From positions 38,141 to 102,140 of the forward strand of contig JABCRI010000934.1 of the NCBI GenBank assembly GCA_015143295.1: a DNA stretch of 64,000 bases, in the 5' to 3' direction. Shown piece after piece: positions 1-64,000 of the stretch. Position 1 is the stretch's first letter, and each line of letters starts with the position of its first letter. The translations under genes and the position numbers were made by a program. The DNA is from Tetracentron sinense. Lineage: Eukaryota; Streptophyta; Magnoliopsida; Trochodendrales; Trochodendraceae. The notes under the pieces are model-generated. The model saw nothing but the letters and a program-made list of their open reading frames with translations, was not told the origin of the DNA and ran no database searches.

Positions 1-345
1 GTAATGTTGTCCTTATCCTTAATGATGCAAACATTTGATTTAAATGAAACATTTAGACATTTGTCATACAATTGACTAATGCTAATTAGGTTATGTTTAA
101 GACCTTCAACAAGTAAGACATTTTCAATAAACATGGTCGAGTTCTTACCAACATTACCTATGCCGATGATCCTCCCTTTCACGTTGTCCCCGAAGGTCAC
201 ATGTCCTTCATCATTTGGAGAGATTGAGATAAATAGATATTTGTTCCCCGACATGTGCCTTGAACATCCACTATCCAAGAATCATCTTGTCTTGGAGGAG
301 TTAGATTTCAAACAAACTTCTAGACAAAGTTTAAGTAATTCCAAC
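1..345 (-). pseudogene. copia aspartic protease region (partial, broken)
   Basis: On the minus strand around 284-260 one frame reads LDSGCSRHMSG, the catalytic-aspartate motif of copia proteases, followed by a region typical of the protease to GAG-pre-integrase junction (NLISISQL near 85-62). The codon that is normally tryptophan just before LDSG is a TGA stop. The protein continues past base 1. In a living element this enzyme cuts the Gag-Pol polyprotein inside the virus-like particle. Confidence 0.75.
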
Positions 346-489
346 ATATGTTCCTCCCGAAACCCACACAGTTTTGGATGGAACCAATCTTGATTTTTGA
401 ATAGTCTTGGGAGGGTGAGTTCCCTTTGGGATCCAAACCATGTGTGGTCCTTTGTGAATGATTTTGGGAGTGTATGATCCTTTTGGGAC

Positions 490-2050
490 TCAAATCTTTT
501 TAATTACTTTCTTTCCATTAAAAGTGAAAAATGCATTAGAAGGAGGGTTCAAAACATTTGTAGATTTTGAAAAGAAGTTTTGATAATCCTTTTGTTTTGA
601 AAAATGGTTATATCCAAGACCGGCCTTTCGAAAGAAACATCTTTGTTGGCCCAAAAGTCTTTCAAGATTCTTTTCTCCCATAGATAAGGTGTGAGCAATT
701 TTAGTCAAGTTAATGACTTTAGCTTTTAGATCTTCACACTCACAAGTTAATCTTTGGGGTGAATTTTGAAATTCTATTAAGTTTTCATTCAAAACATTGT
801 TTTCTTTTTTCAAGAATGATCTTCTCATTATGTAAATCATTTTTCTCTTTTAGTAAAGAATCATTTGAGTTTGAAAGAGAAGTATTATCCTTTTTAAGTT
901 GTTTTTTTTTATCCTAATTTAAGAAATTCAATATAAAGTTCATCAAATGCTTCTCTAATTTCTTCATAAGATAGAGATTCACTAGGTGAAGAATTTACCT
1001 CCTCATCATCAAGAGCCATGAGGCACAGATTAGTAACTTCTTCCTCACTTGAGTTGTCATCTAATCCACTTCCTTCAGAGTCATCCCAAGTAGCTTTCAT
1101 TGCATTTTTCTTGAATCTTTGACCTTTCTTCAATTGAGGACACTCGGTCTTGATGTGTCCCGGTTTCTTACACTCGTAGCAAATGATTTGCTCTTTTTTG
1201 CTTGATTCTTCTTTAGCTATTTTCTTGGAGAATTCTCTTTTGTAGTGCCTCTTCTTGAAGTTCTTCTTGTGCTTTAAGAATTTCTTGAACTTCCTTACCA
1301 TTAAAGCGATGTCATCATCTTTAACACTCTCTTCTTCCTCACTTTCTTGAGTGGTCTTCAAGGCAAGTCCCTTTTTTGCTTTAGGTTCATCTTCTTGATC
1401 ATTCATTATGACCTCATGTGTCATGAGAGATCCAAGAAGCTCATCAATTAGAAGCTTGGTCAAGTCCTTAGCTTCTTGGATGGCGGTGACTTTGGGACCC
1501 AACTCTTTGGGAGTGAGCGAAGAACTTTTCTATATTTTCTACATTTGAGTATACCTTATCAAGATTTTAGTCCATTCAAAATATTGGTAAAACAAGTAAA
1601 CATATCACCTATATATTCATCTTTTTTCATTTTGAAAAGTTTATATTTATGAACTAACATGCTTATTTTTTCTTCCTTAACTTGATTTGTGCCTTCATAT
1701 ATGACTTGGAGTTTGTCCCATATTTTCTTGACTGAATCACATCCGGAGATTCTATTAAACTCTTGTTAACATAAAGCACAATACAAATTGCTAACAGCTT
1801 TAGCATTTGTTTAGATGAGTTTAATATCAGCTTTATTCCATTCATCTTCAGTTTTAGGGATTCTAATACCATCAACTACTTTATGAGGTAGATGAGGTCC
1901 TTTGACAATAACTTTCCAGCAGTTATAGTTAAGAGCTTGTAAATAAACCATCATCCTAGTTTTCCAGTAGTTATAGTCTTCTCCATTGAACAATAGAGGA
2001 CGAGTGGTCGATTGGCCCTCTCCTAAGGAAGTAGTAAATATGTTTGCCAT
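490..2050 (-). pseudogene. copia gag (broken into several frames)
   Basis: The N-terminal piece (2050-1811) starts with a Met followed by the FNGEDYNYWKTRM motif of the copia gag (UBN2-type) domain. The piece at 1502-909 (197 codons) carries the zinc knuckle CYECKKPGHIKTEC at about 1181-1140, surrounded by Lys- and Glu-rich sequence. The piece at 840-490 is a heptad-rich, Glu/Asn/Lys-rich C-terminal extension ending in FFRKAGLGYNHF and downstream residues. The pieces lie in different frames, with breaks near 1800, 1510-1660 and 845-905. Gag would form the particle and its knuckle would bind element RNA. Clearly a pseudogene. Confidence 0.85.
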
Positions 2051-2094
2051 AAAGGATCTTTAACTCAAGATGGTTAGATCAAAAATAGAGCACA

Positions 2095-2109
2095 GAGCTC
2101 TGATACCAA
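2095..2109 (-). other. primer binding site, initiator tRNA-Met type
   Basis: The minus strand reads TTGGTATCAGAGCTC, complementary to the 3' end of plant initiator tRNA-Met and the usual copia PBS. It lies one base inside the LTR end (GGCATCA on the minus strand), which fixes the LTR boundary at 2111. Confidence 0.9.
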
Positions 2110-2110
2110 T

Positions 2111-3496
2111 TGATGCCCAGATAATGGACCCTAGAGGGGGGGGGGGGTGAATAAGGTTTATGGCAAATTAAAAATTTTACTCTAAGTGATATTTGTGGAA
2201 ATTAAAAATTATCACAACAACTACCAACTAAAATCAGAGATAATAAGAGGAAGAGAAAGGTAAAGATACCAGACACTAGTTATGTTATCGAGGTTCAACA
2301 ACCTACCTATGTCCCCGCCTTTAAGCTCTCCTGCTTCAAGGATTTTCACACGATTCACTAATCGTACTCTTCTTTTCCGACAGAGAGCAAGCCTTACAAT
2401 CATTTTTCAGGCTCAGGAGGAACCTTTAACAATCCTTTTACATGCTAAGGAATAACCTCTTCAAGAGACTCTCTCTTGGATACAAAGAAGACTCTCTTCT
2501 TAACAGGGTGCAAGAATCTCTGTTTCTTGACTTTCTATAAATACAGAAATTGATGGATATTAAATCTGAATTGAAAGCTCCTAAATTAAGCTAAATAAAA
2601 ATTGAATGCAAAGCTTACAATCTCTCAAGATTGATTGGAATTGAATGCTCAAGGAGAGAGGGATTTGGATTCTGCGTAGTTAATGGAAAAATAGAGTATT
2701 GATTGCTGAGAGTTAATGAGTGATGAATGAGCAATAGAACAGTGATTGAAATTTTTAGAATTATTACTTTTTATCATAAATCAACTCTATTTATAGTTGG
2801 GCAATCAATATGGCCGTTTGGAGTAGCATTGAATGCGAACTAGCCGTTGAAAAATAGCCGTTGAAGATTTTTCCCGCAGACACTCATCGACGAGTGAGGG
2901 AGATATGGGCTTGAGTCATCGCCGAGTGGAGACAGAAGCTATTGCTTCAATTTCTTGTCACCCACTCGTCGACGAGTTTACTGAATTTTTCCAGTAAACT
3001 CATCGTAATGAGACCAAGAAGATGGGAAACATGCTAGGACCCTTAGGCAATTACATTATCAATATTTTAATCATTTTTAGGGCCTTAGAATGATGTCCAT
3101 ATTATATTAGGTAACCTAGGGTCTATCTAGGTAATCTTCGAGCAATTCTTTTCCAATGTCTTGGGGACTATTACAAGGTCCTAGACACTTTTTCTTAGCC
3201 ACTAGTTTTCATGAAAGATGATCTTCAATCTTGATTTGAGAAGCTTCTACTTTTGATGGATCTCCATGAGTTGACTCTGAGTTTTTGGTGCTTCTTAGAA
3301 GAACTAGCATTTGAACTTTTGACTTTGATGACTTGAGCTCTTTTATCCTTTAATATCTTGAAGTTTGATCTTTAAGAATCTCTTCACTGAAATTTTACAC
3401 ACTCAATGGAAATATTAGTATATCAAGAGTCATTTCATTATTTTACTATCATCGAAACAATTTAGGATACTAAGAGTTATAACCTTGAGGCTAACA
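2111..3496 (-). repeat. 5' LTR of the left copia element
   Basis: The inner end is fixed by the PBS. The outer end is the TGTTAGCC on the minus strand at 3496. A poly-G run lies at about 2137-2147. The interval 2885-3010 contains several copies of an imperfect palindrome related to ACTCGTCGACGAGT. The same motif occurs in the LTR fragment at 12746-13640. No second LTR is in the window. Confidence 0.65.
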
Positions 3497-3659
3497 GATT
3501 TAACCCAGGTTAGGTTTTCTAACTATAGGAAATCCCCAATTAATTCAAGCCTAGCTTTATTAAATTGATTACGCTGGGCCTCGAGCCCGTGGACCAAGTC
3601 CAAGGGTATTTCGTTCTGGTGTGGAACATTACCGACCGATGAACCATTTCATCGCTTTA

Positions 3660-3905
3660 CATGCATTCAAAGATCATAACATCATACGGGTTGTTCTGAT
3701 AGGGAACATATTCGAACTGATAGGTCCGTCACTCGCCCTACAACATTCAAACACCATCACATCATACAAGGTCATCCCCTTAGGGACATATCCGGGACGA
3801 TGGGTCCATCCATCACCCTTACCAACTTCAAACACCATCACATCATACAAGATCGTCCCCTTAGGGACATATCCAGGATGATGGGTCCGTCCATCGCCTC
3901 TACCA
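3660..3905. repeat. tandem repeat, about 81-bp unit, three copies
   Basis: The unit core CATCATACAAG...CCCCTTAGGGACATATCC recurs with starts spaced 80-81 bp (3680, 3760, 3841). The first copy is the most diverged; the last two differ at only a few positions. Confidence 0.8.
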
Positions 3906-4189
3906 AATTTTAATAATTATTACCTTATGCACTCACATCATTCCAAGTCAATACATCGCGTATCAATCAGTCGCCGAGCTTAAATTTCAAGCTGATGAAG
4001 CACGAAACCGAGGGCTACACCCTTCTGCTTCATCCACATGCAATACTATTTCTTCCATACATAATCAACCGGGTCTCCGACCCTTTTATTCATACATCAC
4101 ACATTCACACAATTACAAAACAACAATCACATAAGGATCCCAAAACATTTTGACAACTTTCTATATTTTCCTATTTTAACCTATGTTAG

Positions 4190-4860
4190 GCTCAAAAGTA
4201 GGAAAAATTCAACATGAACCTCGAAGAGGGTTTTCATACATTTCCAACGGCTCAAGAATCGTTCAATTCTGATAAAGTGTGACAAAACTAAGGTTACCTA
4301 AAGTTGGTTGTTCCTGAGATGAATTACAGCAGACTAGCCTATGGTTTTTGGCCATTTACCTTAGTTAGACTCCCAATCAGGGACAATGTTCAACATTAAC
4401 ATCGAAGAAGGTTTTCATACATTTTCAATGGCTCAAGAATCATTCGATTCCGATAAAAGGTGACAAAAATAGGGCTCCCTAAAATTGGTTGTTCGTGGAA
4501 CGAATTATAGCAGACCATCATATGGTTTTCGGCCATTTGACCTCACTTAAACTCAAAACCAGAAAAAATATTCAACATAAACCTCGAAAAGGGTTTCCAT
4601 ACCTTTCTAATAGCTTAAGAATCATTTGATTCCGATAAAGGATGACAAAATTAAGGCTCCCTAAAGTTGGATGTTCCTGGGACAAATTACAGCAGACCAA
4701 CCTATGGTTTTCGATCATTTGAACTCACTTAGACTGAAAATCAGGAAAAATATTCAGCATCAACCTCAAAGAGGGTTTTCATACCTTTTCAAAGGCTCAA
4801 GAATCGTTCAATTCTGATAAAGGGTGATAAAACTAGGACTCCCTCAAGTTGGCTATAAAT
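4190..4860. repeat. tandem repeat, 182-bp unit, about 3.6 copies
   Basis: The landmark AACCTCGAAGAGGGTTTTC recurs at 4217, 4398, 4580 and 4762, giving periods of 181, 182 and 182 bp. Each unit also carries CTCAAGAATCGTTC and GGTTTTCGGCCATTT variants. One partial, same-orientation copy is found far away at 25295-25425, inside the solo LTR at 23153-25587. Confidence 0.85.
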
Positions 4861-5765
4861 AACAGGGAAAATAAAGAAGATTTTTACCTCCCTACACAAA
4901 CTTTGAGGCTTCGTAGGATGAAACGGACATTGCCACTGTGCTCAAAACGCCCAAAAACCCCAAGGTGGACCTTCTTTCTTCTCTACTTTCTCTCTCCTTT
5001 TTCTCTCTCTAAAACCAATTTCGGAAGAGCCTCTTTACTGAATGAAAATGAGAGAAAATGAGAGGGCTGGCCCCTCTATATACAGGCCAAGACCTCACCT
5101 ACATGGCGAGGCCATGTGCTTAGCACATGGGCCCGATGACGTGGTCGTTGATCGGTTGACTGGTTTGACTGGTATTCACTTTTTTGCATGTACACGGCCC
5201 CCCAAACCCTACTAAATGACGACTGATAGTGACGAAACTTTAGGTGACTAAACTTTGGACAGTCCGACACCCGCTGTAGAAATTTTGGGAAAAAATGTTG
5301 AGTTTTGACTGTAAAAAATAAGTCCTGAAGAAAATTGTAAAACTCACAAATTTCCTGATTTTGGACACAAAACACGCTACAGTTTCTTCATTTGAGATGA
5401 TGAACTGCTGAAACGATAGACAATCGACCACAGGGTCTACCGACATGCAGTGGTACGAGTTTCGCAAATTTCTATTTGAATACCTGTCAAATATTGAGTC
5501 TCAACTAAACTTCAAAAACCTGTCAAATTTTCTTACGTACAAGGCCCTCACGGTCTCGTGAATCGATGCACAACATGTGATCGTCCCAATAATCGACCGA
5601 CACGCTGTGTATGATTTTCGTGGAAAAACATTGACGTTTTATCGATATAACCCAATCCCAAAAAAAACCCGCTTTCCATAAATTTATCAAATACTTAACT
5701 AATTAACCTCAGTTAAGGACCTATAAACCCATAATTTTATTATATTCAAATTTCAGGTTGTTACA

Positions 5766-6213
5766 AAATGAGTGTTTAGAAACAAAAATGATGAATCTGA
5801 GAACATTGTATAGAATAAAGTAAGATTGATAACCTAAGGTTGCAACCAAGAAGAAGACATTCATTATGAAGAAACTTTTGCTCTGGTAGCTAGACTAGAA
5901 GCTATTAGAATGTTATTTGCTTTTGCTAGTTATAAAGATTTCAAATTATATCAAATGGATGTCAAAAGTGTATTTCTAAATGGTTTCATATCGGAGAAAG
6001 TATATGTTGAACAACCTCTTTATTTTGAAAATCATAAATTTCTAAACCATGTTTTTAAACTTACCAAAACATTATATGGTTTGAAAAAAGCACCTAGAGC
6101 ATGATATGATAGATTGAGTGGTTTCCTTCTAGACAATGATTTCATTAGAGGAAAAATAGATTCTACATTATTTATGAAATGCAAAAATGATGATATGCTT
6201 ATTGTGCATTTAA
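5766..6213 (+). pseudogene. copia reverse transcriptase fragment
   Basis: The translation contains ETFALVARLEAIRM, then QMDVKSVFLNG, then KTLYGLKKAPRA, which are conserved blocks of copia RT upstream of the catalytic YVDD. The reading runs from the first base after the LTR segment and stops at about 6213, just before YVDD. In-frame stops occur, including TGA where tryptophan is usual at the start and in WYDRL. Both sides are cut by other elements: the LTR segment on the left and a Tat-like leader on the right. Confidence 0.85.
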
Positions 6214-7244
6214 AGACGCCCGTCTGGCTTAACCATGGACAGGTCTAGGGTGTTACCCATTCGGTAGTACACGCTGACTTTGAGTGAGGATCCCAATTGT
6301 GTCATAGAAGGTTTTATCACATGCCCCCTGGGAGAGGAGGTGTATGGGCCGTGAAGGCTAACCATTTGACGGAACAATCTCTGAAGGACTTGTCATCTAC
6401 CTGGACATATGTACAAACTGTGTAAGTGTACTGTGTATGCAAGATGCAAGGATGATGCAAGTAATGATGATGCATTTTTTTTATTTTTTTTATTTTGACA
6501 AGGTACACATGATCTGATAGGGTAGTTGAACAGAAGTCTGGTATACTTTATCCGGGTTATTAGGAACCGGAGCCTATCAGGTCAAGACATGGGATAGGTC
6601 TAGTAGAGACTTACTTGCCTGGGATTTGAACCCCATATGCTATGTCGGGACGTGGGGTAAGATGTGTTTTATTACAAACACATGTTTAGCTCATCACATG
6701 CCTTTGAATGTGCTCGGGTAGTTAACCATAATTGGAGACAGGTATAGGGTGCAAGCAGGTTAGGGTTTAGAGTATCCATCCAGGTTGACTGCTTGTAGAC
6801 TATACCATTAGCCTAGGCAATATGTATGTATGCTGGGTAATGCAAGTGTGTTCCTAGTGAGGTGGGGGGATCACTTACACCGTATATGCGACTCCCTTGA
6901 AAATGGACGATTGGTGTAAGCGGGAGCATTCAGAATCCTTCCTTGAGGGTAATCACCAGCAGGAGTAACTTCGCGGACCTCCAAGACTTTTAAGTCTCTG
7001 TCACTGAGGGTAATCATCCAACAACCGTAAGCGTAATAAGCCTGTCTAATGAGTTTGTGGTTGTTACACTATTATGCTATGTATGTCATGCATAGTATAA
7101 AATACATTCAAAAGGTATAAAGAATTAGTATTAGACTAAATTCTAAGGTATTTGAGCAATTATTGATGTTAATTTAGCTTAGACTTAGGTTCCGGGTTAA
7201 ACCTTGAGGCAAGATCTTTTCGTCCCCAGCAGAGTTGCCAAACT
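6214..7244 (-). mobile_element. Tat-like gypsy leader fragment, no coding region seen
   Basis: This lies between the copia RT scrap and the LTR at 7245. On the minus strand it begins with a Tat-type primer site. No gag or pol motif could be recognised in six frames, so this is untranslated leader or a decayed interior. The junction with the RT scrap at 6213/6214 shows no recognisable TSD. Confidence 0.4.
7221..7242 (-). other. probable primer binding site (Tat/Ogre type)
   Basis: On the minus strand, two bases inside the LTR end, lies TTTGGCAACTCTGCTGGGGA. It begins with the TGG expected of a PBS and resembles the TTGGCGACTCC at the same place in the Tat element at 32493. The exact tRNA was not determined. 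Confidence 0.55.
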
Positions 7245-10050
7245 TGTGAGCACCGATTTTTTACTCATTGGTTTTGTGTTAAGAGTCACCACTTATTAAT
7301 TCAGTAGGGATAAGTGCCCGGCTAATGGATAAGGTCTTGATCTACTTAGAGGTCTAGGTAAGAGGTTCGGTTAAGCCCGAAAAAATTGTTAGGCACCCTG
7401 ACATTTCCATTTTACAATGGTTCCCTGCTTACTAGGTTTAAGCCATATTAATGCCAAGTTGTTTAGTTAAATGCTTTAGGTTTGGTTTATACTAATTCAA
7501 AAAGGGAAAAGCTGAGTTATGGTTGAACCCGGGTTGGATTACCTACGTATTCACATTGGAGTGAGATCAGACCGAACGTAGTTTTAGCACATGAGCCCGT
7601 GCCGAGCTTAGGGGTGTGTGCACAAATGGTCGCTAATGGGTTAGTCCGATGAACTAGAGTTAAGTTAACCGAGGTTGGTCAAGTGCGTGGTTCAAGCCTG
7701 GTAGGCTTAGGGTTAGTCCAGTAGACTAAGGTTTTGACCCGGTAGGCCGAGATTGGGCCCAGTATGCCGAGGGTAAGCCTGATAGGCTTGGGTTAGGCCT
7801 GGTAGGCCAAGGGTAAGCCCGTTAGGCATGGATTGGGCCCGATAGACCTAGACGTGAGCCCGGTTGACTTAAGATTGGGCCTGGTAGGCCAAAAGGGTTT
7901 AACCAGAGTTAAACAAGTCTAACCGTGATTAGGGTTGCTAACCATGATTGGGCAAGGTTCAAAGTCCAATTTTATGGTCCTTTAAAAGTTGATTGATGAT
8001 TTTTAGGGATTTTTTCCAAAATTCTCCAAGGTTAAGTGGGATTAACTATGGTTAAGACATGAGTTTAACCATGGTTTATCCGGTTAACCATGATTAGGCA
8101 ATCTACCAAGTTGGATTTAGAATCATATTGTCTTTTTAGATTTTTCTGGAATTTTTGGGATTTTTCAGGGTTTAAGTAGGCTTAACCATGGTTAAACCGA
8201 GTGTTAACCATGGTTAAACTCATTTACCGTGGTTAGGCATGTTTACACATTCAAAAGTTGATATTTTCTGTCATTTCAGATTATTTTGGATTTTCTGTGA
8301 TTTTTGGGAAATTTTCTAAGGTGGTTAGATCAGCTAACCACGGTTAATTCTTAATCAGGATTGGGTTAACCTATGGTTAAGGTGTGTGGCAGTCTAGAAT
8401 GGGCCCAGGGATGTTTGGGCAAATCCTAGGAGCTTCCCACCAGGCCTGGGTCTCTATAAGGCCCCGAAACACAGCAACAAGGGAATGACGGTAATCTGTT
8501 TACCATCATTCCAAACATTTCCCTGTTTGGAATGACGGTAGACAGTCTACCGCCACAAAAGATTCTTTTTTTAATCAAGGTTTAGGCCCTTATAACTCGG
8601 GTTAGGGGTGGACCCACAGGGGTGAAGAGCATACCTCTGGGAAGGCCCTGGGCCTGTTGTGGGCCCTGGGCCATGCTTGTGGTGGGCCCCACATAGGCCC
8701 AAAAGTTCCTGCACATAAAATGACAGAATGTCGGTAATGTGTTTACCGACATTCTGAAAGCTTCTAGATTTCAGCAAATTAACCATGATTAAGCTTAACC
8801 CATGGACCTAGAAAGACCAGGTTAGATCAAGGGAAGGTCTGGGGACCTATTTTGGACCCTGGAATGGATCAGGGCATGCTCAGGTGGGGGCCACAAGGGC
8901 TGCAACAGTAACCACTAGGAATGGCGGTACCGAGTTTACCGCCATTCCTAGGTTTTTCCCAAAAAATGCAAATGCCCTACGGGGCTGCTACTGTGAGGGT
9001 TCCAGGGGTTCCCTCATGACTTGAGGGACCCCTAGAAGCTCTGAGGCGACCTGAAGTGCTGGTTTTTCCTTAATGGGTTCTGCACACCTATGAAGAAGAT
9101 GCGAGAGCCCCCTGTCATGGGTTTTCTGTAAAAATAAAGGATGATAGTCCATTAGAAGGACTAGGGTCTCACAATAGCATTAAGACAAGAACAAAAATGG
9201 GGTAGGGGGATGCCCTACCTTACTGCTGCTTCTCCTGCTATGGTGGTGGCGCTACTGATAGAGGTGGTGGAGCATGGTGGTGCTGTACAGGAAAAGGGGG
9301 AGAGCCGGGGAAGCTTCCAGAGGGCTCTAGAGGTTGCTAAGGAGGCGCTCAGGCTTGATGCAATGGCTTGGGCTTGGATTTTAACAAGGGGTTGAGGTGG
9401 CTTCTTTTCCAGTGGTTTGAAGGCCACAGGGGGTATCTCCTTTATAAGCTAGGGGTTGGGGTCACCTCTGATATTAGTACCAGGGTAGACGGAGGCTCAG
9501 AGGGGCGGAGAAGCCATCCCAGAAGCGTGCTTGAGCTCGTAGGGGTGTGGGTGTGCTTCTGGATTATGTTACAGGGAATGACGGTAATATATTTACTGTC
9601 ATTCCCAAACCTATGCAAAAATTAAAGTCGGTAAATAAATTACCGCCAAGGATGGGTTTTGCCCAGCAGGCCCCTGGCCTAGGTAGGTATGGGGAATTGG
9701 TTTGAATTTTGGGCCTGGGCTTGGGCCTAGGCCGAGGGTTTGGACCCTAGGGGGGTTTTGGACCTTAGGGAAGTTTTGGACCTTGGGGTTTAGGACTTAA
9801 GGGCTAGGACTTAGCCTAGGGCTAGGCTTTGGGTTAGGTCTTATGGTTAGGCTAGGGTTTACCTAGGGTTAGGTCCTAGGTCTAGGCTAGGGTAACACCT
9901 AGGGTTAAGCTAGGGTTTTCTATGGTTAGGGCTTTAATTAGGATTTGTTCTAGGATTTAAGCTATGGTTAGGGGACTCGGCTGGGGGGTAACCATAGTTA
10001 AGAATCCTTAACCATGGTTAGGATAGGGGTGTAAAAATTGGGTGCTTGTA
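7245..10050 (-). repeat. LTR of a Tat-like gypsy element
   Basis: The left end TGTGAGCACCGATTTTTTAC and the right end GTAAAAATTGGGTGCTTGTA are imperfect inverted copies of each other, longer than the usual TG...CA. A minus-strand TATA motif (CTTATAAAGG) lies near 9442. The LTR is G-rich on the plus strand and contains six fold-back hairpins at 8482-9648, reiterated TTAACCATGGTTAA palindromes near 8040-8360 and 9985-10020, and degenerate TAGGGTTAGGC-like runs at 9780-9990. No coding function is supported for ORFs inside it. Confidence 0.55.
8482..9648. repeat. six dispersed short hairpins inside the LTR
   Basis: Six inverted repeats share the arms GGAATGACGGTAA and TTTACCGTCATTCC in variant forms: 8482-8512, 8529-8555, 8725-8755, 8916-8950, 9574-9606 and 9624-9648. 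Arms are 8-15 bp and loops 3-8 bp. Unique sequence lies between them, so they are not a simple tandem array. Confidence 0.8.
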
Positions 10051-10053
10051 GGA

Positions 10054-10063
10054 CATATAAATA
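10054..10063 (+). promoter_or_regulatory. TATA box of the non-autonomous element
   Basis: CATATAAATA lies about 200 bp upstream of the first ATG of the degenerate ORF. It is followed by a pyrimidine-rich stretch (TTTTTCTCTCCTCTTCC) typical of a plant 5' leader. No nearer gene competes for it. Confidence 0.5.
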
Positions 10064-10312
10064 AACCCCATGTTCTGAACACTTCGCATATTCCATTTTT
10101 CTCTCCTCTTCCTAAACTAGTCGATTCCTTTTGCTCCAAATAAACTTATTCTCCATCTTCCTCCATCCAAATCCTTTCAAATCTATTTTCCATCTATCCT
10201 AACCCCTCCAAACCCTACAATCCTTCTTTGCCCTAATCTCAATCACCCTCATGAAAAAGACCGAAACCCTAGTTCGGATCCCATCTCTGAGAAGCAAAAA
10301 TCAGACAAAGGC

Positions 10313-11870
10313 ATGGGTGTTGCTTCCTCCTCCTCTCCTCCCATCCGATCCAAGAAAGGTCCTTCAAAATGCAAAACACTCGAATTTAAAGAAAAACTCA
10401 AAGAAAATTTCAGAAAAAGGAAAGTGGTATATGGTAAGGTTCTAAACTTCGTCCTTTTTGATTCTTGGAAACTTAGGATTAGCACTCTCTTTAGAGATTT
10501 GAAATGGACATCCTTCCTAGAGTCCAATGAACCTATGTACCCCGAGTTGGTAAAACTTTTCTACACTCATTTCAATACAACCAAGAAACCAAGATTGTCA
10601 CCTTCTATCTTTGTGGGAAAGACATCTCATTTCATCGAGATAATTTAAAAGCCATTTTCAAAATTCCCCATGGAAATTTTCAGTCCTATACCAAAAAAAA
10701 AATGGACTACTCTTGATAGTTTTGAGGTGATTGATACCTTAAAGCTTATGTGTACAAACCAAGACACCACTCAAGCCTTTCAACCCAAGGTCAAGGACCT
10801 CACTCTAGAGGCTAGGATCATTCATCATATTCTTACTTATAACATTCTTCCTAGAGCCAGTGGTACCTCGGTGTTTTTGTCATGTGGTGAATCCTCACCA
10901 CTAAGCATATTGACCTCCCTTACCCTATTATTCATACCATGAATGACAATGTAAAGAGGAATACAAGGAACCTCCCCTATGGTCAAGCTCTCACCCATCT
11001 CTTCCGTTACTTCAAGATCCCCTTGGATTCCTTGCTTGATAAGGAAGAAGTCTCTCACTATGACATCTACAGTAAGGCCACCATGTTCAGGATGTGATAT
11101 CTGTGGTAAGAAGAGAGGGGTTGGATTCCTAAGTCCTTCATTGAGGCAACTCCCTCATCAGCTACAAATGCCTCCTCTTCTAGGAAGTAAGGCAGAGGTA
11201 ATCCAGGGACTGGATCCTCCTTTGGCACTCCTTCTGGAACCCCTACTGAGACACCACTAGAATCTCAGAGACAGCAGCTCAGACCGAGGAGAGTGGACCA
11301 TCTACTGAGCCATTGCCAACTCGGAGGCTATCTTTGATGATGATCTACTTGGCCTACTGATAGGCAAGATAGACTCCCTCAGCTCGAGCATGGTGAGCTT
11401 CCATGCCAAGGTTGGATACTCTAGACACTAGAGTTGGAAATGTGTTGTGGATATGGATGTTTTAAAGAACATAATTGATGCCACCACAAATGCAGTAGAA
11501 AGGAAAGCAAATGATTCATTTGAGCAAGCACAAAGAATGAGTGATGAGATCTCCCTCATCAAGGGTAGAACAAATTTGATTGATAGCAAGCTCAATGTAT
11601 TCGGACCTAGGCTCAGCCAGATGACAGCTTAACTGAATGGCCTAGTTTTTGATTTGAAGAGTGTCAAGTCCCGTATCGGACTTCTTTGATGACTACTTTG
11701 CAGAGTTTCATTTTGGGAGCAAAGAGTGACCCTTAGATAATCTCTTTTTGATGTTTCCAGGGGGAGAAAAAGTCCCGTATCGGACTTCTTTTTGTGTGCA
11801 AACATGTAATCTTTTTGTGAATTTTTGGATGGATATTTTGTTTTGTTATGTTTGGCATATACATCCAATG
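10313..11870 (+). pseudogene. degenerate ORF, 'putative plant transposon protein' type
   Basis: The frame from 10313 gives a basic N-terminus, then KWTSFLESNEPMYPELVKLFY, and after an in-frame stop at 10646 continues with LTLEARIIHHILTYNILPR. After a frameshift it continues with LPYGQALTHLFRYFKIPL near 10970-11025. This block order matches a plant-specific family often annotated as putative plant transposon protein (I believe Pfam PF20167), found in many non-autonomous LTR elements; function unknown. The tail (11447-11632) is helical and ends in the LSQMTAQL region. The sequence then becomes non-coding with two copies of AGTCCCGTATCGGACTTCTT at about 11668 and 11773. Confidence 0.6.
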
Positions 11871-12145
11871 ATGCATTTCCTATACACCGTGCCTTACAAA
11901 AATGAATAATTTACTATATTGGTATCAGGTGCTTATGAATGACATATTTAATTGGTATCATGTGCTTATGAATGGTTTATCTAACTTTATGCAAAGGAAT
12001 AGAATTTCTATCATGAATATGTTGAAATTCATTAATGCATATGTTTAGGGGGAGCTTACCTCAAAATTTCATTTGATTTATATATTGAGGAGGAGCTTGT
12101 TCCTATTTCATTCCATTATTATGTCATAATCAAAAAGGAAGAAAT

Positions 12146-12745
12146 TATTAGCCCTACAGGTTACAACCATAGGGACCCTTAATGATTTTGATGATAACAA
12201 GAAATGACTATTGTGTTACTAATGCTTCTAATAAGTTTATGTGAAATTCAGATTACAAAGAACATTAGCATACTATCTAAGGCACAAAGCATGAAATTGA
12301 GACAAGGCATAGAAAGGATCCACATTCAAGCCAAAAAACAATCCATCCGAACAAGTTGAGGACCATACCAATCCTTGCAAAAAGACTAGACTCGGTGACA
12401 TAAAGATGAAGACTCACTTGGAAGCAATCTTGGTCAATAAAGAAGATCACAAAGATGAAACCAAAGAAGATGAACCAAGATCAAACTTGAAGAGCATTGA
12501 AGATTCTCACCTATGAAGGTTAAAGGTGTCTACATTTTTTTGTTGAGAGATCTTAGGACTTTTGTAAAAAGTTCTTAAAGTTGGAAGAATGAAAGCTCAA
12601 ATACCTAGAATGACTTTAAAACCTTTAGAGCATTTATGCATATCATTATAAGGTCCTAAGACATCATGTTTAATGAGTATAATCTTCATAAAAACAAATT
12701 AGTTGACCAGTTGGATTATTCATATCATCTAGGCTTGTATAGAAG
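12146..12745 (+). repeat. 3' LTR piece of the non-autonomous element
   Basis: It follows AATCAAAAAGGAAGAAAT, a decayed polypurine tract, and starts TTAGCCCTACAGG, like the TGTTAGCC start of the LTR at 2111-3496. The sequence GATTTTGATGATAACAAG a little further on is common in SIRE-type LTR starts. It is interrupted at 12746 by another LTR, so only about 600 bp remain. Confidence 0.5.
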
Positions 12746-13640
12746 TGTAGAACCCCGAAAACTTGGATTCACTGTTCATGTGAATAGTTCTTGTAAAAAG
12801 AGCCAAAAAGCCTTGATGTAATTATGATTTATTTTTTGAAATGAAAAGTAGTGTGATGGATATTTTAAAACCTTAAAGGAAGTGTCATTTGGTGTTTATG
12901 GGTGTTGAAAAAAATAGGAAAAATGTCCTAAGTAGAATAGAATGTGAAAAATTAGCAAAATAGGCAAAATCAGGTTCCACTCATCGACGAGCCCATCTCA
13001 GGAAAAACCACTTGTTGGCGAGTTCAATGGACAGTGTTGAAATAGAATGTCTTGAAGACATTATCATCGACGAGTACTGTTTGGAGACCCAAACTCGTCG
13101 ACAAGTACACCCACTCGTCGATGAGTCCAACACGCGAAAAATCGGGAATAGTTATGAATAATAGGTATTTTCGATTTTTGGCAACCCTAACTCTATAAAT
13201 ACCCAATTTTCGTGGGATTAAGGGTTTTAACACCTTGAGAGACATTATTTGAGAGAAAAAGAGAGAGATCTAGGGTTCTAAAACAGGCTTTCCATTTGAG
13301 ATCAAGGAGGAGCTCGATCCTTACTTCCAAGGCTTCCTTAAGCTTGGATCTTCTTCCTCAAGTGTGGATATTCACTCTCAAGCTTGAGTTCATGTCCAAG
13401 TCATCTTTCAAGCCAAGATTTGACCTTTGCAAGGTAAGTATACCTTATTAGTTGATTTAGTGATAACCTAGATCCTAAACCTAGATTTTAAAGCATGAAT
13501 GTTGAGATTTGGGTATTAGCAACCCCTATTTTCTAAATTGATCATATTTCCCTAAAATGTATTGACTATAGAGCATGTTAGTGATAATCTAGATCTTAAA
13601 CCTAAAATGTATTACTGAAAAGGGAGTTAAAGAACTTTTG
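12746..13640 (+). repeat. truncated gypsy-type LTR
   Basis: It starts TGTAGAACCCCGAAAAC, like the start of the solo LTR at 53908 (TGTAGCACCCCGG). It carries palindromes related to ACTCGTCGACGAGT at 12978-13125, a TATA box (CTCTATAAAT, 13191-13200), and a GAGAGAAAAAGAGAG leader with repeated TCAAGCTTG-like words. No terminal TTACA was found, so the 3' part is missing. A short internal duplication of CTAAAATGTATT lies at about 13553 and 13601. Confidence 0.55.
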
Positions 13641-14511
13641 GAGGTTCTCTGCAACATCTAGACGCTCTCCTTGCTTCACAATCATCTCTATGATTTCCCC
13701 TCTAAACTACTTAAAACTATTTTTTCATATCTCTATTTTGTTTTTGTTATTGATAAGGACTCTATTAGTAAAGAGTTGGAATGACTCTAATAGACACTAC
13801 AAGAAATCTACTGACTAGTAATGGAATATTGGTGACGCAATAAGACGGAACGGTCCACCGTCACTAATGGACTGTCCCCATTAAGCATTTCGAAAATATT
13901 GATTTTTTAACAAATTTAATATGTGCAAAGAACTGGTCCCTGAAGAGACTGTAAGAGCTTTCATTTCGTTGAATGCACGTCTCCTATGCATAAAGAGTCT
14001 CAACTAATAATCACATCAGTTTTTTTAGTGACAGATTCTGGTTTAATTACATAATTTTAAAAAAAAATTTATTAGTAAAAATTTAATACGGGCAAAGCAC
14101 GTGCTCTTTTACTAGTATATATATATATATATAGTTTGCTATTCAATTGCTTTAATTGTTTAACATGTGCAGGAATTTAGTAAGTAAATCCAACATAGGA
14201 TAATAAGCACCCATGATCGCCCAAATTTGGTGATTATAATTAGGGTTACAAAGGGCTAAATTAAATGCCAAATCTAGAAAGCAAATAGAAAGGAATATAT
14301 TATTTTAAAAGCAATAAATATAACTAACCCAATTCTATGATTGAGAGAAATGAGAGGAGAGAAGGGCCGCGTCCCTTATGGTGACCCATAAGCCACTACT
14401 TAGTACTAGCCTCATCACTAGATCTACCGTAAGAACCTCGGCTAAGTTTAACGAAACTTCTACTAAACGTCACTACTCCCACTCGGTCTATTTTTGACAA
14501 GTGTTCAGATG
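13641..14511. other. unassigned spacer with a possible helitron end
   Basis: There is no gene. CACTACAAGAAA at 13795-13806 looks like a CACTA transposon terminus, but no partner repeat was found. AGCACGTGCTCTTTTACTAGT at about 14096-14116 has the form of a helitron 3' end: a small hairpin about 7 bases before CTAGT. A short TA microsatellite follows (14117-14133). The remaining bases hold nothing I recognise. Confidence 0.35.
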
Positions 14512-14712
14512 TTTTTTTCTTGGGGGGAACAGGGGTTATCCGGGCCTCCTGGAGCACCCCACTAAGTCCCTTAGGCCGTGCAAATCACTTCATATTATAC
14601 AACCAAAAAAGACGGGATAAATCCCAGAGGGTGGCCAACAAGGGAAGGGACTCGAACTCAAGACCTCCGCTTCCTAAGTAGTGGTCTTGGTCACTAGCCC
14701 AACCCCTCGTTG
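14512..14712 (-). mobile_element. tRNA-derived SINE
   Basis: On the minus strand it has an A-box-like GGGCTAGTGACC (14700-14689) and a near-perfect B box GAGTTCGAGTCC (14659-14648) about 30 bases apart, as in an internal RNA polymerase III promoter. The 3' end is an A-rich tail, seen as TTTTTTTCTT on the plus strand near 14512. No cloverleaf for a functional tRNA can be drawn. Flanking duplications were not identified. Confidence 0.7.
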
Positions 14713-15879
14713 GGTTCTAGGGGTTGGGATCTAGGATACTCGCTCATCAACATGACTCTCACTGGAGAGATGTCTAAATATTTTGTCAGAGATCTCTCCA
14801 AAACTTCTCCGAACTTTTGGATAGGGTATATAGGGTATAGAGGGGCCAAAGTCTAGAAAAAATAAATCTATGTCCGAGTGTTTTATCTCTAAAGTATAAA
14901 TAAATGAAAATGGGATTAGCAAATAGACATGGGTGGTGTTTATCAAAACTCAAAAGGACCGAACCAGATTTGAAAAGGATCAATTGCGAGTGCATGATCA
15001 ATGATACTTTTTGGATGTGGGTCTGGCATGGTAGAAAAATTAGGGTCATGTGGCTAAAATACAATATTGATGTAATGTTATTGCAGCCATATTTCTTTTA
15101 GGAAAAATGTGTTGCGCAAAAATTATTTAGGGTCCCTTCTTTTGCTAAGAATTACAAAGCTTGTCACTTTGGACTTTATATGGTGGTCATTAAGAAATTT
15201 GAGTCACTTTGTCAAGGTTTGTAACAACATTACTTCTCGGAAAATAGTTAACGGACCTAGGGTTTCCATTATGTAATTGATGACCGGTCCTCATTGGTTC
15301 ATGCCCACTTTTAAACAAACGCCAACTGTGGTTGAGATTCACTCACCCTTAGGATTAGCAATCTAACCTTGGTTTTTAGAAAAAAAGAACCAAAATCTTA
15401 ACTTTAATTTTCTTAAGCTTAACCAGGGTTATAGGGGTGTTAAAAGGGACACGAGGATATGGGGGTAAAATAAGTAGCGGACCCATGGGTCTGCTAATCA
15501 TTGCTCTCACTTCTTCCTAATTCTTATCCGCATGAGATTTCAAGTCTTATCATTTTATATAAGATTTGAAATTATTCATTTTGCTCATTCCAAGTCTTAT
15601 GGGTAACCCAAGAGATATAAAAAAAGCATAATACATCTAATTCTCAAAAGAAAATACATATTGTCAAACAACAAAACTTACAAAGAGCTAGACTTTAGTT
15701 ATAAGTTTCAACCAAAGAACGGACCCTTAAAGAAATTGCCAAAAGCTAGCTAAAAAGGAAGCTACAAAAAGTAATTTAGTTTGAAACTGGGAGTAGGATA
15801 CCTATTGCCAGTGTATTTTTGCCCATAACAATTGTTTTGTTTTATTATAAACGTGAATATCTTGAGCCTTAAAGACTCT
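14713..15879. other. unassigned spacer with one dispersed repeat copy
   Basis: No conserved protein or RNA is recognisable. The part at 15320-15500 (AACTGTGGTTGAGATTCACTC ... TTAAAAGGGACACG) is shared with the right flank at 60180-61390. The rest is low-copy-looking AT-rich sequence. Confidence 0.5.
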
Positions 15880-16000
15880 TACTAGTCCCATGTGCTGCAT
15901 AGGGAATAGCCCATACCCATACAACCGATATTGAGGGGAGCTCAGGAACTGACCTCGAGACCTCCGCGTTTACGGTTTGTCCTTCGGACACTAGGCTACA
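15880..16000 (-). mobile_element. probable tRNA-derived SINE, diverged
   Basis: The minus strand carries TAGCCTAGTGTCC (A-box-like, near 15998-15986) and GGAGGTCTCGAGGTC about 25 bases downstream, in the position of a diverged B box. The pattern parallels the clearer SINE at 14512-14712. The B box lacks the usual GTTCGA core, so this is tentative. Confidence 0.4.
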
Positions 16001-16092
16001 TACTTGAGGTTCCATAATGGTTGTTTGGTAATGTCATTATCAACGTTTCATTTCTACATACAAAACATTCTGTTGAGCATAGCCAGTTTCTA

Positions 16093-16101
16093 AAGATTTT
16101 A
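16093..16101. repeat. 9-bp target site duplication of the MULE (left)
   Basis: AAGATTTTA directly precedes the terminal repeat at 16102 and is repeated exactly at 57238-57246, immediately after the other terminal repeat. A 9-bp duplication is the hallmark of Mutator-like transposition. Confidence 0.9.
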
Positions 16102-16195
16102 GGGTAAATTACAGTTACCTCCCCTAAGATTTGGTGAAATTGCAAAGACCTCCCCCTAGTTTCTAAAATTGCATTGCCCTCCTGTGTTTCAATTC
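16102..16195 (+). repeat. MULE terminal inverted repeat, left
   Basis: Starts GGGTAAATTACAGTTACC and includes TGGTGAAATTGCAAAGACCT and TTTCTAAAATTGCATTGCCC. Both blocks occur in reverse complement at 57150-57237. About 18 of the first 20 bases agree. Confidence 0.88.
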
Positions 16196-16275
16196 TGAGT
16201 AACAGATATTGCCCCTTTTGTTAACTTGACGTTACTAAAGTCGATGAACTTTGATGATGTCATGCTTTAAATGTT

Positions 16276-16443
16276 TGTTGATGATGAAAAATGATAAGAT
16301 GACACGTGGAGGTAATTTCCTAGTCAGAAGCCACGTGGATAAAGATTATGAAAATCTCAAAAGGTTCTATTACCTTAAAATATTTTTTACAAATTTTGAT
16401 TCAACAGCTTATCAGATATTTGTTTACACAATTTTGTGGTTTA
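16276..16443 (+). repeat. Tat 5' LTR, first part
   Basis: Starts TGTTGATGATG and matches 43870-44060 of the 3' LTR, apart from a short extra segment (about 43919-43939) present only in the 3' copy. It is cut at 16443 by the copia insertion; GTTTA (16439-16443) is repeated at 30693-30697. Confidence 0.92.
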
Positions 16444-17798
16444 TGTTAGACATGATGCCTAGAAAAGTCATTTACACTGTTAGATTCTTATTAATTTAAT
16501 TAATAAAGACTTCTTCTTAATCTATTGTGTATTCATTATAGGTAATTGACCATGATCATGAGATGATCTATACGATATGAGATATTGATAAAGGTCCTTA
16601 AGATATATTGTAGGAAAGTTATGTGATTAGATTATCACAGGTAGATATAACTTTCTGGTTCCTTATACCTTATATAGTCACAACTGTGGGTGAAGCTGGG
16701 CACTTCACTTATATGGCTGCCAGAATGCTAAGATGTTCTCAATAGTTGAGATGTAATTCTATCTCGAACTATTATAGTGAAGACTACATATCAGCATATG
16801 GGTCTTTAAATGTACACTGACTGATTGCATTCAATGAGAAACCTCTTGCATAAACATACTATCAGATAGTTGGTCTCTCATTCATATTGAACAGTTTAAA
16901 TGATCCTCAGATCTAATGAGTTCATCTATGACTGAGCAGTGATCTGACTGTTTTGATTCCACCAATGTATTTTCTAACTTAGGGAATACAATACAGTGAC
17001 AGTTGGATAGTCAGAAAGTTGTTCGAGTCATGATGAATTTCAAACAAGAAATCCATGCTCATTAATTTGAGAGATTATCCAAGTTCCGAGTAAGACAATT
17101 GATTAAGTTCAAATCCTGCGCAGGTGATTTTGAAAACAAAATAAGTTTTGAAATATACTTTTATTAAAAGGTATTATGCTTATAAAATGATTTTCTCAAA
17201 ATATTTTTCATGAGAAATTGTTTTTCATGGCTTAATCATAAGTCTTGGAAACTCGAATGATTTGCAATGGGCTATGAGTTAGATAGTATGTCAATCTCGA
17301 AGAAGCAATAAGGATAATGTATTTGGAAGGATAAATCGAATTTAGAAGTTCATGTGGCAGGATCCATATTGGTTAAATGTTCATACACTGGGATTCAATT
17401 GTAACATGAATATCTCACGTCACTTGCAATTCCGATGTAATTCCCGTTTAGGGTCAATGAGATAACATTTGGTAAGCCAGGGTAAGAATGTCCCAGAGCA
17501 ACATTGGAGGTTCTCACATAAGAAATAAAAGCTCAATAATTGATTAAAAGTTAATCAATTATTTAAGTGATTGAAAGTTAATCATTTAATTAAATAGATT
17601 AAAAGTTAATCTATGGTTTATATTAATTGTTAATTTACATCTAGGGATTATTTTATTAATTATTTAATTAAGAAAAAATTAAAGGGGAAATGGGTTTGAC
17701 CCATATCCATAAACCCATTAAAATGAACCTTTAATATGGGCCAAAGCCCATTGGTTTAAACCCTAGGGTGGGGCGCCCACTTGAGGAATCCTAATTGG

Positions 17799-17844
17799 AT
17801 TAGGATTATGTGTTTTTTTTTTTTTTTTGGAAATTAGGATTATG
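17799..17844. repeat. poly-T micro-insertion with 12-bp target duplication
   Basis: ATTAGGATTATG occurs at 17799-17810 and again at 17833-17844, enclosing 22 bases that are almost all T. The 3' LTR has a single ATTAGGATTATG here and no insertion, so this is a post-insertion event. It looks like a LINE-mediated insertion made of little more than a poly-A tail in minus orientation. Confidence 0.7.
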
Positions 17845-18053
17845 TTAATTAAATAATTGTTGAAATATAATTTCTATAATTATGGAATTAAAATCCAATT
17901 GTTGGATTGCAATTAGGATTAAGATGGAATTGTAATTGGATTACAAAAAGGAGTTTTAACTCCTCAAAACTCATGCCCCATAGCAGCTCACGCCCCCCCT
18001 TGGCATTGGTCTCCTAGTTTGACTAGGTTTCCTTCTCTTGTGTAGGACGTTGA

Positions 18054-20249
18054 TGTCGCGACCCAAAACCCACCCTAGGAGTTAGAGTGAACTTTGGACG
18101 ACTAATCATGGCTTACATGACTTGCTTGACAAACCAACCTGCAAAAACCCACAGAGCATATACAATAGAGGATGACAGCGGAAACATAACTATAAAACAC
18201 AGCGGAAGTCTAACAACCTCTAAGTATATATACATGGTCCAAGTTTAATACAAAGAAATCAAAACAAAGAAAGTGCGGACATACCCGCCAAAATACATGG
18301 ATATAATCATTCATGCTCACCCACAGGTAATCCACTCAGAATCTAACACCACCCACTGATAACCCTCTACGAGAGGTTCCTCCAAAGGCTCCTCGACGTA
18401 CTCCTCCTCCACCCATGGACCAGGAGCACAAACATCAAATGGAGCAGCAGCTCCCTCAGAACCTGCCGACATAAGAAGTACGGCTGAGCATGGAATACTC
18501 AGCGGGTACCAAGCACTAACCAACAGTCATAGCATACGTATAGCATACATAAAGCAGGAAACAATTCACGCATATAAAGCAGGAATGATTCATATCATGG
18601 CAATAAAGTAAAGCAATATAATTCATCATGTTTGCAATCATAAAAGCCGGTAAAACCCTTGAAATCTTGTGCACTTGACTTGACTGAAATTACCATTTTT
18701 ATGCTTGAAACCTTGTCTACCGTGTCATGCGTGTCATGCTTGTATCATGCGTGTATCATGCTTGCTTGTTCTGAAAAGTAATCTACTTGTGAGGGAAGGG
18801 AGACCCTTCTTCCTAGAATGCTCATGCTTGTCCTTCCACTTGTGAGATTCACTTGTGAGATGTCCTTGTGAGATGCACTTGCGAGGGAAGGGAGACCCTT
18901 CTTATGATATGTATGCACTTGCGAGGGAAGGGAGACCCTTCTTATGAAAATGCATGATTGTCTTGTCCTTGCCAAAAGCGAAGTAAAACATATCGTAGGA
19001 TATGCCCCACCTCTAAATCCCATTCTTGAAAACCTCGGTAAATCATGTCATGTATGCGTGCTCGTGAGGTCGTGTGCATACTTGCATTTGAAATTAAATA
19101 TGGCATTGAGTAATTCATAACAGATAACAGCAATGATTTGAGCAATTTAGTATTCATATCATTTAGGAAAAGCGAACAATCACACTATCATGACCCTAGC
19201 AATTTCCATAAACCTTAAACATGAAATTTATTAATTTATTATTCATCTCATTCACCTTGACATTTCATCAAACATGGTGCATTCATTATTTATTAACCCT
19301 ATAACATGCTTTTCTAGGTGGGTTATGCTCACATCATACGTGTTTGTTCATTATGGATACAATGCCCTCCCCATTTCATTCTTCACATCATTTCACACGG
19401 CATCCAATCGCCAATTCCGTCTCCATTCACCATTCAGACCCGTCCATCTCATAGCACATGTGTAAATGAAAGAAAACAAAGAGAAATAAAGTAAAAGAAG
19501 GAACTATAATTAGGAGGGTAGCAAGAAGTACCGACCTTGAAGAAATGAGGAAGAAACCCCTTCCAAAAACGACCGTGAGGTGCTGCCCTAGCTTGGGGAA
19601 CACTCTCCACGAGTGCTTGAACCGTGATCTTGGAGAAAAGCCGGACTTGAAGTGATCTAGGGTCTCAAAACCCTTTGATTTCTCTTCCAAAGACAAGCCC
19701 TAGGTTGGAATCGCTTTCTCCCCTTTCTCCTATTCTCTCAAACTCTCTAAGTGTCGAATGATACCCTAAAGGCTCGGGCAAGACTCTTAAGGTAAGAGTA
19801 AACCGACCAAAAGACCATAATACCCTTACTGAAATTTCTGCAAAAACGCGAGTACCGAGCGATCAGTGTTTATGACCGATCGATCGGTTGCCTACCGAGC
19901 GATCGGTGTGTTGACCGAGCTCTCGACCAAAAATCAACTCTCTGGAAAATTTTCCCATACAAAAATCTTGATCAGTCGATAGCTACCGATCGATCGGTTT
20001 TGGACCGATCGATCGCTCTATGGACCGAGCGATCGGTTGCCTGCAGGTTCAGACTGTTTTGGCCATATCTTTTGACTCGCTCGTCGGATTTTGACGATTC
20101 AACTTGCGTTGAGTTTGTACTTCGAAAAGGAACATTTCTGACGTTTCGGAATTTTCAATTTCTTCCTTATTTATTAATTGTACTACTTTAAAGGCAAAAT
20201 GGCTATGAAAGTGTCATGCATTAAATGTGAAAAGGTCCGGGGCTCTACA
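18054..20249 (-). mobile_element. solo LTR A, gypsy (chromovirus-like)
   Basis: A 2196-bp segment starting TGTCGCGACCC and ending GGCTCTACA, flanked by the exact TSD GTTGA (18049-18053, 20250-20254). The empty site is visible in the sister 3' LTR near 30040. It aligns in reverse complement with the solo LTR at 53908-56123 at both ends and at a stem-loop (18483-18503), so its sense strand is minus. Clustered CGATCG palindromes lie at 19852-20039. Tandem units with GAGGGAAGGGAGACCCTTC lie at 18786-18950. Tekay/Del-like assignment rests on the TGTA...TTACA-type ends and is inference. No coding capacity. Confidence 0.88.
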
Positions 20250-20433
20250 GTTGACTTATCCCTTTAATTAAGGAACCCTCTTATTAGAAGGACTCCTTAA
20301 TTAGTAGGTATTCTATAATTAGAGTAGTTATAGATAAACTAGGATATTGTTTAATTAATAATAAGAGTTATTATTGATAAACAATTCCTAAAAGATAAGA
20401 TCAAGTTGGAGTAGGATTAGGATAGGATCCTAG

Positions 20434-20443
20434 TCTATAAATA
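20434..20443 (+). promoter_or_regulatory. TATA box of the copia 5' LTR
   Basis: TCTATAAATA, conserved at 30224-30233 in the 3' LTR. Expected to set the transcription start of the copia genomic RNA about 30 bases downstream. Confidence 0.75.
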
Positions 20444-20842
20444 CCCCAACACCCTAGACCATTAAACACTTTTCTCCAGATTTTCGTGAGCTATATAGGT
20501 GGTGCAAATTGAGTTTTGCTTTTCTAGGGTTTTGAACCTTAGTACTTTTGGTGATAGAAGGTCTACACCATTACTCCATCTTCTTCCTCTTGCTTCTATA
20601 ATTTCAAATGAGATTCTAAAGCTTCGTGGGGATAGTGAAGAACAAAGATCGAGCTTCTAGTATTTTTTCGGAGAAATCTCTACAAAGAGTTCTAACGGTT
20701 CGAGTGGATTAAGTTTCACCGGTAAAAAACATTCACCGAGGTGATATGACTAAAACTCTTAGATAATTTTGATGCTTTCTATGGTGTTAAGATCTAGGGG
20801 ATCCAGTTTTCGTATAAATTTTTATCCGGATCCCCCTTCAAG

Positions 20843-20854
20843 TGGTATCAGAGC
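20843..20854 (+). other. primer binding site, initiator tRNA-Met
   Basis: TGGTATCAGAGC lies two bases after the 5' LTR end and is the standard copia primer site. Confidence 0.93.
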
Positions 20855-22423
20855 TCATGGTTAGGAGCATTTTTTGTTTATTTTGATAAGATAATTAAAT
20901 GGATGATTTAATTCATGAGATGAATTAATTTAGATCTATTTAATATTGCTCGTAGTTTTTATTATTTTATTTGTTCATGAGATGAATAAATAAATATTTA
21001 TTATATTTTTGAATGAGATTTGATAATTAAATGAAATTTAAAAACTAGTATTATATGTGATATAATTAAATTCGAAATAAAGAGTTTATTTTGAAATTAC
21101 TTTTAAATGATTTGATCATTTAATATATATTTATTAATTGTTTAAAATAATTAATAAATAATTTTTCCCATAAATAGATTTTATTTGAAAAATTATAAAA
21201 CCCTAATTAATGATGAGATCATATTTAGGATTTTCAATTCTCTTATTTTTTATTTTAATCCTGGATAATAGTAGAACCAATCTATATGAAAGGATCTTGC
21301 ATTCGGGAAAGAAATAAAATTTTGTAGAGATTTTAAGAAACTTCTATCTTATATTTTAAAAATAATTTTATGAAAATTGTTTTATGAAAAATATAATTAT
21401 TTTATTTTTTCCAGGGTTAGATCTATATAAGATATAGATTTTATCGAGCGATTTGATAATTGTTATCAAATTTTAAATCCTTTTAAAATAAGAAAAAGTA
21501 CTCCATCACCATGTAGCATCTATTTTATATGAGATTATAGTTATGGGTCATATTTTATAATAAATTGTTTATCATTCATGCATTCATATTAGAGGATAAT
21601 ATGTAATAGGTTTTGGTAATCTGTTTAATGCATTGATGGCGATGCTGTTAAGGAGGATGCTGCGATGTGATCTCGATAGGATGATAAAGAAAGGGATCGC
21701 GAAGGAGTTTGGAAGCTGTCTTTATTCTTATCTCATTCTCTTGCATCCATGCATTTTAATTTATTGACCTATAGCGATTAATCTCGTATAATATTGTTTT
21801 AATTATCATGAGATGATAGTTGTTTATTTTATCATGAGATGATATCTCTTTATATGTTTAAATTATTCTGTTGAAATAATTGCCCATGAATATATAATGT
21901 GTATATAAGACTGAGGACGAGTCTCTAAGTATTATGATCTTCTGCCATACACTATGTGATCCTATAGTGGGGAGTGTGAGTAAGCTGACAAGCCAAAGCC
22001 GGACCCAATCCCTCTCACCTATGAGTGAATATGGTGAAAACTGAATAAGCAAATAGTGGGAGCAATAATACCAAAGCGTGAGCTTTCGCTAGGTGTTTAT
22101 TAGGTTCATGGTAGGTGGGCACATGAATAAGAGATATTATACAATAACGCCAAAGCGTGAGTATAACATCCCTTATAGATCAGACAGTAGATCGAATACT
22201 CCAGAATTCGCAAGATGAGATCTGTGAAATTGGAGAAAATAGTTTCTATCTGCCTATTCAAGGCGATGTGATGATGTGCCCAAAGGTAGAATTACATAAG
22301 CCAGTGTCTAGGTTTTCGATGCCAATTGATTCTTCCCAAATTGGCTATACCATTAGAAACAGACCCATAATCTAATAGGTATTAATGAATACAATAGATC
22401 TCTAATACTATCTATTTTGTCAT
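20855..22423 (+). other. long untranslated leader of the copia element
   Basis: About 1.57 kb between PBS and gag with no conserved protein. A 72-codon ORF at 22157 matches nothing I recognise. The words CCAAAGCGTGAG occur twice (about 22071 and 22152). Very AT-rich between 20900 and 21560. Confidence 0.6.
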
Positions 22424-23152
22424 TTGAACCCATTGACTGAAATTCTTCATGATGAAAAGTTAGTTGGAACTAACTATGTAGACCAGAAAAGAAAGATTAG
22501 AATTATATTTTCTGTGGATAACCTTGACCTATGTCTTAAGACACCTAAGCCCGAAATTCCTCCAGATGCTTCACCGGCCCAAAAGGCTGAGTTAGAGCAA
22601 TGGGAGAGGTCCAATCAGATGACCATGTGTTATATACTGGCTTAGATGTCTAACATTTTGCAAAGTCAGCATGAACACATGGATAAGGCTTCTGACATTT
22701 TGCAAAACCTTCATGAGATGTTTGGTGAGCAAAATAGGTCAGCTCGACAAGTAAAGTTGAAATCCCTTGTTAACACCAAGATGGCTAAGGGAACTCCAGT
22801 CAGGGAGCACATCATAAAGATGATGGGCTTATTGAATGAACTGAAAATTCTTGGTGGGAGATGGATGCCATCACTCAAGTTGACACTGTTCTGCAGTCAC
22901 TCCATTCGTCCTTCAATTCGTTCGTGTTAAATTATAACATGAACAAGAGTGAAATGTCACTTAGTAAGCTTATGAACTCACTTGTGGCTGCAGAAGATTT
23001 GATCAAAAAGTCAACTAAAGGTGAAACTTTAATTGTCGATAAACTTGATATTTCCAAGAAATCTAAAAAGTTTAGAAAAGGGAATAAAGGCAAAGGAAAG
23101 TTTAAAGACAGGGTAAGGCAAGAGTTGCCAAAGGTTCTTCAGGAAAAGCTGG
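22424..23152 (+). pseudogene. copia gag, N-terminal part
   Basis: The start at 22424 gives MNPLTEILHDEKLVGTNY, the usual opening of this copia gag, followed by the UBN2-type helical domain (LHEMFGEQNRSARQ; VREHIIKMMGLLNEL). One in-frame TAG lies at 22643-22645 and the frame is lost near 22850, continuing from 22861 with DTVLQSLHSSFNSFVLNY. The basic linker KKFRKGNKGKGKFK precedes the knuckle. The gene is cut at 23152 by solo LTR B; the zinc knuckle lies beyond it at 25600. Confidence 0.9.
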
Positions 23153-25587
23153 TGTAACGACCCCAAAATCCCACAAGGCTAAAATAGGATTTTGGAATCG
23201 TCACATTACTAAACCTGCTTAAAGACCATGCATTCAAGGCTTACTACACGAGTATCCAAAAATGAGAGTAATAAAATTCCGATATATAAGCTATAACCAA
23301 CCTGCACAAGTATACGGTCAACATATACAACTCACTATAAACCAAAAGGTATGAAATACACAACTCTAAAAAAAGTCACTGAGCAACATCATCAGTCTAA
23401 TACAAAACTCTCTCAACCAACGAAACATAAACTAAGAGGTGTAGCCACCCAAGACTCCGGCTCCTTCCTCGATGGGCTCACCTTCTCCTCCTTCCTCAAT
23501 GTAAGTTTCTTCAACCCAAGGCTCCGCCGTGTACTCCTGCTCTAAACCTGCCAAGACAAAAGTCTGGCTGAGTACAAAAGTACTCGGTGTATATAAAATC
23601 CAACCAACAATAATAATACACCTGCATTTAGTTAGAAACATATCCAATAGCATGATAACATAATCAGAGTACGGAAGAACGTGTGCGCATATACATCATA
23701 TCATCACCTTGACTCGTGTACTTGTGAGAATCTTAGACATAGAAGACAATACACTTATGAACTGCTTATGCTTATGAGACCACGTGCTTGTGAGATGCTT
23801 ATGCTTATGCACTTATTCAGATCATACAATGATGTGACATGCCGTTCTTGGTGGATACGGACCATGTCTAAGAATCAAATGGTTGACATGCCGTTCTTGG
23901 CGGATACGGACCAAGCCTAAGAATCAAATGTAATTGACATGTCGTTCTTGGCGGATACGGACCATGCCATGCTTATGCTTATTCAGAATGTCATACGTAT
24001 GCCATGCTCATGCTTGTGGTCCACATGTGTGACTTGTGAGACTCTTATCTTAACATACACGTGCATATGTGCTTAAGTGTCGAAATTAACATTCGAGTTG
24101 GTAATTGCTTAGATTCCGATCTCCCACCATGGAAACTCCACTATACTGTCCCATACCAAATAGTTAGAGAATTCCCGGTTTGAGAGATGTTCCTCTAAGT
24201 TCTTACCTTCCCGACTATCAATTTCCATGCAAGTAATTAGACATACTTAACAAACAATTCACATATACATATCTTATCATAATTCATATCACAATTCATA
24301 ATCAATTTACCACCATTTCATAAGAGTATAATAGCATTTATCCTTTCAAGCATTTTCACAAACACCTTGAGTACGCATAATGTGAATCCATTTCCCTTCT
24401 ATATTTTCAAGCATTCATCAAATCATAATTCATCCATACAATCAATTCACTATTCACATCCACATATTAATCCCATCCTCCATACATTTCCCATCCTCCA
24501 TATATTCTATCCACATCCAATCCACATTTCCATCAATAATTAGCTTACTTCATAGAAAATTTGGGAAAAATGCATTTAATCTCTATTCTATCATTCCTAT
24601 CATATTAATATTCACAAAACATTAAAATAGAGTTGATTAGGATAGTATATTGACCTTAGGAATCCTTCCCTTGGATTCAGAACGCTCCCAGAGTGATTTG
24701 GGGAAGCTTTCCAAGCTTGCGGTATCCAAGCTATCTCCTTCTTCCCCAAGAAAGCCCTCTCTCAAAACCTTAGGGTTTCTCTCCCTTTTTGCCAAATTAG
24801 GTTAGAAATAGGTAGAGTATTCTAATACCCCGAAATAGTATCCCTATTTATAGCCCCAAGGTCTGAGAACCAAAAGACCAAAAAGCCCTTACTAAAATTC
24901 TGCAAAAACACGAAGGACCGAGCGATCGGTGGTTATGACCGATCGATCGGTTCTCAACCGATCGATCGGTGCTCTTGACCGGGCGATAGGTCAAAAAAGC
25001 ACTCACTGGAAATTTTCCCCATATAAAATTTTGGACCAGTCGATAGATACCGATCGATCGCTACTTCTGACCGAGCGATCGGTGCTCTGTAGATTTCTGA
25101 CCCATCGTACCGTTTTGACCATAACTTTTGACTCGTTCGTCGGATTTCGACGATTCAACTTGCATTGGATTCATCTTTCAAAAACGAACATTTCTGGTAT
25201 TTTAGAATTTCTAAATTCCTCTTTATTTATGGACCAAATTGTCCCCAAAGTTGACTGATCTGCAATTCCATCAGACAAAACCTCAGAAAACCCATTTTTG
25301 ACTTGGCTTAGACTAAAAATGAGGAAAAACATTAAACATGAACCTCGAAGAGGGTTCTAATACCTTTTTAATGGTTCAAGAATCACTCAATTCCAATAAA
25401 CGGTGCCAAAACTAGAGCTTCCTAAAGTTTAAAGTGTGATATGACATTTCTGAACTAGAAGTTTGATTAAATCTTAATCACACTACACCCATTAGAGATA
25501 CAATACAATAAATATTAAAACATCACAAAGACTATAATACCCCTAATGCAATGCAATAAAAACATGAAAAAGATTCGGGTCTCTATA
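23153..25587 (-). mobile_element. solo LTR B, gypsy (chromovirus-like), inside copia gag
   Basis: Starts TGTAACGACCCC and ends GGGTCTCTATA, where the final CA has mutated. Flanks GCTGG (23148-23152) and TCTGG (25588-25592) are a TSD with one mismatch; using one copy restores a continuous gag frame. It aligns with solo LTR C in reverse. A minus-strand TATA box (CTATAAATAG, 24853-24844) and CGATCG palindromes at 24916-25085 are clear. Three about 50-bp tandem units with GACATGCCGTTCTTGG lie at 23836-23960. It is about 240 bp longer than A because of an extra segment near 25270-25540 that includes one unit of the 182-bp repeat. Confidence 0.85.
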
Positions 25588-26295
25588 TCTGGCAAGGAAA
25601 ATAAGGGCAATGGAAAGTGTTTCCACTGTGGTAAAATAGGCCATTGGAAGAGGAATTGCAGGACTTACCTCGCAACTCTTAAGAAGGGTGGCGCTAATAC
25701 TCAAGGTATGAGATGCTTTGAAGTATTAATCACTGTTGAGTCTAGCTTTCTAGACGGTCCTCCTAACTCTTGGTGCGTGGATTCTGGATCCACTGTACAC
25801 GTATGCAATTCTTTGCAGGGGTTCAAGGAAACCGGAAAGCCGACCAAACAAGAGCAGAAGCTTAAAGTTGGCTTCGGTGCAAATGTTGCAGTGAAGTCAA
25901 TTGGCTTGTTTACTCTTTATTTACCTAATGGAAAGACATTAATTTTAGAAGACTGCTTTTATGTGCCTTCTGCACATCGTAATTTGATTTCAGTATCTAG
26001 ACTCTTACATTGTGGATTCTCTATCGTTTTTAATTCAATTGTTGAAATTAAGAAAGATGGAATGGTCTTAATAACTGGTAATCTCATTAATGGTCTTTAT
26101 CTAATATTTCCGTTGGTAAATAATGAATGTCTGCAAAGTGACAATATCTCATCATCTAGAATGTCTGGAATGAAGAGACATTGCACTGAGTCTACTTATC
26201 TTTGGTATAAGAGAGTTGGTCACATTAATCTTGATAGGATCAAGAGGTTAGTAAAAGATGGTCCCCTTGCAAGTCTTGTCTCGAAGGGAAGATGA
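25588..26295 (+). pseudogene. copia gag zinc knuckle, protease and GAG-pre-integrase
   Basis: An open frame with zinc knuckle CFHCGKIGHWKRNC, then protease with CVDSGSTVHVC (catalytic Asp in DSG), then a GAG-pre-integrase segment with [14 protein letters not shown]. The frame ends at 26295, where the Cys pair of the integrase HHCC zinc site should be; a one-base shift moves the rest into the frame that starts at 26292. An ATG at 25546 lies inside the solo LTR and is not the natural start. Confidence 0.9.
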
Positions 26296-28223
26296 CCAAG
26301 AAGCCTTACCCTAAAAAGGTAGGAAGAGCCGAAGGGAAGATGAGACTAATACATAGTGATGTATGTGGTCCATTTAACATTGTTGCACGAGGTCAATACC
26401 GGTATTTTGTCACATTTACCGATGACTATTCCAGATATGGATATATCTATTTGATGCAACACAAATCTAACACCTTTGAAAAGTTCAAAGAATTCAGATT
26501 AGAAGTTGAGAATCAAACTGACAAATCCATAAAGACACTTCGATCAGATCGAGGTGGTGAATACTTCACCAATGAGTTTATGGATTACTTAAGGGATAAT
26601 GGGATTATCTCGCAATGGATAACTCCTGCCTCTCCTCAACAAAATGGAGTTTCTGAAAGAAGAAACCGAACCTTATTAGATATGGTTCGCTCTATGATGA
26701 GCCATGCCGATGTTCCTTCATATCTTTGGGGATATGCTATACAAACTGCTATTTATATTCTGAACCAGGTTCCATCTAAGTCTATTCCGGTTACACCCTA
26801 TGAATTGTGGACTGGGCGAAAACCTAGTTTACAACATCTAAGGGTATGGGGTTGTCCTATGCATGTTCGCAAACTCGAACCCACTAAGTTGGAATCTAGG
26901 ACAGAGAAATAGAATTTTGTAGGATATCCAAAAGAAACTAAGGGTTTCTATTTCTACACCAGGGCAGACCAAACAATAGTTGTTAGGCTTCATGCCACTT
27001 TCTTGGAGGAAGAAATAGATCTCCTTAAGAATGCTGAATTTCATGAGGTGAAAGACGACATAGACAGTATCCAACCTGAACCTAATCCTTCCACTTTAAT
27101 TTCTCCTAATTCTATTCCACTGAGAAGGTCAGAAAGAGTTTCTAGACCACCGGATAGACTTCAGTATTATAATAATGAAGTTTATCTAGTTATCCCTGAC
27201 GATGAGGATACATATCCTAATACTTATCAGGAAGCTACATTAGATGTAAATGCATCTCAATGGAATAAAGCCATGAATGCTGAAATAGATTCCATGTATG
27301 AAAACGGTGTCTGGACTTTAGTAGATCCACCAGATGGTATAAGGCCAATTGGATGCAAATGGATTTACAAAAGAAAGAAGGGTGCCGATGGTAACGTGGA
27401 GACCTATAAAGCCAGACTTGTTGCAAAAGGTTATACTCAAATTCAAGGAGATGATTATGAGGATACCTTTTCACATGTTGCTATGCTCAAATCCATCAGG
27501 ATATTGCTAGCTATAGCTATACACCATGACTATGTGATATGGCAAATGGATGTCAAAACTGCTTTCCTTAACGGAATGTTAGATGAAGACATCTATATGA
27601 AGCAACCAGAGGGCTTCATTGCTCCTAACCAGGAGATCATGGTATGCAAGCTCAACAAGTCGATATATGGTTTGAAACAAGCTTCAAGAAGTTGGAACCA
27701 AAAATTTGATCTTTCCATCAAAGAATTTGGATTCCAAAAGAATTTGGAAGAATCTTGTATTTACAAGAAGGAAAGTGGGAGAGCGGTAGTATACCTAATT
27801 CTTTTTGTAGATGACATCCTACTCATTGGGAATGATGTAGGGATGTTTTCATCAGTCAAGATATAGCTTTCTCAGCATTTCTCAATGAAAGATTTGGGAG
27901 AGGCATCCTATATTATCGGAATAAAAATTCTAAGAGATAGGAAATACCGAATGTTGGGATTAAGCCAAACTTCCTACATAGACAAGATTTTGTCTAGGTA
28001 CAGTATAAGTGATTATAAGACAACACTCATTCCTTTTAGACATGGTACCACTTTGTCTAAAAAGATGGTCCCTACATCAGCTGATGAGATCAAGCAGATG
28101 AAGAGGTGCCCTTACGCTTTGGCAGTTGGGAGCCCCATGTATGCCATGTTATGTACTGGACCAGATATCTGTCATGCAGTGGGAGTTGTTAGTCGGTTCC
28201 AAAACAATCTAAGTATGAGATAA
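26292..28223 (+). pseudogene. copia integrase and reverse transcriptase
   Basis: One continuous frame apart from two stops (26910-26912 and 27864-27866). Integrase residues: the first Asp in IHSDVCGPF, the second in LRSDRGGEY and the Glu in [11 protein letters not shown], so the DDE triad is intact, followed by the GYP-type C-terminus. RT: IRPIGCKWIYKRKKG, KARLVAKGYTQ, QMDVKTAFLNG, SIYGLKQASRSW and the catalytic LFVDDILLIGND (FVDD in place of the commoner YVDD). The connection domain follows (MKDLGEASYIIGIKI). In a live element this would make and insert the cDNA. Confidence 0.93.
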
Positions 28224-28462
28224 TTGGACTGCAGTGAAGCATATCATGAAGTATCTAAAAAGGACTAGGGATTATATGCTTACTTTTCATATAGAGGAAA
28301 TATCTTCTCACTAATGAGATTATTGAGAGATAGAGGCAAGATATAGTGGTTACAAAGATTAGGTCTCAACCTAATGTTGCTGACCCGATGACTAAGGCTT
28401 TATCAGATAAAGTATTTGTAACACACTTAGATAGTATGAGATTGAAATCTATGGCACAGTGA
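28224..28462 (+). pseudogene. copia RNase H, internally deleted
   Basis: After the stop at 28223 the sequence still encodes the start (KHIMKYLKRTRDYM) and the very end (QPNVADPMTKALSD, ending near 28462) of the copia RNase H region. The intervening catalytic body, normally well over 100 codons, is missing between about 28300 and 28330. Confidence 0.8.
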
Positions 28463-28468
28463 CTTTTA

Positions 28469-28483
28469 GGGCAAGTGGGAGAT
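28469..28483 (+). other. polypurine tract
   Basis: GGGCAAGTGGGAGAT immediately precedes the 3' LTR start at 28484, the position required for plus-strand priming. Confidence 0.85.
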
Positions 28484-30692
28484 TGTTTGACATGATGCCC
28501 AGAAAAGTCATTTAGATTGTTAGATTCTTATTAATTACTTCTTCTTAATCTATTGTGTATTCATTATGGGTAATTGACCATGATCATGAGATGATCTATA
28601 CGATATGAGATATCGATAAAGGTCCTTAGGATATATTGTAGGAAAGTTATGTGATTAGAATATCACAGGTAGATATAACTTTCCGGTTCCTTATACCTTA
28701 TATAGTCACAGCTGTGGGTGAAGCTGGGCACTTCACTTATATAGCTACCAGAATGCTAAGATGTTCTCAATAGTTGAGATGTAATTCTATCTCGAACTAT
28801 TGTAGTGGAGACTACACATCAGCATATGGGTGCTTAAATGTACACTGACTGATTGCATTCAATGAGAGACCTCTTGCATAAACATACTATCAGATAGTTG
28901 GTCTCTTATTCACATTGAACGGTTTCGATGATCCTTAGATCTGATGAGTTCATCTATGACTGAGCAGTGATCTGACTATTTTGATTCCACCAATGTATTT
29001 TCTAACTTATGAAATACAATACAATGACAGTTGGATAGTCAGAAAGTTGTTCGAGTCATGATGAATTTCAAACAAGAAATCCATGCTCATTAATTTGATA
29101 GATTATCCAAGTTCTAGGTAAGACAAGTGATTAAGTTCAAATCCTGCGCAGGTGATTTTGAAAAAAAAATAAGTTTTGAAATATACTTTTATTAAAAGGT
29201 ATTATGCTTATAAAAGGATTTTCTTAAAATGTTTTTCATGAGAAATTGTTTCTCATGGCTTAATCATAAGTCTTAAAAACCCGGATGATTTGCAATGGGC
29301 TATGGGTTAGATAATATGTCAATCTCGAAGGCCCATTGGGGATAATGTATTTGGAAGGATAAATCGAATTTAAAAGTTCATGTGACGGGATCCGTATTGG
29401 TTAAATGTTCATACACTGGGATTCGATTGCAACATGAATATCTCACGTCAGTTGCAATTCCGATGTAATCCCGTTTAGGGTCAATGGGATAACATTGGGT
29501 AAGCCAGGGTAAGAATGTCCCAGAGCAATCTATGGAGGTGCTCACATAAGAAATACAAGCTCAATAATTGATTAAAAGTTAATCAATTATTTAAGTGATT
29601 AAAAGTTAATCATTTAATTAAATAGATTAAAAGTTAATCTATGATTTAAATTAATTGTTAATTTAAATCTAGGGATTATTTTATTAATTATTTAATTAAC
29701 ATAATTAAAGGGGAAATGAGTTTGACCCATATCCATAAACCCATTAAAATGGACCTTTAATATGGGCCAAAGCCCATGGGTTTAAACCCTAGTGTGGGGC
29801 GCCCACTTGAGGAATCCTAATTGGATTAGGATTATGTTAATTAAATAATTGTTGAAATATAATTCCTATAATTATGGAATTAAAATCCAATTGTTGGATT
29901 GCAATTAGGATTAAGATGGAATTGTAATTGGATTACAAAAAGGTGTTTTAACTCCTCAAAACTCATGCCCCATAGAAGCTCACGCCCCCTCTTGGCATTG
30001 GTCTCATAGTTTGACTAGGTTTCCTTCTCTTGTGTAGGATGTTGACTTATCCCTTTAATTAAGGAACCCTCTTATTAGAAGGACTCCTTAATGAGTAGGT
30101 ATTCTATAATTAGAGTAGTTATAGATAAACTAGGATATTGTTTAATTAATAATAAGAGTTATTATTGATAAACAATTCCTAAAAGATAAGATCAAGTTGG
30201 AGTAGGATTAGGATAGGATCCTAGTCTATAAATACCCCAACACCCTAGACCATTAAGCACTTTTCTCCAGATTTTTTTCTCTCATCTCCTCTCTCTCTCC
30301 AAACCGTGAGACCCTAGGGAGACCCCTAGGGATTTTCGTGAGCTATATAGGTGGTGCAAATTGAGTTTTGCTTTTCTAGGGTTTTGAACCTTAGTAGTTT
30401 TGGTGATAGAAGGTCTACACCAATACTCCATCTTCTTCCTCTTGCTTCTATAATTTCAAATGAGATTGCAAAGCTTCGTGGGGATTGCAAAGAACAAGGA
30501 TCGAGCTTCTAGTATTTTTTTGAAGAAATCTCTACAAAGAGTTCTGACGGTTCGAGTGGATTAAGCTTCACCGGTGAAAAGCATTCACCGAGGTGACATG
30601 AGTAAAACTCTTAGATAATTTTGATGCTTTCTATGGTGTTAAGATCTAGGGGATCCAGTTTCTGCATAAATTTTTATCCGGATCCCCTTACA
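28484..30692 (+). repeat. copia 3' LTR
   Basis: Starts TGTTTGACATGATGCCC and ends GATCCCCTTACA. It is uninterrupted, and served as the reference for recognising solo LTR A and the poly-T scar in the 5' LTR. TATA box at 30224-30233. It holds a CT-rich block at 30266-30323 (CTCTCATCTCCTCTCTCTCT) that is missing from the 5' LTR, where short GATTTT repeats meet. Confidence 0.95.
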
Positions 30693-30697
30693 GTTTA

Positions 30698-32492
30698 AAC
30701 GTTGTTGAAGGCATAATAAGTTTCGGGTATTAATTATTGACACCTTTCTCGGCCTAAGTAATATTTTACAAATATTTCAGATAAACTTTTGATCTTGATA
30801 AAAGGTCAAAGGATTAGAAAGATTCAGATACCTTAAAGTATGCCACGTTCGAGAATAAGATTCGGACTCCGAGCATACTGGTTAACTCACTACGCCTTCA
30901 TAGTTTGAAGTAGCTAATTATTCAACAGATGATATAGTCAAAGGAGCAGGTTTTTACTAACTGACAAGCTTTCAGAAATCAAATGGAAAGCTCAAAGGCG
31001 GTCCACTTACTCCGTTAGGACCAAATTTGTCATTGGTAAGATTTAAGTAGAATCAGATTACTGAATGTATTCTAACGCCATTATGATATCTTATTTTTCA
31101 AGATAGGTCTTGAATCAATGCTGTTGTGAGCTGATGTTGATCAGAAGCTCGAAGGAGTAATACTCCAATTGGATGAAAGGCGGTTACTGGTTCAGTCTCG
31201 TCTTCATAGGGATTCGGTGGAATCATATCACCATGCACCTTATTGCCTTGTCAGGGGGTAAAGGCATAGATTGTCTTCCTCGTGGGAATTGGCGTGTGTG
31301 TTCCCCCCATCTCCTATTCCAGCAAAGTATGGATTACTTCCTGGGCTGACAGTCAGGAGGGAATTTTGGGATGTATCTTGCCCCATTTCCCTGTGGGCTA
31401 TTGGAGGGAATCGAGACCTCCATAGTCCCATTCTCTCGTACTAGATGATTGAGACCTGACGGTGGATATCGCATCCACCCTGAGACTAGTGCCCTCGTCC
31501 AGCACTTATGATTTCTCTAGGCAAGGTATCCCAAAGGCTTATGACCTACCTTTTGTGTACGATGATTTATATATATATTATGCATCTGGGGGAGGATTAT
31601 GAGATGTGGTCTGGAGGGCTAGGAGAGAATTTGTTAAAATAGATAAACTCCTTTCTAAAAGTAGTTTACTCTTTTAACCTTTGAAGTATGCATCCAAAGG
31701 ATTGTTTGGGTCATAACAGTTTAAAGGATTAAGTCATAATTGGAAGTCGGTTATGATGGTTTGATGAGCTGTCAGCTCTTTTTCTAAAAACACGTGATAT
31801 TTAATAGATAAGTTTCCTTTAACGGATGACAGTTACTTTTAACAGAATCCATTATTTTGTTAACAGAAAGGCTCCATTTGACAGATTTTGTCCATTTTGT
31901 TAACAGAAAGGCTCCATTTAACGGATTCTATTTACATTCTAACAGATTGGCTCCTTTTAACAGAATACAGTTGTCACACGTTCAAAATCAGTTAGACGTT
32001 ACATCAAAGATTATTTTAATATATTATTAAATTAAAAAAAATGATTTTCTTCTATAAATAGGAGGCATCTTCTCCATAAAGATTATTATGATTCCTTGGG
32101 GGGGAAAAACCAGATTTTCGGAGATTGAAGAATTGGAATTAGGATTTTTGGAGGGAAAAGAAATAGGATTGTAGAGTGTTCTTAGGAAAAGTCTGCCAGT
32201 TCATCGAGTGTTCTTCACTGTTCCTTCTTCTCTCCCCCTAGATCATTTCCATTTTATTTTCTCTATTCTCTATTCTCACTTTTTAGGAAACCTACAGAAG
32301 TGCAATCATGGCAAAAACTACTTCAGGCTTGCAGATCACCCAGAAATAGTTTAGAGGCGAAGCTTGAAAGTTGAAATAGTTGTCTGAAAGCTCGAAGATG
32401 ATGATCCTATTAAAGAACTTGAAGACGATCCAATCATTCAAAAATTGCACAGTCGTCCTGCTCAGCAAGCTTTCGAATCATCGAATCCAACA
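30698..32492 (+). repeat. Tat 5' LTR, second part
   Basis: Resumes after the GTTTA duplication and aligns with 44060-45861. U3 contains about eight reiterations of a TTTAACAGA-type word (31797-31985) upstream of the TATA box TCTATAAATA (32051-32060). It ends GAATCCAACA, followed directly by the PBS. An ORF-like stretch near 31240-31431, also present in the 3' LTR, is LTR sequence and not a gene. Confidence 0.92.
32051..32060 (+). promoter_or_regulatory. TATA box of the Tat 5' LTR
   Basis: TCTATAAATA followed by GGAGGCATCT, identical at 45421-45430 in the 3' LTR. The repeated AACAGA words just upstream may act as an enhancer; that is inference from position. Confidence 0.75.
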
Positions 32493-32515
32493 ATTGGCGA
32501 CTCCAATAGTGACTC
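32493..32515 (+). other. Tat primer binding site
   Basis: ATTGGCGACTCCAATAGTGA begins right after the LTR end. It has the TGG start and the TGGCGACTCC word characteristic of Tat elements. The primer tRNA was not assigned. Confidence 0.65.
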
Positions 32516-32543
32516 CTTACAAGTGCCTCCTTCCTGAAAGACG

Positions 32544-34096
32544 ATGGTGAGTAACAGGGGAAATCCTTCAAGTTCTGATGTTCATGAAGATGCTCGTGAA
32601 GGATCAACTGCGTCCAGACCTAAAGGGTCAAATTTGAATGCTATCCTTGGACCGATCTTCGCGCAACCCCAAGCTTCTCAAGCACAGATGCAGGTCCAAA
32701 TGCAAGCTCAATTGCAAAATCAGATCCAAGAGATGCATGATAGAGTGGTTGCTCAGATTTTAGCCTCTGAGAAACATATGGAAGAGACCTTTTGAAAGGT
32801 TCGAGACGAAGGAACAGATTGTCTAGATTGGACCCCTTCACCAGTCTGAAATACTGAAAGAAACTCTTCGGTGAATAGAATTCCTTTACATGGTGCTCAC
32901 GATGGGACTCATGGAAGAGACTTTGCTCCATCTCCTAATTTCAATCATCATGAACCTTGGGAGCATAATCATGATAGGAGCGCAGCCTTCATCACAGCAG
33001 AGGATTTCTCTGCTATGTTCGAAAAGGAGCAGGCTCGGCGGTCTGGGATTGCAAGAGCCTTTGACATCAGACCACCATTTTCACCAGAACTCCTTTAGAT
33101 GGAGTATCCTCCAGGTTATATCGCTCCTCAATTCTCTCTTTATAATGGAAGAACAGGAAATGCTAGGGAACATGTTATGCGTTTTGTTGATACTTTGAGC
33201 AGGTATGCTGGGAGTGAAAACTTACGTCTTCGAGAATTCTCAAAGTCCCTCACAGACAGAGCTTTTTCTTGGTACACAACACTACCAGCTGATACAATCC
33301 ATTCTTGGGAAGAGATGGTTAGTGCATTTTCAAAGAAATTCTTTCCTGTGGAAGAAAGTATTACTCTGAATACTCTTTCTAAAGAAAAGCATAAGAGTAC
33401 TGAAGATTTGACCGAATATATTCGCCGCTTTCGACATCTAGTTCTAGATTTTCATGAGCCTATTGGTACATTTGCAAAGTTGTATGATGTGGCTCAACAC
33501 CTTAATACTGCTGTTTCACGTACCAATACTTCTAGAGCTCTTCAATACAATTATGACGACAAACCTAAAATTATGACGACAAACCTAACCATCGTGATAG
33601 AAGAAGTTTAGCAATGGCTATGGAAGCTCATGGAGGACGGCCAACATTGAGGCAATATCCACCTCGGTCAAATAGGAGGTTCAAATTTAATCCAGAAGAT
33701 ATTCCACCGTCTTTTCCTTGCAGTATGGTGGAAGTAACTCATATTTTGGAAAAATGGATGAGTGATGGAGTCTTATATCCTCCTCCACCATTGCATCCGC
33801 CTTCAGAAAGTGAGAAAGAAGATGAAAAATATTGTTTATATCATAAGATGATACGTCATGCAACCAAAGATTTTTTTACTTTGTGACGGATTTTTCATGA
33901 AAAAATCGCCGCAGGACACTTGAAAATATCTACTGATCAACATAAATCAGTGCACAAGAATCCTTTACCAAGTCACAATGGTAAGGATGTAGTAGCAATG
34001 GTCAGTCACAATCCATTGGAAATAACAATAGAAGGGAATGATCAAAAGGTTGTTGTCACCAATACCCCCTCTGAGATAGAAATCCTTTCTCGATAA
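32544..34096 (+). pseudogene. Tat gag
   Basis: The start at 32544 opens an 83-codon Gln/Ala-rich, probably coiled-coil N-terminus (QMQVQMQAQLQNQIQEM). After stops and frame changes the capsid-like retrotransposon gag domain runs at 33099-33611, with SLTDRAFSWYTTLP and EEMVSAFSKKFFP. A C-terminal piece (33614-33886 and on to about 34096) has KYCLYHKMIRHATKDFF, a partial metal-binding-like motif. A direct 20-bp duplication (AATTATGACGACAAACCTAA) near 33548-33588 adds to the frame damage. Confidence 0.88.
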
Positions 34097-34099
34097 CCA

Positions 34100-34845
34100 A
34101 AATTCAAAAGTTTCTTTGACCAATTAAAGTTTCAGCAACATCAAGGATAGCTGCTACAGCTGCCTTAATTGCAATAGCTGAAGAATCTTCTAAACATTGT
34201 TTACTAGCATATGCTGCGACAAGAAAGCCGATCCGGGAAGCTATATAGGATATCATTTTCACTATTGATGATATGATTGTTTCTTCAACAGCCCATAATA
34301 GGCCTTTATATATCACTGCAAGGATTAATACTTTCGAAGCCAAAAGAGCCTTGGTGGATCCAGGTTCCTCTCTAAATCTTTTGCCATTATCAACATCCAA
34401 GGTAATGGATCTAAACCTCTCCAAGATTGTAAAATAGCCTATTGAAATAACTGGTTTTGGTGGAAAGTGCCAAAATACAGTGGGTTTTATCTCAGTTAAT
34501 CTACAAGTTGGCCCTATTAATGCTTTGAGTAGAATGCATGTCATTAATGTTAATGTGAATTATCATGTATTACTTAGTCGTCCTTGGCTTTACGAATTTC
34601 AGCTTGTACCATCCACTTTTCATCAATGTGTCAAGGGTATATACAAAGGTCGAAGCATTCGCATACTAGCTACATCAACGCCTTTTGATCGTTCTGAAGT
34701 TTATGCTGCTGATGCCTTGTTCTATGATGAGTTGGCCACCGAAGGAGAAAATACATTTATGCAACCTTTTGGAATTGCACTACCGAAGGATGTTGAGGTC
34801 TCTTTAACGACTTCCGAAAGTTTCAAGCCGTCAAAGAGACCATAG
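34100..34845 (+). pseudogene. Tat aspartic protease region
   Basis: A plus-strand frame reads AKRALVDPGSSLNLLP near 34340-34386. This is the position of the catalytic DTG, here DPG, so the motif is damaged. Downstream, 34480-34845 encodes HVLLSRPWLYEFQLVPSTFH and DALFYDELA, the conserved region after the protease in Tat elements. The two parts lie in different frames. An antisense ORF over the same DNA is a shadow. Confidence 0.8.
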
Positions 34846-35081
34846 GGCAAGGATGAGAAGAAAAGTCCGGGCGAATGCAAAAGGGTTATTCAACCGGATG
34901 GTAAGGTTGTTTACATCTTGTGACAATCCAAGGAGTTGGACTCAACAATACTGAGTCTGACTCCAATACCGAACAAAAAGCTGATGCAGAAGGAGGAAAG
35001 TAAGTTTGAAGAAGTTATAAAGCTCCAGAGCATTTACAAGATAATATAAAGATAGTACAAGAAGAGTTACAAGAAATAAAT

Positions 35082-36437
35082 TTGGCAGAAAATGGTGGTA
35101 ACCCTCGCCCAGTATTGATTAGTTCAAAGATAAGTCAAAGTGAGAATGAGGAATTAATAAAGCTACTGAAGGAGTACAAAGATATTTTTGTATGGACTTA
35201 TGAAGAAATGCTTGGTTTAGATACAAAGTTGGTGACTCATAAGTTGAATATAAATCCTGGGTATGTTCCAGTCAAGCAGCCGTTGAGAAGATTTCATCCA
35301 AAGATTGAAAACCAAATTAAAGATGAAGTTGAAAAGCTGTTAAAAGCAGGTTTCATAAAGCCTATATAGCATCCAACCTGGTTGGCAAATGTAGTACTAG
35401 TTAAGAAGAAGAATGGTCAAATACGTTTCTGTGTTGACTTTCGAGATCTGAATAAAGCCTATCCAAAAGATGAATTTCCTTTGCCAAATATGGATCTATT
35501 AGTCGATGCAATAGCTGGCCACGACTCCTTCTCATTCATGGATGGGTACAACGGATATAATCAAATCAAAATGGCTCCAGAAGATGCAGAGAAAACAGCC
35601 TTCAGAATTCCCATCGATAATTTCTATTACACTGTAATGTCATTTGGACTAAAAAATACAGGAGCTAATTACCAAAGGGCAATGACAGCCATTTTTCACA
35701 ACATGTTTCATAATCTTGTGGAAGATTATGTGGATGATATTATAATCAAGACTCAAAAGCATGGAAATCATATTGTTGATATAAAGAAAGTATTCGAAAG
35801 ATGCCGTCAATATCAATTAAAGATGAACCATTTGAAATGCGCCTTTGGTGTATTTGCTGGAAAGTTCCTAGGCTTCGTTGTCAACAGACACGGAATAGAT
35901 GTTGACCTAGCAAAAACTCAAGCAATCTCAACCATGTCAGCCCCTAAGAATGTCAAGGAATTGAAAAGCTTTTCAGACAGAGTATCTTATATACGGCGTT
36001 TTATATTTGGCTTGGCTAAGATCACTACGCCTTTGATGCCTTTATTACGAAAAAATGTTGAATTCAAATGGAGTGAAGCTTGTGGTGAAGCTTTCAAGAA
36101 ACTTCAAAGTATGATGAACTATACAAAGACTATGATGACACCTATTTCACATAATCCTTTGATATTATATCTGGCATCAACAGAGTGCACAATTGGTTCT
36201 TTATTGGCACAAGAAGATCATGGTGGTCGAGAACATCCTATATATTATCTCAGCAGAATCCTTTGGGATGCAGAATTGAGATATCCTCGTGTGGAAAGGA
36301 TTTGTCTCTCATTGGTTTATGCTATACAGAAATTCCGCCATTACCTTTTATCTCACAAAATATTTCTGATCACAAAGTCTGATCCAATCAGATATCTATT
36401 ATTGAAACCTATTCTTTCGGGACGAGCAGCTAAATGA
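35082..36437 (+). pseudogene. Tat reverse transcriptase and first RNase H
   Basis: One frame with one internal stop (35367-35369), ending in a TGA at 36437. RT blocks: FVWTYEEMLGLD, WLANVVLVKKKNG, RFCVDFRDLNKAYP, FSFMDGYNGYNQI and the catalytic EDYVDDIIIKT. It runs into the gypsy-type RNase H (LILYLASTECTIGSLL ... YPRVERICLSLVYA). The motifs are intact but stop codons prevent a full protein. The frame continues without shift into the second RNase H. Confidence 0.95.
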
Positions 36438-37256
36438 CTTCTTGCACTTTTAGAATTTGACATTACATGCCTCAATTCACATGCTATTAAAGGACAAGCT
36501 TTAGCGGATTTATTGGCCAATTTTCCTGGAGCAGATGATACTTCACTGAATGAAGAATTATCAGTAGAATTACCTGAAGTGATGATGACAGATATTTCAG
36601 AGGAATGGCTGATGTATTTTGATGGCTCAAAAGTTGCTGATTCTGCAAGAGCAGGTATTATGCTGAAAGCTCCTGAAGGTAACGTTGTTTCATTTTCATT
36701 TAAATTGGATTTCCCTTGCTCCAATAATATTGCAGAATATGAAGCTTTTCTAATTGGACTCTCAATTGCCAAGGAAATGGATATCAAAAATTTGAAAGTT
36801 ATGGGTAATTCTAACTTGGTAGTTAGTCAGATGAATGGCTTGTTCAGTGTTAAAGATGTTGGCTTAGCGCCTTACAAAACAACAGCCCAACAGATAATGA
36901 AAAACTTCGAAGCCGTTGTATTTGGTTACAAAGAAAGGTCTAGGAACTGCTATGTGAATGCCTTGGCTACATTGGCATCTAAACTTCTTTTTGATAAAGA
37001 ATCCACACAGATAACAGTGGTACGTTGTCGGATTCCTACTCCATTGATAAGTGGCTTAATTCCAGAAAGATTAGAAGCGGAAGATTGGAGGATGCTGATC
37101 CTGAAGGATGTGAGTCATGTTAAAGATTTGACTATTGCACCTGCTACACCCCTGAATATTCTCAAAGATTTTCTGAAGATAAATGAGGTATTATACTTTA
37201 AAGGGCCTGAAGGTGTGTTGATGAGATGTATTGGTCCAAAAGAGGTAGAACAGTAA
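36438..37256 (+). pseudogene. Tat second (archaeal-type) RNase H
   Basis: Same frame as the RT, after a TGA at 36437 where tryptophan is usual. It contains WLMYFDGSKVADSARAGI (first catalytic Asp), AEYEAFLIGL (Glu) and LKVMGNSNLVVSQM; the expected Asp in this last block is Asn in this copy. A second RNase H between the first RNase H and integrase defines the Tat clade. It is followed by a linker ending in CIGPKEVEQ and a stop. Confidence 0.9.
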
Positions 37257-38668
37257 ATGAAGAATATTCATGATAACATTTGTGGACATGATCCTGAAGT
37301 CAGTTTATATAGAAGAATATAGTGGTTTGGTTTATATTAGTCAACCATGGAAAAAGATGCAGTTAATATACAAAAGGCTTGTTCTGTATGCCAGTCATAT
37401 CCAGAAAAAGAGGAATGCTGTTTCGCAGATCAGTGGGAAGATTAGAAAAAACCTTACATTGAATATTTTGACAAAGGGGTGGTACCAGCAGATCCCAAAC
37501 AAGCTTTCAAATTCATGAAGAAGGCTGCTAGGTTTTATTTTAATGAAGGTGAAATTTTCAGGAAAGGCTTCAATGGCACTATACTTAGGTGTCTAGCAGG
37601 GGATGAAATTGAAACAGCATTGTATGAAACACATAATGGTGACTGTGGTGCTCATCAAGGAAGGCGAAAGTTGTATCAACATATTCTTGGCATGGGGTAT
37701 TATTGGCCTACAATGGAAGCAGATGCCAATAGGTATGTTCAGAGGTGTCATCAATGTCAAGTTAGAGGCAATGTGATACATGCACCAGCTCAATCATTAC
37801 AATATGTTACCACCCCATGGCCTTTTCACACTTAGGGGCTTGATCTAATTGGCCCAATTAGTCCACTTGTTGAATGATACATCTAGATTTTAGTAGCTAC
37901 TGAATATTTTACTAAATGGGTGGAAGTTGTGCCTTTGAGGAAAGCTACAGGAGCTATTGTAGCCAGTTTCATTAAAGAAAATATTATTTTCCAATTTGGG
38001 ATACCAAAAGAGTTGGTCACAGATAATGGTACACCATTTGTCAACTCAAATGTAAGAATGTTGTTGGAGAAGTATGCTGTTAAGCATAGGAGATCCACTC
38101 CTTATTATCCTAAAGGCAATGGGCAAGCAGAAGCAACCAATAAGACAATACTCAAAATTGTTGGAAAGATGATTGAAGGAGCTCATGAGAAATGGTGTGA
38201 AAAGCTTCCAGAAGCACTATGGGCCTATAGAACTTTAACAAGGTCAGCCACTGGTGTTACTCATTTTTCGTTAGTATATGCGTCATAAGATGTGATACCT
38301 TTGGAAATAAAGGTACCATCTACACAAATTAAAGCATTTGGTGAAGAAGTTGAAAGCCGTCAGACAGCTAGGTTGCCTCAGTTAGAAATTGTAGATGAAA
38401 GGCGTGAAGCAGTTAATACCAGAGCGGAAGCTTATAGAGCCAGTGCTGCCAGAGCTTATGACAAAATGATACAATGAAGGGACCTAAGAGAAGGAGATTT
38501 GGTTCTCAGAACAGCTATTCACATCCGAAATGGAACAAAAGCTTCAAAGTTTACTCCCAACTGGGAGGGGCCTTTTATCATTCGTAAAAGCTTTGAAAGT
38601 GGGTATTGTTTGTTATCTACTCACTCTGGAGAACTACTGCATGATCCAATCAATGTAAATGGTTGAAG
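37257..38668 (+). pseudogene. Tat integrase with duplicated zinc module
   Basis: Still the same frame, with stops at 37256, about 37324, 37341, 37443, 37835, 38288, 38477 and 38666. Two HHCC-like modules occur: one at about 37257-37420 (IHDNICGH ... TMEKDAVNIQKACSVC) and one at 37622-37770 (THNGDCGAHQG ... TMEADANRYVQRCHQC). The catalytic core follows: GLDLIGP (first Asp), VTDNGTPF (second Asp) and GNGQAEATNK (Glu), so the DDE triad is present. The C-terminal domain includes LREGDLVLR and NWEGPFII. Stops but no frameshifts over about 3.6 kb suggest point decay rather than indels. Confidence 0.92.
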
Positions 38669-38853
38669 AAATATTATACATGAAAGCTTAATAAGATCAC
38701 AGAAAAGTTCAAAAGCATAAATAGATCCATATAGAAAATAGTTTAAACAAAGATGCATCAGAAGTGCATATTTTGAACATCCAAAAGTATTAAACAAAAT
38801 AAGATAAGTCTTCTCCACTTAAGAGACAACAAAAGTATTTTGTCGAGCTAACA
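38669..38853. other. spacer between Tat pol and antisense gene
   Basis: AT-rich, no ORF with conserved features. It separates the convergent ends of pol (plus) and the antisense gene (minus), and may hold the terminators or poly-A signals of both. Confidence 0.5.
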
Positions 38854-39954
38854 TCATAAAATTTCAGAAATAAAGCCTTTGGTTCTTAGGGCCACCAGCT
38901 TTTCGACAGAAGCCTTCAGTAAATCACGTTCAACATGGGCGGCGTCAGCCTCCTACTCCACTTTCTCGAGATTCTCTTGTAAGTTGGTTACAATTTTTCT
39001 CTTTTCCTCCATAAGAATTTCTTTCTGAAAGATTTCCTACTGGAGACCTTCGACCTCTATCAGGTAATAAGAAATAGCTTGCTTTATCTCTGCAATGCTG
39101 ACGGTTTACTTTTGAAAGCTTTTGTAGCCAGTGCGAAATGATGAGTATCAACAGCTGCTGTGATCAAAGTTCTCAAAAGTTTCCATAACTAGTGAACCTT
39201 TATGTTAACCCTCTCTAGCTCCTGCAATTCAGCATCCCATTGAGAAACCTCTTTCACCTTCAACATCTTAGGATCAATAGGTTGAACCTTATCTATAATG
39301 GAGTAAACGACATCTATAAAACCTGCTCTGAAGACTGGATTGGTTAAAAGACAAGAACTGGTGATGTCACAATATCTTTTCACTATTATCTTCCACAAAT
39401 CAGAGGATGCTGGAGAAATTGGATACGAACTGATAATGATTTCTAAAGCTTCTGGAGATACAGGAATAGCGGAAGGACAAAAAGTGACCTGGTGATCAAA
39501 ATCTTTTTCAAGTGAAGGATCCGAGCTTTCTACAAAAGTCTCAACTTCTTCATAAAGAACTTGGTCTAAAACATCTTCTGTCACGGACGTATTAGTACCC
39601 TCAACCAGCATCTCGCTAACAGCCCCTTCGGTAAAAGCTTCTATTACTCCTTCAGTTACAGTTTTTCTGAAATTAGTTGATAAAAGCTTTATTTTATGAT
39701 TAAATGCATACATGAGCGCATGAATTGATAAAGTACTAACTCGATTGAGCCTCTGTGAGAGGAATGACTTTTTCCACGCTAGGAAAGGAGGTATTGATTT
39801 CCACAACTTCAATATTTTCATCGCCCAGTTCTTCTCTCTCCAAGACTTCAGAGGAATGGATGGGAAACTCCATTGTGGTATTTTCTTTCGAAAGAATTGT
39901 TTCTTCGTCATCCATTTTTGTTGCCAACACAGTTTCTCCAGAGACAATTGGTTC

Positions 39955-39996
<42 letters not shown>

Positions 39997-42761
39997 TACA
40001 ATGGCAAGTATACGAAAGCTTCTTATAACAATAATAAATTAAGCTGTTGACAACTAATATCAGAAGAAACACTTGAAGTTAAACTTTCAAATATAAGGCC
40101 AGAAGAAGGACCTGTAACAACACTAAAGCCTTCGACAGATGTGGATGGTGGAATAAAATTGCCTCTTGCATAGAAGGAGTTGAAGTTTCCATGTTCTCTG
40201 TTCTAAAAGGATCTGCCTCAATGAATTTCTCTTCAATAACTTTTCTACCAATATCTTTTCCAGCAACAATTTCTTCACAAATGAGCTCTGCATTGATAAA
40301 GCTATCATCAAAAACCTTGGCAACATTCTCTTCAGTTTCTTCAATAAACTCATCTGCCTCAGAGGCAAGAACATCATCAGAATCTGATGTCAAAGAATTA
40401 GAAGATTTAGTACAATCCTCTCCTGATGAAATATCCTCAACAACTATAGGTTTTTCTACACTATTCCTTTGAGAAATATCATTGGTAATGTTCTTTAACC
40501 CGCTGGAAGACCTTAGTTCTTCTTCCCCAGTTCTGAATTTTTTATGGGTATCAAGGATGCTTGAAGTGTCTGCTTTCTTTTGAGTCATTCTATTGGAAGA
40601 AGGGGACTTGAATTTCTGCTTAACTAAAAACTTCTGTTTGCTTGATTAACCAATTGATCCTAAAGGAGGTAAGTCAGATTACTTAACTGAAAGATTAAAC
40701 TTTTTCTAAAGTGATTTCTTCTTAACCAAAAGGGGAATTTCATCTTCTTCTTCACTCTCAGGCCTTTTACTCTTCTTGGAAGAAGGAAGAGAATCTTTGG
40801 TCTCAAGCTTTTTACCTTTCGAAGAAGGAGAAGGAGATTGAATCTACAATAAAAAAATAAAAATAAATATAATATATATGTGATTGATAGATTACAAAGA
40901 TAAAAGTATGTGAATTAAAAGATATGAAGAATTTAAAAGCATACTTACAGCTGGACATTTTGATCTTGTCCTAGACGAAGGGCCAAGAAACGTCCCAGGC
41001 TGAGTCTTGGGAAATATTTTTGTTTTTAAAGGAAAGTTTTTTGCAGTGTTTGTTACCTGAGGAGATGGGGATGAAGAAGCCTCTTTTTCAACCTTACGCT
41101 TTCTGCCAGTCCCTGGAGGCACCTTTAAGCCTTTCTCTTCATCCATCAATGGAGATACTGGTTGACAGATCATTCTTGGTGAGGAAACAAAAGTATTGAA
41201 AGAGGTGCAGTAAGCTTTCCAGAAAGACTTGTAATTTTTAGTACATCTCCCAATTCTCTTTTCACCAACTAGGTGAAAGCTGATAATATTTGGCCGCAAC
41301 TCTTGAATCCATGACTCTAAAATAAAAGCTTTCACAACTTGTTTCACTGATACAGATTCTGCAGCTGGCTCGGCTAACCCCTGGATCAACTCCAAACTGC
41401 CTCATGCATCTCTGAGGGTTGTAAGAAACTGTCACATAATTGTTTGTCCTATTATGGTCTAAACTGTAAATACCTACCAAATTTGATTTAGAAACCGAGG
41501 CAAAGTAGTCAAAATTTTTCAAAGAAATATTTCTCCTACCCTCTTTAGACATATCCACGACTTCCAAGTCAAATTGAGAATGAAAGAAAAGCCTTTCAAC
41601 TCCTTTAATAACTTCCGTATATGGTCTGAAAACAAAAGCTGATTCCAAATCAAAAACTTCTGACAACTTACTCCCTTTCTTTTTGGGAACAGAAGCCCAT
41701 CTCCATGACCTATATTTTGGTTCCCTATTCTTTAAAGGCTTAAAGACTTTCGGAGTGGGTGCATACTGGGGAAACCTTTCCCAAAGCCAAATTTGTAAAA
41801 AGGTTGTACGAATGAAAGTTTCTATGTGATATTGTCCTACTGACCAAACCTGATAATTCGAAAACTGATCTAAATTCCTGTATAGAGTACCTAGGAAATA
41901 AAGAGCTAGAGGAAAACTCAAGCCTTCTGAAAGGCGAAGAGCAAAAGGAAAAACTCTATCAATTACTATCTCGACAGGGGAGCCTTCAAAGACGTACCTG
42001 GAAAGCTACATGCTGATAAAGGCTGGAAATTCTAGGGGCTTGTTGTATTCAGGTCCATATTGACATTCATGTTTGCCTGTTTTATTGTTTATAGGACCTA
42101 ACTCGCGAAATAAGTATCTTACCCAACCATAAAAGTTTGGACGATTTGCGTGTACACCAGAGCCTTTGCCCTACAAAGGCTTAATACGAGATTTTCATGA
42201 AGCTTCATGTAGAGCCTGATAAATCTATGTATCTTCTGGGGAAAGAGAAATCCTCTGAATCTCATGATTTCTGAAAAGCGGCAACTTAAGCAAAGCTTTT
42301 ACATCCTCAAGTGTAGGGGTAATCTCGCCCCAAGAAGTGATGAAGGTGTGAGTTTGGGAAGTCCAACCTGTCATCACCATAGACAGAGAATCAGTATCTC
42401 TATTGATCTCAAAATCCATGGACAGCTCTATGGAATCATAGATTTCTATAACCTTCAGTAATGGTCCATACTTTGGGTGCTTCAGCATGCGTTCGCACCA
42501 AGACGACCACTCCTTCGTGCGACTACTGTGTGAACTGAATATTGGCGTTGAGAAGGAAAGATCTTTTCTTTCTAATCTAAAACGTGTGGAATGTGAAGGA
42601 GAAGGGAAATTACTGATAAACTCTTCAGAATCCTCATATGGAAGGATCCACTCATTAGAAGGAAGGGATGAATCCCATGTGTGATTTTCAGCATATTCCC
42701 AAAAGTTATCCTTGGTAAAATCTGATAAGGGTGCTAATGCCTTCGAAGAAGATGATGCCAT
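38854..42761 (-). pseudogene. antisense plant mobile domain (PMD) gene of the Tat element
   Basis: Starts at the ATG at 42761 (MASSSSKALAPLSDF). The first 178 codons end in WGEITPTLEDVKALLKLPLF, a PMD signature. After a stop at 42225 the same frame resumes at 41921 with ALYFLGTLYRNLDQ and FLQIWLWERFPQYAP, more PMD blocks. Near 41390 a frameshift leads to a basic tail, then a 105-bp intron (40948-40844), an acidic Ser/Glu-rich region (to about 40079), a further acidic segment (39947-39189) and a short coiled coil ending at 38854. PMD proteins are known as plant MAIN/MAIL1-type nuclear proteins and as passengers of transposons. The role in the element is unknown. The ORF at 42932 starts upstream in another possible Met; 42761 is preferred because the domain begins there. 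Confidence 0.85.
40844..40948 (-). other. spliceosomal intron in the antisense PMD gene
   Basis: On the minus strand the donor is CT|GTAAGT (40948) and the acceptor is TTTTATTGTAG (ending 40844), preceded by a T-rich tract. Length is 105 bp and AT-rich. Removing it joins two codon boundaries (phase 0), and the frame then runs into the ORF at 40588-40079, with in-frame stops between. A further T-rich acceptor-like TAG lies at 39955 after the TA microsatellite (39965-39994). Confidence 0.75.
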
Positions 42762-43169
42762 GACTGAGAGAAGATGAAAGAAAGGAAATAGCAATTTCAG
42801 GTGATCTAGTTGTAAGAGGTTTAGGATACAGATTCTCTTGAAAAGAAAGAAAAAACTACAAAAAAAGAAAGATATAGATACAGTTACAAGTGATGGTATG
42901 AAAGAAAATGAATGAATAAAACTTACCAGCAAAAGGGCGATTTTCTGGTAAAAGGCTCTAGTTCTTGATACAGGAAGACGAAGATGAAGTTCTGGTTCTT
43001 GGTTGGTTTTGAAAAAGAAAAGAAGTTACTAAAATTTTTGAAAATAGGAGAATGCAAAGAGATAAGCATTAAGTACGGGATCAAATCCCTGAAAAGGGGA
43101 GAGCATATTACCGAGGTGGTTATGATGGTTTGCGGTTTCAAAAAAAAAGAGGGAGATATAGATGTTGCC

Positions 43170-43869
43170 TAAAACGGCGTTAATGGCTAGCTGGCGATCA
43201 TGAAGATAATGGCATAAAAGGGTAATAAATGCAAAGAGTTCCAGACGGTTTGTAAGTAATTCTTACCGCCATTTTTATGAAAGCAGATATATTGATTTGA
43301 TTAAATGATGTAATATACTGACAAGATATTGGGAAATTAGAGATCTTTTAGTACATTCTGATTTGTTTTTGATACACTTTGAACCATGCTGACATATTCT
43401 GATACGATTTGGTAAACTTTGATATCTTACGATATGATAACATATTCTCTCATGTTTCTTTTAAAAAAGAAAATGTGTTTTAACACGCTTCAATATACTC
43501 TGATACATTGATGTGTTCCTAATACATTCTGACATCCTGACACAATAAATATGTTTAGACATGCTTTTGGTAAAGCTAGATACGTTTCTAATATATCTTG
43601 ATAACATGATGCATGAAATATGTTCTTTCACGCTTTTGATAAAATGATATAATTGATACGTTCTGATGATCCTATATAATTGATACGTCTCAATATTCTT
43701 GTATTTAATATGTTGCAAAAATGATTGGTATATGTCCGATATCTTTTTGATATTCTGATACATTTAATACATTCGGATATATGTTCTGATATGATCTGGA
43801 GCGTTTTTACCTGCATAGACTCCTTCTAAAGATAATGGATTTCGTCGCCTTTGCAGGAAGGGCGCTAAA
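43170..43869. repeat. degenerate AT-rich repeat region before the Tat 3' LTR
   Basis: From about 43310 to 43810 the words GATACATT, CTGATA and TTGATACGTT recur every 10-30 bases without a fixed period. Apparent ORFs here (e.g. 43461-43763, minus) are made of repeated YQLYRII-like residues and are artefacts of the repeat. A purine-rich GCAGGAAGGGCGCTAAA at 43853-43869 is the likely polypurine tract. Confidence 0.6.
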
Positions 43870-45861
43870 TGTTGATGATGGAAAATGATAAGATGACACG
43901 TGGAGGTAATTTCCTAGTCAGATCAAAACTTGAACTAGTCAGAAGCCACGTAGATAAAGATTATGACGATCTCAAAAGGTTCCATTACCTTAAAATACTT
44001 TTTACAAATTTTGAGTCAATAGCGTATCAGATATTTGTTTACACAATTTTGTGGTTTAAACGTTGTTGAAGGCATAATAAGTCTTCGGGTATTAATTACT
44101 GACGCCTTTCTCAGCTTGAGTAATATTTTATAGATACTTCAGATAAACTTTTGATCTTGATAAAAGCTCAAAGGATTCGAAAGGTTCAGATACCTTAAAG
44201 TATGCCACGTTCGAGAATAAGATCCGAACTACGAGCATACTGGATAACTCACTACGCATTCATAGTTTGAAGAAGCTGAGTAGTCAACAGATGATGTAGT
44301 CAAAGGAGAAGATTTTGACTAACTGATAAGCTTCAGAAATCAGATGGAAAGCTCAAAGGCGGTCTACTTTCCGTCAGGACCAAATTTGTCCTTGGTAAGA
44401 TTTTAGTAAAATCAGATTACTAAATGTATTCTAATGCCATTATGATATCTTATTCTTCAAGACAGGTTTTGAATCAATGGCGTTGCGAGCTGATGCTGAT
44501 CAGAAGCTCGAAGGAGTAGTACTCCAATTGGACGAAAGACGGTTACTGGTTCAGCCTTGTCTTCATAGGGATTCAGTAGAATGATATCACCATGCTCCCT
44601 ATTGCCTTGTCAGGGGGTAAAGGCACAGATTGTCTTCCTCGTGGGAATGGGCGTGCGTGTTCCCCCCATCTCCTATTCTAGCAAAGTACGGATTACTTCC
44701 TGGGCTGACAGTCAGGAGGGAATTTTGGGATGGATCATGCCCCATTTCCTTGTGGGCTATTGGAGGGAATCGAGGCCTCCATAGTCCCATTCTCTCGTAC
44801 TAGATGATTAAGGCTTGACGGTGGATATTGCATCCACCCTGAGAATAGTGCCCTCGTTCAGCACTTATGATTTCTTTAGACAAGGTATCCTAAAGGCTTA
44901 TGACCTGCCTTTGGTGTACGATGATTTATATATATATATATATATACATTATGTATCTGGGAGAGGATTATGAGATGTGGTCTAGAGGGCTAGGAGGGAA
45001 TTTGTTAAAATAGATAAACTCCTTTTTAAAAGTAGTTTACTATTTTAACCTTTAAAGTATGCATCCAAAAGATTGTTTGGGTCATAACAGCTTATAGGAT
45101 TAAGTCATAATTGGAAGTCGGTTATGATGGTTTGATGAGCGGACAACTCTTTTCTAAAAACACGTGATATTTAACAGATAAGTTTCCTTTAACAGATGAC
45201 AGTTACTTTTAATAGAATCCATCCTTTTGTTAATAGAAAGGCTCCATTTGATAGATTCTGTCCATTTTGTTAACAGAAAGGCTCCATTAAATGGATTCTG
45301 TTTTCTTTCTAATAGATTGACTCCTTTTAACAGATTACAGTTGTCACACGTCCAAAATTAGTTAAACGTCACATCAAAGATTATTTTAATATTTTATTAA
45401 ATTAAAAAAAATGATTTTCTTCTATAAATAGGAGGCATCTTCTCCATAAAGATTATTAGGATTCCTTGGGGGGAAAAACCAGATTTTCGGAGATTGAAGA
45501 ATTGGAATTAGGATTTTTGGAGGGAAAAGAAATAGGATTGTAGAGTGTTCTTAGGAAAAGTCTGCCAGTTCATCGAGTGTTCTTCATTGTTCCTTCTTCT
45601 CTCCCCCTAGATCATTTCCATTTTCTTTCCTTTATTCTCTATTCTCATCTTTCAGGAAACCTGGAGAAGTGCAATCATGGCAAAAACTACTTCAGGCTTT
45701 CAAATCACCTAGAAATACTTTAGAGGCAAAGCTTGAAAGTTGAAATAGTTGTCTGAAAGCTCGAAGATGATGATCTTGTTAAAGAACTTGAAGACGATCC
45801 AATCATTTAAAAGTTGAACAGTCGTCCTGCTCAGCAAGCTTTCAAATCCTCGGATCCAACA
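43870..45861 (+). repeat. Tat 3' LTR
   Basis: 1992 bp, TGTTGATGATGG to GGATCCAACA, followed by the TSD ATGTT (45862-45866). It matches the two parts of the 5' LTR end to end. It contains the TATA box (45421-45430), the AACAGA-type U3 repeats (45167-45350) and a TA microsatellite at about 44929-44945 that is longer than in the 5' LTR. Confidence 0.95.
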
Positions 45862-45866
45862 ATGTT

Positions 45867-46647
45867 TTAAAATGCCTAAATTATCCCTGAAATACCAGTA
45901 ACAGTAATTTTTTTTACCCACTTGTTAGCTGGAGTTAGGTTCTAACCAGACATGTTAGCTAGAGTGAAAGGTAGCCCTGACTTGAAGTTTCTTCTGATGA
46001 CTTAGTCTAAAGAAATCTCTGCTGACCACGTTTTTGATGAATTAGAGCTTGCAATATGAGACATTAAAATTTTCATGTAGAAGATTTGAGTACGTAAGTA
46101 CTCTTTCACATAAAAGATTTGAAGATCTGCTTAATTTCATAACGAAAGTTTCACTTTAGAGTAGCATAGTTATTGAGTCTTGACTCTTGAGTATGCAAGT
46201 GCAAGCTTTGTAACTATTTTGAAGATATGAAGTAACATGGATTGCTTGCAGTCTCATGCTCACCCAAAGGACCTTTCGTAATCTTCATCTTAGTGATCAT
46301 AACATCCAACAGACAATACCTGCTTGAGACAACCTAAATCTTCAAACTGGTACCACCTTTGGTGGATGAAGAAGAAACCCATTTCCCCATTTTAGTTTCA
46401 AAGAAAGACAAACATGCAATTATAAGCATAAAAAGGGAAACCCCACATCAAAATTACTCAGTTTTTTCTTGTGGAGACAAAAGAGAGAGAAGCAAAAACT
46501 TCGGCCTAATTTACATGCAATTACAGACACACCCCATTACTGAGAACACTCAACAAAGAATCAAAGAAAGAAAAAACAGAGAAAAAATGGATTTAAATGA
46601 AGAAGGAAATGACAATTAGCAGTACTAGTAGTTCAAAGTTTTTGATC
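45867..46647. other. MULE interior, left arm (3' side of the AT-hook fragment)
   Basis: This non-LTR DNA belongs to the MULE. It has no conserved ORF; an 86-codon ORF at 46359 is unrecognised. It lies downstream of the stop codon of the minus-strand AT-hook fragment, so part may be captured 3' UTR or intron. Many GAAAGA- and TTTCA-type words, no repeats of note. Confidence 0.5.
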
Positions 46648-46704
46648 TCAATCAAAGTCCACTGCAGCAATTGGTGTCTTCACCTTAGGCGGCCTACCCA
46701 GTAT
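46648..46704 (-). pseudogene. AT-hook (HMGA-like) gene fragment, C-terminal end
   Basis: On the minus strand this encodes GRPPKVKTPIAAVDFD followed by TGA (46650-46648). GRPP is the core of an AT hook, which binds the minor groove of AT-rich DNA. It joins directly, across the copia insertion, to the piece at 56539, where the frame ends ATGSPRI. The copia element therefore sits a codon or so before the last AT hook. Confidence 0.7.
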
Positions 46705-47745
46705 TGTTGGGATATTGGTAATAATTGATGTATGTTATAATTTATATATATGCAAATTACAGAATTCTAAAAAACAATTACAGAACATACAATCAATGAT
46801 AATAGAACAGAGAATTAAAAGGCAGTGCACAAAACTGATTGAGGCTTGAATTTGATTCAATGTCCTTAAGACAATATTGCCCGGCACAGGTGGTCACAGC
46901 CTACAGCAACTTGTCTCCCAAGATACAACAGTCTCGTTCTGGGTACTACCACTAGAAGCCCGAGGACACAGCGAACCAGTGATGTTTAGTACTCTCTCTT
47001 GATTGATATGCAGATGACAGAATGCAGAAGAAGATGGAAAACTAGGGAGTAGAAGATCTGATTTTTGTACTCTAGAAAATGCAGTAGAAAAGCCTTAAAT
47101 AATATGCTAAGGAGACTGTCCAGAATGGTCATGTCTCTTGGGTTTCAGTTTAAATCCAACAGACATGACTGTTGGATTAAAAAGCTATTCGGTATAATTG
47201 TATAAGTTAAATGGGCTTTGGCCCAACAAAAAATAAATATAGGGGCCAGGCTTTAAGGCCCACAAAGTAACCAAACCAAACCAACCCAAGCCAGCTGGCC
47301 GGCCGGATCGGATCGGACTCGGACACGGGCACGGGCCGGGTCAGCGGCGGCATGCGTGTGTGTGGGTGGTTCCACTATGGAGCATGGGCTCACTCTTTCG
47401 CAAAATTTGGGTGCCCAAAGGGCCCACCCTTTACTCCAAGGTAATGGTATATAAACCAAACAATGGTTTCACTAATTTTCCGATGTGGGACTATTATTCT
47501 ATACCATTCTTCAACTTACAACACATGTTTAAGTGGCCCACTTTGAGATTAATTTCTCATTCACCACTTCACTATTTTGGACAAGTAAATATACCACGTT
47601 AATCTCCTCATGGAGGAGAACACGGATCCACTTTGACCCGCTTCAAAACCCTTGTGGGTCCCACTTATATTTTGGATCAAAGGTTGTAAAAAACAGGTTT
47701 TCTAAACCACCCAGAATTTTTCCAAAACAGATTTATTTCCCAACA
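46705..47745 (-). repeat. copia-2 3' LTR (left copy)
   Basis: Begins TGTTGGGATATTGG and ends TTTCCCAACA, matching the right copy over its length. It contains a GC-rich stretch with CGGATCGGATCGG and CACGGGCACGGGCC (47295-47345), part of which corresponds to the insertion site of solo LTR C in the other copy. Confidence 0.93.
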
Positions 47746-48321
47746 ATCCTTACATGAATGAGAATTCCTAGACAGAACACAGAATATATGCAGACACTAA
47801 AAGAGAGTACAAGTGAAAAGTTACTGAATCGGGAAAGGTAGCTTTTGGCCTTGAACCTTCCTTAGTGAAGTACTATCGGATTTACTGGCTATCCAGTGAA
47901 CATGATGTCTTGAACTGTTCAGCCATAGTGTAAACCAAGACAATAGAACTCACACATTTCCTTTTTGAACACCTTTGGTTCTCATGGTTGTGTTCATTTT
48001 GGCTTTGAACAACTCCTGATTTTTTCATAAGTGCTCTTAAAGAATTTTGCCTTTTAAAAAAAAAAAATTCTTATAGAAGCGGCCCCTCTTCACACTTATA
48101 TAGGTCATCTCTTATCAAGAGTATCTCATCATACCCCACTTGGATTTCTAAGATATAAGAATCATTAAAAGCTTTGCTTACCCTAGATTCTTTCACTGTT
48201 TCATCATAGAAATGGGATGAAGAAATTTATTCTTCACAGTGACATTACTGAGTTACACACAATTAGGTTGTCCCTTTGAACCTAGATCTTTGGATCTCCA
48301 GTTAGCTAGGTTGGGTTTCTA
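47746..48321. other. copia-2 3' untranslated part
   Basis: Lies between the RNase H end and the 3' LTR on the minus strand. No conserved ORF. A poly-A run at 48057-48067 on the plus strand. A polypurine tract at the LTR border is not obvious. Confidence 0.5.
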
Positions 48322-49820
48322 TTATGTCGACTCTTTAGATATAGGCTTTAGTCCAATTCCCCTCGATGATTTATACACTTGCTCTAAAGTCAAACCTTTG
48401 GTTAATGGATCTGCTATGTTATTCTTTGACTTTACATAATCAATGGAAATGATTCCATTTGAGAGCAACTGTTTCACGGTATTGTGTCTTCGACGTATAT
48501 GTCGAGATTTACCGTTATACATACTGTTTTGTGCCCTTCCAATCATAGATTGATTATCGCAATGTATGCAGATAGCTAACACAGGTTTTGGCCAACTTGA
48601 AATATCTTCTAAAAAGTGACAAAGCCATTCTGTTTCTTCACCAGCTTTATCTAAAACTATAAACTCAGATTCCATAGTGGATCTAGCTATACATGTCTGT
48701 TTAGAAGATTTCCAAGATACCGATGCACCTCCAAGTTTAAAGACAAATCCACTAGTTGATTTTGAGTCTTTAATATCAGATATCCAATTTGCATCACTAT
48801 ACCCTTCAAGTACAGTTGGATATCTTGTATAATGCAATCTATAGTTTTGGGTATATCTCAAATATTTGATAACCCTAACTATTGCCTTCCAGTAGTCTTC
48901 CCCTGGATTGCTTGTATATCAACTCAGTTTGCTGACTGAGTAAGCTATATCAGGTCTGTAGTTCATGAGATACATTACACTACCAATGATCCGAGAATAC
49001 TCCAACTGGGATATTTCTTGTCCAGTATTCTTACTTAGATGTAAATTTACATCTACTGGTGTTTTTGCAAGACTTTTATCATCCTTGATAAATCTTTCAA
49101 GGGTCTTCTTAATGTAATGAGATTAAGATAAGATGAGTTGTTCAGATGTTCTAGTAATTTTAATTCCTAGAATTATATCTGCAACACCTAGATCTTTTAT
49201 GTCAAATCTTTTATTTAACATCCTTTTGGTAGATTGAATGATTTCATTACTGCTACCTATGATTAACATATCATCCACATAAAGACAAACAATGACATAA
49301 GCTTTTTCAGTGCTTTTGACATAAACACATTTATCGCACTCATTAATCCTGAAATCATTTGACATCATAACATTGTCAAATTTCTCATGCCATTGTTTAG
49401 GAGTTTGTTTTAATCCATAGAGGGATTTAACAAGTTTATATACTTTCTTTTCTTGGTTACTTGTCATGAAACCTTCAGGTTATTACATGTAGATCTCTTC
49501 ATTCAAATCACCATTTAAGAAAACAGTTTTTACATCCATTTAATATATCTCTAAGTTGTTAACAACAACAATAGCTATTAACATACGGATGAATGTTATC
49601 CTTGTAACTGGTGAATAAGTATCGAAATAATCGTTACCTTCCTTGTGCTTCTAGCTCTTTACTACAAGTCTTGCTTTGTATTTGTCAATCGTTCTATTAG
49701 CTTTCATCTCCTTCTTGAATATCCATTTACATCCTAATGGTTTATTCCCTGAAGGAAGATCCACCAATTCCTAAGTATGATTTTGCATGATGGACTCGAT
49801 TTCACTATTTATAGTCTCTT
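48322..49820 (-). pseudogene. copia-2 reverse transcriptase and RNase H
   Basis: Minus-strand RT begins with GCKWIFKK near 49735, then MDVKTVFLNG, KSLYGLKQTPKQWHEKF and the catalytic CLYVDDMLIIGS (about 49290-49255), then the connection domain (IKDLGVADIILGIKI). RNase H at 48861-48322 has [20 protein letters not shown] (first Asp), [10 protein letters not shown] (Glu) and IHCDNQSMI (Asp), and ends with [11 protein letters not shown]. All pieces share one frame; stop codons interrupt it near 49490-49560, at 49123 and between 49120 and 48870. Confidence 0.92.
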
Positions 49821-49821
49821 T

Positions 49822-50970
49822 TCAAGATGGTGCTTCTGGAGAAGACATGGCTTCTTTAAAGCTTTGAGGCTTATTTTCCAACAAATAAGTTAGAAAATCA
49901 AGACCGAAAGATGTAGTAGTTTTTGCTCTTTTACTACGCTTTGGTTCATCTTCATTCTCCTTATCTATAGACTCTTGATCTATATTTTCTTGATGATCAC
50001 TATTAATAGTGTCATGTATCCATTTTATAGGATTATGTTCTTGTACAACCTTACAAGGAAATATAGTTTCAAAGAAAGATGCATTCCTTGATTCCATTAT
50101 CATATTGACATGTATATCAGGAATATTTGACTTGTGTACAAGAAACCGATATGCACTGCTATTGTAAGCATATCCAATGAAGATGCAATCCACTGTCTTT
50201 GGTCCTATCTTAACCTTCTTAGGAGCAGGAACTGCTACCTTTGCTAGACACCCCCCACACTTTTAAGTATTTGTAGGAAGGTCTTCGACCATTTCACAAC
50301 TCATAGGGTGTCTTTTCTATTTTCTTGTGGGGTAGTTTGTTAAGAATATAATTAGTAGATAAGATTGCTTCCCCCACAAGTTATGAGGCAAACCTGAACT
50401 GATCAATTATGTATTCATCATTTCCTTTAGAGTTTGGTTTTTGCGTTCAGAAATACCGTTCTGTTCAGGTGAGTAAGGAGCGGTTCTTTGATGAATTATG
50501 TCATGTTCTTTACAGAACTCATCAAATGGTGACACCTATTCACCCCTTCTATTGCTTCTTAGCATCTTAATTTTTTGGTTAAGTTGATTTTCAACTTTAC
50601 TTTTATAAAGTTTGAACATATCCAAAGCCTCATCTTTGCTACTTAGCAAATAGATATGACAGTACCTTGTGCAATCATCAATGAAGGTGATGAAATATTT
50701 TTTCCCACCTCTTGTTTATCCAAATTTTAAATCACAGATATCACTGTGAATCAACCCTAAAGGTTCAGTACTTCTTTCAATTGAGTGAAAGAAGTTCTGG
50801 ATAATTTGAATTCCACACAAATTTCACATTTATTATTTGAATCAAATTTAATTTTTGGAATTAAATCTGAATTAGCAAGTCTACGTAATGAATCAGAATT
50901 TGCATGTCCTAGTCTAGCATGCTATAAATCAAATGACTCAAGCATATAAACAGAAGAACTAGCTTTATTA
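49822..50970 (-). pseudogene. copia-2 integrase, strongly decayed
   Basis: The same minus-strand frame carries recognisable integrase blocks despite stops: a DDCTRY-like segment, LRSNRRGE where LRSDRGGE is expected (the second catalytic Asp is Asn), and EQNGISERKNQTLKEM with the catalytic Glu. The integrase C-terminal part at 50193-49822 is open (DCIFIGYAYNSSAYRF) and continues into a Lys/Glu-rich linker before RT. Not functional. Confidence 0.8.
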
Positions 50971-51348
50971 TTAAGGTATCACAGTCATTACATTCAGTTT
51001 GAATAATCCTTCACAGAGATATCCTCTGCCAACATACATCCCATTTTTAGTCAGAACAAATTTGTCTAACTTAAAGACTAACTTGAAACTATTCTTACTA
51101 AGAAGTGCTCCTGAAACATGATTCTTTCTGATGTCTGGTACATGCAAGACATCATTCAAGGTAAGCTCTTTCCCCGAAGTCATCTTCAGAACAACCTTCC
51201 CGGATCCTTGAACAGTTGAAGTAGATGAGTTTCCCATGTAGAGTTTTTCTACTGCAGTAACTCTATGATAGTTACTGAATGCACTCCTATTTGAACAGAT
51301 ATATCGAGTTGCTCCAGTATCTACCCACCATTGTTTGAGATTCAGCAT
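50971..51348 (-). pseudogene. copia-2 aspartic protease
   Basis: Open for 125 codons. [14 protein letters not shown] carries an intact DTG catalytic motif, and [18 protein letters not shown] is the conserved block after it. Upstream it is separated from gag only by a stop at 51358; the frame is the same. Confidence 0.9.
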
Positions 51349-51357
51349 TATATTTAC

Positions 51358-52305
51358 TTATGAAATAACTGCTGACAGGTGCATATCTGAAACATCATCA
51401 GTGATGTTCTCTACTTCAGTAATGTGAGCCTGAGTTGATTCTTTCTTGGATTTCCCTTGGAAGTTCCAGTTTCTGCAGTTCTTAGCCACATACCCTGACC
51501 TGTTACAGATGTAGCAAAGGCCCTTGAACATTTTCTGTTGCTTGCCTTTTTGCTTCTGACTTGAACCTGCTTCAAAATGGTTCCTCTTCTTGGACTTGTG
51601 TTCCACCACATTGGCCTTTGATTCAAGAACTTGTTTTCCAGCCTTTCTTTCATATACTCTATTATCTTCCTCAATTCTGAGTCGGATAATTAAGTCATCT
51701 ACCCTCATTTCTTTTCGCTTGTGCTTAAGGTAATTTTTGAAGTCCTTCCAAGATAGAGACAACTTCTCAATTACAGTAGCAACTTGGAATGATTCACTTA
51801 TCATCATTCCTTCTGCATGGATCTCATAAATGATCAATTGGAGGTCTTGGACTTGGCTTATCACAGTTCTTGAATCAACCATTTTGAAATCAAGAAATTT
51901 GCCAACCATGAATTTCTTCATCCCGACATCCCCAGTCTTGGATTTCTTGTCCAAGGACTCCCATAATTCTTTAGCGGTCTTAATTGGACTATATACATTG
52001 TATAATGCATTATCCAAGCCGTTCAAGATGTAGTTCTTGCACAAGAAATCAGCATGTTTCCATACTTTAATTGTAGCAACTGTCATCCGATCTGATTTAT
52101 CCTCTTTCAGGGTAGGGGCATCCTCTTGCAAGAATCTTGCCAAATTCAAGGTGGTCAGATAGAACAACATCATTTACTGCCATCTCTTGAAATCCGTTCC
52201 ATTAAATTTCTCAGGTTTTTCACCATGAGCAATGGGGCATGCAGTGGGGATAGTTAGCACTTGTGCCACAATTGGAGTAGGAACAATAGTCTTTCCGATA
52301 GTCAT
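51358..52305 (-). pseudogene. copia-2 gag
   Basis: The start was chosen at the ATG at 52305, because it gives MTIGKTIVPTPIV and then KPEKFNGTDFKRWQ, the conserved gag opening. A TAA follows at about 52176-52174 and the frame is then open to 51358. It includes the UBN2-type domain (AKELWESLDKKSKTGDVGMKK) and a zinc knuckle reading CYICNRSGYVAKNC. The metal-binding His is Tyr, so the knuckle is damaged. Confidence 0.92.
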
Positions 52306-52319
52306 GTGTGTTTTGATGA

Positions 52320-53300
52320 CTGTAAAATAATAATATAAAATAAGATTCTAGACTTTTAACTAATCACAGAAATGAAGATTACTAATGTAGTAATCTAACT
52401 TCACAATGCAGATTTTATCAATGTAGAATTCTAAATTTCAGATTACAGAAATGCAGAAATTCAAAATCAGAATTCCAATTCCAAAAGTTGAAAACAGAAT
52501 TAGAAATTGAAGTAATCTAAATGTAGAATTTACTGGTGCAGATTTTGAACATGTAGATTGCAGAATTTAAAATATAGATTTTATGAATTACAGATTTCAA
52601 ATCTAAGAAAATGAAATATCAGATTTTAATTTCAGATTTAAAAAATTGCAGATTCAAATTTACAGAATTGTAAAGTGTAGATATTAAGGATGCATAATTC
52701 TGCGCAGAAAATTATAATTGCATAATTTTAATTTCAGTAAATTAATTGCAGAATTAAAATTGGAGAATTATAAAAAAAAATTTTAAGAGGCATAATCTAA
52801 CATTGCAGAATTCTGTTAAGTGTAGAATTTAAATGCAGAATGTAGAATTTGCAAATTGCATAATTTTAACAATGTAGTGCAGAATTTGAATTCTAAAGTG
52901 CAGATTTTAAATTGCAGTATTTCAGAATCCAGAATTAAAAGTGCAGATTTCGGAATTTGAAATAGCAATATGCAGAATTCTAATTCGAAATTGCAGTTTT
53001 AAAATGTGTAGAATTCTGTACAGATTCTAAAACTCCAGAATTAATAAATGCAGAATCTAAAACTGAATTGCAGAATTTAAAGTACAGAATCTCAAATTCC
53101 AAAATATGAATTTCAGTATTCTAAATGCATAATTTAATTTTACAGAATTCAAATTTCAGATTCAGAATTACAGTATTTCAAATTGTAGAATTTGAAACTG
53201 TAATTACAGAAATTGGAATACAAAATTTCAGCAGACAGTACAGAATATTGTAATTTGCAACAGTAAGAATAATATACAACAACAATATTGTCTTAAGAAT
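52320..53300. repeat. degenerate CAGAATTT-rich leader of copia-2
   Basis: Nearly 1 kb between gag and the 5' LTR is built of irregular reiterations of words such as GCAGAATTT, CAGATTTTAAATT and CAGAATTCTAAA, on average one every 10-20 bases, without fixed period. No ORF. The same word occurs near the LTR start (ATTACAGAATTCTAAA), so it may have grown from LTR sequence by slippage. Confidence 0.75.
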
Positions 53301-53907
53301 TGTTGGAGATATTGTTAATAATTACTGTATGTTATAATTTATATATATGCAAATTACAGAATTCTAAAAAAAATTACCGAACATACAATCAATGATAATA
53401 GAACATAAAATTAAAAAGCAGTGCACTTTACTGACTGAGGCTTGAATTTGATTCAATGTCCTTAAGACAATATTACCCCGCACAGGTGGTCACGGGCTAC
53501 AGCAACTTGTCTCCCAAGATACAACAGTCTCGTCCTAGGTACTAACACTAGAAACTCGAGGACACAGCGAACCAGTGATGTTTAGTACTCTCTCTTGACT
53601 AATATGTAGATGATAGAATGCAGAAGAAGATGGAAAACTAGGGAGTAGAAGATCTGATTTTCGTACTCTAGAAAATGCAGCAGAAAAACCTTAAATAATA
53701 TGCTAAGGAGGCTGTCCAGAATGGTCATGTCTCTTAGGTTTCAGTTTAAATCCAACAGACATGACTGCTGGATTAAAAAGCTGTTGGGTAAAACTGTATA
53801 AGTTGAATGGGCTTTAGCCCAGCAAAAAATAAATATAGGGGCCAGGCTTTAAGGCCCACAAAGTAACAAAACCAAACCAAATTAAGCCAGCCGGACCCGG
53901 ACACGGG

Positions 53908-56123
53908 TGTAGCACCCCGGACTTTTTCATCCTTAATGAATAGCACCTTCGTAGCTAATTGGCCGTTTTTGTAGTCTAATTAATAAATAAGGGAGAAATC
54001 GGAAATTCCGAAACGTCAGAAATGTTCGTTTTCGAAAGACGGATCCAACGCAAGTTGAATCGTCGAAATCCGACGAGCGAGTCAAAAGATATGGTCAAAA
54101 CAGTCCAGACATACACAGCACCGATCACTCGGTCCAGTCAACGATCGATCGGTCCATAACCGATCGATCGGTAGCTATCGCACGGTCAGAAATTTTGTAT
54201 GGGGAAATTTTCCAGAGAGTGAGTTTTTGACCGGTCGATCGGTCATAAACACCGATCGCTCGGTAGGCAACCGATCGATCGGTCATAACCACCGATCGCT
54301 CGGTCTTCGCGTTTTTGCAGAAATTTCAGTAAGGGCGTTTTCGTCTTTTGGGTGTTAAACCCTTACCCATAAGGGTTTGCTCGACCCTTTGAGGCCTCAC
54401 TTACAACACTTAGGGATATTTGAGAGAGAGGGAGAAGAAACTAGGGTTCCAAAGCTCCCTTTCCATTTGAGAGTAAGATCAATGGTTTAAGCACCCAAGA
54501 GCATCCCTAAAAGCTTGGATTTCGAAAATCCAACCTCAAGCTCGTGTGGGACTCCTTCTCCAAGGTAGGGCAGCGTTTTCCACGGTTCAAGGTTTTTTCC
54601 CCACACCAAGCCTTCTTCAAGCAAGGATCTTTCTTCTTGCAAGTTGGAGCTTCAATCAAGGTTTCTACCAAGGATCAAGCCTTGATTCAAGGTTAGTACA
54701 CCCTACTAACTTACCCTAGCAATAAATCTAGGTCTTCCTTATGAAATATGATTCTTGTTAGTGTGTTTTATTCCTTGCAAAAATGTGTCATCTATAATAA
54801 ATATAAACAAGATAAAGAAAGGGTAGGAATACTTGGATGGAGGTTGGATACGGCGATTGGATGCCGAATGTGTGATGTATGATGTGTGGGTTGTGGATTG
54901 GAAAATGGAGGATGGGCATTGTACAAATAACAAACTTACCATTGTGTGATTGAATGGAAAATATGAGCTAAAAAGAACAAGATGAATTATTAAGAAACAT
55001 TGCATGTGTTGTGTTTGACAAAATGCCTAAACTATGAATAAACGACTTAGATGAAGAAAATGGAAATAGGTTTTATGCATGTGTTCTTATAGACGATGAA
55101 TTGATCCAATGTCATGTGAATTACTTAAGTTACCTATGCTAATATTATGAATTGAATTGTAATACCATATCTCTTTTGTTAAGCGCATTCCCACGATTGT
55201 TATTATTGGTACGCACATGAGCACGCATGATAGCATGAACCGAGATTTCAAGAGCATGTGCATATAATAAACACAAGTGCATTGCATAACAAGGAGGTTG
55301 GTAGCCCAGGGACATTCGGGTGCTAGCCTCTGGCTCACAAGTGCATTGCATAACAAGGAGGTTGGTAGCCCAGGGACATTCGGGTGCTAGCCTCTGGCTC
55401 ACAAGTTACGAGATGGAGGTTTACAAGATGATGATCATGCATTCATGCATGCACGCATACGTGATTTCTACGAGGCATACCGGGACATGATATGGGTTTT
55501 CGAGCATGAGTTTTATCGGCGTTTTCGCATTCATGTACGCACGTCAGGATGCTTGTATTGTATCATGCCTTATACTGTTTCTTTTGTGATGTTTCTATTA
55601 CTGCTTGTATGATATTACTATTATGTGTTTTTACTATTGTTATGGTCTGCTAGTAGCTTGTACTCGCTGAGTATTCCATGCTCAGCCGTACTTTCATGTC
55701 GACAGGTACTGAGGGAGCCCTCGACCCGGAGCCTTGAGTCGAGGAAGAGTATATAGAGGAGAGAGAGCCGGCTATTCCATTACAGTCTCAGGCGGACCGA
55801 GACCTCGATGCGTGGCCATACCTCGACTACTGTTGAGGGGAGAGTATGAGAGGGTCTTATGTATGTTGATATTTTTATAGGTGGGCCTGTCCACCTTAGA
55901 CTTAGATGTGTTTTGTATTTATGTCAACTTGGAATACTACACTTTGGATCATCCGAAGAAATGAAAATTTTGTTTACGCTTCCGCATATATGATAGCTTC
56001 CGCGCTCTGATTATCGTTGTTAGTATTGTATTTTATCTTGTGCATTGCAGGATGGTTTGATAGCTACGCAGTGTGACACCTAAAATATCCCTAAACTCCT
56101 AGGGGGTATTTCGGGGCGTTACA
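53908..56123 (+). mobile_element. solo LTR C, gypsy (chromovirus-like)
   Basis: 2216 bp, TGTAGCACCCCGG to GGGGCGTTACA, flanked by an exact TSD ACGGG (53903-53907, 56124-56128). It is in sense orientation: a palindrome-rich U3 (54118-54305), then a GAGAGAGAGGGAGAAG leader near 54421-54436 and the conserved stem-loop GCTGAGTATTCCATGCTCAGC minus its last base at 55666-55686. A perfect or near-perfect 64-bp tandem duplication lies at 55274-55401. There is no coding content and no second LTR, so it is a solo LTR left by recombination. Confidence 0.9.
55274..55401. repeat. 64-bp tandem duplication in solo LTR C
   Basis: The unit starting CAAGTGCATTGCATAACAAG occurs at 55274 and 55338, and the next base run (CAAGT at 55402) begins a third, truncated unit. 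The copies look identical, so the duplication is recent. Confidence 0.9.
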
Positions 56124-56538
56124 ACGGGTCTGGTCGGTGGTGGCGCGCGCGTGTGTGGTTGGTTCCACCATAAAGCATAGGCTCACTCCTTTTCAAAATT
56201 TGGGTGCCCAAAGGGCCCACCCTTTACTCCAAGGTAATGGTATATAAACCATAAAATGGTTTCAATAATTTTCCAATGTGAGACTATTATTCTATATCAT
56301 TCTTCAACTTACAACACATGTTCAAGTGACCCACTTTGAGATTAATTTCTTATTCACCACTTCACTGTTTTGGACAAGTAAATATACCACGTTAATCTCC
56401 TCATGGAGGAGAACACGGATCCACTTTGACCTGCCTCAAAACCCTTGTGGGTCTCACTTATATTTTGGGTCAAAGTTTGTAAAAAACTGGTTTTCCAAAC
56501 CGCCCAGAATTTTTCCAAAACAGATATATTTCCCAACA

Positions 56539-56850
56539 GTATTCTCGGCGATCCAGTTGCTGTCGTTGTAGCTGCAGTCGTCGTCATTCGAGCCTTCTTT
56601 GGTGGAAGCCCATGCCCACGAGACTTCCCACTACCTGAAGAAACTTTCAACAGCTCAGCCACAGTTGAAGAGTCCCTTGGTTTGGGTAGTCAACCTCTTG
56701 GTCTCAGTAGTGAAATAACAGTCCCTGACAGCAATGGAAGCTTCGGCTTCGGCGGCCGGCCACGTCCCGTGTTGGTGGGGCATCAGGATTTGGCCGCATG
56801 TAATTGTTCTTTGCCATGATTAGCTCTCCACTCTTTTTTAGTTCAAGTGG
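56539..56850 (-). pseudogene. AT-hook (HMGA-like) gene fragment, main part
   Basis: On the minus strand, reading from about 56850, LELKKSGELIMAKNNYMRP resembles the C-terminal end of a linker-histone H15 domain, followed by NPDAPPTR. After a frameshift comes TGRGRPPKPKLP (AT hook 1), RPRG-stop-LPKP (hook 2, broken by TGA), KSRGHGLPPKK (hook 3, diverged) and a Thr/Ala-rich run leading to hook 4 at 46704. An H15 end followed by several AT hooks is the plant HMGA plan. Most of H15 and any start are missing. It lies between MULE terminal repeats, so it was probably captured by the transposon. Confidence 0.65.
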
Positions 56851-57149
56851 TGAAACAACAACAATGAGTGATCGGGCGGTAGATCTCCGTCCAAAGTAAG
56901 GATATGTATCACTTTTTAATCAAGACACAATCTAGGGGAGCAATGAAAAACCCCTACATTTAAGAAAGCTAAGAAAGCACATAACTACATAAGCTATAAT
57001 TTGTTTTGGTGAGAAGAAGTCTTGCTAGACTTGAGAGGCGTGTTAGACTTGAGAGGCGTGTTGAGTAGAGAAAGTTTTTGAGTGAAAAGGAAAAATGCTT
57101 TAACTCACAATAGCATATTTTCTGTTAATAGTGTTAACTTAACCAACCT
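56851..57149. other. MULE interior, right arm
   Basis: Between the AT-hook fragment and the right terminal repeat. It contains a direct duplication of TAGACTTGAGAGGCGTGT at about 57026 and 57044. No conserved ORF. Confidence 0.6.
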
Positions 57150-57237
57150 GACAGGGGAGGGCAATGCAATTTTAGAAACTAGAGGAGAGGTCTTTGCAAT
57201 TTCACCAAACCACAAGGGTGGTAACTATAATTTACCC
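57150..57237 (-). repeat. MULE terminal inverted repeat, right
   Basis: Reverse complement starts GGGTAAATTATAGTTACC and shares TGGTGAAATTGCAAAGACCT with the left arm. The 9-bp TSD AAGATTTTA follows at 57238-57246. Confidence 0.88.
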
Positions 57238-57246
57238 AAGATTTTA

Positions 57247-57847
57247 TTGTTTCTGAAAAATAACTTTAGCAACACCTATTTTTATACTATTAACTTTTAT
57301 ATAAACCCATAGCTTCCAAATTAGGGATGCTAACTCATAAACCCTAAAAGAACTTTCGAGAAATTTTAATTACTATATTTAATTTTGTTTAACTCTCTTT
57401 TCTTACTATCTCAAGTTCTTCATCAAATCTACACCAGAAAAAAAAAAAAAAAAAACAAAATTTCTTCATCAAATGAGATTATATTCTTTATTATTATCAA
57501 ACATAGTAGATAATTTTTCCTCTATTGTTGCAGTTGAAAAGAGATATCAATTCAATTGTGCCCCCCAAACCCTAGTTTTTTCTTTTAATTGTATTCTATA
57601 TCTTTCTTTTACTCATTCTCTTTTTTTTATTATTTTATTTTATAGAGAATGAGAATTATTGAGAAGTTTTTTTTTTGGTGAAGATTTTTTAAACACACAC
57701 TACTCACACACACACACAGAGAATGATGAATGTTGATGAATGTCTGATTGAATGATTTGGAGTGCTATAGTGTTGATGATTAATCATAGATTTTAGGCCT
57801 AGAATCAGCCTTAGGTTCAACTACATAAAACAGTTTAAATACAAAGA
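57247..57847. other. unassigned AT-rich flank
   Basis: No gene seen. An A18 run lies at about 57438-57455, a T-rich tract at 57617-57679, and a CA microsatellite at about 57700-57719. Confidence 0.5.
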
Positions 57848-58019
57848 GGAGCTCTGCTTCATGGCATTGAGCGGAGCTCCCCCATTTACATTGTGACAGT
57901 GGCAATGTTGTAATTATGTGTGTTGCAAAATTGTCTCAGGCTCTCTCAGTAATTACAACCGTGCCACTGCCCTAGTGTAAATAGGGGAGCTCCGCTTCAA
58001 AGCCGTGAAGCAGAACTCC
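57848..58019. mobile_element. fold-back MITE
   Basis: Two arms of about 70 bp are inverted copies. The left starts GGAGCTCTGCTTCATGGC; the reverse complement of the right starts GGAGTTCTGCTTCACGGC. Both continue through GCGGAGCTCCCC and GTAATTA. The loop is about 30 bp. No ORF. The family and TSD were not determined. Confidence 0.75.
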
Positions 58020-59807
58020 GGCTCAAAATTAATTTCTCTTACATAAATGCTCCAAAATTGGAATTGCCTCAAGCTTTGACCTGATTTGAGCCGAGATAAG
58101 ATCTATCTAAAGCGATTTCCAATCGGGCATGTTTGCACTCTTGATAACGCCTTATACTATATTCTAATTATGATAAAATATGATTGGCCTCTAACCAGAT
58201 TACCTAAATTCAAATATTCGGTATCCAGAGGTTTTCTAATGTTCTTAAATCATCAGCCTTAGATGTGATTTTTAGACTGGCTTGTCTTAAAAGTTATTCT
58301 GAAGAAGTCTTTCCCTTCTCAGTAAAATTTATCCAAACAAGCTCTTATTGTTATAGGTTGGAACTTGATTTGGATTCTACGATTAGATCCGATAAAGTGC
58401 CGGCCTTAAGCTGTGGGAGTTTGGTTACAAGGTTGCAACTCCAGTGTCGCAGACCCAGGCCTACTCCAAGGTCAGAGGAGTAAGAAATACTGTAGAATGT
58501 GTCAGCTTTGTCCCATTTTGCAAGTAAGACATGACAATAAAATGGTTTAAGTACATGAACAATAATATGAAATATGAGAGATCGATTGTCTAACTTCCAC
58601 ACTTAAGTCTATGGCTGCCGGCTCGGCAAACAATGGACAGTTTGAATGCAAATAAATAAAGTGAAGTCCAATGCAGATATTCCAAGATATCTTCCTATTA
58701 CAGTTTGACTCTAAACTTAGAAACTTCTGAGGAAATAATTCTCCCACTTGCTTGTATTTAGGTTTTGTTTTATCAACTGTTCAAATAAAGCTCATACTGA
58801 TTACATTATGAACTCCCTAACCAATCTCTTGTTTTTGGTAGAGATATGGATAACCTAAAGGCTATCCAAGCAGAGCTGAGGGCTGGATCTTCCAACACTG
58901 TTCTCTCATAGTAGGGGGTCAATCTAGAGCAGAGCCAGGATTTTCTTGTAGAGGGGGTTGCGATGGTTGATTAAAATTTTTAGTAATTCTTGATGGATTT
59001 GTAAATAAGAGGAATGTTAAGCATACTCCCACACATTTTAAGAATAAAACAAAGGAATTGTCTCAGCCAACTAATGGGGGTTCACACTAATTCATTTGTT
59101 TTATTATTTTAAAAAGGTGAAAGGAGGGATTGTGAGAGTATGTTTAACATTCCTTGAGTAGAGAATAATTAGATGGGTACGAAATATTTTGGATTTTGGG
59201 GATAGGGTTCAAGGTGTATCCTCCTGAAATTTTTATTTGACGAATTGTTGTGAGTCATTTTAAATTACTAAGTTGATGAATTTGTAATTTCAGACTAAAG
59301 TGGAGAACCAACATTGCAACCGATGTCATGAAAACAACATGTTTGACTTTTAGTCAACTCAGTTTGATTTAATAATACCTACAAGTAAAGTGTGGGTTAA
59401 GATTTTGGTTTATTAAATTTCTTGATCTAGTAGTTAATGTTTTAAAAGCGTAATTACGTAATTGCTTAGGTATGTTTGCATTCTCTCTGTCCAAACCAAA
59501 TCACTAAAAAACATAATTGAAAGAGTTGATGATATCATATCATTTTCTAGAAAATTATGTATCCAATGGCATATTCCTATGACTGATTATTCATCCAAAA
59601 TTTATTATTATTTTTTGGGTGGGGGGTACATCAATGTTAGTTAGTTTCAATATATTTTCCTTTTTACCGTGAGTATGTCAAGGCCGCGGCAAGAATCCAT
59701 GCATTGGTAGCACCTATATGAGCTTACATTATTATTATTATTATTATTATTATTAATATTTTACATCTAAAAGAAGGAATATTAGTGGTATCGTGTACTC
59801 CAAAAAT
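58020..59807. other. unassigned flank, no gene supported
   Basis: Short ORFs only, none with a recognisable domain. An (ATT)n microsatellite lies at about 59728-59752. A bulky, non-repetitive stretch at 58240-58900 could hold parts of a decayed gene, but I see no motif that names one. Confidence 0.45.
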
Positions 59808-59959
59808 GTACTCCCAAATCCTAATTGTTTAACTCATTTATTAAACAATTAGGATTAAGGTGATGTGGTATTAGAAAAGACAAAATACGAACCAGGCAAA
59901 TCCTGGCCCTTAGGGTTAGTTTATAAACTGGTTAGATTAGGAAGAATATTTGGGAGTAC
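59808..59959. mobile_element. MITE-like inverted repeat
   Basis: Outer arms GTACTCCCAAAT (59808-59819) and ATTTGGGAGTAC (59948-59959) are exact inverted copies. Inside the left half is a perfect 16-bp hairpin, AATCCTAATTGTTTAA at 59817-59832 and its complement at 59841-59856, with an 8-base loop. No coding content. Confidence 0.5.
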
Positions 59960-60179
59960 CCATGGACCGGCTCCTAAAAAATGCTTAGCAGGCGATTAAA
60001 TTCATCCACTTGTGGAGGCCTACTGATTTGTCTTGAGCTTTCTTTGTTCTCTCTGTTTATAGGGCTCTTTTGTAATGATCAACTGGGCTTTCTGACTGAG
60101 TTTACAGATATTGATCTTGGGTGTAGAATTTGATCAGTATTTGGGCTTACATGTTCTTAACTATATAGTTAATAGATAC

Positions 60180-61390
60180 TAGTGGGTAGGCACGTGCGAT
60201 TCACATGAGAGCGAGGGGAAGGAGTTAACCACAATTAATAGGAGTTAAAAGGGACACGTGTTAACCCGTGGGGTTACGATTGAACTCTCCCCGAGTTCAA
60301 TCGCAATGGGCTATGTTCTATTCTTTAAATAGATAAGGGGTAGTTTGGGAATTACAGTAAAAATATTAATAACACTTCCATACCCTTAGGTTACCAAAGG
60401 TTAAGCACCTAAGAATCGTGCCGTTCATCTGGCCACGATTTCTCCTTAATATATGAATCAAAGTTTGGTTTTAATATAAGGGTAGTTTAAGAATTTCAGA
60501 AAAAAATTACGCCTCCCTCTCCCATTATAATAGTAAAGATTAAAAAGGACGAGTGTTTGACCTGTGGGTGCGATTGAACTCTCCCTCAATTCAAACTCAA
60601 TTGACTGCGATCTCGTGAGGGGAGTGCTTGTGTTTAAAGCTATCACAAAAAAAATAAAAAATAAATAAATCCGAACTAAACGAGTCCTCAGTCCTTTTAC
60701 ATGGCACCCATTGGTCTCTTGGTTTTGTAGAAAAAGTATTGTAAAAAATTACCTTAGGATTAAGAAATTTTAATCCTAAGGATCAAATTTTTTTTAAAAA
60801 GAAAATTCGAAACAACGCAAGGTTAGATTGTTGAACCCTAAGAATTAAGTAAATCTTAACCATGATTAATAAGGGTTAAAAAAAGACCCGTGTTTACCCT
60901 GGATACAATTGAACTCTCCTTCAATTTAATCGAGATTGGCTGTGATTCGATCCCTTTTTACATGCTGACATTTTGTTTTGGTTAAGTGATAATATTTGCC
61001 ACACCCTAAACCCACCCCCGGCCAAGGGTTTTACCCCTATGGTGAGCAAACAGATCAATGGACAAAAAAAAACAACACTTCATCATAAGTCATTTTTTTT
61101 CTGCCTAATTTTTGACTTTTTCCCATTCAATTTTTTTTTTCCTTTTTTCTTATTTTTTTTGTCCATTACTCTTGCTCACCGGGGGATACTCTGGTGCTCA
61201 CCGGAGAGTAAACCCTTGCCAAACACACACATGATGAATTTGGGAAATGGAAAACGGACCTGGGATCTCATTAGTCCACACCCCCTTTTACCACCCATTA
61301 ACTGTGGTTAGGATTCACTCGCCCCATAGGGTTTAAGCTCAACATGGTTAAGGAGGAGTTAAAAAGGACACGGTGACACTGCGGTCAGCT
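60180..61390. repeat. cluster of one dispersed short repeat
   Basis: The words TTAAAAGGGACACG and CGATTGAACTCTCCC, with short variants, appear around 60245-60310, 60540-60610, 60870-60950 and 61340-61375. A further copy lies at 15320-15500. Neighbouring text with TTAACCATG and GGTTAGGATTCACTC recurs as well. It looks like several decayed copies of one small non-autonomous element. Confidence 0.55.
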
Positions 61391-63900
61391 TAGAATAGGA
61401 CCCTGGGGTCGTTTTCATGCAATTTCGTATCTGAAAATGAGACCATTGGAGAGCATGATACAACAGTGCCCACATGCACAATACAAGAAAAGTCCAGTAA
61501 ATTAATGGGGCAGTTTTCCATTGATGAGAAATGAGATGACTTCTACTATCAAGCCGTTTCCCCTAGGAAGAAGTTGGGGGGGGGGGTTTGGTCTTCTCAT
61601 GACTACGTCAACAGAAAACGCCCTCTCAACGGCTACATTTTTCTATTTAAAAGTAAGGTCATTTTCATGGCTTCCTACTATCAAGCCGTTTCCCCACCTC
61701 TAGCTAGGTCTGCCTCAACTTCTCCACTTTCTTATTTTATTTCCTTTTATTACTATGCAAATTAGAATTTCTTTTCAATACAATGAATCTGTCGGTTAAT
61801 TTCTTTTAAAATAATATAAATAACTGTTAGATTTCCCTCAGTTTTCAACCACTGGAAACTCTGATTACTGAAGTTGAGAAATCAAGGGTTTTTTTTTTTT
61901 AATCGGAAAAGACACCTTTGAATTTTGGAATCTTGGGGCACTAGAAATTCGAAGATCCTATTGCTTTATGATTGTTTATTTCCCACTAAATTAGTAAATT
62001 ATTGAAAAAGAAAATGCCTGTTTCTTTAATATTTAATCTCAGTATATTGATCTCAAATCGGAGTCAATGGATCTAATAAGTTTTTTACCCACTTAGAAAG
62101 TTTTTCCTTGATCATTTGTGTTCTAGTTTTGTTATTTTGATTCTGGAACTGTGATTTTGTGTTCTTCTTAGTTCGGTTTAGAGATTTTTTTGTTTCCGTC
62201 AGAATCTCAAACAAAAGCTTTGCAAACTGTTTTATTAGCTGTCCATGATTGTCACATATATTCTTAGCAATATGTGGAACCCTGTTTGTATTGAAGTTGA
62301 AGATTGTTGCAAGAAGCTGCTTGGACTTTTCAATACTTCGGTATTTGATCAGTCAAGTTTCCGTCTCCAAACAAGGATGAGTTTTTGTAGTAGCGGTGTG
62401 GTTCTCCATGCTTTCATCTGACTGTTTGTTCAGAAGTTTCTTTGGTCAAATTCGTTTTCTGAGGATTTGATCAGATTTAGTTAAATCTTGACAAGAGTTC
62501 AATTCTTAGTAGGGTTGGGGGTCAGGAGATCGTAGTGCATAACATTTTGCTTCATAGTATCTAGTGTTTTTATTTTTTCTTCTGGTGCAAGGAAAGGGTG
62601 ATCATCAGATACTATGGTCCAGAATGGAACAGAGAAATCGCAGTGATGATTCTTTATAAAACCGGAATGCGATCTGCAAAATCCAATTCTTTCTTTGCAA
62701 TCTCAGACGTTAAGAGGAGTGACACAGATAAGAAACGCATGGATACAGATGGAGGGAACTTCTCTTGAATTCTATAGAACTCGAGCGATAGAAAATTTTT
62801 CTGAAATCGTTGATGGAAAAGCCTCAATTGGAATTCCCGCACCACCCATGGAGATGTTGGGGTTTAAGATCTTTCTCAGAGCTTTCGTGCAGATAGCGAG
62901 GAACTCTTTAAAACACTGGCACCAACGGAGAGCAAGCTCTTATACTATCCTTTTCTATTTATTTGGTTTGATCTGGAAATTGGGGAGAATCGATATACAT
63001 CATTATAGTGTCTTAACTGATGCTAAGCTAACATGCCAATTACTCAGAATTTTGACTTGTCTTGCTACTTCGGAACCCCCCCGATGTTATATACGCACTC
63101 AATATATTGAGGGGTTTTTTTTTTTGAAGTTTATCGCATCTATAGAATTATTTTGTGATCTTTAGTGTTTTCTTATCTTTAATTTTCATTGTGATTAAAA
63201 TCCGATTGAACCCATGACCTCCTTTTGGTACTCACTCAATTGAGGTTAGGGAGCAAGCTGCTTATTAATGTAGTTAATCGTAGTGAAAATTATCTGGTTT
63301 ACAAAGATTGCATCGACTTTGGTGTAAGGCTTTGTCAGTCTGGCTTGGTTCTGGACCAAACAAGCATCTCTAGTAACTCATCATCTTCGACATATCGTGG
63401 TATAGAAAGGTTTGTTTGAAATGAATATTTATTAGTGGTGTTAACAAACTGTTCTTAGTTGGGCCCTAAAGCCAAGAATGCAATTGAATCCCTAGCTAGG
63501 CAAGGGGCTCATGGTCCTTCATTTCATCTGGTGGCACCAGTTTACCTAAGTATTTGCTTTCTTCTTTACATTTCTTTTCTGTTATAGAAGAATTTGTTGG
63601 TATTATTTTGAGAAAAAGAAAGAACACAAAAAATCAAATTGGGTATAGAAAGATAATCATAGTGTTTTTACATTGGTGCTACATTACATCAGCATAGAAG
63701 AGGACCACTTTGAGGTCAACCACTTGTGTTTAGTCAATTAACTCCTAACAAAACATCTCATTAATGCTCTCGTTACCTAAACATTACCTATATCAATATT
63801 TCGATGTCTATCCATTGGCAGATGTCTTGTTAAAAACTAGCCTATAATCAATCTTATTCATACCCTACCAAATATATTGACTCCTTTGGCATCTTCCATA
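61391..63900. other. unassigned flank, no gene supported
   Basis: The longest ORF (62695-63165, plus, 156 codons) has no recognisable domain and no support beyond being open. A G10 run lies near 61577-61587. T-rich sequence at 62100-62640 resembles plant intron or promoter DNA, but no splice-linked exons could be identified. Confidence 0.45.
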
Positions 63901-64000
63901 GTGTTTTTGGTGTGGTTGGGTTGGTTTGGGGGGGGGTTTTGTGCATTTGGTGTTGGTGTGGTCGTTTGGGTGGGGTTTTTGTTGGGTTTTGGGGGATGTG
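63901..64000. repeat. G/T-rich low-complexity tail
   Basis: The last 100 bases are almost only G and T, with G8-G9, GGGTGGGG and TTGGGTTTTGGGGG runs, in sharp contrast to the AT-rich flank. It may be true low-complexity DNA or poor-quality sequence at a contig end. Confidence 0.6.

Follow-up and report, generated by a model that had tools for sequence, protein, structure and literature searches.

What is the short element that lies in pieces beneath nested retrotransposons at positions 16102–57237 of this Tetracentron sinense contig, and is the chromatin-protein sequence that it carries still part of a gene in use? We addressed these questions in a window of 64,000 nucleotides, by which we mean the whole stretch of DNA that was analysed, in which all coordinates below are given. 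Our analysis favours, with a probability of roughly 0.9, a non-autonomous Mutator-like element (Pack-MULE) that captured a fragment of a host gene for HMGA (HMG-Y-related protein A), a fragment that has since decayed and been buried by insertions.

Five nested insertions occupy most of the element

A self-comparison of the window, together with a reading of the boundaries, identified five nested insertions, each accompanied by a 4–5-bp duplication, which take up most of the element. The largest, insert A (16276–45861, plus strand), is a Ty3/gypsy LTR retrotransposon bounded by LTRs and by the target-site duplication (TSD) ATGTT, in which Pfam recognises reverse transcriptase, RNase H, gag, RVT_3 (a further RNase H-like domain) and integrase, and which appears to be Tat-like. 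The 5' LTR of insert A is interrupted by insert B (16444–30687, plus strand; TSD GTTTA), a Ty1/copia LTR retrotransposon with Pfam matches to integrase and RVT_2, and the 5' LTR of insert B in turn holds insert C (18054–20244, plus strand; TSD GTTGA), a TG...CA insertion that is presumably a solo LTR. Insert E (46705–56538, minus strand) is a Ty1/copia element with LTRs, recognisable ends and Pfam matches to copia gag and Pol_BBD; it is flanked by a 4-bp duplication, GTAT, and lies inside the fourth AT-hook of the HMGA fragment described below. One of its LTRs contains insert D (53908–56123, minus strand; TSD ACGGG), which is partly related to insert C, has the opposite orientation and may likewise be a solo LTR.

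The nested retrotransposons, about 39 kb in all, had been recognised correctly in an earlier sequence-only reading of this DNA. The two spans that it gave for the inserts each include one copy of a duplication: 16276–45866 is the element to 45861 plus one 5-bp TSD copy, and 46705–56542 is the element to 56538 plus a 4-bp GTAT copy.

Divergence between LTRs (K2P) was 0.0735 in A and 0.0489 in B. For E it was 0.0835, a value calculated with the split point in one LTR set 13 bp off the boundary of D, which should affect it little. B is thus younger than A, in agreement with its nesting inside A. At the substitution rate of 3.25e-9 per site per year given for Trochodendrales in PMC7709256, these values translate into ages of about 11 Myr for A, 7.5 Myr for B and 13 Myr for E, which can only be rough because the rate is one for synonymous sites.

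Two further features of the inserts are worth recording in their own right. Inserts C and D and a region internal to B (24869–25230) are related in sequence at 77–81%, with ACCGATCGATCGGT-like units, from which it seems that a single repeat family has landed several times. Separately, insert A has frames in antisense orientation on the 3' side of its integrase (39189–43025, minus strand), two of which match the plant mobile domain (PMD; PF10536, E 4.4e-20 and 9.5e-10), while one weakly matches PEARLI-4, below the cut-off. The presence of PMD in plant gypsy elements has already been described in PMC9289625. A protein search with the gypsy-encoded PMD frame of insert A gave one match, in Sesbania, and no Tetracentron relative.

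The joined element carries part of an HMGA gene

With the five inserts removed, the element measures 1707 bp, bearing out the 1.7 kb that had been proposed for it after removal of the retrotransposons. Its content was assessed by tblastn with two T. sinense proteins, HHK36_006747 (P0001) and HHK36_014466 (P0002). Read along the minus strand, the joined element first shows the final part of an H15 domain and then a link that includes KNNYMRPNPDAPP, followed by AT-hook positions 1–3, hook 4 and a C-terminus ending VKTPIAAVDFD. The end of the H15 domain (56841–56906) spans 22 aa and matches HHK36_006747 at 59%; the link from H15 to the AT-hooks (56767–56841) spans 25 aa, matches the same protein at 88% and lies in another frame; and AT-hook positions 1–3 (56543–56779), which are matched by both proteins, lie in a third frame, where an in-frame stop at 56690–56692 crosses hook 2. 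The rest of hook 4 and the HMGA C-terminus, followed by a stop codon, are found at 46651–46704 on the same strand, in frame with 56543 once insert E is taken out. Both proteins align in one piece over the junction at which E was removed. In the alignment of HHK36_014466, a gap of 4 residues closes four residues ahead of this junction.

Comparison of the joined cargo with plant HMGA proteins, which the sequence-only reading had proposed as a check, gave E values of 4e-40 for HHK36_006747 and 4e-44 for HHK36_014466. Their best single HSPs reached 108 and 130 bits, respectively, far above the shuffled control, in which nine HMGA queries were run on 300 dinucleotide shuffles and scored 24.6 bits at most. 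The H15-like end and the four AT-hook positions that had been read on the minus strand are therefore confirmed by tblastn on the joined element.

A profile search, which had been put forward as the other test of this homology, turned out differently: in the fragment, scanned in four pieces, Pfam had no match of any kind, neither H15 nor AT_hook, so that the refuting outcome named beforehand came about to the letter, whereas the direct sequence comparison stood clear of its control. We do not count the Pfam blank as a refutation, because the AT_hook model misses most intact relatives and because most of H15 is missing here. Indeed, AT_hook is listed by Pfam for just 3 of the 30 relatives obtained in the protein search described below. 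When four Tetracentron relatives were scanned, the H15 model was found in three, one of which also showed AT_hook below the cut-off, and HHK36_014466 had no match. A sequence search of the PDB with the fragment gave no match.

Plant HMGA proteins such as HHK36_006747 have the same order of an H15 end and four AT-hook positions. Unlike that protein, the present fragment lacks most of H15, and its coding part is interrupted by two frame breaks and one stop. An intact frame with H15 and AT-hooks, by which we would recognise a functional plant HMGA gene, is not found in it. The HMGA fragment is dead, and the element thus holds no chromatin-protein gene in use.

Two stretches of cargo flank this homology. 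The 784 bp that extend outward from the HMGA stop codon (45867–46650, minus strand) have no Pfam match above the cut-off in frames of at least 30 aa, and probably represent the 3' UTR and flank of the donor gene. At the other end, 249 bp (56907–57155, minus strand; G+C 0.353) separate the right terminal repeat from the H15 homology and lie outside all tblastn matches.

The closest relatives are found in Tetracentron sinense itself

When the fragment was searched against about 5.8 billion proteins, 30 passed E 0.001 (best E 4.6e-44), the top two being HHK36_006747 and HHK36_014466. The first ten or so residues of the protein query, which also served for the Pfam and PDB searches and the tree, were patched from two frames (LIKKXYIS, LDGDLP) and are unreliable; at the start of the query only HILTLDGDLPP is supported by tblastn of the DNA, and the unreliable residues were left out of the shared-residue comparison below. 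A linker-histone domain is present in 29 of the 30 relatives, the exception being HHK36_014466, a protein of 106 aa. A second search, using HHK36_014466 as query, added HHK36_024502 and HHK36_029952, both from T. sinense, among the matches listed (the best 120 of 179). On the same best 120 of 179, T. sinense has at least four HMGA-like proteins, at least three of which bear H15.

In a tree of 26 rows (25 chosen from 138 proteins, plus the window), the window fragment and HHK36_014466 form a pair whose stem measures 0.25 and whose support is 100/99, from a bootstrap that had not settled. None of the other three Tetracentron proteins has a firm placement in this tree, and the donor is not singled out. 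For this purpose HHK36_006747 was cut to residues 1–172 because its annotated end fails to align; past residue 172 it aligns with none of the compared HMGA proteins, and this part looks like a gene-model error.

The pairing is mirrored in individual residues. The window fragment and HHK36_014466 have six residues in common that are absent from the other 14 of the 16 aligned HMGA rows, one of the six (column 144) sitting in a gap-rich stretch. By the same measure, the fragment has one otherwise unseen residue in common with HHK36_006747 and none with either HHK36_024502 or HHK36_029952, and five other comparison pairs have between 0 and 2. Over common columns, the fragment is 80.0% identical to HHK36_014466 and 71.8% identical to HHK36_006747. 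The six include a change of K to T just before hook 1 and one of R to L in hook 4, both of which we take to be harm to DNA-contacting parts.

Given the 100/99 pairing and the six exclusive residues, the window fragment and HHK36_014466 probably descend from one decayed copy, and the exclusive residues imply that both probably went through a common period of decay once they had left the functional gene. This suggests that HHK36_014466, which is annotated in Tetracentron as a gene, may be a decaying fragment instead. Since HHK36_014466 reads past the point at which insert E landed, its locus seems to be without E, unless the gene model splices across it. For orientation, PMC7709256 places the split between Tetracentron and Trochodendron at 30.7 Mya.

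A shared history of this kind raises the question of what was captured. It is conceivable, if on balance somewhat doubtful, that the MULE captured a dead HMGA paralogue, with HHK36_014466 being that paralogue or its remnant as opposed to a transposed copy, in which case the decay common to it and the window would predate capture. The residues that the two have in common and their common stem of 0.25 point to decay before they split; T. sinense has the several HMGA-like proteins counted above, and two genome duplications are reported for its lineage in PMC7709256. However, the start of HHK36_014466, too, falls within the H15 region. An old whole gene would begin there only by coincidence, although this start may be no more than an annotation choice.

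We consider it improbable that the fragment is a processed (reverse-transcribed) copy that was later carried by a MULE. No intron was recognised in it, but this tells little. A processed pseudogene would be recognised by a poly(A) tail following its 3' UTR. A run of 8 A does occur on the minus strand, close to the far end, yet it lies about 730 bp past the stop codon, and neither cargo part has another run of A or T that reaches 7 bases. Homology moreover begins inside the H15 domain, which argues against a processed copy, even if such copies can be short too. Scarcely more credible, and if anything slightly less so, is the proposal that a truncated AT-hook frame without H15 was spread in Trochodendrales by MULEs, such that the open HHK36_014466 would be an expressed, transposon-born protein with four hooks and the window copy its dead sister.

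Terminal inverted repeats and a 9-bp duplication point to a probable Mutator-like element

The outer ends of the element indicate how the fragment is likely to have been carried. The left terminal inverted repeat (TIR; 16102–16182, plus strand) and the right TIR (57156–57237, minus strand) emerged from the self-comparison as an inverted pair facing outward, with 90.2% identity over 82 columns (blastn E ~1e-26). The pair has a local score of 125, with the TSD inside the alignment, compared with a maximum of 27 in 200 shuffles. Terminal repeats of about 90 bp had been claimed for this element; the inverted pair is real, and its length is 81–82 bp. A further 93 bp of element sequence lies inside the left TIR (16183–16275). 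Directly outside the TIRs, the exact 9-bp TSD that had also been claimed is present on both sides, with AAGATTTTA found identically at 16093–16101 and 57238–57246; among random pairs of 9-mers drawn within the window, 9 in 400,000 were identical.

The first 18 bases of the TIR, allowing up to 3 mismatches, occur in the window at the two ends and at no third site (shuffle mean 0.04, n=100). A 20-base TIR word had 0 matches in viral contigs and 0 in prokaryote contigs, as expected for plant DNA and uninformative as to copy number, and a literature search with the 10-base start of the TIR gave no DNA-transposon paper among the titles listed. As for coding capacity, Pfam matched no transposase in any of the 34 frames of at least 30 aa that touch 45867–46704 or 56543–57237, the two cargo parts.

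To classify the element, we adopted the cut-offs given in PMC3903597, namely TIRs more than 75% identical and a TSD of 8–11 bp. The TIR identity of 90.2% and the exact 9-bp TSD fall within both, an HMGA fragment lies between the TIRs, and Pfam recognises no transposase in the cargo frames; together, these features support the Pack-MULE that the sequence-only reading had proposed. It is very unlikely that the ends derive from some TIR superfamily besides Mutator, which would make the element another Pack-TYPE transposon. In favour of that reading, neither a MULE transposase (by Pfam, in the cargo frames) nor a further TIR copy (within the window) was seen. Against it, the TIRs are long, and the 9-bp duplication differs from those of hAT (8 bp), CACTA (5 bp), PIF (3 bp) and Mariner (TA) elements (PMC8903248).

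On the Pack-MULE reading, a segment of a host HMGA gene that starts within the H15 domain and extends past the stop codon would have been copied in between the ends of a MULE, probably through template switching or the repair of a gap. Both replication fork switching and gap filling figure as capture models in PMC8277862, an animal study that reviews plant cases. Transposase supplied from elsewhere would then have placed the element at its present site, creating the 9-bp duplication that is seen there. To judge from the shared residues, decay of the coding part had probably set in before this lineage separated from that of HHK36_014466. One gypsy and one copia element landed in the element, followed by three more insertions inside those.

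Lacking both a recognisable transposase and an unbroken HMGA frame, the element most likely does nothing now. It is possible, if hypothetical for this element, that it is transcribed or gives rise to small RNA directed at the donor gene.

Comparison with known Pack-MULEs

Over 3,000 Pack-MULEs are reported from rice, and the fragments that such elements capture are usually non-functional (both PMC13317346). The present element resembles those of rice and other plants in its MULE-type ends, 9-bp TSD, host gene fragment and lack of a detected transposase, and differs from them in lying beneath nested insertions that total about 39 kb. Sacred lotus, another early-diverging eudicot, has 1,447 Pack-MULEs of the same kind according to PMC4053705. 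In maize and rice, PMC3903597 reports nested insertions in over a third of transposase-bearing MULEs, with LTR elements commonly found in MULEs; whereas those nested MULEs carry transposase, the element described here carries a host fragment.

The literature search turned up no paper that joins Pack-MULE and AT-hook, and Pack-MULE and HMGA occurred together in one paper, on fungi, so that the captured gene may be new for Pack-MULEs. The Pack-MULE is itself a known kind of element, and the present case brings no new mechanism or principle. It does illustrate that nested retrotransposons can hide a Pack-MULE, separating the two pieces of its gene fragment by 9.8 kb and its ends by 41 kb.

Other features of the window

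Several weak matches were taken as chance: one of P0007/P0035 at 9708–9794 (E 0.005) and, all below their cut-offs, Pfam matches to AIM24 (E 0.22), Cohesin_load (E 0.009) and the IFT80 propeller (E 0.047), the last two of which share a frame that runs into insert E. Rfam, searched at gathering scores, had no match in the window. Outside the element, 4175–4852 holds four tandem copies of a unit of about 181 bp, and 3656–3909 holds three tandem copies of one of about 81 bp; part of the 181-bp unit is about 80% like 25308–25429. Finally, a 172-bp fold-back at 57848–58019, about 76% self-complementary, is MITE-like.
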